This document shows positions 1 through 64,000 of a DNA stretch of 64,000 nucleotides, piece by piece. The notes below the pieces were generated by a model. The model did no database searches, was not told the DNA's origin, and saw nothing but the letters and a program-made list of their open reading frames with translations. The stretch comes from Chalciporus piperatus (Eukaryota; Basidiomycota; Agaricomycetes; Boletales; Boletaceae). The position numbers and the translations under genes were made by a program. Positions within the stretch are counted from its first letter, which is position 1. Each line of letters begins with the position of its first letter. The stretch spans positions 248,001-312,000 of the forward strand of contig JBBPTG010000010.1 in assembly GCA_038093975.1 (NCBI GenBank), in the 5' to 3' direction.

Positions 1-50
1 TCCTCCTTCAATCAAACGCGTTTCTACAAGGGATTAAGCTTCAAACGACC

Positions 51-837
51 ATGGAACCATCATACCAAGCTGGTGTTCGCCGACCGGACTTGAAGAAGAA
101 ACTCGTCGTAGTGGGTGATGGTGCGCGGGATACTTTGTTCGTCCTTCGCATCATCATTCAATGATATAATACTAAGGCGGTTGCGGAAAGACGTGTCTCC
201 TCATTGTATACGCAGAGAACAGGTTTCCAGAGGTGCGCATACATTTTCCCTTCTTCGTATTCTCCCCGTTCAAATACCACCTGCCGGACAGTCATATATA
301 CCAACCGTATTCGAGAATTACGTGACGCAGATCCAGTTCGACGGAAAGCTGGTAGAACTGGCGCTTTGGGATACGGCAGGACAGGAGGAATACGATCGAT
401 TACGCCCACTGAGCTACCCAGAGAGCGACGTGATTCTCATTGTCTTCTCGATTGACTTCCCTGTCAGTCTTGGAAATGTCCAAGATAAGGTCGGTATTTC
501 ATCCCCGCTTCTCATCCTTCTCTATTTCCTGAACATCCCTTGCAAGTGGTATCCTGAAGTAGCGCATTTCTGCGAAGGAACGCCGCTCATATTGGTTGGC
601 ACAAAAATTGATCTACGGAGGGACGACCAAACACGTCGTATGCTTAGCGCGCAAGGGCAGTTACCAGTGTCAACTGAGAAAGGTGCCAGCGTAGCCAAGG
701 AGATTGGTGCCAAGTACGTCGAATGCTCAGCAAAGACTGGCACTGGTGTCCAGGACGTATTCAACCTTGCGCTCAAGGAAAGCATGAAGGGGAAATGGGG
801 TAAGATGGTGAAGCAGCGGCGTTGTGTCGTTGTTTAG
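51..837 (+). CDS. rho4: Rho4-type small GTPase
   Basis: Small Rho-family GTPase, a membrane-anchored switch for cell wall, septum and actin control. I read four exons: 51-120, 177-232, 292-489 and 547-837, giving 204 aa with all phases closing. Visible motifs: P-loop GDGGCGKT spanning the first intron, effector loop PTVFENY, switch [20 protein letters not shown], base-recognition GTKIDL and SAK, and a C-terminal CaaX box CVVV (geranylgeranyl type). The double glycine in the P-loop and the WYPEV/HFC segment fit fission-yeast Rho4 better than Rho1, Rho2 or Rho3; this subfamily call is from remembered family features. The start is the first ATG ahead of a [10 protein letters not shown] lead. Introns are 56-59 nt. 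Confidence 0.88.
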
Positions 838-962
838 CTGGGTGGCACATACATAGAACGGACTGCCATACACTCTTGCTTGAGTATTTGTACGCACAGA
901 TCTTACTTGCTCTCACATTTTCGTCATATCATGGCACGTTCTTGAACCGAATTCATAAATGT

Positions 963-1655
963 TCATTGCTCTTTGAGGTGACGGGACTGGAGAGCAGATG
1001 CCACTTTGAAAGAGTGGTATACTAGCCAAAGGAAAGCTAGAAGGACGACGGAGCTTGTCCCCAACTGAACGCGAGACAAGTCATCCAGAGAAGCCACAGG
1101 AACGTCCAGCACCGACGTATGTGGCAACGGAGGAGAAAGCGAGAAATACGCCGAGGAACGCAGCATGGTTGAATTGGGCATCGGCGACAAGGGAGAAAGT
1201 GTGCTGGATACACTTGCTGGAGCGGGATCAATAACGGCGAGAACAACGCTCTCTGCAATATGCGCACCGGAAGACGGACACGCCCAGAAACACCTCGGGG
1301 ATGATATCTTGATTGACTGGCGAGGAGTCTGACCAACACCTGGTTCGCCATATCGCGCATGGACAGGAATGTCTAACGAGACCTCGTCTGAGGGGGGACT
1401 GGTAGGAGTGGCATTCACGAGCAAAAAAGAGTTGCCAGATTGCTTGAGAGCAAAGACGGGGAGTTCCAAGTCTGATTCGCCCCAGAACTCAAAGTCGATA
1501 CGGCGGTCTATGAGTTCATATCTGTCAACAATGATGCTCGGAGGGAGGGTGTACAACGCAAAGAACGAGCAGCCTAGATGGTACTTGTCCAATGCAAACT
1601 TTGTGGACAGTGTCGAGTGAAATCCGCGTTGAGAGTGCTCGGTGATGGTGGACAT
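963..1655 (-). CDS. PBN1: PBN1/PIG-X-like GPI mannosyltransferase I subunit
   Basis: Single-exon 230-aa protein resembling Pbn1/PIG-X, the ER-membrane partner that stabilises the first GPI mannosyltransferase (Gpi14/PIG-M). The family-like block runs through LPPSIIVDRYEL, FEFWGESDLELP and IPVHARYGEPG (roughly residues 35-110). It is followed by FWACPS and one hydrophobic C-terminal helix (SSVVLLAFLWLVYHSF), as expected for a type I ER protein with a lumenal domain. A longer frame upstream begins only at a TTG codon, so I chose the ATG at 1655. Divergent from the phosphofructo-2-kinase gene; the two starts are about 75 bp apart, so they must share a very short promoter region. Confidence 0.72.
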   Translation of the reverse strand: MSTITEHSQRGFHSTLSTKFALDKYHLGCSFFALYTLPPSIIVDRYELIDRRIDFEFWGESDLELPVFALKQSGNSFLLVNATPTSPPSDEVSLDIPVHARYGEPGVGQTPRQSIKISSPRCFWACPSSGAHIAESVVLAVIDPAPASVSSTLSPLSPMPNSTMLRSSAYFSLSPPLPHTSVLDVPVASLDDLSRVQLGTSSVVLLAFLWLVYHSFKVASALQSRHLKEQ

Positions 1656-1729
1656 GGTCACGAGTGAAACCCACGTGCGAGCCAAGTTGGATGCTTGGAT
1701 TACACCTTATCAACTTGAATCTACACCCG

Positions 1730-4014
<2,285 letters not shown>

Positions 4015-4482
4015 GAGTGCGGAAATGACTTGACCTTTAATAGATAAGAGCTAGTGTTGCGCTCAGTGCAATGTTCAGCCTCATCATACATCATGCATCA
4101 TGCATCATGATCCATCGACAATGAAATTAATGGACAGCCGGCTCGGCTCGGATGAAAGCACCTTTTTTCTCTTATAGTGCCCCCGAGCCAATACGTGATG
4201 CTGATATATTGAACTGATGCGCAGGGTTGGGCGTCCCATTTTCGGCTGGTGCCATCCAAGAACCGAAGATGCGGAGTGGGAGTGCGTATGACACACTTCC
4301 TCATGGACCAGTTGCGCCTCACCGGTTTTTACAAAGATGCACTCGTTGATCAAACTTAATAGAAGATGCTGTCCACGATGGATCATCATAATGCAGAACA
4401 AGGTTCTCGAGTCGAGGGCTTAAATGGTGCTGACTAGGGTAGCGACTTGAGCACTGAACCCCAGAGTACACATGCGTGTGAT
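4015..4482. other. intergenic region
   Basis: No gene seen. A short run of catcatg-type direct repeats lies at about 4082-4113. The rest is unremarkable and should hold the 3' end of the phosphofructo-2-kinase transcript and the promoter of the DUF6534 gene. Confidence 0.5.
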
Positions 4483-6588
4483 ATGTCCTCCCAGCCTACT
4501 AGCATCCCCGTTCCGTCGACGATCCCTATCCAGATCGACCTTAGACCTACGATGGGTCCAATTCTCATCGGAGTGGTCTTGGGAGCCGTGTACGTTTCCA
4601 ATCTATCCCCTTTGTTGCAGTCGGAGTCCTCACTTGGATCTGGGAATGACTTATCAGTTTCCTTGGGATCACCTGGTTGCAGACAGTCTTCTATGTAAGC
4701 AGGCGGTGTGACTTGACCTTTCCTTGTAGCTAAGATCGTCTCGATACAGTACCGCACGTACACTAAAGATCCCATGTTCTTGAAAGTATTGGTAAGTCTG
4801 TCGATTTGTACCTCTTGACACTGAGTCATCTCTTCCATCCCCTTTCTAGGTTTGCACGCTTTGGTACTGTATGGTTTGAAAGGTAATGGTGCGCGTGCTA
4901 ATCGTAACATCGAAGGCTCCTGGATACATTATCGACCATTCTATGGACCAACGCCATCTATATATGGGTCATCATCGATTTCAACAACCCGATTGCTGTA
5001 GAGACGACCTGGGTATGGTAAGCCACGTGAGGTGACTGTGATGATGCGTGTACTAACTGACCCGGCCCGGGAACACAAAGGAGTGCTGCAGTGAGTTTTT
5101 CTTTATCTTCGTGTCATATCTACGATTGTTGATGTTCGCTTCTCAGAATGAGCCAATAGTCACTGCTCTCATCACTTTAACGGTACACTTGTAAGTCATC
5201 CCCCAAGACCGATGATCATCCCTTCCGTCATATGTACTTGACCGCCCTTTCAAAGATTCCTCGTGTACCGCATCCAAGTCTGTGAGTTGCCTTCTTGCAG
5301 GTCCAAGTTCATCCTTGTGATCATAGCCTATCAGTGAACTATAAATGGAGGCCTCTCTCCTTCGTCATCGTGCGCTGAATTCGTTACATCTGGTATCAGC
5401 CTTGCACTGATCGTCCTTCCATTATCAGGGTTTTCTGTCACTTTTACCGTTTGGGGCTGGCATAGGTAAGTCGTTCGCTGCAGTGGTCTCACAATGCGAC
5501 TTATAAGAATCTTTTGCTACATCTCCAGCGGCAGCCGTCATAAGGTGTGTCACCAAGCAGAGTTCAGCCTTCTTTCTTTCTTAGTGGCGCGATAGCGATA
5601 CCTTGCCCGAGTATTCTTCCACTTCAGTCACGGAATTGCGCGTACGTCACCGATCGCTCACGCTGACAGGGCTCCCTACTTACTGTTTCCTCGATGGAGC
5701 AGTGGTGTGCTATCATTGGCGACGTCTCTACGTGTGTGATCGATATAACCATCGCTGCATCCATTTCCTTCCTCCTATATCGCAATCGAGGCGGATTTCC
5801 ACAGTAAGATGATCATCTGACAAATACACGAGCTATCCGGGTCGCTGATCTCCCCCTCCCGCGCCTCTTTAGAACGGACCGGATCATAAACGCAATCACA
5901 CTATACGTTGTAACAAGTGGCCTTATCACGAGGCAAGTTGGACACCACACCATTCCGAAGGGTATACTGACGCCGGTATATGTATGCACTAGTACGCTCA
6001 CGACGACGAATTTGATCCTAGTACGTTAACATCCAGCGATATTACTTACATTCCTTGGGGGAGTAATTGACATCTCGGCAAGGAACTGGTGTTTCCCCTC
6101 GCTCGGTGGCAAGAAATCATTTACATATCTATATCGAAAGGTACCGTACTTCAAGTTCTCACTCTGATCACCAACTCTGACTAAACTCGCACACAGCATA
6201 CACGAACACGCTCCTCGCCACGTAAGTCATCCTCCCCACACATATTCCTGTCAAGTGATTGACAACTTAATGACGTCTACGAAAGGCTCAACTCCCGTAC
6301 CTCCAGGGAGCCGACGTCCATCAGTGGTGGGTCTGGAACATTGACCGAGTTTAGAGTTGCACCGGGGATGGGTACGAGAGTTGGATTTGGTTTGCGCGAC
6401 GATGAGTTGCTTGAGATGGTGAGTGCTGATTGCGAGGGCAGCGCTTTGATGATGGATTGTTGATGGCACTTCCGTGGAACAGCCTAAGAGGTCCCGGGAG
6501 ATCAAACCTTCCAGCATTACAAGGGTACGTCCGTCCGCACACACCGGGGACTATTACTTGACTGATTTCTGCGATTGGGTAGCGCTGA
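4483..6588 (+). CDS. DUF6534-like multispan membrane protein
   Basis: Basidiomycete membrane protein of unknown function with about seven hydrophobic segments, split into many tiny exons. Exons I can phase: 4483-4589, 4658-4694, 4750-4791, 4850-4863 (14 nt), 4916 to about 5018, then several short ones. Recognisable blocks are MGPILIG near the N-terminus, WLLDTLSTILWT, VTALITLTVHLFLVYR, a helix followed by YRNRGGFPQ, then TDRIINAITLYVVTSGLIT and YTNTLLATLNSR near the C-terminus. The C-terminal tail is Ser/Thr-rich and hydrophilic. The block order (MGP start, TDR..I near the sixth helix, YTNTLLATLNSR before the tail) is that of the DUF6534 family. One intron at about 5932 starts AG/GCAAGTT, a GC donor. 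Exons between 5285 and 5640 are not settled. Confidence 0.72.
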
Positions 6589-6794
6589 TTCCGTACTCAA
6601 GGAAATGATACTTCCGGTCACAAATTTCTACCCGAATGCTCACCTCTGCGCAGCCACTTGCTTCGATCCGAGTCTGAAGTACACCTTCGGCGGGAGCAGC
6701 TCAACAAGTCACAGCAGGGCTGCCAAGAGCATCACAAAACTGTTTTTGGGAAAAAATGTTTTACATCTGATTTACGTCTCTCTAGTTGCTTCGT

Positions 6795-8623
6795 CTACCA
6801 TCCTCTTCCCGCCAATCTACCGCCCTTCAGATTTGCATCGCTGTGCACGAGTAGACGCAATGAGACATTCGCTGTTATGTTGTTGTACGATCAACGGGGA
6901 CTTACATCGTCAGACCGACCATGGCCGCGCCAATATCTTCTGAGATCTATTGAAGACGGGTTAGACTGCGTCAATCTGTCGCGTTCGCTAGTTCTTACCT
7001 CGGCGAGAACTTTTGGATTGTTGTAGTGCGTAACCTAGGCTCAGAGTCAGAGGTGTGTCATACATGCGGACGAGGGGGAAAATGTACCGATTGCACGATG
7101 GCTCTCGCTCTCTTGGCTGGGTCGCCGGACTTTTTGATGATGATGATGTCAGTCGGATATGTTTCATATGCGGGGAGACCAAGTTGACATACGTGGAATA
7201 TCCCAGACCCAACGAACACTTGAACACATGTCAGTTCAGTTCACCATCGGGATCATACCAACGAGGTATCAACTCACCTCCGTCACAGCCGAGCTGCATC
7301 ATCAACGCGGCATCCGCTATTTGCAAAGGAGTGGGCCATCAGTCAGTCGTTCAAAGTTACGTACCGATCGAACGCGCGTAACGCGGTGGGTGAGACGTAC
7401 CAGGAGTAGCAATACCACCCGCTGCGAAGTTGACCACAGGGAGACGTTTCAAACGTGCCGCTTCCTTGAGTAAATGGAATGGGGCCTGAATCTCTTTCGC
7501 GTATGCGTAGAGTTCTTCTTCATTCATGACGCTTGCCTTGCGGATTTCACTCATGACGCTACGTTGGTGACGAACGGCTTCGACAACGTTACCGGTACCT
7601 GCTTCCCCCTTTGTCCTGATGAACGCAGCACCCTCGGAGATGCGTCGGAGGGCTTCTCCGAGGTTACGGGCACCGCAAACAAAGGGAACTTTGTAGTTGT
7701 GTTTGTTGATGTGGTATTCTTCGTCTGCGGGGGTGAGAACCTCGGATTCGTCGATGTAGTCTACACCGATCGCTTGGATGATCTACAAGCGGGCATGCAT
7801 ACATGAAGTTGCGTGCATACAGACATAATTATACGTGAGACCTGCACACGACAGGGTGGCGTTGGAGTGGCGTTGCACGCACCTGAGCTTCGACGAAGTG
7901 TCCGATACGGACTTTGGCCATGACGGGGATCGTGACGGCGTTGATGATGTCTTTGATCATCTTGGGGTCGCTCTGGGGTGTATGACATGAGGCGATGTGG
8001 ACACGGGGAGTAGGGGCCAGGGAGCAGGAGAGTGCGGGGGAACGCTTACCATGCGCGATACCCCTCCCTCGGCTCGGATGTCAGCTGGGACACGCTCGAG
8101 AGCCATGACGGCGCATGCGCCTGCCTCTTCCGCAATACGAGCCTAAACAGAAGAAGTAAATTTCGGTTAAACCGGGATCCCCGGACTTCCGTTGCAACGA
8201 TGGAATGCAACGTTACCTGTTCAACGTTGATAACGTCCATAATGACGCCTCCCTAATTAATACGAGTCAGCGGTTTCAAAGACGACAATGGATCGAGATG
8301 TAACAATGGAACGTGAGAGGGAATGGAAAGGAGGGCAACGTTTCGATCGGTCCTCCTGGGTATGTGGATCGAACACACGCACCTTGAGCATCTGTGCCAA
8401 CCCGGTTTTAACCTGCGAGACGTGAGGTTGATCTAAGAAAAGGGGGAAGAAATGAATCAAGACGTACTCCAAATGTTCCCAAGTTGGTGTTCCCTCCGTC
8501 TCGCTGGGCTGCGCGAGCAGGTACTGCTGCTGCTGCAGCTGCAGCACCTGCCGCGCCGAGTGGGAGTCCGTTTGTCGTAGGCACAGAGGACGGTGCGGTT
8601 GCGGCAACGGGCGTCGTGCTCAT
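6795..8623 (-). CDS. PDX1: pyridoxal 5'-phosphate synthase subunit PDX1/SNZ
   Basis: Synthase subunit of the DXP-independent vitamin B6 pathway: builds PLP from ribose 5-phosphate, glyceraldehyde 3-phosphate and ammonia supplied by the PDX2/SNO glutaminase, which is not in this window. Twelve exons, listed from the start: 8623-8468, 8412-8383, 8252-8217, 8142-8050, 7972-7883, 7782-7401, 7316-7278, 7218-7193, 7129-7088, 7034-6999, 6946-6906, 6840-6795; 338 aa, all phases consistent. Family marks: [28 protein letters not shown] (catalytic lysine near 125), [25 protein letters not shown] (second lysine near 193), GVFVGSGIF and terminal LAGRGW. An Ala-rich stretch (residues 22-40) precedes the conserved core and is poorly conserved in the family. 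Confidence 0.95.
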
Positions 8624-9697
8624 CTTGTTGAACGAGACTTGAATATATGCAAGGGAATCTAGAGAGGATCGATACAAGAAGGAAGAATAAAGAGCTAGTG
8701 TAGGTGCAGATCACAAGTCACTTAAATAATATCACTAATCGAGTCACTCGACGACTCCAGAGATCGGGAACGGAATTGTCTCCGTTGACAAAATAATCGG
8801 AACAATACGCTGCAGTGAGTGCAATCCAACTATATGCAGGTATGCGGGCCATGAGAGACTTTACGGTCATGGGAGTCGACCGTCGAGCTACCGAGGCTAG
8901 ATTAGGACTCGAGAATGGCGTACAGGCCTGCGTGGCCGATCAGATGGGCTACTGCACTTCTCATCGATTCATCAAGCCAAGTAGGGGAATGGGTCCCCAT
9001 ACCGAGCAAAGGCCCAAGACGATAGATCTTCGAGATAAGGCGTTCGGTCCTCCCTGCGATGTCCCTCGAATTCATTCAGTGTCACTTGAGTGTCGCGACT
9101 CCAAGCACACTGTCTGCCGATCATAGCCCACCTCTAGCCTCTGATCATGACCAGTCAGGCCTAGTCAGGTATCACCATAGCACCATGAAATATTGAATTC
9201 GGCAAAGGTCCGAACGTGATACAGAAGGCTCGTGCAGTACGTCATGCCACGTCGTGAATTCGTCGTCTGGTGGAGTTTATGGCCGCAGCAACCAGTCTGA
9301 AACAAGCCGTCTTGGTTCCGCATGCATGATCACAAGTTTCGCCCACGGTAGCACTACGGTAGCCCACGGTCCACCGCCGTTTTTGATAACTGATTGAGAT
9401 AAGGACCAGCTGTGCTCACAAATTGCACAAATGGTCAGAATGATGCCAAACAAAGTGACCCCTGGGCCTGAATGTGTTGCTGACAGGATGACATTGAGGG
9501 ACAGCGGCTGATCGGACGGTAATCTGCTTGGATCATTGCATGACCGGAGTCATTGAAGACAAAAAAAGTGGGTATGGTGTTCTCTACGAAATGCAGATGG
9601 GATGCACTGAAAGTCTGAAACCGCTTGGAACGGTACAGCCATGCTAGATTGGGAGCGGCGCTAGCTATTGTGGCGATAGGGATGAAAGGCGGAACGG
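8624..9697. other. intergenic region upstream of PDX1
   Basis: No convincing gene. Frames on both strands are short and lack splice-supported extensions. A 103-codon open frame at 8815-9126 (+) has no recognisable domain and is probably chance. Probably the PDX1 promoter plus the 3' end of the mL49 gene. Confidence 0.4.
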
Positions 9698-10142
9698 TCA
9701 AAAGCCTTTTTCGGCAAGCCAGGCCATGACATCCCTCTTGAACCGGCCACCGGTAATGACGATGTGTCTTTGCTGTACCATTCTGACTGTAAGATGACTG
9801 GCTTGTGGCGAGTCAGAAGCGAAGAGAGACTGTTTTAGTTCTTGTGCGAGAGCCTGTAGAACGGAAGAATATGTAATGGAAGAAGTCGAAGAAAGAAGGC
9901 TGGCTCACATTGACATGGCCCTCTACGTTTTTGATTGAGACGAGGTATCTCGTTCCACCATTGCGAATGTCGGAGTAGACGGGAAGTGATCCACGTGAAT
10001 TACGGCGCACGAAGTAGGGGTGACGAAGAGAAAGAGGATCGTTGGGGACCTTTGGGTGTTGGGACGGGGCAGGATTGATGGCTTGGGAGAAGGCACGGGA
10101 CACGGGGCGTTTTGGCAGGACGTGGCAGATGTGGGACAGCAT
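9698..10142 (-). CDS. IMG2: mitochondrial large-subunit ribosomal protein mL49 (Img2)
   Basis: Component of the mitochondrial 54S ribosomal subunit. Two exons, 10142-9909 and 9853-9698, with a 55-nt intron; 129 aa. The N-terminus (residues 1-30) is basic, Ser/Ala-rich and free of acidic residues, a plausible mitochondrial presequence. The family core follows: PYFVRRNSRGSLPVYSDIR, GTRYL and IKNVEG, then LTVRMVQQRHIVITGG and a final WLAEKGF. The start is the ATG before the presequence; a longer frame has no upstream ATG. The 5' end faces the hypothetical gene at 10573 across 430 bp, so the promoter is shared or back-to-back. Confidence 0.88.
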
Positions 10143-10572
10143 TGTTGTGGGTACGAATGATTGAGCAAGATCAGAGTAGGATGGCACTAGGATGTTCCTG
10201 GCAGAGTGAGCGTGTGTTGTCGGAATTTGAAAATAATAAACATCTTCTAGTCTCTCGGTGCCAGATCGGTACGACCAAGGTACGACTCTACTAGTGATAC
10301 TACAGAATATCTCTAGGCCTAGGAATACTCTAGGAACACTCTCCAGGCGACCACACGGCAGAACAGCAAGCCAGCGCAGACGTGCACGTGTGTATGTACG
10401 CCAACATCGTCGATCAGGCTGTGGAGGCAGGGAGCATGCGGCGTGCGGATTGGAATAGCCATTTACGTAGCCATGGCGTTCCCGTTCCTGCTCACTCCCT
10501 TTATCCGAGTCTCACCTACACATCATCATATAAGTAATACGGGGATGGCCACTCCCCTCCTCTCCAAACGCC
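10143..10572. promoter_or_regulatory. divergent promoter region mL49 / hypothetical gene
   Basis: Non-coding 430 bp between two divergent starts. A TATA-like stretch (atataagtaa) lies at about 10527, some 45 bp before the ATG at 10573. Repeated ctaggaa/cctaggaat motifs lie at 10313-10340. No other element recognised. Confidence 0.35.
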
Positions 10573-11203
10573 ATGTCCCACTCCCGCTTATTCCGTCCCT
10601 CCCACCCACAGCACCCACACCTCATCCCTGCCCTCTCCCCCCTCGATAATTTGCTCCCTCAGTGGCCATTCATCGATCTCAATGATCCTCTATTCCCTTC
10701 CTGGCGCTTTCCAGAACAATCCACCTCTACCAGAAATCAACCCTCTGTTGCCCCAACTTGCTACTGGCCAGCATTAGATTGTAAGTCGTCCAAAGTTTCT
10801 AACGCAGAAACACCTCGTTAATTATAGCCTAGTTCCCCCTTCCCCTTCCGACACTTGTTCGTCTATTTCGACCGACGTTACACCCTCACCTGCTCCGGAC
10901 ACCATCCGCGTCGTGTGTAACGTTCCCCTCGTCGCACCCCGGCCCCTGCCTTATCATTCCCCGACATTCCTCCAATTCGATTTGCCGGACACCGACGAGG
11001 ACTTGTCCCACCCTCCATACACCCACCGTCCCTCAAAGCGGAAACGCGACGCAGACGAGGAACACGATGATTGTAATTCTCCTGCAAAGCGCCGTGCCGG
11101 AATACACCGCTGGAGATCTAGTCTCGTTCACCGTCCCTGGGATATCCCCTCTGTCACACAGCATTCCCATCGCAACTCTGGTAACCATCGTTGCCGCCCA
11201 TAG
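10573..11203 (+). CDS. hypothetical Pro/Ser-rich protein with basic cluster
   Basis: Not recognised. Two exons, 10573-10780 and 10833-11203, joined in phase across a 52-nt intron that uses a GTAAGT donor; about 192 aa. The N-terminal half is rich in Pro, His and Trp. The middle is Ser/Thr/Pro-rich and acidic (DLPDTDEDL), followed by a nuclear-localisation-like cluster, PSKRKRDADEE and SPAKRRA. The composition suggests a disordered nuclear protein, but that is inference. The real C-terminus may be spliced further downstream, because the last 20 residues look less convincing. Confidence 0.5.
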
Positions 11204-12062
11204 ACAGCCTGGTATACTTATGCGACAATGACTATCATCTCTTTATTCTCCCGCGCCACTCCTATGAAGGTTTGTTTTGATGCCCGCTTCCCTTTATCGT
11301 TGTGCTCACTCGTTGTCCTGTTACAGCGCGGCTATTGTTCCACTTTATCAGCATGACGCCTACAGCTTCTTGATGGCGCCACGCATACACGCCGCATATG
11401 TACATTATACATACTCTCATACCTTACTTGTATCATACGACGCCTGCATGACTACCCCCAGCTGATGCAGTTCGAACTTCCCAGAAGCCATTCGTTTCGC
11501 TTCGCACTTGTGAATTGGCCTCGTTTGCCACAGCCGCATACGTCATAGGGTCACCCGTGTTGGGGTCGGATCCTACATCACTCTTGTTGCATTCACCGCC
11601 ATGTCAGACAACAAATTCGACACAAAGGCTTCCCTACAGCAATTCATATCGGTACTGTCCTCGCCGTTTCTTGTTTCGTTCTTGGCTAATAATCCACCCG
11701 CGCGTCCAGCAAAACCCTCAGGCACAGTACACGTTCGACAGCCAGCGGGATTCTCCGTATTCCACCCTCTGTCGAACTGACGGCCCGGATGCCAAGCACC
11801 GTCAATGCATCACTGTCAGTAGTCATTCATTGTCGCCGATTTCCCCGAATAATGACAACTCGATCGCAGCTCCAGATGCTATCCACCGAGTTGTTTCAGG
11901 CCATGCAGGCATGTTCATTCATTGGCGCTCCGTGCCGCCATCTGTGACTCATCATTCCGATCCAGAACTACGGTTTCTTCTGTGCATTACCCTCCGATCC
12001 ATCTCGGACGCATATAGTCTGTAATAAGATATCGCACCGGCGTTGATGTACATATATTACGA
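11204..12062. other. region with unresolved open frames
   Basis: A 169-codon frame (11515-12024, no ATG at its head) and a 59-codon ATG frame from about 11600 overlap in different phases on the plus strand. Neither shows a domain and I could not join them through consistent introns. This may be the 3' portion of the preceding gene or a small unrecognised gene. Confidence 0.3.
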
Positions 12063-13649
12063 TCACGTTGTCCACTGCACTGTCTCGGCATCAATACCAA
12101 GCTGTCCGTGGTGTGCCTTTTTACGATGGCTTTCCGCCAATTCACGGCGATGTTGCGCAGCACGCAAGTCTAGTGTGGTCATCTCCAACTCGTGAAACGC
12201 TCGGCGGCTCGCTTTGGAACAACGCCTGCACTCTGCAGCTGCGTGAGCTCGATGTGCCTCCAGTCGGTTGTACTGCGGCATCACACATCAGGAACATTAA
12301 CAATGAGAATGACGATGTCTACGGGACCCACCTCGGCTTCATACGCCGCGCTAAACTTGGGCTTGGGCTCGTACCTGGGAATCGTCGGTAGGTATGGTTG
12401 CGTGACAGTGGGTTCGCTTGATGGCATCGGCGCAGTCATAATTGCAGTTTCAGGAGGTTGCATCGATTGTTCCAACTCCATCGGTGAAGCCGACGGCACA
12501 TGTGATTCCACTTTTCCATGTGGTACTCCATCTTGGTCATCTGAACGATCCTTTCCCTTTGAAAGGGGTTCGGCGATCGTGTCGACGTCCATCCCGGCAT
12601 CCACATTGCCATCGGGTGGCCGTTCGACCTGAATAGGCTCAGATTCAGGTTGTACGTTCGGTGAAATTTCCAAGGGGGAAAGTTCAGGGGGTTGGAGGTG
12701 GCGTTGTGTTGTTAACACGGGGGACCGAGATTCGGGATGAGAACGTGTCGGACTTGACACGGAGTGTGAACGGTGGCGGGGGCTTGGAGTACGCTTTCGC
12801 GGAGATGGACTTCTTGGCGGACGGACAGTGTCTCGTGGTGGATGGGGATCCACTACTTCGGGTCGAGCCCGAGACATCGGAGACGACCTAGGAGATCGAC
12901 TCCCTATACTCCTTGGCGAAGCCGAGCGCCGTCCCCGAGGGGGATACGAGGATTGCGGTCGGCGAGGGGGAGAGTGGGCGCCATTACCATGATAGTCTGG
13001 CACGTTTTGAGTAACCGGCCATCAATATAGGAGTGTTAATGAAAAACCCACCCCGACGTGGAGATAAAGGCGCAGGGCAGTATGTAGGGGAAGCGTTTCG
13101 TCTGTCAGGGTCACGGTCTCGAGGTCGTGGGTCGTCACGATCCCGACTCCTTCCTCGGTCCCAATCCCTGCCTCGCCTGTAGTCGTCCCGACTGGGCCAA
13201 TCGCTTTCTCGGGGAGGGTATCCTCGGCGAGTCGAGGAAGGACGATCTGGGCTGTAACGATGGGGTGGTCGCTGGTAGTACGCCCGGTCTCTGTCTCTGT
13301 CTCTGTCTCGATCCCTGTCTCTCCTGCGGTCGTCTCTAGCCCTGGGATCATCACGATAGCCTCTCGCATGGTATGTATCCCTCGAGCCAGCAATGTACGT
13401 GTCCGTGGACCGTGGCGGAGGTGGTGATCTGGGAGGGAGAAGAGGAGGGGGAGGGGCGTAACGCGAACGGTTCCCGCGGTCGCTGCGTTCTCGCGCATCT
13501 CTGTCCCTGTCCCAGTCTCTGTCATCCCGTTGGTGTGAGTACCTGTCGGGGCTTGAGCGTCCGGGACCACTGAGACGCCTGTCGTCTGACGATTCTGGCC
13601 ATGTGCTTGGTGGTCTTGAGAATTCGGGTTTTGGGGGAAGATTCGACAT
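12063..13649 (-). CDS. Arg/Asp/Ser-rich nuclear-type protein
   Basis: Function not recognised. Three exons, 13649-13052, 12996-12332 and 12272-12063; introns of 55 and 59 nt; 490 aa. Residues 40-190 are dominated by RD/DR dipeptide runs, Arg-Asp-Tyr and Pro-rich patches. Residues 200-310 are SPR/RSP-rich, resembling RS domains of splicing-associated proteins. Residues 310-420 are acidic and Pro-rich. The C-terminal 70 residues form a predicted charged helix (LEAHRAHAAAECRRC...AFHELEMT), probably a coiled coil. Repeated Arg codons produce many open frames on the other strand. It neighbours a gene for an L-type cyclin; both could act in transcription-coupled RNA processing, but adjacency alone proves nothing. 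Confidence 0.78.
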
Positions 13650-13793
13650 TGGCCAAATGGTGTCCGAGTGGTAATAGTATACTGTAGCTACGTAGACTCG
13701 AGCGCGTGCACGGTTTGTTTGGTCGACTTTTCATCGCGGAGTTGCCAAATTGAATTGGATCCTATTGGACACTGACTTCCATAGCGAACGCGC

Positions 13794-14829
13794 ATGTTAC
13801 CAGACCTCGTCCCCCTCGCGACGTTCTCTCAGATCGAACGCACACCCTCCAGCGAGGATGGCATCCCACAAGAGTTGGAAGAAGACCTCAGAGCCTTCGG
13901 ATGTAAACTCATACACGAAGCCGGCGTCCTGCTCAAACAGTGCGTGTCTAATACCCCTCCGTTCTCAACCACCATAACACACACCACCTGTTTGCAGAAA
14001 GCAGGTCGCAGTTGCCACCGCACAGATTTTATACCAACGTTTCTGGTACACCTCTTCCATGAAACAATTCAGCATAGGGGTCAGCGTATTCCTTCATTCT
14101 CCGCCTCGTCCTTGATCTTCACAGTGCCGAACCTTTGCTGAACAGGACGTGGGCATGGGTGCACTCTACCTCGCCTCCAAACTCGAAGAATGTCCCCTCC
14201 GAATCCGTGACCTCGTCAACATCTACGACCTTATCATCCAACGTACCACACACACCCTCTCCCAAAAGAACGCCGAAAAGTTCAAGTATGCTCCGATGTC
14301 GTATTTCGGGAACACGTTCTACGACCTCAAAGACGCCATCGTCGTCGCCGAGATGCAAATCCTAAAACGACTCGGGTTTAACGTCCACGTTGTCTTGCCA
14401 TACGGCACACTCATCAATTATCTTCGCCTACTTGGCCTTACGAACCATAAGGACGCATGTGCGAAAGCGTGGGGATTCCTCAACGATGCGTGCGTAATTC
14501 GATTTGTGTATATGTGTGTTCATCCGAACGACGTTGGCCTGTGCGTACGTAGACTGCAAACGCCAGCATATGTGTTGTATGCTGTTCCAACCATCGTCAG
14601 TGCAGCTATCCTTCTCGCCGTACGTCATCTCGGCGTTTCCCTTCCTTCGACGCCCCCGAATTGTTGGTGGGACCTATTTGACGCCCCATGGGACGATGTG
14701 TGGAGTGTCTGTGGGCAGATCATGCGATTATACCGGGATCGTACCCAGGAAGAACGGCTCAGGGTGATGAACATGCTAAACAAGAAGGAGGTGCGAAAGT
14801 GGCTTGAAGAAAATGGCCATCCTAGCTAG
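13794..14829 (+). CDS. L-type cyclin (transcription/splicing cyclin)
   Basis: Cyclin of the C/K/L/T transcription class, partner of a CDK that phosphorylates RNA polymerase II or splicing factors. Four exons: 13794-13939, 13998-14079, 14146-14489, 14553-14829; 282 aa, phases consistent. First cyclin fold from about residue 20 (PQELEEDLRAFGCKLIHEAG, VAVATAQILYQRFWY), with the conserved GALYLASKLEECPLRIRD. Second fold from about 150 (LKRLGFNVHVVLPYG, AWGFLNDA, PTIVSAAILLAVRHLGV). The EEDLR..GC.LI.EAG start and the KLEE.P.RIRD signature fit cyclin L better than cyclin C, which usually starts with a WxxSSHYxxW motif absent here. It lacks the long RS tail of animal cyclin L. Confidence 0.85.
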
Positions 14830-15042
14830 TGCGCAGTCCGCTCCTCATTGTCGGGTAGCATTAATATTACCCGCGTCTTCCGATATATGAGTGCATGCAT
14901 GCTGGTTGCTGTTGCGCACCTGTGACATTGTAATAGCAACTCACCTCATAATGTACTTTTAGAATTGGCGAGTTCTTGCGAGCAGTGGCAAGCACCTACC
15001 ATTGCGTTGCGTTGAGAGCAAAAAAGGGAAAGAAAAAAGAGT

Positions 15043-15114
15043 CTCTCTGGCGGGGAGTCGAACCCCGCTCTCCCGCGTGACAGGCGGGTGTACTATCCGA
15101 TATACTACCAGAGA
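15043..15114 (-). tRNA. tRNA-Asp (GTC)
   Basis: A 72-nt cloverleaf on the minus strand without intron. The acceptor stem TCTCTGG pairs with CCAGAGA, discriminator G. The anticodon stem CCCGC/GCGGG carries the loop CTGTCAC, anticodon GTC at 15081-15079. T-arm GCGGG-GTTCGAC-TCCCGC-like, with the B-box GGTTCGA. A T6 tract just downstream is a good RNA polymerase III terminator. Confidence 0.96.
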
Positions 15115-16493
15115 CGATATCAGTACGCCGACATAAAGGAACATAGCCGCTTTCTCATCCGGCATCCTTGCGTGTTGACAGTTAGGAGTCGAACTTGAGT
15201 CGAGCGTGTAGTTACAGGAGAATTTGTAATGTGATTGGAAGGCACTTTGTTCCTCGACGACTCGGATACCAATTCAAGTTGCAACTTCATCCAAAACTGG
15301 ATAACATAGTACTCTATGTCACTTGATCTACTTACATGGTTTTGAGCGGTAACCGAGCACCCCCCGTATCCTTCTCGGTCGAGAGCCGCTCATACTTAGG
15401 TAGCCATGGTGGTACTTGTCGAGATCTAAGCTGGGGGCAACTCAACGCGACGGACACCGTAGCACAAGGTTTCCTTTTTGGGCACTCAAAAAAAAAGTCG
15501 CGAGTGCCATTAGTTTCGCAAACAGCTGTAAAAGGAATTTTTGTGTAGCTGCACCCATCCCAACACTTGTATCATGTGTTGCGGGAGACCTTTCTTCGGA
15601 TCACACGACTCTGGCTGAGACAATTTCCACACGTCGGTGGTCAGAAGAACAGGTGAGTTCGTCCCATCTAGTCAAGGAGGCACGCGCTTCGGTCGGCTCG
15701 CATTCCTATCTGTTCGATGTCCCTAGGTCATTCAGCTGGGGGGCTAGAAATTAACTTTGAGAGCCATAGCACGACCGCAGGACGAGATAATCAGCAAGGT
15801 GCCCTGTCAGTGGCTCACAGCCAAGATTGATTTTCCGTTTCACGCGCGGGCGCGGATCGGTTGATCACAGCCATCCATCCACATGGAGATAACTACTTGT
15901 CCTACCAGGGTCATGGGCACCTCCGCGCGTTCACGAAATAATGCACACCATTGAGGGTAAATTACCAAATGGGTGATTTAGCACTGAGTAGGAGGTACTG
16001 ACGCTGTCGCCCAGCCCGACCGGTTCCTAGAACGCCTCCGAGCGTCGGCGAATGCTCATTGCGGCCATCGATGCCCTGGACATATTTTTACTTTGTCAGA
16101 ACATGTGAAACGTCGCGAAATTACAACAAAGTCCCTGAAACCACTGGCATCACGAGTTCAGCATTGAAGTAATGAGGACTTCTATAAGTTCTAAATGGTT
16201 CTTGTGGACACATCTGAGGTCATGCGATCATGATGCTGACGGGTAGTCGATTCATCGCCAGGCCACCAATTATCAGACAAATGTTGTTGTGTGGAACATT
16301 CATTCAAGCTTGATAGGTCACCAGTTACCGGTCAAGCTTTCAAGGATCACCCTACAGGGGTGTTTCCTCATCTGATTGACCAGTACAACTTCTACCATGC
16401 ACTTGATAGAGATCGTAGCCTCGAGTAGATTTAGCAATGAGGAATTATTTTACTGTAATGGCTAACTTTGAGCCTAGATAGACAAAGAGCGAG
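15115..16493. other. gene-poor flank of the giant transposon
   Basis: About 1.4 kb with no convincing coding region, RNA gene or clear repeat. Open frames at 15336-15754 lack domains. Base composition and the absence of exon-like blocks fit degenerate intergenic or relic mobile DNA. Confidence 0.4.
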
Positions 16494-16760
16494 CTACTGG
16501 AAATCAAACACCACGAGGTGGGTAAAGTACTCACCCTTCCGCCCGTTCCCACTATAACAAATCCTTCCTCTTACACCGTCAAATGCATGAGAATATACAC
16601 TTCCAAGGTCCGAAGTCTTGAAAACATCACTGACCATAGCCATGCATTCCTCTCCACTCGCGTCAATCGAGACTTTATAGATGTTGGCAACAGGCTGAAA
16701 AAGTGAGGTGAAGTCAAGGATGCAAAGTCCCCTCCCATAGCCATCACTTGAAGCTTCCAA
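16494..16760 (-). pseudogene. fragment of an unidentified open frame
   Basis: An 88-codon frame without an ATG at its head that reads like real protein (YGRGLCILDFTS, then FVVFDF-like ends). This style is common at the C-terminus of basidiomycete F-box/WD-type proteins, but I cannot assign it. It stops about 45 bp before the left end of the KDZ element, so it may be a gene remnant cut by that insertion. Confidence 0.25.
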
Positions 16761-16803
16761 CTGGGCGTCATCTCACATAGCGTAGTCCATTTGTACCCTG
16801 ATC

Positions 16804-16980
16804 CAGGGCCAGCTGATCACCAATTAGGCCGTTCTCTACTGGCCGGCTAACGATTGGCCGCTGGTGTATGATCACCTAGGTTAGGTATCAGCTAGTAATA
16901 GAATGTACACATAGAGTAGGGATCAGCCAATGTACCATTGTGCCCTGGCAGTGGGAATGGCCAACACACAGGTTTGTTGA
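16804..16980 (+). repeat. left terminal inverted repeat, outer unique part
   Basis: About 177 bp matching the reverse complement of 40545-40721, with scattered mismatches. Shared stretches include TGGCCGGCTAACGATTGGCC and AGTAATAGAATGTACAC. Confidence 0.88.
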
Positions 16981-16984
16981 TGTA

Positions 16985-17442
16985 TAGGAATGGGCCGATA
17001 TACCTAGTGTTACTAGGTAGGAATGGGCCGATGCAAAGTTTGTCCATTGGTAGGGATGGGCCGATGCATTGAGCCTCAATGTGTAGGAATGGGCCAATGG
17101 GTTGAGCCTCAATGCGTGGGAATGGGCCGTTCTACCTATTGTCACTAGGTAGGCATGGGCTGATGCATTGAGCCTCAATGCGTAGGAATGGGCCGATATC
17201 CCTATTGTCACTAGGTAGGAATGGGCCAATGGGTTGAGCCTCAATGCATAGGAATGGGCCGATATACCTATTGTCACTGGGTAGGCATGGGCCGATGCAA
17301 TCAGTGTCAATGTGTAGGAATGGGCCAATGGGTTGAGCCTCAATGCTTAGAAATGGGCCGATATTCCTATTGTCACTAGTTAGGGGTGGGCCGATGTAAA
17401 GTTAGTCCATCGGTAGGGATAAGCCACTGTGATCAGTGTCAA
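16985..17442 (-). repeat. 33-bp minisatellite, left array (~14 units)
   Basis: Tandem 33-bp units, each with the constant core GGAATGGGCCGAT (minus-strand view ATCGGCCCATTCC) and one of three variable halves. Unit length is a multiple of three, so the array produces a long artificial open frame (16888-17343, minus). Confidence 0.92.
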
Positions 17443-17458
17443 TATTATATGGCCTACA

Positions 17459-18817
17459 CTACATTACATTCCTCAGCCTCTCCAACATGTCCATCTGACG
17501 TAGCAAAGAAATCATATGGAATATGTGTTGCCTACGAGTGTAGGCCAGAAATTCCAAGTGTTCAAACATGATCCAAGATAGGGCCATCAGTGTGGCATCA
17601 TCATTTCTGGCCTGTTCTTCGGCGGCTGATCCCTCCGGCGGCTGGTGTTCTCTGCGCAGCCCTTGGGCTAATTGTCTGTTGGCCCAGTTGATTGCTTGCT
17701 TCACTGGAATGCGGCCGACGATGTTATCATCAATGTATTCCATGCTATGATCATGAAAACTACTCACAGTTATCGAATGTCCCTGTGAATGGTGTATTTC
17801 CTGTCGCCATGTCCTCAGGATTTCTACCTTCAAGTTGCCAGTCATGGGCTGCAATTCAATGAATTCTTCTGCCCTCATAGGATGCCACGAGGTACTTACG
17901 CAGGTCCAGCTCGTTCAGAAGTCTATTTTCGTTTTCCCTCTGATCATTCGACGACATGATAGCTGGGATGTCAGCTGATGTAATATCCTGCTCATCAGCC
18001 TCGGCTGGATCACGGCCTGACAAGGTAAGAAAATGTGTCATGAAAGCCGCGTTGATAATCAATGAGTTCTGGGCCATTTCGGCCCACATCCTCTGGCCCC
18101 TGGTTTGATACATTGCCCCTGATTCGGCTGACCTCTGTTGAAACCATTCGGCCACCCTTGCTGCGTTGGCACGGACTGTCCTGATATCCTCCTCGGAGCC
18201 ATTATCCAAAAGGATTCGAACGGTTCTCTCGGCCGATACAATGTGATTCCACAAAGGCATTCTGGGGACCTCCAAAAACCAGCTCAACAGAAAGCCATCT
18301 CTGGGGCCGTCTGCTGGCAAATCTTGCAGCGCATGTTCTCTGATACGACCAAAGGTCTCTGAAATGGATTCATTGATCTTGGCTGTTCAGGCGATCAGGC
18401 CAACTTGCCAAAGAACATCCATTGAAGCTCTTACCAGCAGCCAATGAATCCTGTTGCCTCAAAGGTGGCATGCGGAATGTGAACTCTGTTCTTGGCATTC
18501 CTGCAGCCGTGCTATCTTCTGTCGAGGGAATGTCATCTGAATCCCTTCCAACATTTTCCTTGACATACCTGAAAAAGAATCACCACCTTCACTGTCAGAG
18601 ATATTGGCTATGATTGGTTGTAAATCCCTCGGAGAATCTGCAGACATCCTGGTGTCTGCGCCGGCCGATGATGATTCACTTGAAGTTGCCATTCTCTCGT
18701 CTTCGCTGGATTCCAGCTCTGTGTCATTGTCAAATCCTAAGTCACTCAGGGGTCAGTGTTCCTAAGATGATTTTCGGCTGACAACTTACCTGCGAATCTT
18801 ACTTGCTTTGGTGCCAT
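17459..18817 (-). CDS. KDZ cargo gene, unknown protein
   Basis: Function not recognised. The first exon 18817-18790 (MAPKQVRFAG) joins in phase to an exon starting at 18736 that is acidic and Ser-rich (ELESSEDER). Later coding blocks are at about 18320-17925 and 17871-17459, the last joined through a GTAAGT donor in the codon after DL. The central part is helical and Trp/Arg-rich (PLWNHIVSAERTVRIL, RVAEWFQQRSAES); the C-terminal part contains WRQEIHHSQGHS and ALSWIMFEHLEFLAYTRRQ. No domain is known to me. It lies just inside the left inverted end and reads towards it. Total length is about 350-400 aa depending on one unsettled junction at 18350-18560. Confidence 0.5.
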
Positions 18818-18990
18818 GTGTATGTTGCAAAATAGTCAAGGACAGACCAGGGGAGATAGAACCCATCGGCTGAGCCTAATCTGATCAATCAGATCAACAG
18901 CACCCGAGACTTCCAGTTTCCCATGTCACCTGCTCCCTATGAGAATTCAAGTACATTTCCAGCTCCGCTCACCCAACTTGAACCACAAGA

Positions 18991-21954
18991 TGTAGCTACT
19001 TATTTGGGATGCCGACGGCGTAGCCCATGTGAATATTGTAGGGATTGCGATTGGCGAGCCAACATCGGCCCATATGGATGCTCGGCAAATTGACTGATGG
19101 GCCGAAATGGGTGGTCGGTCACTGACCCATGGGCCCATTGGTTGTGTATGAGAGTTGTAATACAAGTGCCAGTGATTGGATAGTGTTTTTTAGCCTTCGG
19201 TATTTTGCTATGATGTCTCGGCGTGTCGCTATTTCGCTATTTGATATCTTGGCATGTCGCTATTCGCTGTTTGATGTCTCAGCATGTTGCTATTCGCTAT
19301 TTTGATGTCTCAGTATATATGTCTCAGTATTTTGCTATTGTTGTCATCACTGAGCAGAATCAGTGATATAGTCAACAGATCCTTGGCATTCCTCAGCATT
19401 AATTATGCCGAAGGTTACTACCACTGAAATTCCATTGCCAAAGTCATTGCTGTACTATTTTAGAGCATGTGTAGAGTATTTAGGCAAACAAGTACAATGA
19501 GCAAAATGCATCGCCGAGCAAAATCAGCGATGTTGCCAGCATATCCTCGGCATCCCTCTGTATTAATGTCGCCAGAGGTTGTTACTGAAATTCCATTGCC
19601 AGAGTCCTTTTTATGTTTTGGAGTGTATTTAGAGGATTTGGACATACAAGTACAATAAGTGAAAGATGTCGCCGGTGTACCCTTGGCGTCCCTCGGCATT
19701 AATATCGCCGGTGGTTGTCACTGAAATTCTATTGCCAGAGTCATTTTGATGTTTTAGAGCATGTTGAGAGTATTTGGACATCCAAGTACAATAAGCAAAA
19801 TTCATCGCCGAGAAAAATCAGTGACATTGCTGGCATACCCTCGGCATCCCTTAGCATTAATTTCGCCGGTGGTTGTCACTGAAATTCTATTTCCAGAGTC
19901 ATTTTTACGTTTTGGAGAGTGTTGAGAGTATTTGGACATCCAAGTACAATGAGCAAAATTCATCGCCGAGCAAAATCGGCGACATCGCCGGCATACCCTC
20001 GACGTCCCTCGGCATTAATTTCGCCGGCGGTTGTCACTGAAATTCCATTGCCAAAGTCATTTCTGTATTTTAGAGCATGTGTAGAGTATGTAGGCAAACA
20101 AGTACAATGAGCACAATGCATTGCCGAGCAAAATCAGCGATGTCGTCGGCATACCCTCGGCGTCCCTTGGCATTAATTTTGCCGGCGGTTGTCACTGAAA
20201 TTCTCTCGCCAGAGTCTTTTTAATGTTTTAGAGCATGTTTAGAGTATTTGATCATACAAGTACAATAAGCAAAATTCATCGCTGAGAAAAATCAGCGACA
20301 TCGCCGGCATACCCTCGGCATCCCTTAGCATTAATTTCGCCGGTGGTTGTCACTGAAATTCTATTTCCAGAGTGATTAGCAGAGAATGTACAGTATTTAG
20401 GTGATTAGAGTATACAACTTGAGCTTGAAGGCCTACAAGTGAAAATCATCACGGGGGAAAATTGGCAACCTGGGCGGCGGTGGAAACCTTCGGTGTCATT
20501 GATGGCTTGGCATGCCGATGTTATGTCGCCAATGGCGCCAATGAGTTTCAATTGTAGGCCTTGTAGTACACTCTAATCACCTGAACACTCTATATCGACC
20601 AATAATTACTCTGGTGTGCGGGTTTCAGTGGTAGTTTCCAGCATGATTGATGGCTTGGCATGCCAAGGGTATGCCGGCGATGTCGCTGATTTTTCTCGGC
20701 GATGAATTTTGCTTATTGTACTTGTATGATCAAATACTCTAAACATGCTCTAAAACATTGAAATGACTCTGGCGATAGAATTTCAGTGACAACCGCCGGC
20801 GAAATTAATGCCGAGGGACGTCGAGGGTATGCCGGCGATGTCGCCGATTTTGCTCGGCGATGAATTTCGCTCATTGTACTTGGATGTCCAAATACTCTCA
20901 ACACTCTCCAAAACGTAAAAATGACTCTGGAAATAGAATTTCAGTGACAACCACCGGCGAAATTAATGCTAAGGGATGCCGAGGGTATGCCAGCAATGTC
21001 ACTGATTTTTCTCGGCGATGAATTTTGCTTATTGTACTTGGATGTCCAAATACTCTCAACATGCTCTAAAACATCAAAATGACTCTGGCAATAGAATTTC
21101 AGTGACAACCACCGGCGATATTAATGCCGAGGGACGCCAAGGGTACACCGGCGACATCTTTCACTTATTGTACTTGTATGTCCAAATCCTCTAAATACAC
21201 TCCAAAACATAAAAAGGACTCTGGCAATGGAATTTCAGTAACAACCTCTGGCGACATTAATACAGAGGGATGCCGAGGATATGCTGGCAACATCGCTGAT
21301 TTTGCTCGGCGATGCATTTTGCTCATTGTACTTGTTTGCCTAAATACTCTACACATGCTCTAAAATAGTACAGCAATGACTTTGGCAATGGAATTTCAGT
21401 GGTAGTAACCTTCGGCATAATTAATGCTGAGGAATGCCAAGGATCTGTTGACTATATCACTGATTCTGCTCAGTGATGACAACAATAGCAAAATACTGAG
21501 ACATATATACTGAGACATCAAAATAGCGAATAGCAACATGCTGAGACATCAAACAGCGAATAGCAACATGCTGAGACATCAAACAGCGAATAGCAACATG
21601 CCAAGACATCAAATAGCGAAATAGCGACACGCCGAGAGATCCAACAGTGAATAGCAACATGCCGAGACATCAAATAGCGAAATAGTGACACGCCAAGACA
21701 TCAAATAGCGAAATAGCGACATGCCGAGACATCAGATAGCAAAATCCCGAAGGCTAAAAAACACCATAATCACTGGCACTTGTATTACAGCTCTCATACA
21801 CAACCAATGGGCCCATGAGTTAGTGACTGACCACCCATTTCGGCCCATCAATCAATTTGCCGAGCACCCATATGGGCCGATGTTGGCTCGCCGGTCGCAA
21901 TCCCTACAATATTCACATGGGCTGCGCCGTCGGCATCCCAAATAAGTAGCTACA
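18991..21954. mobile_element. fold-back element built of ~158-bp tandem repeats
   Basis: A 2.96-kb near-palindrome. The ends are TGTAGCTACTTATTTGGG and its reverse complement. Arms of about 1.45 kb (18991 to ~20440 and ~20545 to 21954) are inverted copies, with a loop of about 100 bp. Each arm is a tandem array with a period of 157-159 bp; CATTAAT markers sit at 19697, 19854, 20013, 20171 and 20329. If a TA target duplication is assumed, the element is 18995-21950. It has no transposase and lies between two cargo genes, so it is a later non-autonomous insertion or an intrinsic repeat block of the KDZ element. Confidence 0.85.
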
Positions 21955-22100
21955 TGGGGTGCTTGAACAAACACATTACGTCACTTTCTATCGCTTTTAT
22001 TCTCGGCCGTCACTCATCCACAACCGTTTAACACTTGATTTCATCTCGCCTCTCTAACATCGTGCTCTTCACCTCCTCTCTACTCGCCATCCATCACAAC

Positions 22101-24467
22101 ATGATGTCTGCTCAGAAAGCCAACACCTCTGCTCAAGCTCTCACAGAGTTCCTCAAGATCACCATTGAGGCCATCATTCAAAGTGGCGAAGGCTGAGGGA
22201 GCCGCCTTTCAAGCTCGGAGTTGGAGGCTCGCACCCAAGACTGGAAGAGGAGATTGGATTCGATGAGGGCGGCATTGGTGCGTCCAGACTACTCCCTCAT
22301 ACCCTACCCTATGCTCATCTTTCTCACTCCCCACAGCATCATTTTCGCCCGATGGCTGAGGCTGCCACCATCATCCCTCCGATCGTCATTGCTGCAGACA
22401 TTCGGATCCCCAGCTGCACCAACGTCAACAGTTGGCCGGTATGGGAGTCCATCCTCCATCCTGGTGACTCCATCCAGTTCCACCATTGGTACCGGCCATC
22501 TGCGGCCACTGACTCGACATCGCCTCCCCCTGCCACTGCCGAGTTGCCCACTGCCACCCTGCCTTCTACGGCTCCTCGCATCACCTCGCCGCCCCCAGCT
22601 CGTCAAGGAAAGGGTAAACAGAGGGCGGTTGCAGTCAGGTCAGATGAGGCCGAGGAGCCAGAAGATCACCCAATAGAGCAGCCGGTCCCCTCAAAATCCT
22701 CAAAGTCCTCGAGGCCTCGCCCGAAACAGACCAACGTGTCAGCACCATCGGGCCCATCACTGCCCTCCCTCCCTTCGATCATCGTGAGACTCAACGCCCA
22801 CCACCGCAAGCACCCAAGCCGGCTCGTCTCCCACTCCCAACCCCAAAGACACCGTCTCGCCCTCGCCGCCACCTCCCCATGATGCAAACCAAGGCTCAAC
22901 AGGAATGGAACAAGGCCGAACGTGCCAAAAACGCTCAACCCGGCCCGTCCCGTTCCTCCCCTGCCTTGGCTGCTGCCGCCTCAGGCAGTGGCTCCCTTCT
23001 ACCCCCTCCGCCAGAACACTCTCCATGTGACCGGTGTGTCACCATGGGTCAGGAATGCATCCCACATCCCCCTGGAGCGAGCCGGAACGCCTGCATTCCC
23101 TGTTTTCAGGGAAAGCAGAAGTGTTCCCTCACAACGGCCCATCCAAGACGTGCGGCTTCAGCCCCTCGGATGGATTTGCCTGCCACCCCAGGCCCCTCCA
23201 CCAGGCCGAAGAGCACTCGCCAAACAAGGGTGGCAACAGGCAAGGGGACAGGCAAGCAGAGAGCGACGGCTCCTGAGGACGACGACTCCGACGACCCATT
23301 GGCCATTGAGCAGACCAAGTGGCTGGAAGACAAGGGGCAGGCCGGCCCGAGCACAACCAAGAAGAGAACAAGGGCTCAGTCGGCATCAGAGGAGCCGAAG
23401 GCGAAGAGGGTGAAACAAAGTGAGTTCATAGGTCATTCACATCTCTATTTGACATTAACATGGTCTACCAGCCCCAGTGGTCGAGGTCCTGACCTTCCGC
23501 CAGGTCATCTCGAGGGTCGTCAGAGAGCAAGGACACCTTCCAGGTCACGGTGTCTTGGCGGTCGCTCGTCCATCAAGCGAGTCGACTGACTATGCCGAGT
23601 GGAGGGATTACGCTCTGAGGCTCGAAGGTGCCATCCATCCTTCGGCCGCTCGGTTCGACCAAATGGAGGCTCGATTCTCCAAGCTGGAGTCTGGGCTCTC
23701 TGTGGTGTCCCAGCAGGTCAGTGGGATGTCGAGGGTATTGGAAACCGTCAGGCAAGTACAAGCCGTGGATCATCATCCATCACTGGCCGCCTCGTTTGTC
23801 TGGCATCCTCGCCCATCTCCCTCTGCCTCTCTCCCTCTTCGCTCCCCCTCGGCTTCGGCTCCCCCACGATCCGCCTTGTCCCGCTCGCCCTCAGTGCCTG
23901 CACCCCTCCCGGCGCCCGAGATCATTGCTGCGGCCAGCACGGTTACCTTGGAGGCCGACCCGACTGTGGACTCAAGGCCAGTCATTGCATCAAGTGACCA
24001 AGGGACAGTCGCACCGCCGGCTGACACCCACACTGAGTCTGACACATTCAGAATGGAAGTCCAACAATGTACTAGACAATTGTTCTTCTTTTTTACTCAA
24101 CAATTGGTCTAGCAAGTACTCTTATCAGACGTTGTACTAGATATTTTTATCAATACTATATCATATGTAATATTTGGGGATATCAAATGGCACATAAGGT
24201 GCCAAAGTATACCCTATAGCACAAAAGGCCCCCTTATAGCACAAAAAGCCCCCTTGTGCACCATAGCAGCACAAATGGCCTATTATGGCATAGGGGTTTT
24301 TTCCTGATGCATTGGTACAGCCATTCAGGCTTTGTTTTAATACCCCTCCCAGCCGTCCAGTCCAGCCACTGATTCAGATGACAGTCCATTGGGCGAAGAT
24401 GCTGATACTACTGACAAAGTTCCCTTAGGGGATGCTCTATCAGAGCCGATGGACACTGAGGAGTGAG
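22101..24467 (+). CDS. KDZ cargo: Zn(II)2Cys6-type DNA-binding protein
   Basis: Multi-exon gene with one perfect fungal zinc-cluster motif at 23026-23124: C-X2-C-X6-C-X11-C-X2-C-X6-C (CDRC...C...C..C...C). Upstream is a Pro/Ser-rich region with PVWESILHPGD. An intron at about 22783-22847 (GTGAGA donor) joins it to the MMQTKAQQEWN exon. Downstream is an acidic stretch, then an exon from about 23472 with a likely coiled coil (RFDQMEARFSKLESGLSVVSQ), and a final acidic exon ending at 24467. About 280 bp at 24068-24345 interrupts the last coding block and looks like an intron or a small insertion. The exact start and the 22190-22350 splicing are unsettled. A self-regulatory or DNA-targeting role for the transposon is inference. 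Confidence 0.6.
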
Positions 24468-24589
24468 GGCAGGGCCGATGCATATCAATGTTTATCTTGT
24501 ACTTTATATACATCACAATAGAGTGTTTTCTGAGCAGTCTATTCAAAACGCATACTTCAGCAGTAAAGTCCTAAAGAAAGAAACCTATA

Positions 24590-27338
24590 TTAGGGTCTCT
24601 TTTTGGTAGGTGTTACTATACCATCGTCCTTGCAAGCTGGAGTCTTCCTTGGTCTACCTGACCTGCGAGCCGATGGCTCAGGGACTTTATGGAATGTTTC
24701 ATCGGCCACACCCTGGATCAAATCATCATTTGTCAGTGAAGCTCAATATACACATAAGTGCACTGACCTTGTCAGCCTTGGTCTCGGCCAGCTGCCTTGA
24801 ATCCTTCTCTTTGTGAACTCTCTTAGTGAGCCTGTCATCGGCCGATGAATCGGCGGCTGAACCATCCTCTTCAGTCAGGGGACATTTGTTCTCTCTAAGG
24901 CTCTTTGAACTTTTCTCCTTGATCCTTGGCTTAGGAGGCTGGGGCTTAGCCTTAGACTTAGGCTCCAATGGCTTAGGCTGTAGCTTCGGCTGTGGCTTCG
25001 GCTTCGGCTGGGACTCTGAGTTAGACTTTGTGAGCAAAGATAAAGTTGTTATGCATTACCTTGTCAGTCCCCTGAGACGTTTTCTCCTTGGATGCTGACT
25101 GTTCCTTGTAAACCTTGGACAGTTCACCTTGTTTGGTTCTGACATCATGCCAGCTGGAAGGGGCTGGGGTCTTTCGGGATGCAGCACGATGTTTATCGAA
25201 AGCTGGCAAATCTGTCGGCCGATTAGCATGCTCTCATCAATGCCAATGCTGCATGGACCCACCGTAGTCCCCCATTTCATTGTCTTCATTCTCCTCGGCC
25301 GATGACACATCAGACATGATGGGTATCTCATGTGCTTTCCCTTTCCTTTTTCCCTTGGAAGTCTGCACAGAGATAAATTCATTGTCAGTGAGTTCTGGCA
25401 AGGGAGCTCTCTGACGACTCTGGAGCCGTTTGCTCTTGTCTAGTCGTTTGCTCTGGTCATGTGTTACCTGGAATCCCCCTTTCACCCCTCCCACCTGACT
25501 CCAAGCAAATATCGGCACCTTCCTGGCCTGCTGTCTGCTCTGCCAGAAACTAAGCAAGCTTTCGACTTGCTTTTGCCTCATCTTCGATGGATCAATCATC
25601 ACAAACCCTTTTGGCAGATAGTCCGCATGGATGAAGGCGGCTTGTCGTTTAGCCACCTCGTCAAATGGGACCTTGGCCTTGTGGCTACCTGACTCTAGTC
25701 CTGTTGACCTGCTCAGCCGAGATCTATTCAACATCGGCTGACTCACTGTAATGAGCAGTCAAGAAGGCTTGCACCACATCCTTAATCTGGTCAAGCGCTA
25801 AGCTCCTAAACGACCCGAAGTGCATCGAACATACCCTAGCATTCATACAAGCAACTCAACGCCTAGAGAAGCACTTCGGAGACCTAACACCACCCAAACC
25901 ACAAAGACCACAACCATGACCCCACCACGCACGACAATTTACCCCGCGCTCAGGACCCATTAAGAGGTCACTTTCTTTTAGCCCCACGCAGGCCCCGCTC
26001 AATTTACGAGCAGTTAACATAGCATTACCCACCACATACAACACGACTACAGTAGCACGACATCACCGTATGTACTGTCTAACAAAGGGCCTTAAGCCCT
26101 GTAGGACAATAAACGAGGATTCAAAAAAAAAAAAAAAAAAAAAATCTGGTCAAGGTTCATCGGCTTGATATCAGGAATGATTGGAGACTCATTTGCTGTC
26201 CAATCAGGCTTGAGCAACTTTATCATCGCCTCAACGCTATTCTTCTTCTTCTTCCTACTAATGACCGGCAAGCCTTCCAAAGACCCTTCATCTTTGCTCC
26301 CTTCTTCGGCTGGCCTGTCGTTCACCCCAAAGGCTGTGTTGGCCCATTTGTTCCATTTAGGGTGAATGCTGTCCCAATGTTCAAACGGCGGGCCATTGTC
26401 CAACTCACCGTTGTAATCGAAGCTGAATTGTATTGTTAGCTTGAGATCGACAGCGGCCGATGAAGCTAACTGACTGAGAAATAAGGACATTGTCGTCTTT
26501 GTCCTTCCATGCACTCATGACCATAATCCGCGCTCCACAGTTCTTGCACATATCCTTAGCAAACGCAAGGACCATGTTTGGAGCTTTCTTCGACGCATTG
26601 CTGATCACATAGCCATAGAGGTCAATACCAGCCGATCAATCAGACAGTCAGAGGACCTACTCAGCTTGGACTTCGGCCGATGGCTTGTCTGCATTCCATT
26701 CTTCGACCTCAGCCTCTAGGTGCTCCCTGTCGTCCTTGGAAAGTGATTCCAGGAATTTAGTGATGCCAGCCTGCCAATGCTTGATAATCCCCTGGGACCC
26801 CCGCTTCTCCTGAAACTCGTGTTCGATGATTGCCATCACCTCTTCTTTGTTCCTTCGGGATACGATTTTGCGGGCCGTCCAGCGCTGACTATACTTTGGC
26901 TTGTCCTCGGCTCGTTTGCGAGACTTGCTGTACAACCAGAATGTGTATTGCTAGTGTATTATTTCAATCAGCATCTAAGGGCTTAAAACACTGGATTCAC
27001 TCACATTTTTGCGGTATTTGAAAGCCTCAAGTCCAAGACCCTTGACAGACTCGAGCTCAGCTAACCTGCCCCACATATTCTTCATGATCGACACCTTCTT
27101 GGCCTTCTCTGAATTTTTCCAAGGCATGATGAACTCCCCCATAATAGCCAACTCTTCCTCTGAAAATTCCGTCGGCCACTTCTTCGGCTGGTTCGGCCCA
27201 TCTTCTGCTTGCTCAACATCCTCCTCGTTAGGGTTCTCTTCCTCAGATTCATCCTCTGCCAGAGAATCTATATTACTGTCACCTGGGTGGTCTATATCAC
27301 CCGGTTCCTCAGAGTCATGATCACTGGAGGGAAGAACC
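24590..27338 (-). pseudogene. KDZ cargo gene with AT-hook tail, split by retroposons
   Basis: Conserved basidiomycete protein type often seen near mobile DNA; function unknown. Coding blocks in order: about 27338-27005 (acidic lead, KKWPTEFSEEELAIM, FIMPWKNSEKAKKV), 26935-26665 (RWTARKIVSRRNKEEVM, ITKFLESLSKDDREHLEAE), about 26615-26480 (MCKNCGARIMVMSAWKD), about 26470-26143, the continuation 25795-25748 (IKDVVQAFLTAHYS), about 25740-25237, then KP-repeat and charged exons. The tail at about 24680-24590 has an AT-hook core RRSGRPRKTP. A poly(A) retroposon (25796-26142) breaks one exon and a second one (27339 onwards) cuts off the 5' part; a possible start exon (MVMKSATQTT) lies at about 28806. 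Broken as it stands. Confidence 0.62.
25796..26142 (+). mobile_element. poly(A)-tailed retroposon copy with 12-bp target duplication
   Basis: A 347-bp insert ending in about 20 A residues, flanked on both sides by aatctggtcaag (25784-25795 and 26143-26154; the first As are ambiguous with the tail). This is the hallmark of target-primed reverse transcription, so a 5'-truncated LINE or a SINE. The 3' end reads GGACAATAAACGAGGATTC before the tail. It sits in the sense-opposite orientation inside a coding exon. Confidence 0.9.
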
Positions 27339-28765
27339 TTTTTTTTTTTTTTTTTTTTTTTTGAATCCATTATTGTCCCTGGTGGGGTGGTAACCCTATG
27401 TAGGACAATACTGTACGATGTAACTGACTACGAACCAAACTAGTGGTAATAGAAAAGAGGCAACGATGATTCCAGATAAACATAGGCCTGTCCCGCCGAG
27501 GCGGGCAGACGCGCGAGGAAGAGTGGGAAATAGTCATATAATCGTAAGTACAGATCAGAACAAACGACAAGGACAAATGGCCACTGGCCGGGACGAGGAA
27601 GGCGGCCAACTCCTGTTGAGAACCAGGCAGGTAAGAGAATAATAGATAAAAGGTGGCAGGGTGGCCAGGGCGGGTAGTGCCTGCTGTAGTGCAGCAGGTG
27701 GAGAGCTTATTTTGTGAATGATGGAAATCCTTCAAGCACGTTCATGGGGTGTTCACACAGTCCGATACTCAAAGCCATAGCGCACAGGTTCGGGTCTGCA
27801 AGGGTTCGAGAGACACAAAGGTCCCCATGTGAGTCGAAACCCAAGTAGACTGGTGCTCCCTTCGCGAATTGGACCATGACTACCTGCGGCACCCCATCCG
27901 GCATTGAATAAGAGGGGATTGGGAGCATATCAGAGTCGACATGGGATAGAAATGCTGGGCAAAGGTCGTGGTCCAGAACTAGCTGGAGCCATGGGTGGTG
28001 AGGATGGGCAGTGCCACTCTTAATGGAGGATAGGGAGGAAGTGGGAGAGGCAGGTTGATTAGGGATGACCGGGACTACTGTTGGAGCAGTCACTGGGGAG
28101 GGAGGATCAGGTGAATGCACCTCGAGTTGGCGTTTGATGTCACGGAGCTCCGTCTTTAACCACGTGATCTCCCTGCGGAGTTCCGCTATCACCGCAGGAT
28201 CAGCTGAGCTTGTAGCAGGATTGGAAGGGGGGGAAAGATGAGGGTTGACTGGGGCCGGGGTCGCTAGGCCCTTGCTCGCCGGTGAACGTTTGATAAGGAG
28301 CTGGCCACGGAAGTGGACCAGCATGTTGTTTTGATATATGCGGACGATAAGGGGAAGGACCTTGCCTGAGCCGGCATGCAGAGCTGTGATATGCAGATGT
28401 GCCTTGAATGAGTGAAAGATGGAGACAATCCAGTGTATGGCTCTGCTGCTTCCATCCCCACACGATGTGGGGATAGTTGGAACTGAAAAAGTTTTCCCCT
28501 GATTGGGGCCGGCCTTGGTAGTCCAAGTCCAGGTGAGTGGGTGTGCAGTGACATAACGCAGAACAAAGCTGGGAATCGCGGGTGGAGAGAAGCGAGCACG
28601 AAAAGTTCCCTTAGGGAAGGCATGAAAACGCTTCCCTATGTCTGAGAGGAGGATCTCGCATGGAGTGTCCGCTGAGCAGACATGTTTTGGGAGGGTAGGG
28701 TTTTTTCCCACGGGGGGATGGTGGTGGTTCGAGTCTAAGGGCATTTTTTAAGATCCTGCTTATCA
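27339..28765 (-). mobile_element. second poly(A)-tailed retroposon, related 3' end
   Basis: Runs on the minus strand and ends in 24 A (T tract at 27339-27362). The 3' end GGACAATAATGGATTC before the tail closely matches the element at 25796-26142, so both use the same machinery. It carries one long open frame (27707-28744). The 5' limit is placed just upstream of that frame; no target duplication was identified. Confidence 0.72.
27707..28744 (-). CDS. 345-aa open frame of retroposon
   Basis: Begins with ATG and is uninterrupted. The N-terminal half contains aromatic and beta-type segments (PAIPSFVLRYVTAHPLTW, IHWIVSIFHSFKAHLHI). It is followed by a Pro/Ser-rich linker, a short helical segment likely to form a coiled coil (AELRREITWLKTELRDIKRQ) and a C-terminal region with PVYLGFDSHGDLCVSRTLAD. 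No reverse transcriptase motif is present. It could be an ORF1-like protein or a captured domain; no family is recognised. Confidence 0.55.
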   Translation of the reverse strand: MPLDSNHHHPPVGKNPTLPKHVCSADTPCEILLSDIGKRFHAFPKGTFRARFSPPAIPSFVLRYVTAHPLTWTWTTKAGPNQGKTFSVPTIPTSCGDGSSRAIHWIVSIFHSFKAHLHITALHAGSGKVLPLIVRIYQNNMLVHFRGQLLIKRSPASKGLATPAPVNPHLSPPSNPATSSADPAVIAELRREITWLKTELRDIKRQLEVHSPDPPSPVTAPTVVPVIPNQPASPTSSLSSIKSGTAHPHHPWLQLVLDHDLCPAFLSHVDSDMLPIPSYSMPDGVPQVVMVQFAKGAPVYLGFDSHGDLCVSRTLADPNLCAMALSIGLCEHPMNVLEGFPSFTK

Positions 28766-29245
28766 TAGGAACGTTAGGCCGTCGTTTGGGTGGCAGACTT
28801 CATGACCATCTTTCTGTTGCTTCAGGTGCAAGAGAAACAAATCCTGGTGTCAGTGCAGTCAGGAACCTTGGTTGCTGGTCATTGGCTCCTTCAGTGTGAT
28901 AGGTCCCAATGATGTCGGCTCTGGGTCAATTTATCAGACATCTAAAATAGGCCCGAGGACGTCGGGTGTGAAGCTGTCAATCAGACACTTGTCACCTTTC
29001 AGCCATGTCTGCATCTTACATCGTCCTGATGACGTCGGATAAGAAGCTGTCAAGATATCGGCTAATGCATCCGATGTCAAGCGGCTGTTGTTTGGAGGAA
29101 GGATCTGATGGCTCTGACGTACAAATGCTTCCGCGAGTGATCAAAGGCTCCGGCCCGTTCATCTTGTCACCTATGCCCCTGGGTGGCCTGAAATATGCTA
29201 ACCTGCCAATGAGGCAAACATTATCACCAAGTATCCGATTGTACA
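28766..29245. promoter_or_regulatory. divergent promoter of KDZ transposase and AT-hook cargo gene
   Basis: About 480 bp without coding. Two copies of a GACGTCGG...GAAGCTGTCAA element lie at 28958-28980 and 29031-29052, 73 bp apart; the second reads TGACGTCGG, a CRE/ATF-like core. Two related gatgtcgg/gatgtcaag motifs are nearby. Likely control sites of the transposase promoter, by position only. Confidence 0.45.
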
Positions 29246-32200
29246 ATGGTCAAGCCCAAGATCGAGAAGGCCACACCATGGACCCCAGTGCAAGAGGTCA
29301 AGTTTCTCAAGAAGGGATCAAAGATCAAGATGGTCAAGCTCACCCCGCCAAGCCACAAGAGCAAAAAACACAAGGCTGCTATCCCTCAATCATCACCTCA
29401 GATGCCGAGACTGGAAACGCCACTGGATCGTGGCCTCACACCCAGCACTGCTGATCGGATGTATGACGCAGCTGATGGAGAGTATGTTCTGCCTTCTTTG
29501 AAACTACCTAAACCCAAGGTATGCTCGACTGTGTGGGTGCCCAGATTTAATGACTGAGGGTATTTGAATAAGACCCAAAACGATTATTTGAGGGAGTCCC
29601 TGGACATGAAAGATGAATACCTCGCTGCTTGGCTGGATATGGAGGCGCCTTCTGAGAGAATTTGCAAGATCTGTCAGGGAGACGGAGTGTATAAGTGCCA
29701 GGACTGTTTTATGCAACCGGTCTTCTGCACAGGTTGCTGCAGAAAGCAACACGAACAACACCCTCTTCATAGGGTGTTACAATGGACCGGAGATTGTTTT
29801 GAGGAATCCACACTCCATCGGGTATGTCGTTTGAAGCACTGACAAATCGGTCAATGACAGACTATTCACACAGACAGGGTTGGAACTCCATCTGGGACAC
29901 TTAGGAAGTCCTTGTCCCCATACTGCCCCTCTACCTCCAGTCACCTTGGAGGACGAGGCTTGGGAGGATGATGATGTTGCCCATCGGCCGGCTCATTTAC
30001 AGCCTCCGGCCGAGCCAGGCTTTCTCCTGGTCATAGATATATCTGGGGTACACTATGTGAACATGAGATTTTGCAACTGTCCAGAGGCCGATGCAGCTCA
30101 TAAACAGCTCTTTCTGGCTCAGCTTTTACCTTCCACCATCAAAGAGCCGAGCACTGTATTTACCTTTCGGCTGCTCGACGACTTCATCCGAGACAATCTG
30201 GAATGTGGCACCTCTGCTTCGAACTACTTTAGCAAGATTCGGCGGATAACATCCAATGCATTCCCACATTTGGTGCCTGTGGGTGGCTTTATTGCTCAGC
30301 CGAAGTTCAGCCGAAGCCGAGCTAATGGTGATAACAGAACCGATATCGAGAGCTCATCCGTGCCGCTCGGCTGTGGAGGCTGTTAAAGCTGCTCAAGTGG
30401 AATGGATATGGGCATACCAAGGGGTCTCCTGGATTGGGTGCTCTGGCTTTGTTCTGTCCGGCATGCCCTCAGCCAGGGATCAACATGGACATTAATTGTG
30501 TTGGGGGAGTGGCTCCGTGAGTGTATTAGCAACCTTGACCGATGCACTAGCATCTCATGATCCTAAAGGTGGATGATCACCCGAACCATCATTATGGACG
30601 GCAATTTCAAGGCGGAGCATTTGCCTGACAAGAGGCCTGATGACCAAGTATGGCTGATGCCTGGGACAGGGTTTATGGTAGAAAGCCAGAGATACAAGGA
30701 GTACCTTGAAGTCACGAATCATCCTGTCGAGGTATTGACATTTTGGCTTTCAAAGACATTGCTGACTGCGTCGGGCAGAAGTCGAACTGTAACAACCATC
30801 GAGCAGTCAATCAGGCCAATGCCAACCGACAAAAGTTAGAGGCCACAGGAATCGGGGGGTGCGCGTGTGCCAGACATGGATGCTTCATTCCCCATGCAGT
30901 GGTGGACTTCCAGAAGGGTGAGAGGTAACAAGTTCGGCCGCCGGCCGAGAAACGGATGCATTGACCACAATGACAGGCAGGTCAATATGGATTATGCATT
31001 GGCACATGCGTTGGAATACAACATGGCTGGCATTCAAAGGGTGATCCTCTTCTATGACATCAATTGCCAATACATGAAGCCGCTGAGGCTGCGGCTCAAG
31101 GGCAACGAATATGTCAAAATACCATTGGCCGTGGAGTTGGTGCCAGGGATAGGCATATGGCATGTGCATGAATGTTTCCAGAGATACACACCCAACTTTA
31201 TCCGAGGGGCAGGGCGGGTGGATGGGGAGATAATCGAAACCTTATGGGCAAACTTGAACATTGTGTCCCCATCCACAAGGGGAATGAGCAGCCCTCACAG
31301 ACGGGAATTGCTGGACTTCCAAATGGCCGACTTCAACTTTGTCAAAATGATAAGGATGGATGGGTGACCTGCATTCTATAATGACAGATCGCCTAACGCC
31401 TCAGATTTGTAGCTCAGAGTCTCAAGAGAAAACACAAGCAAGCAGTCAAAGGGCTTGTCGAAGCCGAGAAAGCTTTCCAAGAGTTGGATGATGGCATTCC
31501 AGAGGCGGAAAGAAATGAGTGGCAAGCTTTGGAAGATCAGGCTCACAGAAAGAGAGTGAAGGACCTGACGGCCATGGATGTCTACGAGGTGCATTTGAAA
31601 AAAGGTTTGTGGCCAGTCCTACTGAGCCGAAAAGAGTGTATCAAATTGATTGGAATCCCAGCACCATCGGCCAAGGCAATCGAGCTTCAGCTGCTACAGA
31701 GTAGTCAAGGTGGCAGAAATCAGGCAGTGTTATTGATCGCACACGGTATGCAGCTACAGAAGATGAAACTCGGTTGGGCATCAGAGAGCCGCAGGCTTCC
31801 GATTTGGCCGACTGAACAACAGCAATTGGTGATCGCCCGAAAGAAGGAAAGGTTGGCTGGGCTTATCCATGCTTTTATTACAGAGACAGCCGCATTCTGG
31901 GGGGATGTGGGAGAGTCAAGCAATCTGGAAAACGATTTGGAGCAAGAAGCGTCCAATGCGGCCGATGACGAACTCTGGGAGGATAAAGCTCAGAGAGATA
32001 GAGCATTGGCTGACGTTCCAGATGTTCCTTTGCCATTGACTCTTGGCTGGAAGTTTTGCACTGCGCATGGGTTGCAGGATGTGGCAGACAAGGAGAAACA
32101 GTTGCAGATAGGCCAAGCAAACGATGCCCTCCATGAAATTTGTCTGGGTCTGGCAGACAAGGCAGTACCGAGGTCAGGCATGCTGGGAGTTACACCATGA

Positions 32201-32588
32201 CAACACGGGCATGGTCAAGGGTGACCATGGTCAAGGAAACAGTGAAAAAGAATGTGGCCATTTATCGAGCAGCCAGGAAAGCATTACAAGACTTGGACAC
32301 TAGCCAGGAAGACTTGGAGAAGTATCGGCCGATCAGCAAGAAAGACTTGAAGGTGTCAATGGCCGTGAGCAATCTGAATGCTCGTGGACATCGAGATGAT
32401 ATCCTCGCGTGGTTCTGGACCATGGATATACCGAGGGACGTGGTAATGAGTAACTGGATGTCCGAATGTGAGAGTGCTCCTCTGCTTCTTGGCTCGGCTG
32501 AATCACTATGCTAGTCTATCGGGTGCATTGGCTCAGAGCAAAGGCCCAAAGAGATAGATGGAAAGAAGAAACTGAGCTTTTGGTTTAA
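29246..32588 (+). CDS. KDZ transposase with CxC2 cysteine cluster
   Basis: Transposase of the giant element. Exons: 29246-29518, 29573-29821, 29874-30278, 30338-30516, 30569-30731, 30779-30924, 30977-31363, 31405-32467, 32515-32588, all phases closing except as noted. Zinc-binding CxC2 cluster at residues ~122-165 (CKIC, CQDC, FCTGCCRKQH). KDZ core includes DNLECGTSASNYFSKIRR, ALALFCPACPQPG, the MDGNFKAEHL segment, then catalytic FYDINCQY (Asp near 499) and GAGRVDGEIIE (Asp/Glu near 554-556), with STRGMSSPHRRE and the C-terminal VHWLRAKAQRDRW. Defects: a one-base frame change near 32172 (before VRHAGS) and an in-frame TAA at 32586-32588, after which the family-like reading WTANFFAHKAGDW continues. 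Probably inactive or only recently damaged. Confidence 0.88.
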
Positions 32589-34261
32589 GAAAAGGTGTGG
32601 ACCGCGAACTTCTTTGCTCATAAGGCAGGTGATTGGAGCGAAAAGGGAACAATGCGAAAGAACAGGGAAGGGTGGGAGCCGGGGCATATGCAGACAGACA
32701 GAAAAGGATGTATGCCAGGCTCAGAGATCATTGTCAGGATTAATTCAAGTATGGTGGACAAGATTTTCTACGTCATCTACATTGACCCAATCTACATCGA
32801 AGAGGTTCATGGCCTGTTGAACGTTCTCCCTCATGTAGTATGCCAAGCAAACCCGACTTCCTTGAACCACAGGAACTCCATGCCGGATGATCTGCCCAGA
32901 AAATGCTACCACGGTGCCTGGAGGGTAATGAAGGGTAATGCCGAGCGTAGGCAGCTCCATTGTTAAGCCAGGATCATAGTCACCAAAGGATGCCAGCAGA
33001 TCTAACCCCTGTGACATAGATCCCGAGTCTCGATGCAAAGGAGTGGCTCGATTGACCATGACCGACATGGCATTGAAGACCGAGCCCCACTGCCTCATGA
33101 TGGCAGTCATCTCCGTGCGGCCGCTCGTTAAGGCCCATGTGGCCAACCTTCCCTGAGCCACCCTTGCAGATTGGTAAGCCCTGGGATGCATAATACTGTA
33201 GGCGGCCAAGAGGATTGCGTTTGGGACCAACATGTCTTCTAACCAAGCCGCAAGGCTCGGGTCTGCTAGGTTGACAGATGGCGCTGGACTTGAGTTACTG
33301 GCCTGCAAGAGATCAGGTCATTGAATTGAATAAATCAAGGTGAATTGGACATACATTATGAGCTTGGGGAAACCAGCCAGGCGAGATGTTCAATGACCCC
33401 TGGAATACAGCTTCCTGGGAAAAGAGGGCATTGGCTGTCCGCCAACCATGACGCGATGACAGCGGGGTTGTGATGGTGGATTGGAGAAGCGGTTGGATTG
33501 CAGGCAGAGTGTTATGCACCCATGACTAGGCAGCCGAGTGAGGCTTGAAAAGACACATTCAGCAGACTAGGCCTACCTGAAATTTGGAGGTGAGTGGCGA
33601 TGGGAGATACCAAAGTAGGATGTGGCCAGCTTGATCTGTGACAATGCAAGGTGAATCTATGAAAGTGGTCGGAAGGGAGGGAAGCCGCTCGGAAATCCTT
33701 TGTTCATGATCTGGATTTATGCCAGACACGATTAGTGATGTGCAGGGCCCGGGTCGGGCTCAAAGCCCCAGGTCGGGTCGGGCTTAGAAGGGCTCGGGCC
33801 CAGCTAAATCGTGAGCCCGAGCCCTTGTTGACGGCCCAGGTCAGGCCCAGGTCGGGCTCGGGCTTGAGCCGCGGCTTGTCCAACAACTCACGCGATCAAC
33901 AACAATGGCTGAGGAAGACAGTCAGGTGACACACGAATGGTCAACAATAACATACCTGAGAGTTACTCGATGAATCAAGTGGTCACGTCGATGTGGAATC
34001 TGGATGGTGGGTTGGGGCTTGAAGTCATCAGGAAAAACCTCTGCTGGATAATTTGTGCAATTATCCTAAAAATTTGTAAATTTGTCCAAATTTCAAGAAT
34101 TTCATATATTTCCAAGAATTCCTGATATTTGTGGCAAATACTTGACCTTTCCAGCATGTATGTTATATGAAATTTCTTAAATTTCATGAAAATCATGGTT
34201 ATTAGTGATATTTTATGAAAATTCACAGTAACCATGGTAATTCATATGAACTGAGTAGAGA

Positions 34262-34700
34262 GGGTGCAATTAGAATGTAAACTCAAAGTGGGAAAAAGTG
34301 TACTGAAAGTGTAGGAAATTGTGGCTAGCTTGAGTGTAGCAAAGTGTACAAAAGAGCATAGTAAATGTATAGTTACAAGTGTGGGAAAGTGTAGCTAGAT
34401 TGAGTGTAGCTTAAGTGTAAAAAAAGTGTAGTAAATGTGTAGTTACAAGTGTGGGAAAGTGTAGCTGGATTGAGTGTACCAAAAGTGTACTAAAACTGTA
34501 ATGAAAGTGAAGGAAAGTATATTAGGGAGTGTAGCTAGAATGTACCAAAAAAGCGTACTAAAACTGTGCTTAAAAGTGTAGGAAAGTGTACTAAGATTGG
34601 GTGTAGCTAAAGTGTACAAAAATGCGTACAGAATGTGTAGTTAAAAGTGTAGGAAAGTGTGATTTGAAAGTGGACAAAAAGTGTACATAAGTGTAGCCCT
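34262..34700. repeat. gtgtag-rich degenerate tandem repeats
   Basis: Irregular repeats of aagtgtag/agtgtac words; the clearest pair has a 70-bp period (gtaaatgt at 34361 and 34431, each followed by the same 45 bp or so). Internal to the hAT-like element. Confidence 0.7.
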
Positions 34701-34830
34701 ATTTCCCTAATGGTTGGACTTGTCAAAAATCCGCGCGAGCAGGTCACGTGACCGTGTTGAACTTGCCGCGTCGGCATTTTCGAGTCCTCACCACTACAAC
34801 TACTTACTACTACCCAACAAGCATGAAAAC

Positions 34831-35465
34831 ACAGCCGGCGCGGGCTCAACAGCCCCGCCGGCTTCGACAGGTGAGTATTTTTTAACTATCCTCGACAGGC
34901 TCAGTGACTTCGAACACAGCCGCATGTTCTCTTTGCCCCACTCGCTCACCTCAAACACAGCCGCTCGGGCTGCTTGCCCACCACCATCCCCCACCTATCC
35001 AATTTGACACCAAAGCAAGGCCGGCGAGGGCTCAACAGCCCCGCCGGCATCACCAGGTGAGTTCTCACTCACCACCACCACATCTACCCACCTTGTACCC
35101 AGCTGCTCGCGCTCGACACGAAAACGCGAAAATGTGTGGGCGCTATTGCCCCACCACCACACCCCACCTCAACCTCAACACGACGACACGGCCGGCGTGG
35201 GCTCAACAGCCCCGCCGGCTTCACAAAGTGAGTGTTCGTTCGCCAACCAATCCAACCCAGCTACTTACCTCGTACACAGCAGGTCGGGCTGTTTGCCCCA
35301 TCACCACCACCTCCGAGTCCCGTCTCACCCAGCCTCAACTCGCACACAGTCGCTTGGGCACGCCGCCACCTCCTGCCACCTCTAACACCATTTTAAACAT
35401 TTCCACAAGCGTGAACGGCCGGCGTGGGCTCACCAGCCCCGCCGGCATCACCAGGTAAGTCTCGC
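34831..35465. repeat. four hairpin-plus-splice-donor modules
   Basis: Copies begin near 34833, 35022, 35190 and 35414. Each is an imperfect inverted repeat with GCCGGCG and GCCCCGCCGGC arms around CTCAACA or CTCACCA. Each is followed within about 10 bp by a GTGAGT or GTAAGT consensus 5' splice site. Spacing is 170-225 bp. Confidence 0.75.
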
Positions 35466-37295
35466 TCACCCACCACCATATCCACTCACCACAGATCCCT
35501 ATCACAGATCCCCACTGTGTTTTCGCAAGCCGGTAAGCTTGTTTGAGTTCGCCAGCATCTCATGACACCTCCTGCACCTCACAACACCTTTTCACGAGCT
35601 TCACTGGTTTGCCTGTGCATTCCTTGGGACATGCTGGGTCTGTCCACCATCATAAGTAAGTTCATTCCCCCACCATCTCTGCTTCCTCTCTCATCACCAT
35701 GCATAGCTGTACCTTGCTTGACATGATCACCACCCTACCATGCTCCCTGGGTCTATCCAGCTCCATAGTAGTAGTTATATGTATAGTACATGTTGTAGTC
35801 AGTTGTCAATATACTGGTTTTCAACCAATATGTTTGATTTGTGTGAAATGGAAGTGAAAGAATAGCTGTAATAGGATGGAGAATAGGCTGAGATTATGAG
35901 CAAATTGTAGGTATTATCAACAAATGTCTGCATATATCTGTTCAATTACCATGCATTTTGGTAGATAATTTTATGGAAATATAAGGAAATTTTCACAAAA
36001 CCAGTGAAAAACAAGGGGGGGCTAGTTATTTTCAGAGAATTGTGTGAAATACTGAAATATGACCAATACCAGATATTATTGGATATTTCATGGAAATATC
36101 AGCTATTATCAGCTATTATATATAATTATCTGGGAGAGGTTTTTCCTGATGAAATGCGTGACCGCGGGGACAAAAACGAGCCGAGTTCACGATGCAGCAG
36201 CATAGGCGCACGAACAGAGTCGTGTGGCCATACAGCTGCATTGAGGACTCGACAAGTCGAGCAGGAGCATTGGAAAGCAGTTGGAGATGAAGAAGACAAC
36301 ACATCAAATGTGTCAAATCAAAACCAAGTGGTGACAAAGTTGAGGAGTCGAGCGAGACAGGCCAGGGCTCAGGCCTAAGGCCCAAGGCCCACCAATAATG
36401 AAGCCTGAGCCCTGAGCCCAATGAAGCCCTAGAGAGGGCCGGGCCAGGCCCGGGCTTCAAAAGCCAGGCCTGGGTCGGGCTCAGGGCTTGAGCCCGAGCC
36501 TTGCACATCACTAGACACGATATATCCCAGAACCGATGCAAGTTGTTCTGCTTGAATAGCCAGGCGGACTGCGGCCGAAAATCAGCTGCCTGAATGGCCT
36601 TTCATGGAAAATAGCTTGCCTGGACGGCTGAAGGCTGAAACCATCGCAACCACCATGTGTTCGGCCTCAATGACAGCATTAACAGGAATTTGAACATCTG
36701 GCAAGACAGGTTTGGTGGTTTGATTGCGGAAGCGCAGCACCTCCTCCCAAAAACGTGCCTGGACATAGGTTGCCAACAGATCATTGAGATAGAGGGCGAA
36801 GTTGGTATCAGTTAATTCCTCAGAGGTAACATGAGGTGGGTCCATAGTGAATCAAGGGAGTCGTGGTGTAACCCTCGACAGATAGGTAGAAATGGGAGCA
36901 TCTGCGGGTCCTTCGGGGCCGTCGGGTCGGTTCCTCGGGTCCAATGGGCTATCAATATCCGGCCGACACTTTGGGAATACATCCATGACAGGCATGGGAA
37001 ACCCATGTGCTTGAACTCTGGAGCAAAGATAGGCTGGCCGAAAGTCAGCCTTCTCCATCAAACATCTGATGCTCACTAAAGTTGAAACATACACTTTGTT
37101 GGTGTACTTCGGCTGCAGATTACAGGCAGCCATTGGAGAGGCAGGACAATGGCCTCCTGCAGCAATGGTCTCCCTGAGGGAGGAAGTGGTGAGTATGGAT
37201 TTGCACACTTCCTGCAGGAGTGTTAACAGCCAAACAATAGGCTGTAGTGAATCGGTTGATGGCATACAAATCAATCGCTCACAACGATCTGCCAC

Positions 37296-38237
37296 ACATC
37301 CCTCTGTTGGATCGGGTCATCTTGCTGATTATTGTGAGCGATCTAGAGGATGGCCAGCTCCACCAGGAAATTTCAATGACACCTGGGAGCCAATTGCATA
37401 TAATGCAACAAACATCGCTGAGGTGCGGCCAAGCATTGTCGGCCATGGATTTGCAGCACAAGTGGTGGTTAGAAGGCAGCAACGGCCTGCCTGGTGACTA
37501 TCGTCGGCAGGAGTTCAGGGACTTCATCGGGCCGGCAGAGGCTTTCTTTGGGGTGAGTTACCAGAAGTATCTTGGGTTAGCACTATGGGTACTCAAAATC
37601 TGGAATAGGGACCGCTCGCCCTTGAATGCTGATAATAGCTGGGCTTCAGGGCGACATCGACGAGATGCAATAGAGCTTGCATGGGCAATTCGTGGAGGCA
37701 GCCATGACTTTATGAGAAATGAATAGGAGCTTGGTGCTGACATGGAACAGGGCGAGAGGGTTGATAATGCTCACCCAATGGATTCGTGAGCAGGAGGGTA
37801 GAACCCATGCAGAAGAGTCTGGGGATAGGTAGAATATTTTAAATATGCCAGCCAAAGGACTTGTACTCCAGCCGAAACTCGTATCACAGTGAGCAAATGC
37901 AGCCAGCCCTGACAAACACTCAACATTGAGTAAACCTAATATTACAGTACATTGTAGTCGAAATGCACGATGAGAATGAAACATAATCATGAGCATGTAT
38001 CTAAGAAGCATAACAAAGTATTCTGCAAAGATTGTGAGCCGATGAAGAGGAGAATTAACTAGCTGACTCACAATGGTTCCTCGGCCGCTTTCTCAAGCTG
38101 GTGGGCAGGGTCTGTGTAGGGGTGGACATACTACATGGCAGACCCTCAGCAAGGCACCGATGACAAGGCCGAGCCAATGAGCCTCCATTGCACAAGAGCT
38201 CGTCGGCTGCCTCACACTGTTCGCATAGCTCTCCACC
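37296..38237. other. unresolved coding-like region inside KDZ element
   Basis: Open frames occur on both strands. On the minus strand they could be upstream exons of the TET/JBP gene (or a separate cargo gene). On the plus strand 37247-37726 reads FRDFIGPAEAFFGVSYQ and LALWVLKIWNRDRSP, which also looks protein-like. I cannot decide between them from sequence alone. Confidence 0.35.
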
Positions 38238-38663
38238 TCAAACCCCCACCCCCAATACAGCCTCAAGGCCCCTAGGCGGCAGCCATAGGTTCGATGGTCC
38301 AGCGAGAGGGAGATCAACAGGTGACCGAAGAATCGGCCGAGGGGTTGATGGGCCCATGGGAGCAGGGGGGGCCGGTGGGTTGGCAGCAGAGGCCAACCCT
38401 GAGACGCGTGACGCAACTATGTCCAGTGAGTCGCGGATGGCGTCCAAGACAGGTGGGGAAAATGGGGAGGCACTGGGAGACATAATGCCTGCAGTCAGCT
38501 AGAGGATGATCAGTCGAATGATAGACGATCTGAAGAACAGCTTTGTACCGCTGCCTGCAAAACCATGTGTGCCCAGGTGCGACGATGGGCGAGATCATCG
38601 ATCTCCCTGAGCTGTGGGCGAGCAAGATATTCGAGAGCATTTCGGCTGCTAGAGGGGTCCATG
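38238..38663 (-). CDS. 5' exons of a minus-strand cargo gene, possibly the TET/JBP gene
   Basis: Two blocks. The first starts at an ATG at about 38663 (MDPSSSRNALEYLARPQLRE, then RRTWAHMVLQAAVQS). The second, 38483-38238, reads PPVLDAIRDSLDIVASRVSG followed by a Pro-rich stretch. Both have the codon texture of real exons. They lie upstream of, and on the same strand as, the TET/JBP exons, so they may be its N-terminus, but no junction could be proven. Confidence 0.42.
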
Positions 38664-38895
38664 GCGATGTTAGATATAGATTCAGAGGATTGGAAGGCGA
38701 TCTGAATCATCAGTCGGCCGTCAGGATTGGCCAATGGGGCTGGCTGGGCGAGGGTGAGTCTAGACCTCGGGAATCAATTAGGGTCTTTGATTGATTGATC
38801 AGAGCTTCTTAGTGATTCCGGAGTATGCCTAGTGGCTTGCTTTGGATCAGCCCATGCCTACTCAAGGACAAGGTTTGCATGACCCTGTTCCTACA

Positions 38896-40385
38896 TATTT
38901 ACAATCAATGCATCGGCCCATCCCTACCTAGTGACACTGATTGCATCGGCCCATTCCTGCCTAGTGACAATAGGTATATCGGCCCATTCCTACGCATTGA
39001 GGCTCAACCCATTGGCCCATTCCTACACATTGACACTGATTGCATCGGCCCATTCCTACCTAGTGACAATAAGTATATTGGCCCATCCCTACACATTGAC
39101 ACTGATTGAATCGGCCCATTCCTGCCTAGTGAAAAGAGGTATATTGGCCCATTCCTATGCATTGAGGCTCAATGCATCGGCCCATCCCTACGTAGTGACA
39201 CTGATTGCATCGGCCCATCCCTACCTAGTGACAATAGGTATATCGGCCCATTCCTACGCATTGAGGCTCAATGCATGGGCCCATCCCTACACATTGACAC
39301 TGATTGCATGGGCCCATCCCTACACATTGACACTGATTGCATCGGCCCATCCCTACACATTGACACTGATTGCATCGGCCCATCCCTACACATTGACGCA
39401 GATTGCATCGGCCCATCCCTACCTAGTGACAATAGGTGTATCGGCCCATCCCTACACATTGAGGCTCAACCCATTGGCCCATTCCTACACATTGACACTG
39501 ATTGCATCGGCCCATTCCTACCTAGTGACACTAGGAATATCGGCCCATTCCTATCTAGTGACAATAGGTATATCGGCCCATCCCTACGCATTGAGGCTCA
39601 ACCAATTGGCCCATTCCTACGCATTGAGGCTCAATGCATCGGCCCATCCCTACACATTGACACTGATTGCATCGGCCGATCCGTACCTAGTGACAATAGG
39701 TATATCGGCCCATTCCTACCTAGTGACAATAGGTATATCGGCCCATTCCTACGCATTGAGGCTCAATGCATCGGCCCATCCCTACACATTGACACTGATT
39801 GCATCGGCCCATCCCTACACATTGACGCAGATTACATCGGCCCATCCCTATGCATTGAGGCTCAACCCATTGGCCCATTCCTACGCATTGAGGCTCAACC
39901 CATTGGCCCATTCCTACACATCGACGCTGATTGCATCGGCCCATCCCTACCTAGTGACAATAGGTATATCGGCCCATCCCTACGCATTGAGGCTCAACCC
40001 ATTGGCCCATCCCTACACATCGACACTGATTGCATCGGCCCATCCCTACCTAGTGACAATAGGTATATCGGCCCATCCCTACCTAGTGACAATAGGTATA
40101 TCGGCCCATTCCTACGCATTGAGGCTCAACCCATCGGCCCATCCCTACACATCGAGGCTCAATGCATCGGCCCATCCCTACACATTGACACTGATTGCAT
40201 CGGCCCATTCCTACGCATTGAGGCTCAATGCATCGGCCCATTCCTACACATTGACACTGATTGCATAGGCCCATCCCTACACATTGACACTGATTGCAAC
40301 GGCCCATTCCTACACATTGAGGCTCAACCCATCGGCCCATCCCTACCCATTGACACTCAATCTATCGGGCCATGCCTGCTGTAGG
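38896..40385 (+). repeat. 33-bp minisatellite, right array (~45 units)
   Basis: Tandem 33-bp units with constant core ATCGGCCCATYCCTA and three alternating variable halves: ACATTGACACTGATTGC, CCTAGTGACAATAGGTAT and CATTGAGGCTCAACCCAT types. Inverted relative to the left array. Two of the variable halves are themselves short palindromes. The 3n unit length creates long false open frames on both strands. Confidence 0.96.
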
Positions 40386-40544
40386 AGACATGATTCAGTG
40401 GCCAATGCCCACCCCTAAACATTTCCTGCATCGGCCGCTCCCTACACATGGAGGGTTTACACATCGGCCTATCCCTATTCTCTATGGGCCGAACCCTGAT
40501 GCAGGCAGGACTGGGTAATTAGCACCAGTCGGCCAGGTCCTACC

Positions 40545-40721
40545 TCAGGGAACCTTTGTGTTGGCCATTCCCACTGCCAGGGCACAATGGTACATTGGCT
40601 GATCCCTACTCTACGTGTACATTCTATTACTAGCCGATCCCTAACCTAGGTGACCATACACCAGCGGCCAATCGTTAGCCGGCCAGTAGAGCACGGCCTA
40701 ATTGGTGATCGGCTGGCCTTG
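40545..40721 (-). repeat. right terminal inverted repeat, outer unique part
   Basis: Reverse complement of 16804-16980 with scattered mismatches; ends GCTGGCCTTG. Confidence 0.88.
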
Positions 40722-40732
40722 CTGTACGGCCT

Positions 40733-43166
40733 AACGAGCTGAATGGGCTCGTCTCGTTCCAAAAAGCGAGTTCCACCGCCTTGGTTTATTGTCCGATTTC
40801 ACTGCGAGAATTGCCAAGATCCGTCAATACTTTCATGATCAGATCAGTGCCGCACGCAACGCAATCTATAAACTTGGGGCTCCTATCAAAGGTGCATTGC
40901 CAGAACAACGCCTGAAAGCCCTTTCTCTGGTACCTACCTTCGTAAGCGACTGGCTGCGAATTCAGAATTTCAAGCGGTTGACATGTCTTCCCAGAACTCC
41001 TTCGCTGATATACTGGGTCCTCTGGGATGCAACATATTCACGATCTTGACCGTCGACCTCTTGCATGAAGTTGAACTTGGGGTTTTCAAGTCAGTGTTTA
41101 AACATCTCTTGCGTTTGCTGTATTCTATCGACCGCGATGCCATCAACGTTCTCAATGTTCGGTACGTCATTGTCAATATTGTTACAAATGTCTGGCTGAC
41201 ATCTTGGTCATGGTAGCTTCCATCAAATCCCCTCGTTTGGGCTAGGATCAATTCGGCGCTTTCCTCCTGACGTTTCAGAAATGCAACAGCGCGCCGCTTG
41301 GCATTTTGAAAATGTGCTGCAGGTAGGTCATTGCTGTCCATGAGCTGGTTCAAGCGAGGAGAACTCACGTAGTGACTCTAGTGTGCGATCCCTGTCTTCG
41401 AGGGTCTCTTTCCTCGTGAACACGATGATGTTGTGCGCATCTTGTTGTTCCGCCTTGCTCAGTGGCACGCCCTCGCGAAGCTTCGAATGCATACAGAGCA
41501 ATCTGTCGAGTTCCTCGAGCAAGCGACCAGACTCCTTGGGCAGCAGTTACGCAAGTTCCAAGAGTATACTTGCTCATCTTTCAAGACTACCGAACTACCC
41601 TCAGAAACTGCAGCACGATGGAGACGAACGGAATCGAAACTGAAGGCCCAAACAGACAATACTACATCGAAGGCTTCCCGAGCTCAGGCTACTGGTACGG
41701 GCGGTGCTGCACGACCGAAAACGTTCAATCTATCGACATACAAGATACACGCTCTTGGTCACTACCCGAATACAATTCGTTCGCTGGGAACAACAGATTC
41801 ATACACCACTCACTGGATCGTAAGCTCCGAGTGGTATTGAAAAGTATGCGTGATCTCAATGTATTTCTTGCAGGGAGAACTCGCTCATAGGCAGTTGAAG
41901 AGGTTCTACCAGTGCACCAATAAGCAGGACCCTACGAGCCAACTCTCAAAGCAAGAGAGACGCCTGACTCGCGCACGCCGTGAGGTAGATCCTGACGGAA
42001 TATACTTCCAGGAAGCAGGGCCCGAGGACAGTGGACCATCGACTCTATCGGAGCGTTACCACCTGGCATCTGATTCCCGTCAGACTGTTAACTTAGCTGC
42101 GTTTCTGGGCGAACACTCTGGTGATCCAGCAATTAAAGTGAGTTTCTTCCAAGCCATACACGATCAGTTCCTTGATTACCAGCCTTCTCAGGAGTTCATT
42201 CCGAAGCTCAAAGACCACCTCCTCACTCGTCTACGAAACCTAGAATATGATGGTGACGAATGCATCTTCACCCCAGACGAGCGACATTCAATTCATTTTG
42301 TCGATGGTCTCAACCGTATACCCATGCCCAGACGCCTGCAAATTAACTTCACTACTTATGACATTCGACGCGCCTACGATACACTTCGCCCTGGTCATGG
42401 TGGTGTGGTTATGCTGCACTCCTGCGAGGAAGGCTCCGATACCCACCCGTTCTGGTATGCCCAGGTGTTGGCTGCTTTTGTGTTCCGTGTCCACCACAAC
42501 GGACGCGAGCACACTAAGGATGTACTTTGGATTCGTTGGTTGGGAGTGGTGCCCGGCTACCACTGGAGTATTCAAAAGGCCCGGCTCCCAAAGATAGGCT
42601 TCGTTCCAGACTCGCCTGGAGCGTTTGGTTTCGTCGATCCATCACTTGTGGTTCGAGCATGCCATCTTATACCAGTGTTCGCGGAGGGCCGGACAGACTC
42701 GCTTCTTCGCCGTGGTCCATCGCTCGGACGTGCGAACGATGACATCGATGATTGGGTTGCATACTACGTCAACATGTAAGTAGCTTCCAATGAAGGAACT
42801 ACTGCTCATCTTAAAGAATCTAGATTTGCGGACCGTGACATGTATGCAAGGTTCACGCGGGTTGGAGTTGGGCACGAGGTTCAGAATCCAGTGTTGAGAC
42901 CAACAAACGAGCCAGCGGAGGAGGTCGATGTTGAAGAAGAGTCTCTGAACAATCGAGACGATCGCTCGGATAGCATAGGACATGGGCCGGAAGAGGAGGA
43001 AGGAGAGCCTCTGACGTATAGTGGCGATACTGAAAGCGACAATGATGATGAAGGTGATGAAGAAAACAACAACGGAGGGGATTCAGACAGTAGTCTGGAG
43101 GAAGACGAAGAGGTTGAAGAGGCCTCTGATGGTGATGGCAGCGATGCAGACGACTTCTCGTTCTAA
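40733..43166 (+). pseudogene. 5'-truncated Plavaka/CACTA-like transposase
   Basis: C-terminal two thirds of a Plavaka-type (CACTA-related) transposase common in agaricomycetes. Exons: about 40733-41161 with one frame change near 40942, 41217-41322, 41382-41819, 41874-42775, 42824-43166. Typical blocks: YKLGAPIKGALPEQRL, VDLLHEVELGVFKSVFKHLL, IPSFG...FPPDVSEM, CAIPVFEGLFPREHDD, LAQWHALAKLRMHT, KTFNLSTYKIHALGHYPNTI and GELAHRQLKRFY. The C-terminus is acidic (Glu/Asp runs), as usual for these proteins. The frame opens only about 12 bp after the right end of the KDZ element, with no start, so the N-terminal part is missing; the KDZ insertion is the likely cause. Confidence 0.75.
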
Positions 43167-43929
43167 AGGGACTCGAATACGATCACTAGTTAGTCACTGT
43201 GTAGCATTATAGGCCCTGCAGGAGATACTTCATGTGGAACCGAGCCACAAGTTGACGCGTCGGGCAAACAGGGAGTGGCCACTAGCCATGGCCCATGAGA
43301 AGCTTAGCTCATTTGGATGCTCCTGCGGCAAGCCGTGCAAGAGTTTGTAGATCCATCATCAGATGCAAATGGCCTCCCAAAGGCCGAAATAATTCGATTT
43401 CGTTCGCACCCACATGCCATCTGCCATGCCATAGGTAAAGGCTTGCAAAGGTTTATACTCGCTAGAGAAAAGGATAGTGAATGACTAATCTCCGAGCTTT
43501 TGGTACGAGAAATGCAATTGGATTATAATGGATTGGCAACTTACATCATTTAGGGGCGATCGTCCCGCGCTTCATGTTGTTACTCGAGTGATCTACTGTA
43601 GTGTATTCACATGTACTGCACGGGCCACCCATGTATTTTTGGGACCAACTAACCTTCGAAATATTGGCATAGCACGGACCGTAGGTACACGTGATGACCA
43701 TCCAATTCGTACCTCGTGAGCTGTCCCCCCCTGCTTTCTACGACTCCAGTTACACTAGAATGTTTCAGACTCTCAGTGTCATCTAGCCAGGCTGAGTCGA
43801 TCGCGCCATGAAGCAAGATATCAAGACAGTTTATCCGACACGATCCCACGTCGACAGGATTACTGATCACATGTGGACACACGCTATAGAACCGCCGACC
43901 AACCTCGTTTCTTAAAGAGAGCAACTCAC
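43167..43929. other. non-coding region; start of an inverted duplication
   Basis: No complete gene. From about 43706 the sequence is the partner of an inverted copy at 54305-54637. It includes likely remains of the first exon of the alpha/beta hydrolase. Confidence 0.5.
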
Positions 43930-44882
43930 CCCCACGCGGTTGTCTCCATCCACGATGACACCCATACCATCCGCTACACAGTGGGGATCTCCCGCAGCCT
44001 CAAAGCGAGCCTTGTTGGTCCTCGGGAACAGCTGTTCCTCTCACACCTGGGAAGCTGTTGCCCAGGACCTTGCCAAAGCTGGTGGGAAGACTTATTCTCG
44101 TCAGGTTCTGTACCGTGGATCTCATCCTCTGATCAGGTTTCTTTGTTACGGCGCCCAACTTGCTCGGACATGGCAACCGGCCCACCGACGACTTCCATCT
44201 CAGCACGTTCGCCCAAGATCTGCACTGAACTTACTTCGCGAATGGACTCACTTACGACGTCATCATTGGTCATTCCTTGGGGGGAACTATCACCCTTACG
44301 CTTCTGCCACTCCTGGCAGCGCCTCAATCCGGAAAGACTGCCGTTGTACTGGTCGATCCTGGAGTCATTTTCGGCGATGAGGTGCTGGCGACGTTCGAGA
44401 CCTATCACTCGGACGAGATCCGGAACGTGAGGCACGCCGAGGCACACATGCAAGAACATCCTACCTGGACACGTCAGGATGCAGTGTCGAGGGTGATCGC
44501 GATGTACATGAGGAAGACCTGCCAAAGAAGATATTTGCGGTAAGTGATGACGCTATGAAGGTGTGAACGACTTGCGCAGATCGAGGAACTTACTATTTCG
44601 ATATAGCACATCAAACCGTTTGCATATAAGCATCTGTTCGACACGATGCCACCACACATCGAGATGACGGTCTTGCTGGCGGACCCCGAACTGAGCGATA
44701 TTTGTCCTCCAGAAATGATTCCTGATCACCTGCAGATTCGGAATGTGGTCATGGTCAAGGGGAGCAGTCATTGGATACAGCACGAAAATCCCAATGTGAT
44801 CGTTAAAACAGCGGTGGATGAGGTGAATAGGTTAACAGGGAACTCGGATTGGTCTCGAATTTGTATCTGGGGCGACGTTTAG
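43930..44882 (+). pseudogene. alpha/beta hydrolase, decayed
   Basis: Hydrolase-fold protein of the lysophospholipase/esterase-like type; substrate unknown. Visible: IHDDTHTIRYTVG, LVLGNSCSSHTWEAV, an intron at about 44082-44136, VTAPNLLGHGNRP, the nucleophile elbow IIGHSLGG (Ser near 44275), then FGDEVLATF, LLADPELSDICPPEMIP and the likely catalytic His in GSSHWIQHE. Breaks: a 13-bp segment at about 43988-44000 shifts the frame, TGA at 44226-44228 interrupts just before YFANGLTYDVI, and the frame changes again near 44512. A second copy of the 5' part lies inverted at 54305-54637. A non-functional relic is the simplest reading; unusual splicing could rescue some but not all breaks. Confidence 0.65.
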
Positions 44883-45070
44883 ATACTCGGTGGACCAAAC
44901 ATACTCCACGAGTATAGGGGTCAGTTTTCCATTTTTGTATCATAGTGATTAGCCCCTATCGTACTCGTAAAATTCTGTCCTAGGGGCGCTATATGGCATA
45001 CCCATCTTGCTCTTCAACTCCCTTGATCCATTTCCTCTCATTATTTACGCTCTCTACGACATCTTTTATC

Positions 45071-46158
45071 ATGCCCGGATTTCACAGCCGAGTTGTAACC
45101 AAAGCTTATCAGACCGTTCCGGAGCTTTTCTTTTGGGATGGCGATGTTGCACTCGCTGCTGAGCATGCGAGCACGAAGATCCCGGTGATCTACAGACTTC
45201 ATAGGAGTGTTCTGGCTCAACACTCTCGCTTTTTTTCTAATACTATTGGAACGCCCATCAAAATTTCGGGTCTGACGGGTGAGGGAGACCAAGACAGTGC
45301 TTGGGATACACACATAATTCATTTGGCTGGTGAACCAAATGTTCTCGCTGATCTATTCAGCACTATCTACTACCCTCGGTACGTTTCACTCTACCCTGCT
45401 AGCGTGCTCTCGTGCTGAGCCCAATACATAGATATCTGGAGTTCATCCTCGGGAAGGACAACCCCGATATTTGTCTCAGGGCACTTCCGCTCCTTATGCT
45501 CGCTCGAGAATATGCCCTGCATGTAATCGAGGATATGATCATTTACCAGGTTAGAGCGGCCTGGCCACTTACCCTTCGCGGATGGGATGCCACCGAGAGT
45601 GAGACCTCGCAGAAGCACAATCTCTTTGCCGGCTCCGGGCTTGGCTTAGGGATCTGTCAGCTTTGGGACGAATTCCTCCCCGAACCAGCATCAGCCATCT
45701 ACTTCGCCCGCATGGCCAACGTCCCGGAAATTCTTCCAGCTGCGTTCTATCAGCTCTCTCGCATCCTCCGAGGGGACGACTTTGACGGGAACAGGTCGGA
45801 GGACGGGGTTCAACTAAACGGGTCTAAGCGACCCACTGCGCGATGGTCGTTGCTCACCCAGAATGATTTAGAGGCACTCGCTTCTGGGAAGAAGGATATG
45901 TTAAACTTCATGGACGACCTCTATTGTGCCTTACTCAAGGAAGTATTGTTTTGCTCGCTCAAATGCAGACGCGCCTTCATCAATGCTGGACCATTGGACT
46001 CGGACGATATCCTCACAGATCTTATGGAGTTGTGTGAACGGGACACAGTTCCGGGGAGCGCAATGTGCCCGCGCTGTCGGGCGGAGGTAAATGAGAAGGT
46101 GAGACTGTTGCGGGCCTTGGTTTGGAAGGGACTGCCCTTTGCATTTAGGCTGTGGTGA
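45071..46158 (+). CDS. BTB/POZ-domain protein
   Basis: Two exons, 45071-45378 and 45432-46158, with a 53-nt intron splitting an Arg codon; 344 aa. The N-terminal BTB fold is shown by LFFWDGDVALAAEH (the D-G-D-V strand), the IYRLHRSVLAQHSRFFSNTI helix and IIHLAGEPNVLADLFSTIYYP. After the intron come YLEFILGKDNP and LPLLMLAREYALH, then a helical region with two CxxC-like pairs near the C-terminus (CSLKCRR, CPRC). This architecture is a large, function-unknown expansion in agaricomycetes; such proteins may act as cullin-3 adaptors or transcription partners, which is inference. Confidence 0.85.
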
Positions 46159-46526
46159 TAACTCGCATAACAGGTGTATGCATACCCTTTTAATCCATCA
46201 TTTTTTTGATATTAGTACTTTGTGGGATGTTCTTGTTGCGTAAGTTGTCACGGACTGGTGGATATTAATATTTCTACTATGTCAGTGTGGTCGGTCACTG
46301 CCAACGATGCAAACCAATCTTGAAGGCGAGTAAGGGGTAAGGGGATATCATAGGGTCAATCCACGGACGCGAATTAGTGGAACAGCATTACTCTAGAAAG
46401 GTCGTCAACGAGACCAGGAGTAAACCGGGTCTGCAGTAAGCTCATAGTACAGTTCTACATGCATCAATGTAGGTATCATGGCAGGTATCAACGAGCTAAA
46501 TTCTTCCCGTGGTGCAGTGTATAACA
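46159..46526. other. convergent 3' intergenic region
   Basis: Between the ends of the BTB and F-box genes. Nothing recognised apart from A+T-rich 3'-UTR-like sequence. Confidence 0.45.
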
Positions 46527-48014
46527 TTAGCACTTTGGCACTTTGATCTTGAGCGTCTCGAGCGGACACTGTGATCGAGATACAAACGCCTTGAAGTTTG
46601 CATCTGGCCAGTCTGCATCTAGCAGCGAGAGATCAAGGTGACGCAAGCCAGGCAAGGTCAACACATCCAGGAGCTTGTCAAAGGGACCTGATCTGATTTC
46701 GATGCTTAGCGAACGGAGTTTTGGGTTACTGATAGGTTCATGGGGAGGGTAGACAAGGTCGTCGTCGTCGTCGTCCATGTTGTCAATGTCCATGGATGAG
46801 ATGACAAGATCCTCGAGGTTTGAACCGAGCTCGAGGATGCGGAAGAGGAAGTCTTCGATACTGTTGAAGTCCGTCCTAAGGTGCGTGAGGCTTGTCCACC
46901 CAGGGTTGAAGACTGTGAACATATGGTCGCAATCGTAGACCGAAAAATATTGGAATTTGATAGTCAAGATACGATGCTGGTTTTCTTCCAGCAACGAGTG
47001 GTCAGGCACGAACATGTCCTCAGAATAAAGGGGAGCGTCTTCGAGGCCTACGGAGACACGAACAAAGAGGTGGCGCAGGTTGGGGAGCGTGAGCGTATGT
47101 AGAAGTGAGCTGTCCCACTCAACATCGGCGACTTCGAGGAAGCGGAGCTTCGAATGAGTGAATGAAACGGAATTGTCGGCTAGGAACACAAAAACAGGGA
47201 GGAAGACGAGGTGCTCGAGGTTAGGACACGTCTGCAAGAGTGACAAAAAAATGGGATCCCTGATTTGAGACTGGGCGTTTTCGAACACCAACGCAAGGTG
47301 TGTGAGGTTCGCCCACCCCGGATTGAAGAGATGCAAACTCTGCATGTCGAACATAGGAGAGTGTATGGTGAGGGTGCGGAGGCGAGGGTGCGGTTGAGTG
47401 ATTGAGATCCCCTGGGCCTGGATTAAAGCTCCCAGGTTTCCACTTAGGCAGAGGCGCTCCAGGATGGGGATGTCACCGAGCAACAGCCTGAGGCTACCCT
47501 CGATCTCCTCAACCTCTTCAAACTCGATGGTGAAGTTTTTCAGCCGGCTGGTGTAACCTTGTAGCAAGTCTAAGACCGCGTTCGCTGGGACTGGGTGTGA
47601 AGGTATTTGAACCTTGAGTGAAAGTGGGTAGCCCTTTGTCTTCTTGAGCCAGCTATCACAGCAGGACAGTTGCCCAGGTTGCTCCGTCTTCTTGATGACC
47701 AATGAACACCAGAGGCGTGGTGTATTTAACGCGGCCCCTCGCCAGCTCCTACAGATCCCTGCGAGAAGCAGCGGTGCAGCCTGCGCATCTGGTCGTTTGT
47801 GTATCTCTGGGGGCAAGCAGGAAATAAAGATCTCCTCGAGTATCTCTGATGGAAGACGGCGGATGCACGATACGAACCCCTCGTACAACTTCATCGATGA
47901 CACAACCTGCTCGCGCCTCTCGCGGAACCGCTCGAGGATGCTTTCAACGTGCTGGCAGATAGTGTCAATGTCCTTGATCTGTGCCTTCCGCTCGGAGATA
48001 ATCTCGCGGATCAT
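46527..48014 (-). CDS. F-box protein with leucine-rich C-terminal repeats
   Basis: Intronless 495-aa protein. A helical N-terminus (residues 1-45, ERKAQIKDIDTICQHVESIL) precedes an F-box-like motif at about 52-105 (LPSEILEEIFISCLPP, APLLLAGICRSWRGAALNTPRLW). The remaining 390 residues carry irregular leucine-rich repeats (LRTLTIHSP, LTHLALVF, LEHLVFLP, LRHLFVRVS, LRSLSIEI). Substrate receptor of an SCF ubiquitin ligase by family. The frame stays open upstream without an ATG, so the start is at 48014. This F-box type is strongly expanded in agaricomycetes. Confidence 0.88.
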   Translation of the reverse strand: MIREIISERKAQIKDIDTICQHVESILERFRERREQVVSSMKLYEGFVSCIRRLPSEILEEIFISCLPPEIHKRPDAQAAPLLLAGICRSWRGAALNTPRLWCSLVIKKTEQPGQLSCCDSWLKKTKGYPLSLKVQIPSHPVPANAVLDLLQGYTSRLKNFTIEFEEVEEIEGSLRLLLGDIPILERLCLSGNLGALIQAQGISITQPHPRLRTLTIHSPMFDMQSLHLFNPGWANLTHLALVFENAQSQIRDPIFLSLLQTCPNLEHLVFLPVFVFLADNSVSFTHSKLRFLEVADVEWDSSLLHTLTLPNLRHLFVRVSVGLEDAPLYSEDMFVPDHSLLEENQHRILTIKFQYFSVYDCDHMFTVFNPGWTSLTHLRTDFNSIEDFLFRILELGSNLEDLVISSMDIDNMDDDDDDLVYPPHEPISNPKLRSLSIEIRSGPFDKLLDVLTLPGLRHLDLSLLDADWPDANFKAFVSRSQCPLETLKIKVPKC

Positions 48015-48538
48015 AAGAGACTCGAAACTCGATGCAGCGTAGTTCGAGCCAGAGTACTTGGAGAATGGGGTATCGAGACACGGAAACTATGTTCATTCTC
48101 AGCATCGTCTTGTATCTAGCGAGCCAGCGAGACGCAGAATCTCACGATTTCATGGGGGTCAGGCACCAGTGTTTGAAGCTGTCTCAGTAGGCTCGTACAT
48201 CAGCTATGCTGCGCTGCCAATACTACGAAGTGCCTCCTCAACAGACATCTTTGCCATGCTTCTGACGTTGTATTTTGAATAGGAATGCAGTCGATAGCAA
48301 CTTAGCAGGTGGCCGAAGTCAATGTCTTCCTTCCGAAAGCTTTCGGCTGGCACTATTATTTACATAGGGCCCGGGCTGGCGGGACAATCCGGGAGATTGG
48401 GTTGGCCTCACGATCTTCATTAACAAAGTGAGAAGCTCAGTGTTTTGAGAAAAAAAAGGCTCTATCTATCGCCATTACATCGACCTGATAGGTATACCAC
48501 TCCTCTCTACCTGTCACCGTCTCATCCGAACGCGACAA
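48015..48538. other. intergenic region
   Basis: F-box promoter side plus the QCR2 3' end. No gene or repeat recognised. Confidence 0.45.
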
Positions 48539-50051
48539 TCAAAGCCCGATCTCATCAGCATAAGGCAACGTCTTGATGTCACCGACGACGACGAACGTTG
48601 GTGTGGCCTTGGCGAGCTCGGAGACGGTCTGTGGGGGTGGGGAAGAAGAATGCGTTCAGCGGGTGGGTCTGGTACAATTTGTTTGGGAAGCGCTTACCTT
48701 GGTGACAGCAGTTGCGTCGACCTTGTCCAGTGCAGCCAACGTTCTCTCGATCGAAGCATTGGCATTAGAGAAGACCTGAGAAAAATACGGTCAATCGTGC
48801 AATTCCAGCACAAGATCCTTTGGGTACCACCGACCTTGGAGCCAATGGCCTCCACGAGACCCTCCCTGCCCTCAACAGCAGAGGCAGCACCGAACTTGGC
48901 GCGTGCAACTGCGATCTTGAGCTCCTCAGCGCTCAAGGGCTTCTTCAACTTGGCAACGACAGCCTTGGCAGCTTCCGTGACCGATTGTGCATCTGGGCCC
49001 TGGACCAAAACACCAGTCAAGGTAGCATCGGAGTAAGGAAGGTGAACAGCGGTGACAGTGGTAGATGAGGGCGCTGAAGTAGGCCACTTGAGAGCCTGTG
49101 TAGGTGCCATATGTGCGCTCAGAACAGAGAGCACAGGCGAGGGTGTTGTCGTTCCGTATCCGATAAACACGGTCTGAGGACCCTCATACGAGTCGATCCT
49201 CGTCGAACCACCAAAGTATTTCGAGGGTGTGGCCGTGGCAGTGGAACTGCTGGTGGGGAGGGACGCGTCTGCGAGAGCCTTGTCGACAAGGGCTGCGAGA
49301 CGTGCCGAGTCGATGCCGGTACCGACGACAGCAACGTTACCGGTGGTGAAGGCCTCTTTTGCAAAAGATTTCACGGAATCGAGGGAGACGGGGGTATGGG
49401 GACCCGCGAAAAGGGATGCACCAAGGCCATTACGGAACGCGAGGGCGTGTGCGGCCTCAACGGCGAGGGTGCCTGGGGAGCGGGAAGCAGCAGTAGCCTC
49501 GTCTTGGACGACAGGGAGGACGTATTCTGTGTACTCGTGAGGAAGGAATTTGGGGGTCGTGAGGATGGAGGATAGCAGGGAAGTGAAAAAGGATCTATGA
49601 GGAAAGTCAGGACAGCAGCAGCAGAAGATGTTTTCAAGACCACGGACTCGTCACCACGGAGGAACTCGGAGCTAAATGTGAGATATTCGCGTGATAGACT
49701 GGCAGAGAGAACACCGCCGTAGAGTTCACTCTCTCTTACAGTTCCAAGTGTCGACCGCTTTGCCGTGCTCTAAAGCCAAGGATGAACCGAGTTTTTAGTG
49801 AGCCATTCCGAGTGCCCTCGGGACGTCTAAACGGAAAGATCTAAACACACCTTGAATGCAAAGTTTTTCAACGCATGCGCGACACCTGGGCCTGACTCAT
49901 ACCGACTGCCGGCTTTGACAAGGAAGGTAACGGCGGTGGTTGGTTGGCCGTTGTCGACGGCGGCAACTTTGATGCCTGATGATGTGGAGTCGACGACGGT
50001 AGCGAACGAGCGTGCCAGACGTTTGGCGGTCGACGCCCGAGTTGCTAGCAT
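48539..50051 (-). CDS. QCR2: ubiquinol-cytochrome c reductase core protein 2
   Basis: Core 2 subunit of respiratory complex III in the inner mitochondrial membrane. Five exons: 50051-49851, 49769-49648, 49594-48835, 48775-48698, 48628-48539; 416 aa, all phases close. The N-terminus MLATRASTAKRLARSF is a mitochondrial presequence. M16-family fold: TTAVTFLVKAGSRYESGPG, LKNFAFKSTAKRS where active peptidases have HxxEH (here lost, as in core proteins), ELYGGVLSASLSREYLTF, and the C-terminal TPTFVVVGDIKTLPYADE. Two donors are weak (GTCCGT at 49647, GTCGGT at 48834). Single copy-like, with no damage. Confidence 0.93.
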
Positions 50052-50672
50052 GGCTGAGATGTTGGAGACGTAGACGGACCGGGACTGCAATGATTTTTGG
50101 AGGAGCGGAGTTGACACGCTTGCGGTGAATTCCGTATTCGTCCGATGTAACGGATAGTAAGTTACTACTGTAAGTAAGTACTTCAAGTCGACTTCAAGTT
50201 ATGTATAGGTTTGTCAGGTACAACTTGCCACTTGGGTACGACTAATTACTACCAGTGGTACTTACCTTGCCCAACGTTTGCGACGACGACGACGTGCTTG
50301 ACGTGACTTGAAAAGGATACAGTATGTATCGATATCAAATTGGATGCTCCCATGTGCTCGTTCGTCGGTTGTTATACACTGCGACTGCTCGAAAGGTGAG
50401 TGCCACTGAGTGCCACTGAGCCCTGTACCTCAGTATATACTGATTCTATACCAAACGCGCTCACAGCTCATTTACACCATGAGGTAAATGGTAGGAGTGG
50501 CACGACCCAAGTGATCAGCTGGTCACACAAGTCAGCGGACAATCGCGCCCGTCATGACAGACATGGCACATTATCATTCCCATCAATCGCACCACCCGAC
50601 CGACTCGGAGTGCTCCTTATAAATACATCTCCTGTGGAATGACGACAGGAGTTAGAACCACCCTCTACCAAC
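50052..50672. promoter_or_regulatory. divergent promoter region QCR2 / MDR oxidoreductase
   Basis: About 620 bp between two divergent starts. Contains direct gtgccactga repeats at 50400-50417 and a TATA-like stretch (cttataaata) at about 50617, 55 bp before the oxidoreductase ATG. No other site identified. Confidence 0.4.
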
Positions 50673-52264
50673 ATGTCTCTCCCAGCAACTAGCCGTGAAT
50701 ATCGTAGCTATGTAGGCAATCAAATTCAACTCGCTGGCCCTCTTCTGACACTCGTATGCTAGGGTGTTAATCACCAGGATTTCAAGCTCCTGGAAGCTCC
50801 CCTCAGTAAGCCGAGGGCGAGCGAAGTAACCATCAAGATCCACGCTGTCTCTCTTCAGGTAGTCGCCCCTCACATAAGATCCCATTCAACCCATGTTCAT
50901 TTCTTCTTTGCAGTACCGCGACCTTATGGTGTCTAAGGGCGTGTACCCGGGGTGCATTCGCAGCCAACTCCGTCCCTCGTCACTCACTAACGTCCCTCAT
51001 TTACAGCCAGAAGCAAAACCCCATTCCCTGCTCCGACGGTGCTGGTGAGATCGTGGCAGTTGGCGAAGACGTCAAAGGCTGGAAAATCGGTGATCGTGTC
51101 TGCCCGAACTTTGCCCTCGACCATATCCACGGCGACGTCACTGAAGCGATCAAGATTACTGGTCTTGGAGGCAATATTGATGGTGTTTTGAGAGAGTACA
51201 TCAATGTGCCTGCTCATGTGAGTCGTTATCGGGTTGCTCTCTTGGCAGCGGAGTATCGACTCTTGATTAGTCGCTTGTCACAATCCCCGACTATCTTTCG
51301 TATGAGGAAGCTTCGACGCTCCCGTAAGTCAGTTCCCGCTTTATCTGTAACACTTTTCTCAAGGATGTTTAAAATAGATGCGCTGCATTGACTGCGTATA
51401 GCGCCCTTCTCGGACCTGTTGCCCTCAAAGGAGGTGACTACGTCCTTGTTCTTGGTACTGGGGGTGTCTCTATGCAAGTACACAAGTGTTCGCATGTTGC
51501 ATCGAGGTGCTAACTGTTCCGTAGCTTCGGCGCTCAGATTGCTCTTGCCTCCGGTGCCAATGTGATCTTGACTTCTTCATCGGATGCGAAGCTCGAGGTG
51601 GCCAAGAAGCTCGGCGTGCAGCACCTCATCAACTATAACACGAACCCCAACTGGGAAGAGAAGGTCTTGGAGATCGTGAGCAACTGTGCTTGATTGATAT
51701 CACAAGGAATTGCTGACACATGACCTCATAAGACGGGGGGGAGAGGTGTTGACCATATCATTGAGGTAAGTGGATTTCGTGCACTATTCTCCCCGGTAAT
51801 AATACGTTTGTAGGTTGGCGGCCCTAACACGATCGAAAAATGTAGCATAGCCATCAAGCACGCTGGACAAGTGCACGTCATCGGATTCGTTTCTGGGGTG
51901 AGATCCGTTGTCGTCCTGTCTCGGAAACACTGCCAACATCTCCATCTAGGGTACCAACGGCATTCCTATTTTCCCTACCATTGGCAAAGCCATCACGTTC
52001 CGTGGTATCCTTATCGGATCGGTCAAACAGTAAGTGTCCGCGTCTTCCGCCGATTTGAAGGGATGATAGTTGCGTCTGTGTATGACGGCTAATTGCGCTC
52101 CTGTGAACCATAGGTTCGAAGATATGAACCGTCTCTTCATCGCACGTCAGATCCGTCCCGTCATCGACAAGGTCTTCTCGTTCGAGCAAGCTATTGATGC
52201 GTACTCGCACTTGGAGTCTCAGAAGCACGTCGGCAAGGTTGTCATCAAGGTTTCGAAGAATTGA
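50673..52264 (+). CDS. zinc-type alcohol dehydrogenase-like MDR oxidoreductase
   Basis: NAD(P)-dependent medium-chain dehydrogenase/reductase, probably a quinone- or alcohol-type reductase; substrate unknown. Eleven exons: 50673-50711, 50763-50858, 50914-50951, 51007-51217, 51271-51323, 51378-51473, 51525-51675, 51733-51765, 51814-51897, 51950-52029, 52114-52264; 343 aa. GroES-like N-domain: VSLQYRDLMVSKG, PCSDGAGEIVAVGEDVKGWKIGDRV. Rossmann part: YVLVLGTGGVSIFGAQIAL, GRGVDHIIEVGG, GQVHVIGFVSG. C-terminus KHVGKVVIKVSKN. The structural-zinc Cys ladder of classical ADH is absent. The sixth intron (51474-51524) has a GC donor, GCAAGT. Confidence 0.92.
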
Positions 52265-52584
52265 GCAGGTGTGCACCCAAAGAAGACGAAGCTAAACAGT
52301 ATTTGAATGTATGAATTTATCGCGTTAATGATTCGACACTTGTATTTTGTATCTCTGGTTGTTCTCCCTCATTTGTGAAAAGAATACACGAGATGTCAGA
52401 CATTGGGCTCCATCTGTCATACTGGGGACAACCACAATCGAACAATTATAACTTGGCGTTCAAATTTCGAGCACGATGCAGATTAAATGATCGGGTTGCG
52501 TTCGGCGGTACCATCAATTGAGTTTGAAATATCTACGGTGGATGGACCCACTGACGTCTACAACAAGTTATTACCAAGTACACA

Positions 52585-53310
52585 GTGCAACTTTCGTCTT
52601 CCACGCGCATCGATCGTCGCTCAGCGCTCTTACTCGTCGCTCCTCAGACCAACGAATATGCCAGACTCAGACGACAAATACACAAAGAATGGCCCAAGCC
52701 CGATTTTCACCGTACCAGGTCGTTCAGAAATTCCATCAACCACGACTCCATGAGAGGCGTCCCCAATGCCACCTCAATTTGTTTCTCTCCCGACGGCGAT
52801 GAACTCGCAATATGCGTTCACCCATGGACCATCCTCGTTTTTGATGCGGCAAGTGGCGAAACAATCTTCGGACCACTCGATGACGATGATCGCCCGATCT
52901 ATGTTGTTGTTTGGTCATCTGAGCAATCTGACTGACTCTTCTGTGCCTGTTGGGACGGTTCGATTATTTCATTGGATTCGAGCACGGGCGAGATCATCGA
53001 TGAACTATCGCCAAGCTAGGCTCTCGGCGAGAGTCGAGTTGCGTGTCTGTCGCTCTCTCCCGATGGCAAATGGCTTGCCAGCGGATCATTTGAGCCTAAG
53101 GGAACCGTCTGTCTGTGGAACGTGGGATCGCGTCTGCCTAGGAGAGCCACTCATCCACGGCGGTTCATCCGTCATACTGTGTACTGCGTTTTCTCGTTCT
53201 GGAGGATTGCATGCACTGGGAATGGGCGAGAGGTCTTAGTTTGGCGTGTCCCGTGGTGGGATAGTAACAATCGAAAGGTTCCAGTGTCCATTCAATGGTT
53301 AATTTCATGA
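52585..53310 (+). pseudogene. WD40-repeat protein, decayed
   Basis: One reading frame shows at least two WD40 blades (ATSICFSPDGDELAICV...ILVFDAASGE, then LSLSPDGKWLASGS...GTVCLWNVGS). It is cut by an in-frame TGA (52933-52935) and TAG (53017-53019), and a frame change follows near 53200 (GNGREVLVWRV). No start region with signal. Likely the C-terminal relic of a WD40 or NACHT-WD40-type gene. Confidence 0.65.
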
Positions 53311-54304
53311 ACTGATGTTGATGCTACAGACCCTCGATCCCCTCCTTGATGTGCGTTCTGACTCTGTGCCTATCATCTCTGCTGCATTTCTGACACACCA
53401 TATGTGTAGCAATCGGCAGTCGTTTCACCCGACGTTCCGTCAAATATCGTTCGTGAATCTGACTTTGATTTCCTCGATGTAAGTTTTTTTTTCATTATTG
53501 TACATATATCTGTTGCTAGACATTGACCCTTAATCCTGGCAATCTGTAGGTGCCTGCATCACATCGCCACCGCCCCCTTCAAGACCATTCAAGAATGAAT
53601 CCATCTGACCCCCCTTCTCGGGTACAGCGCTCGAGTCAAGGGTCTCATGGAGGTTTTGGAACATGATACCCCGATTTGTATATGGTCGTTCTTATCCAAT
53701 ATCCATGGGGTGGGGGGAACCAGTAAGCCAATCACCCCCGTTTTCATCACATGTACTCAATGAGTCTGTCTTGGATAGCGCACACTGTGCGATATCTGCT
53801 GATCGTGGACCTCGAAGCGACACATGTCGCTTCGAGGTCCACGATCAGCAGCAACCCTTCCAGCCATTCTCCTGAACTCCACCCCTCTGTCATGGTCGTC
53901 GTAGAGTCCGTTTCCGGAGAGACTCGGAGGGCAGGAACAATTCGGCCACCGAACCAGAAGTGATCGAAATTGGATGTTGTGGGCTCCTGTCCCGTCAGCG
54001 GCCTCGGTACGAGAACGAGACAATGTTCCTGTTGAACAATCTCTACCCCAAAATAGTACTGTTGTATGATCATCCGAGACCCTTAAGCCCGGCCCTTGCG
54101 TTTCGTTTAGTATACCCTTTCCGTGTATGTGTTCTAAACTGCTGTCACATTCTTCTCGCGAACGACCGTGTTGTTGTTGCACCGTCTTCAATTCCGGTTT
54201 GGGTACTCTGACATCTCATCCTCTCATTGCGCCGATCGAAACGCCACAGTTTTCAGCACACCATAGCGTTCGTATACACGGATGAAAAAGTGGCCAATTA
54301 ATAT
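53311..54304. other. non-coding tail of WD40 relic; contains a perfect palindrome
   Basis: Only short fragments of coding texture. Holds the 56-bp palindrome at 53796-53851. Confidence 0.45.
53796..53851. repeat. 56-bp perfect inverted repeat
   Basis: Two 27-nt arms starting CTGCTGATCGTGGACC, exactly complementary, separated by 2 nt (CA). No terminator-like T run follows. Confidence 0.95.
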
Positions 54305-54637
54305 TCCCAGGTGTGAGAGGAACAGCTGTTCCCGCGGACCAACAAGGCTCGCTTTATCCCCACTGTGTAGCGGATGGTACAGGTGCCATCGTGGATGGAG
54401 GCGACCGTGTGGACGTGAGTTTCTCTCGTTAAGAATCGAGGTTGGTCGGCCGTTCTATAGCGTGTGTTCGCATGTGATCAGTAATCCTGTCGACGTGGGA
54501 TCGCGTCAGATAAACTGTCTTGATATCTTCCTCGTGGCGATCGACTAAGCCTGGGTAGATGACGCTGAGAGTCTGAAACATTCGAGTGCAACTTGAGTCG
54601 TAGCGAACAAGTAGGGGGGACAGCTCACGAGATACGA
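54305..54637 (-). repeat. inverted partial copy of the hydrolase 5' region
   Basis: The reverse complement matches 43706-44051 along its whole length with moderate divergence. It lacks the 13 bp present at about 43988-44000. In this copy the frame through RYTVG to the NSCSSHTWE block is continuous, whereas in the other copy it is broken. The rest of the hydrolase is absent here. Confidence 0.88.
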
Positions 54638-54985
54638 AGATGGTGGCCGCCAGGCCCAGGCTCAGGAGTCGTCAAACGATCAAGCAAAAACGGCCTCTTG
54701 GCGGCCGACAAAGGCAAAACAGCCGCTCTCGCGATGATAGTGGGTTTCTTGACAAACCTGGCTTTAGGATGCAAGTCACGTATGTTGCAAATAAATCTGG
54801 TGACCATAGTTGTCAAGTGACCTCACGGCTCGAGCTCTGAAGATACGTTGTTGTGGTCACTGCTCTGACACAAATGATTGAAAACCAGGTATATTATATA
54901 GATGGATAGCTTTACGAAACAAACGCGCGGCCCAAAGTGGAGAACGACCATATCCATCCTAGCCAACTTCCACAAATCTCAAACC
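54638..54985. other. short stretch with faint helicase-like reading
   Basis: A plus-strand frame contains NGLLAADKGKT then AALAMIVGFL, which recalls the Walker A region of SNF2 helicases with residues missing. Too short and degenerate to call a gene. Confidence 0.2.
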
Positions 54986-55422
54986 CTAAGCGTTGATGTT
55001 GATAGGAGTGCAACCAACGTTGACCACACCGTTCTAAATGCATATTGAGTGCCCAATAATCTCAGTGTAGGGAACAGATGACTCACGAATTGGTTGCCCG
55101 TGCAGCATACCGACTGTTGCGAAGCAGCGCAACCCTGACTGGTGCCAATCAGAGTGGGCGCCGAGCAGGTCACACCGACGAGACCCCCAGCACTCGAAGC
55201 TGCCTGGCCGGCACCCAACGAGGTGAGCAAGACGGTAAGCTGGGAAGCCTGAATCACAGAACAGCGTTAGTCGAGTCCACAGACAGAGGCGATCGGTCAA
55301 TGTACCTGCTGGACACTGTTGCAGCAGCTGATCGAGCCACCGCTGCACTGGTCGCGTGCCTCAAGGGGTGAAGCAGTGGCGAGGAGTGCGAGGGGAAGGA
55401 GAGCGAAGACGCGAGCGAACAT
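54986..55422 (-). CDS. class I hydrophobin
   Basis: Small secreted amphipathic protein that coats aerial hyphae. Three exons, 55422-55306, 55248-55087 and 55033-54986; introns of 57 and 53 nt; 108 aa. Signal peptide MFARVFALLPLALLATAS. Eight cysteines in hydrophobin order: C26, C33-C34, C67, C79, C87-C88, C101. The 32-residue gap between the third and fourth Cys indicates class I. Between Cys are Gly/Ala/Ser-rich hydrophobic segments (LGAGQAASSAGGLVGV). Intact. Confidence 0.94.
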
Positions 55423-57064
55423 CTTGGTTGATAGAGGAAAGTGTTGAAGAAGAAAGCAGAGAGGATGAGTTGGGAGCCTGGAGTTACACCTCGCTCTGGC
55501 TGCTCTTTATACCTGGAGGACCCTGTGGTCCGGGTCAGTCCGACATGACGCAAAAAATGTTCTGCATTTTTCGGCTGTACGTGTGTCGTACAAATCACGC
55601 TCTATCTCCGAGTCCACGAAGCCAACGACAAGGATGTGTCGGTATCGATCGTTCTGGACGTTGTTCAAGCGAGACGAGTGAGAAAAATATAGTAGCATTG
55701 GGCTAGTCTAAGCTTGAAATGACTTACAACGACACACAGCAGCCACGAGTTGACAACCCGCTTGCAATCATTTACGCGAGTAAGCGTGCCCACTGCCCAC
55801 GACCTGCATGCATGGAAGTTAACGGGTTCAGTCCTTGCGGGAATGGGAGCAAAAAGAACGATTCGTATCCACCTGGATGTATCGACGAGTATCGACGATC
55901 GTATGTTGCCCATGTCTTTTGAGTGGTTATGTTGTGGGTCCTCCAGGACGACTCATCGGATGTCAGCGTGGATTCGCCGCAGAAACGCAGATCCACCAAA
56001 CCTTGCGCAAGCTGCCCATCTTTAATATCCTAAATATCTGTCAATCACACCGGGTGCAGTGAGGCCAGTGACAGCGTACGATGAAAAGTACGTATGTAAT
56101 GATTCTAAACAAACGAAGAAACCTACTTGATCATGTCACCAACGGGTGTTCGTCCGAATAACCAGCCTTGGCTCCACGTCCCAAAGCTGGGTACGCCTTG
56201 TGCCCGTTTGACGTGGCCAAGGCGGCTGGACCGGTCGTTGTGGTGTTTTGAAGTTTAGTCCGAGTGGTCGTTGCGAAAGTCATCGTAGGGCGGGCCATCT
56301 GCAAACCTAGCCGAGTTTTTTGCAGTCCTTGGAACCTCGTTTTGGGCATAGTGTTTAGTGATCGTGCTGTAAGACACTCTTTGCGATCCTTTAGGTGCTT
56401 GCCAGCCAATGAGAAGGCTTGCCTAGCTACGAAAGAGTGCTGAACAGCTGTTCATTTAAGTCGTTGTAGTAGGACCTTGCTCAGACTCGGCGAGAGCTTC
56501 GTCCGAGAGAAATACGGGTGCTGCGCCGGGAGTGGGAACTTTGACATTGTGGCAGACGTTGTTGGTCTGATCACAGCTGACACTCTGTATGTCTATCCCT
56601 CCAACGGGTCGCCCATCTGAACTGAAGACGCCATGTCATTTCAGTGTTGCCTGTAGAGATGTTGATAAGCCAACCCGCAGGATACCAATGCCCTTGTTTG
56701 CTTCAGCATATGGTACTGGGGTGAAGGCGCTGAATCAATTATAAGGGGATGTTCTGAGGAAAGGGCCACGCTCGAGTTGAACAGTTTGTATGTCCAGACT
56801 GAACAGCGACAGCGCAGGCCTTGTCGATGTCAAAGTAAAGTTGTCATGGATTCGATACACATAGTCACACTGTGACATCACACGTCACGGGTGACGTTGC
56901 AGTAGGCTTTGGTAGACTCGTTGATTGATCCAGTTGCTGCTGCGGTGGTTTCGTTCGTCTCCTCGAACAAACCCAACTGAGCGCGACACCGACTGCACTG
57001 GACGACAACGATCACCAAGTCCGCTGTCAGTCAAACTACAACAATCGACCACCCAAAGTGGTCC
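55423..57064. other. 1.6-kb gene-free region
   Basis: Hydrophobin promoter plus a long stretch with no supported gene. A minus-strand frame at 56131-56409 has no ATG at its head and is basic and Thr-rich without a domain; I do not call it. Repeated cacacgtcac/gtcacactg words occur at 56868-56890. Confidence 0.45.
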
Positions 57065-60000
57065 ATGTCCAGCCCCGACATACCTCTTCACACCATCGCA
57101 CCGAAATCACGACCACGCGACGGGTACGCTCCTCTCCGAGACCACGAGAACCTCAACCGACACATACACGACGAAGCCAGACATAGAGAAGGGATGCATA
57201 CCGGTGTACTCAGGAGCGCCGCCGCGATTCGAGCTACGTCGAGGAGTCTTGGGAGTGGACGTTCGAAAGGAAAGGGGAAGCAGAGAGAGAGGTATGCGGA
57301 CGAGAGTGATGAGGAGGCGACGCTGCTTCTTGGAAATGTCGATCTCGAGCGGAGCGCGAGTGGGGGTGTGGAAGTGGAAGATGAAGGGGTAATTGGAGGC
57401 GAGGGACAGGGTTCGACGAGGTTGAAGCGGTTGCAGAGGGGAGGTTCAAGTCTCGGCAAGAAGGACAAGTCTCGTGCGATCCCGTTCAGGCCTTCAGGTG
57501 TGCATATATTTCCTTCCTGTTCATTTGGACTGGCTACTGATCATTGTATGCGCATCACCTGCAAACAGACAAGTTTCAATCTCGGTTTCCACCAAACATC
57601 GCGCGCAACCAAAAGTACAACATATTCACCTTCTTCCCCGTCGTTCTATATGAACAATTTAAATTCTTCTTCAATCTATACTTTCTGCTGGTCGCACTGT
57701 CACAGTTCGTTCCAGCACTCAAGATTGGTGAGTACCCCCATCTTTCAACTCTTTCCTCCATACCGACGTGTTGCTCTCCAGGATTTATAATCACTTATGT
57801 GGCACCTCTCGCCTTCGTTCTATTCGTTACCATGGGCAAAGAGGCATATGACGACTACAAACGCAATCTCCGAGACCGTGAGGCCAATTCCCAAAAATAT
57901 CTGATCCTAGTTCCCCCTTTACCTACCCACAAACGCTCCGGTTCTCATTCTTCCGAATCAACCACCCTATTTGACGCCGGTGATCCCGAACTACAGGACC
58001 GTTCCCACTCCCATCCAGACTCCGGTCCCCACACACGTTCCGTTCCCTCTTCGTCTCTCAAAGTCGGGGACCTCGTACTCCTGGAGAAGAACGATCGCGT
58101 TCCTGCCGATATGATCCTCCTCCGAACGTCCGATCCATCTGGCACATGTTTTATACGTACAGACCAACTCGACGGAGAGACCGACTGGAAAGCCCGCGTC
58201 GCCGTGGGCGTAACACAAGGGTTGAAAGGCGGCGAAAGAGAGGTTATGATGCTCGAAGGTGAAGTATATGCGGATGCTCCTATCAAGGATATACACAGTT
58301 TCGTCGGGACGATCACTGTGCGCTCGATTCCTGGTTTGGGGCGTGGACAAGATGACACGAATGCCACTCCGACGGTGGAATCGCTGTCGGCCGAGAATAT
58401 GCTTTGGGCAAATACGGTGTTGGCCGCGGGGTCTGCTGTTGGGTTCGTGGTCTATACGGGAAGTGAGACGAGGGCGGTCATGAATACGAGTCATCCTGAG
58501 ACGAAAGTTGGGTTGTTGGACCTGGAGATCAACAGGCTCGCCAAGGTATGGCATCACCTCCTCATTTATCTTCAGCCCAACTCTCCATTTTTCTTCTTGT
58601 TGATGGTTTTGTATCCCTGGTTGTTCTTTATAGATTCTTTGTGCAGTCACGTTCGCGCTCTCCGTCGTACTCGTTGCCCTGAACGGATTCCGCGGGTTGT
58701 GGTACATCTATGTGTTCAGGTTCTTGATTCTCTTTTCGTCTATCATTCCTATCAGGTGCGTTCCTTACTTCTCACTTCTCCCTCCTTGCGAGTTTCCTTT
58801 TGTCAACACTTTTTTCTCCTCATTCTTGTATGTATGACTGACCCTCTACCTCAAGTCTCCGCGTCAACCTCGACATGGGCAAGACCGTATATGCGCAGCA
58901 AATCATGTCGGACAGCGAGATTCCAGGTACTATCGTCCGCACAAGCACGCTCCCCGAAGAACTTGGCAGAATCGAATATTTGTTAAGTGACAAGACCGGG
59001 ACGCTCACGCAGAACGGTTAGTATTCCGACCCTCACTAACTCGAGCATCCAGCTAGACAATCGAAACAGAAATGGAGATGAAGAAACTGCACATGGGTAC
59101 GATGTCGTTTGGGTTCGACGCCATGGACGAAGTCGCGCATCAACTCGCGATGGCATTCGGGGCTGAACAAGGTAGAGTTGATTTCCCGGTCATTTTCGAG
59201 AGACGACATGAATATATGCGTTGTAAGGTGCTAAGCCCTCGGGGACTCCCACTGGCGCGCAGCTCGCTACACGTGGCCGAAGAGATATGTCTTCCAGATT
59301 ACGAGACGTTGTCCTCAGTCTCGCCCTGTGTCACAATGTATGCGTCTGGTTTTCCCTTATGGAATGCACTGATTGACCTGATACGCAGGTAACCCCGGTC
59401 ACGAATGACGACGGTACTATAACCTACCAAGCGTCCTCCCCAGACGAGGTTGCCATCGTCAAATGGACCGAGTCGGTCGGCCTAACCCTTGTTGCACGAG
59501 ACCGCACATCTATCACCCTTCAAACGCCCGCCGGTTCAACGCTCACCTACGATATTCTCGAACTCTTCCCCTTCACCTCCGAATCAAAACGCATGAGTAT
59601 CGTCGTTCGGGACACTCACACTGGCGATATATTGTTCTTGCAAAAGGGTGCAGACGTCGTCATGGCAAAGATCGTGCAAAAGAACGATTGGCTCGAGGAG
59701 GAGACCGGGAATATGGCTCGTGAGGGACTACGGACGTTGGTCGTTGGCAGGAAACGATTGAGCGCGCAACATTATGCAGCGTTCAAACAACGGCATCACG
59801 AAGCGAGCGTGAAGACTGAAGGGCGGAACGAAGCCATGGCGGCCGTCGTATCTGAATACTTGGAGAGGGATCTCGAGTTATTGGGATTGACGGGTGTGGA
59901 GGATAAGTTGCAAGACGAGGTCAAGTCGTCATTGGAACTGCTGAGGAATGCGGGGATCAAGATTTGGATGTTGACGGGCGATAAGATCGAGACGGCGAGG

Positions 60001-61504
60001 TGTATCGCTATTTCGACGAAACTGGTGGCGAGGAATCAGTACATCCATGAGGTTGCGAAACGTGAGTCCCGACTCGCGCACTCATCTCGGCGGTGGCATC
60101 ACTAAGCGGTTTTCTTAGTGACAACGTCCGATCAAGCTCGTGACGAGCTCGAGTTCCTGCAGTCCAAACTAGACTGTTGCCTGGTCATTGACGGTGACTC
60201 TCTTCAGGTACGTCGATCTCTCTTCAGTGTATGAACGTTTGTTGACCGTCGCCGTTGATAGCTCTGCTTGAACTTGTACAAGAACGAATTTATTGAAATC
60301 ACCACCAAGCTGTCCGCGGTCGTTGCGTGCCGCTGCTCTCCTACCCAGAAAGCAGATGTCGCTCGCCTCATTCGTCAGTATACCAAAAAGCGAGTGTGTT
60401 GCATCGGTGACGGTGGAAACGATGTGAGCATGATTCAGGCTGCCAACGTCGGTGAGTCCGATGAATGAGTCACCTCGAATCGCCTGGAAACTCAACTCGC
60501 TCACTTGATATAGGTGTCGGCATCGTGGGCAAAGAAGGCAAACAAGCCTCCCTCGCCGCCGACTTCTCCGTCACCCAATTCAGTCACCTCACCAAACTCC
60601 TCATGTGGCACGGTCGCAACTCTTACCGTCGTTCCGCCAAACTCGCCCAGTTCGTCATTCACCGTGGTTTGATCATCTCGGTCATGCAAGCCGTGTTTTC
60701 GGCGATATTCTACTTTGCGCCAATCGCATTGTATCAGGGGTGGTTGATGATTGGGTATGCGACAATTTATACGATGGCGCCCGTGTTTTCGTTGGTGTTG
60801 GATACGGATGTGAACGAAGACATGGCGTTGATATACCCTGAGTTGTACAAGGAGCTGACAAAGGTAGGAGTGTCCGTCCGTCTCCTTGAAGTTGTGTGTT
60901 TATTGACCTTTGGGACTTTCCAGGGCCGAGCGCTCTCTTACAAGACGTTCTTCCAATGGTTGATGATCAGCATATACCAAGGTCTGTGCCAACGAATCTG
61001 GGATCGAAAAAACAGACATTGCTTACGCTGGGTTTCATCGCAGGCGCGGCCATCATGATCATGTCCCTCGTGCTATTCGAGACCGAATTCCTGAATATCG
61101 TCTCGATATCTTTCACGTCACTTATCCTTAACGAACTGATCATGGTCGCGCTTGAAATCACGACATGGTGAGTTTTTCTCTCCGCTCTACCGTTCCGCAT
61201 CGCTGCTGATCAACAGCGTATTCAGGCATATATACATGGTTATCTCGGAGGTCATCACGCTCTTCTTCTATGTGATTAGCATCGCGTTCCTACCGGAATA
61301 CTTTGGTGAGTTCATTCGACCCATCTGTGAACCAACGAGCGTTACATGCTCACTCGCGCGCGTTCGCAAGACCTCGAATTTGTCGTCTCCACTCGTTTTG
61401 CATGGAAGGTAGCAGTCATGGTGGCGATCAGTGCGCTCCCTCTGTGGGTGATCAAGTTGATTCGTCGTAGAATTGCACCGGCAGTGTATAGCAAGCTCCT
61501 ATAG
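57065..61504 (+). CDS. NEO1: NEO1-type P4-ATPase (phospholipid flippase)
   Basis: Aminophospholipid flippase of Golgi/endosomal membranes. Start ATG 57065; exons 57065-57497, 57569-57727, 57782-58545, 58634-58755, 58856-59016, from 59070, then about eight more to 61504. The N-terminal 144 residues are disordered and charged. First helices follow [15 protein letters not shown] and [24 protein letters not shown], a Neo1/ATP9 signature. A-domain [11 protein letters not shown]4-specific [12 protein letters not shown]; phosphorylation site [11 protein letters not shown] (Asp near 539); [47 protein letters not shown]. Membrane C-half [13 protein letters not shown]...[12 protein letters not shown]. 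Unlike most P4-ATPases, Neo1 needs no Cdc50 partner. The intron after AEQ (59172 on) is not settled. Confidence 0.92.
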
Positions 61505-61744
61505 TACATAGACAGCCCATCACTGCGAGTTCCCGGAAATAAGTTATACTTTATGCTGTCCTGGGCCAATAGAACACCGATCCCTATTGTGACCTACGAG
61601 CGAGACATGTCAACTGTGAGCAATGGAAGAGTGATAGAATGAAAAGGATCGTGTCTATCCTTCAAAGTGAAGGTGAAAAAACATCTTGATGGACAGCAGG
61701 AAAAAGGAAAATAAATATTGAGACCCGTAGGTCTACCACTCCGG

Positions 61745-61772
61745 AAAAGCGTGTCATCCTTGTGCAGGGGCC

Positions 61773-61803
<31 letters not shown>

Positions 61804-61828
61804 TAACGTATGCAACCCCGAAGGGTGC
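61745..61828 (-). ncRNA. U6 spliceosomal snRNA
   Basis: The minus strand holds the invariant U6 core: ATACAGAGAAGATTAGCATG and GCCCCTGCACAAGGATGACA, preceded by AATTGGAACG. The 5' stem-loop is GCACCC-TTCG-GGGTTGC. RNA polymerase III terminator TTTT follows GACACGC directly, so the 3' extension seen in animals is absent and the RNA is about 84 nt. No intron interrupts it, unlike some other basidiomycete and yeast U6 genes. No clear TATA box 25-30 bp upstream. Confidence 0.96.
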
Positions 61829-62175
61829 AATTAAATATGGAGATGATGGGTAGCAACGAACGCAGTTTTGTTTTGTGCTCGGGAGACTTGGCTATTGGAT
61901 TGCCTTGTATGGGCATGCCGCCAAAGCGTCACAATGGGGACTGCCACAGTGGCTGTGATCTTTGGGTAGACGATCACTTGCAAACACCGAGTTTTCAAAT
62001 CTTTATAATGTATTTCTGCTTTGTTACTCGACACACATCATCGGAGACGGAGATTGCAGATGAAGCAAAGAAGGAGGGATAACAAAACGGACGTATCGAG
62101 AGTCAGGACTGGGGAGGTACCAATGGAGAGAGCGAACTAGAAACACTACACTAGTAAGGTGGTACTACACTGATA
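61829..62175. other. intergenic region U6 / NST1
   Basis: U6 5' flank and NST1 3' end. Nothing else recognised. Confidence 0.45.
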
Positions 62176-64000
62176 TTAATTCAAGTCAGTTGCCAGAAAC
62201 GAGTTTGGGAAGAAGCCGGCGGAAGACTGCCACGAGGGATCCGGACTTATGTTCCCCCAAAGCGAAGCACCCATTGGTGGTCGTGGTGACCCAAAGCCAG
62301 GTGGAGGTGCAGGGGGACCCCAAGGGGGTCGTGTCTCGCCGACGAGAGTGCGAGGACTTGCGCTGCTGCCCCACGACTGTCCTACAGCACCAGGTACCAT
62401 GCGTCTCCCGGGAGGTGGGACGACCTCGTCGTCGTCCGCTGCGAGAGCAGATGATCCCAGGACACCCTTCGGACTCGGCGAACGACGAATAGGTGAGCCT
62501 GAGCCTGACCCCCCTGCTTCGCCAGTTGTAGGCCGAGCGATGGGTGCTATCGGGGCTGGAGGAGCAATGGGAGCAATAGAGACCGGTCTCGCAACAGGTC
62601 CAGGTCCAAAGTCTGGTACAGACGCGCGTCGGGAAGAGCTGGCAGCCAACTGTGTCGGAGAAGCGAGGGGATTCTGGACCACTTTCGACGGCGGGCCTAT
62701 GGGCGCTGTTTGAGGAAGACCACGGCCAAAGGGAGAGTCGAATGGAGAAGGCGATCCAAAGGCCCTGGAGAGTGCAGAAGGGGCCAACGAGGGAGGTGGT
62801 GCTTGTTGCATCGATGGTCCAGGTCCAGGTCCAAAAACTCCAAAAGGCGGTGGCGGCGGTGGGTACGGGGGGAGTGCGCCTAGGGGAGGAATCATCCCAG
62901 CACCTAGAGGGTACACGAGGGCCGAGGGAGCTTGGAAGCTGTTCTGAGTGGAAGGGACGACGGGCGTGGCAGGTTGAGAGGTAGTGACCAGGGGGCGAGC
63001 AGGAACTGGACGAGTAGGCGTAGTAGCGGCTGTTGCGGGTGCAGGAGGAGCAACGGGCTTGTTCAGGATCTTCTTCGCAGAGCCATTGGTGCTCTGCGAA
63101 CGTTGAGTGGAGCCCGAAGCCCGAGGAGACGTTGGTTGGCGAGGAGTCTTGGTAGTAGCAGCACGTTGCTGTTGGGCAAGACGTTCCTTCTCAGCCTTCT
63201 CTTCCCTCTCCTTCGCTAGCTTCTTCTCTCTCTCCTCCTTCTCTTGTTGTTCCTTCCTTGCCGCTTCGCGTGCTGCCTTCTCAGCAGCAGCTTTGGCCTC
63301 GCGCTCTTCCTTGGCCTTGCGCTCCTTTTCCTCTCTCTCACGTCTCTCCTGCTTAGCCTTCTCCTCTTTTTCCTTGCGTTTCCGTTCTCGCTCAGCTTCG
63401 CGCTCCCTCTCCTCTGCAAGGCGCTTGCGACGCTCCTCCTCTTTGCGTTGCTTCTCTTCTTCAGCAGCTTTGCGAGTAGCTTCCCGCTTGACCCTTTCCT
63501 CTTCCCGTTTCTTGCGCATCTCCTCCTCGTGAGCCTGCTGCTTGGCCTTCAAAGCTGCGTCTTCGGCCGCCTTCTCCGCCGCCTTGGCTGCTCGCTCTTC
63601 ATCCTTTGCTTGTTTCTGCTGCCTAAAACCAACGCTCAATAACACACACGGAATGCCGAACAATGCACGTTACTTTTTCTTGTCCTTCTTCTTCTGGTTC
63701 TGACTCTGCTTCTTGTTCTCCCGTTCCTTCGAGATCTTGTCTTCCTCCTCCAGCTCACGAAGCAGCTGTTGCTGACGCTCTTGCGCTACCTTTTCTCGGT
63801 ACGCCGAAAGGACTCGTTGCTCGAACATGCGGGCAGCAAAAATAGAGAACATCCGCTTCCCCTCCTCCATCTTCTGCTCCTCGGTCATGACCTTCGTACC
63901 AAGATCCGTCAGTACAAGGGATGGTGGGACGTGGTTGGGGACTCACCTCCTCTTCATCGTCCTCGTCATCCTCGTCCTCTTCATCTTCCTCGTCCTCGTC
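62176..64000 (-). CDS. NST1: NST1 stress-response protein (5' end outside window)
   Basis: 3' portion of a large coiled-coil protein related to yeast Nst1, linked to salt tolerance and mRNA-associated stress response. Visible exons: 64000-63947 (acidic Glu/Asp run, continues off the edge), 63891-63674, 63622-62176. The diagnostic block [20 protein letters not shown], then [15 protein letters not shown], is in the second exon. After the 51-nt intron come about 170 residues of Glu/Lys/Arg/Ala heptads (long coiled coil), then a Pro/Ser-rich low-complexity tail to ATDLN. The repetitive Glu/Lys codons generate large mirror frames on the other strand, which are not genes. Confidence 0.9.

Follow-up and report, generated by a model that had tools for sequence, protein, structure and literature searches.

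The described systems closest to this locus are the TET+ Kyakuja elements, which are DNA transposons of the Agaricomycetes and are described without terminal inverted repeats (Kojima, 2025; PMC12730594). The same account gives a target duplication of 8 bp for Zisupton and Dileera (PMC12730594). In Cryptococcus, the elements KDZ1-KDZ3 are reported to be about 9-11 kb long and to possess terminal inverted repeats of 139-241 bp, with target duplications of 8 bp for KDZ1 and 4-8 bp for KDZ2 and KDZ3 (PMC12810828). KDZ elements are also described as common in mushrooms, among them Marasmius oreades (PMC8290104) and Pleurotus ostreatus (PMC7641404).

The locus compared here lies in a window of 64,000 nucleotides from Chalciporus piperatus (contig JBBPTG010000010.1, positions 248,001 to 312,000). 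Very likely it represents a family of cut-and-paste, KDZ-group DNA transposons whose core spans about 16-17 kb and holds five genes, for which TET+ Kyakuja is the nearest published relative and which would operate by the mechanism proposed below. The family is marked by unlike outer ends, termed A and B, a 168-bp inner inverted repeat, arrays of 33-bp repeats at both ends and strong CpG decay. As in TET+ Kyakuja, a KDZ transposase accompanies an AG-type TET/JBP protein close to CcTET, the target duplications are 7 bp long, the outermost 32-33 bp possess no inverted similarity, and the TET/JBP protein retains HxD, the Asp at CcTET position 337 and, where Gly or Ser is expected, a Ser at 331 (PMC12730594). 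In contrast to the published 5'-CA..TG-3', the termini are CA..TC, because end A starts with CA and end B with GA. The 168-bp inverted repeat just inside the ends is a further difference, and the 33-bp arrays and the three additional genes may also set the family apart from the Kyakuja elements described (PMC12730594).

The KDZ domain (PF18758) and a CxC cluster place the family in the KDZ superfamily. With the Cryptococcus elements it shares a KDZ transposase with a CxC cluster and long inverted repeats, but the domains named there are KDZ and CxC1, and the core is longer here (PMC12810828). Like the Starships of the Ascomycota, the element is large and contains several genes; those elements, however, are classed by a tyrosine recombinase rather than a KDZ transposase (PMC12134995). 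No tyrosine recombinase domain was detected in the scanned ORFs and gene models, which represent part of all frames.

The five genes were modeled with a home-made splice search script, so the exon ends may be off. Gene 1 (17459..18744, minus strand) has three main predicted exons in a block that is also present in copies C137 and C310, and it matched no Pfam family. Gene 2 (22101..23997, plus strand), initially annotated as a Zn(II)2Cys6 protein, encodes in its exon model a six-cysteine cluster with the spacing C-x2-C-x6-C-x11-C-x2-C-x6-C, which resembles the Zn(II)2Cys6 consensus, but its Pfam score of 13.6 bits falls below the cut-off of 21. Gene 3 (24337..27318, minus strand; split by an insertion at 25796) is modeled as a long charged protein. 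Its annotation as an AT-hook protein holds to the extent that a GRPRK motif occurs in a predicted exon, but no Pfam family exceeded the cut-off for the gene 3 model. Two Pfam matches below the cut-off were disbelieved, and the two matches obtained in a PDB search with part of the protein (best E 0.02) were unconvincing.

Gene 4 (28802..32514, plus strand; start uncertain in the exon model) encodes the annotated KDZ transposase, with Pfam matches to KDZ (3.9e-22, 79.5 bits, cut-off 26.6) and to a CxC2 cluster (1.3e-23, 83.7 bits, cut-off 27). CxC2 precedes KDZ, as it does in intact elements of P. ostreatus (PMC7641404). The window copy is missing four residues of the stretch WHVHGHQAEC that both C137 and C310 possess. 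Gene 5 (32748..37303 in the exon model, minus strand; upstream limit uncertain) was correctly recognized as a TET/JBP dioxygenase, since Pfam Tet_JBP matches the minus strand above its cut-off (1.8e-20). In the PDB, its catalytic exon (about 32748-33273, minus strand) is nearest to CcTet (7vpn, E 1.6e-23) and to entry 8jkk (1.5e-23). The catalytic domain aligns with CcTet from Coprinopsis cinerea (PDB 7vpn, 7w5p) over 162 residues (E 1.6e-23); it retains H326, D328 and D337 and has Ser at 331. Unlike CcTet, the window gene is split, at 33733, by a hAT-like insertion. The product is probably an eraser of DNA methylation.

The inverted ends noted in the initial annotation are real, with 16807-16974 (plus strand) being 95.8% identical to the reverse complement of 40551-40718 (minus strand) over 168 bp (E 3.6e-73). 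The borders had been placed too far inward, at 16804 and 40721, as other copies remain similar outward to 16774 and 40750, about 32 bp further. The exact left border is that of end A (16774..16806, plus strand), whose outermost 33 bp begin CACATAGCG; beyond it, other A ends adjoin unrelated sequence, except in pairs with a common flank. The exact right border is that of end B (40719..40750, minus strand), whose outermost 32 bp read inward from GAGCCCATTCAGCTC and which was located by comparison of copies. The empty site of the insertion shared with C454 pins down both borders. The outermost 33 and 32 bp of A and B are not alike, their alignment score being reached by 71% of 2000 shuffles, and the 168-bp inverted repeat starts directly inside them. 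Further inward are the subterminal tandem arrays of a 33-bp unit, with 12.5 copies on the left (16985..17395, plus strand) and 45 on the right (38890..40377, minus strand); 60 matches to the repeat motif lie within the two ends of the window element.

The genome search for the same ends that had been proposed with the initial annotation was carried out, and a 26-base end core matched at 114 places in the 35.5-Mb genome with at most 3 mismatches (59 forward, 55 reverse; reversed control, 0). By their starting letters, 101 ends were typed as 52 A, 47 B and 2 neither. Among 4851 pairs of end flanks there were nine exact 7-mer matches, compared to 0.30 expected, and all nine joined an A with a B. 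At 6 bp no matches were found (1.18 expected), and at 8 bp there was one (0.07 expected), a palindrome common to two A ends that share a flank. The duplications are exactly 7 bp, the sole 8-mer being this palindrome, in contrast to the 8 bp of Zisupton and Dileera.

The nine matches reduce to seven distinct insertions once a duplicate with a shared flank and the match C52/C427 are set aside; the latter was rejected because its C427 half alone appeared among 40 scored of 474 candidates. Empty sites confirm four of the seven. The C454/C10 insertion has empty sites in C378, C186 and C78, and a search that scored 40 of 474 candidates supplied those for C193, C26/C23 and C208/C427, but none for the remaining three insertions. 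The empty site and target duplication sought for the annotated element thus exist for the family, but the two ends of the window element do not match each other. In six of the seven insertions, the partner ends are on different contigs.

The window element of about 24 kb includes five nested blocks totaling 7,781 bp, none of which occurs in the collinear copies C137 and C310. The first (18984..21961) is an element with a 7-bp duplication, CTTGAAC, CAC...GTG ends and long palindromic arms, and the second (24045..24302, borders approximate) is short. Two are retroposon-like: 25796..26144 (plus strand), which has an A tail and is accompanied by the 10-bp duplication TCTGGTCAAG, and 27335..28749 (minus strand), whose left border carries a T run. 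The latter is missing at 16 places, where the sequence of 26144-27334 joins 28750 directly. The fifth (33733..36513), also absent from C409, has an 8-bp duplication, GACACGAT, and the ends TAGTGATGTGCA, features by which it is presumed to be hAT-like.

Copy C137 has the same gene order and runs from an A end to a B end, and C310, from which all five nested blocks are missing, reaches from end B as far as window position 39399, inside the far array. As the interior is collinear in both, the five genes are parts of a single element about 16-17 kb long. Gene 1 and the genes for the Cys6, AT-hook-like, KDZ and TET/JBP proteins therefore form one repeated unit with defined ends, 7-bp duplications and empty sites. 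Because no long copy was found that combines both ends and a matching duplication within a single contig, the full length has been pieced together. A second contig, C155, possesses the same left flank as the window element and diverges after window position 22751; over the 23 kb that follow toward its interior (18700 to about 40800), only the repeats of the hAT-like element match the window.

The two ends of the window element come from different insertions. The left border is preceded by the 7 bp GTCATCT (16767..16773, plus strand), unlike GTCTCGT outside the right border (40751..40757, plus strand). The latter is the right half of a target duplication; the corresponding left half lies on C454, the partner with the three empty sites. 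In addition, the left target has a 93% paralogue that runs on through the insertion point, and its continuation does not match the right flank. The mismatch is probably an assembly artefact, produced when two copies were fused within the repeat. Contigs tend to break at these elements, with a contig end within 6 kb inward of 45 of the 101 ends, compared to 10 of 101 outward, and the separation of partner ends noted above is also consistent with an artefact. Facing pairs of ends only 4.6-5.9 kb apart (C51, C202, C375), however, also fail to possess matching 7-mers and are harder to attribute to assembly. Overall, a matching 7-mer was found in just one of nine facing pairs on one contig (C193, 3.9 kb), and four of the nine combine ends of the same type.

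A biological origin is possible but somewhat doubtful. Recombination between copies, or transposition with the ends of two elements, would have produced the mismatch and turned the gene block between its ends. The block indeed occurs either way round with respect to the unlike ends: of 26 blocks, 12 have their TET side next to A and 7 next to B, and of 21 others, 6 have their left side next to B and 4 next to A, these blocks having been hand-picked as reaching or near the outer side (26 of 44 TET-side rows, 21 of 128 left-side rows). The inverted arrays at both ends would also be ready substrates for recombination. However, the orientations also fit two sub-lineages or misassembly, and some ends are not independent because they share a flank (C393/C46, C233/C285 and C10/C155). 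Moreover, a pattern search covering B-type partners revealed no B end followed by GTCATCT, the expected partner of the left end, at up to 2 mismatches.

It is very improbable that the whole 24-kb stretch is a single intact giant transposon inserted as a unit, as was initially supposed. The inverted ends, the gene content and the order of C137 favor such a unit, and the proposal that all the enclosed genes move together stands for the repeated element. For 16804-40721 itself, movement in one piece is not supported: the flanking 7-mers are unlike, the right end pairs with C454, the paralogue of the left target does not match the right flank, and five nested insertions are present. Unless C454 is misjoined, a single insertion is refuted for the copy as assembled. 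That the ends are short elements that merely enclose the genes is scarcely credible: same-end pairs do occur close together (C193, 3.9 kb; C51, 4.6 kb; C202, 5.2 kb; C375, 5.9 kb), with inner sequence unlike the window in C202 and C375, but in many contigs the genes lie directly inside single ends, an end being within the limit used for 20 of 26 TET-side and 10 of 21 left-side blocks.

For the KDZ-group family favored here, a mechanism can be proposed from the gene content and ends. The 33-bp repeats would serve as binding sites for the KDZ transposase, which would pair one A end with one B end and insert the element with a stagger of 7 bp. Oxidation of methylcytosine on element copies by the TET/JBP enzyme would allow these copies to be expressed, and the Cys6 and AT-hook-like proteins may bind element DNA or help to target this activity. 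The window copy is a damaged composite bearing five later insertions, its TET gene split by the hAT-like element, with its left and right ends derived from two separate insertions and joined either by assembly or by recombination between copies. A more speculative and rather unlikely extension combines two proposals: that recombination in the inverted arrays flips the block between the unlike ends and reshuffles A and B ends of different copies, continually giving rise to new chimeric elements and chromosome joins, and that the CpG decay centers on the TET-bearing family because the TET carrier itself has long been a target of methylation or oxidation.

For a TET-carrying KDZ element, in which three further genes travel with the KDZ and TET pair, the analysis supplies exact ends together with target duplications and empty sites. 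With these in hand, it becomes testable whether a TET enzyme encoded by a transposon protects the element that bears it. For instance, methylation, oxidized cytosine and CpG decay could be compared within one genome between copies with intact and broken TET genes. The locus is also a warning that repeats this large can fuse unrelated flanks in assemblies.

The codon and CpG figures were obtained by scripts with simple global alignments. Substitutions between copies, listed by codon position, were 9/12/8 and 19/16/19 for KDZ and 3/2/3 and 3/4/6 for TET. Being even across positions, they lend no support to selection on the genes after amplification. For TET/JBP, 25 matches in the genome exceeded the cut-off, 17 of them inside the family, and the matched stretch is free of stops in 12 of these 17; C310 has two stops in KDZ and one in TET. 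The observed/expected ratio of CpG is 0.57 in the core, compared to 1.00 and 0.98 in its flanks within the window, and CpG has changed to TpG or CpA at 146 of 578 positions, compared to 55 of 817 for GpC. The LTR elements and large insertions that were checked are without decay, but the hAT-like insertion in the element shares it.

The element family represented in the window is a large, well-bounded transposon, new and of an already known kind. The inverted ends of the 23.9-kb KDZ transposon claimed in the initial annotation are real, with 16807-16974 matching the reverse complement of 40551-40718 at 95.8% identity over 168 bp. The borders, however, had been set too far in, at 16804 and 40721; alignment with the flanks of other copies shows the repeat extending further out and then stopping abruptly, at 16774 and 40750. 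Inward of each inverted repeat, a 33-bp unit is repeated in tandem, 12.5 times on the left and 45 times on the right. Allowing up to 2 mismatches, a 16-base motif from this unit is found at 60 places in the entire window (0.10 expected), always within 16917-17396 or 38911-40608. With up to 3 mismatches allowed, the genome to which the window belongs (35.5 Mb in 484 contigs) contains 114 matches to the 26-base core of the inverted repeat, against 0 for a control. The outermost sequence is of two kinds. Type A, 33 bp long, forms the element's border in the window at 16774, and type B, 32 bp long, the one at 40750. Neither is an inverted copy of the other, their alignment score being matched by 71% of 2000 shuffles. 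The 101 ends read comprise 52 A, 47 B and 2 of neither type. Outside the element, the window also contains an inverted repeat (43706-44053 and 54304-54638, 86% identity, about 10 kb apart) and a palindrome (53796-53851).

Exact flanking 7-mer matches of the kind a target duplication would leave occur in 9 of 4851 typed end pairs, against 0.30 expected, and all nine pair an A with a B end. There are no 6-bp flank matches (1.18 expected), and the single 8-bp match is a palindrome common to two A ends that share their flank. In terms of contigs (C-numbers; C10 is that of the window), the nine matches reduce to seven insertions, as C70/C193 repeats a shared flank and C52/C427 was rejected. One insertion lies on a single contig, C193, and six span two: C454/C10, C120/C15, C310/C62, C228/C291, C26/C23 and C208/C427. 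Element-free copies of the target were found for four of the seven, namely C454/C10 (empty sites in C378, C186 and C78), C193, C26/C23 and C208/C427. The search behind the last three covered the 40 candidates scored out of 474, for the most part copies of just two repeated targets. It is uninformative on C120/C15, C310/C62 and C228/C291, whose flanks are absent from those 40. In six contigs, copies of the C193 element's target sit some 120 bases from weak Tet_JBP matches that score under the cut-off. On C70, a Pif1-type helicase fragment (L013 3030-3710) lies some 5 kb inward of an A end.

The window copy itself is composite, its left and right ends coming from different insertions. GTCATCT precedes the left end and GTCTCGT follows the right. 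The latter pairs with an A end on C454, and at the empty site the C454 flank continues directly into the window's right flank with a single GTCTCGT. On the left, a paralogue of the target on C77 (268/288 identical) continues beyond the point of insertion without matching the window's right flank significantly. A pattern search for the left end's partner, a B end followed by GTCATCT, found none. The left junction is probably sound, because C155 agrees with the window in the left flank (99%), in end A and in interior blocks as far as 22751. Assembly error is a likely source of the mismatched ends, because contigs tend to end inside these elements: a contig end lies within 6 kb on the inner side of 45 of the 101 ends, against 10 on the outer side. 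Among nine facing end pairs on one contig, one has matching 7-mers and four consist of two ends of one type. Recombination between copies is a possible alternative, since 7-mers also mismatch in facing pairs only 4.6-5.9 kb apart. A single insertion is contradicted by the unlike 7-mers, the partner on C454 with its three empty sites and the C77 paralogue.

The proposal that the enclosed genes move as one unit thus fails for the window copy as a single insertion but holds for the family. Without blocks absent elsewhere, the core comprises 16774-18983, 21962-24044, 24303-25795, 26144-27334, 28750-33732 and 36514-40750, in total 16,197 bp. C137 carries the core blocks in order from an A end on the left to a B end on the right, over 32.3 kb including its own insertions; the 7-mers on its two flanks likewise differ. 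The C310 copy extends without nested insertions over 15,353 bp, starting from a B border at 9904 and reaching 25256 (window position 39399); its final kilobase does not match the window. Read by hand from the match lists, 26144-27334 is joined directly to 28750 at 16 places besides the window: C310, C137, C40 (twice), C283, C366, C356, C258, C178, C346, C432, C332, C394, C336, C329 and C306. Block 36513-38840 has at least 44 matching pieces among the 40 of 67 candidates scored. Among 26 cases, the TET side of the gene block faces A ends in 12, B ends in 7, an untyped end in one and no end in six; among 21 cases, the left side of the gene block faces B ends in 6, A ends in 4 and no end within the limit in 11, counts that are partly non-independent (a flank is common to C393/C46 and to C233/C285, and an insertion to C10/C155). 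Because each side faces both A and B ends, the gene block is present in both orientations relative to the ends. C202, C375 and C274 have the same ends and carry 765 bp from the KDZ region (28750-29514, about 97%), with further inner sequence common to one another and without match in the window.

The KDZ transposase with CxC2 and, on the opposite strand, the TET/JBP dioxygenase were correctly recognized, both passing Pfam cut-offs. For the supposed Zn(II)2Cys6 protein (gene 2), the spacing of six cysteines fits, but the Pfam score is under the cut-off (13.6 of 21 bits). Gene 3 encodes a long, charged product; the AT-hook-like motif is present in its window model, but the only two Pfam matches are below cut-off, and the C137 model, which ends short of the motif, has none. 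Gene 1 has no Pfam match. The TET exon aligns with Coprinopsis CcTet (7vpn, E 1.6e-23) and 8jkk (1.5e-23). It retains H326, D328 and D337 and has Ser at position 331, the same pattern as in the AG-type TET of Kyakuja described in PMC12730594. The window copy is probably dead, because the insertion at 33733 interrupts its TET gene, at a position predicted to be exonic in C137, and its transposase lacks four residues found in C137 and C310. Genome-wide there are 36 Tet_JBP matches, 25 of them above the cut-off; of these 25, 17 lie within the family's matches, 12 with no stop in the matched stretch. KDZ matches, counted exon by exon, number 75, with 16 inside the family. On C71, C132, C36 and C388, Tet_JBP matches outside the family have KDZ matches no more than 3 kb away; this pairing is therefore not restricted to the element. 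On C166 (6441-6857), a Tet_JBP match directly adjoins an A end.

Copies show no third-codon-position excess. Substitutions at the three positions between the window and C137 are 9/12/8 (KDZ), 3/2/3 (TET), 15/13/15 (gene 1), 17/29/21 (gene 2) and 7/5/9 (gene 3); against C310 they are 19/16/19 (KDZ) and 3/4/6 (TET). The CpG observed/expected ratio stands at 0.57 for the core and 0.50 for the ends, against 1.00 and 0.98 in the window's flanks. The contrast with a Gypsy element inside C120 (1.05) and a gag-bearing stretch of C155 (1.01), both assigned from domain matches, is only suggestive because LTR elements may simply be younger. Two insertions in C137 give 1.04 and 1.01, two short end pairs 0.64 and 0.61, and the nested hAT-like block and that at 18984 give 0.62 and 0.92. 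Between the window and C137, CpG is changed to TpG/CpA at 146/578 positions, compared with transitions at 55/817 GpC and 79/883 CC, as would be expected of methylcytosine deamination.

Complete TET-bearing Kyakuja elements have already been described (Kojima, 2025; PMC12730594); they duplicate 7 bp of target, carry 5'-CA..TG-3' termini and lack inverted repeats. As described there, they share with the present family the length of the duplication, the type of TET and the dissimilarity of the two outermost ends, and differ from the window's element in the right terminus. The inner inverted repeat, arrays and three genes are possible additions to the Kyakuja pattern described there. KDZ elements in Cryptococcus are reported to measure about 9-11 kb, to have terminal repeats of 139-241 bp and to make duplications of 8 or 4-8 bp (PMC12810828). 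CxC2 precedes KDZ in the window's element, as reported for intact Pleurotus elements (PMC7641404), and terminal motifs of Marasmius KDZ elements are published in a supplement (PMC8290104). The 3-kb palindromic element nested at 18984-21961, with a 7-bp duplication (CTTGAAC) and CAC...GTG ends, fits the published Kyakuja pattern of CA..TG termini and 7-bp duplication and may be a non-autonomous relative. The hAT-like element at 33733-36513 has an 8-bp duplication, and tandem repeats from its interior turn up again within or close to several other copies of the large element (C155, C339, C166, C120, C295 and C217).
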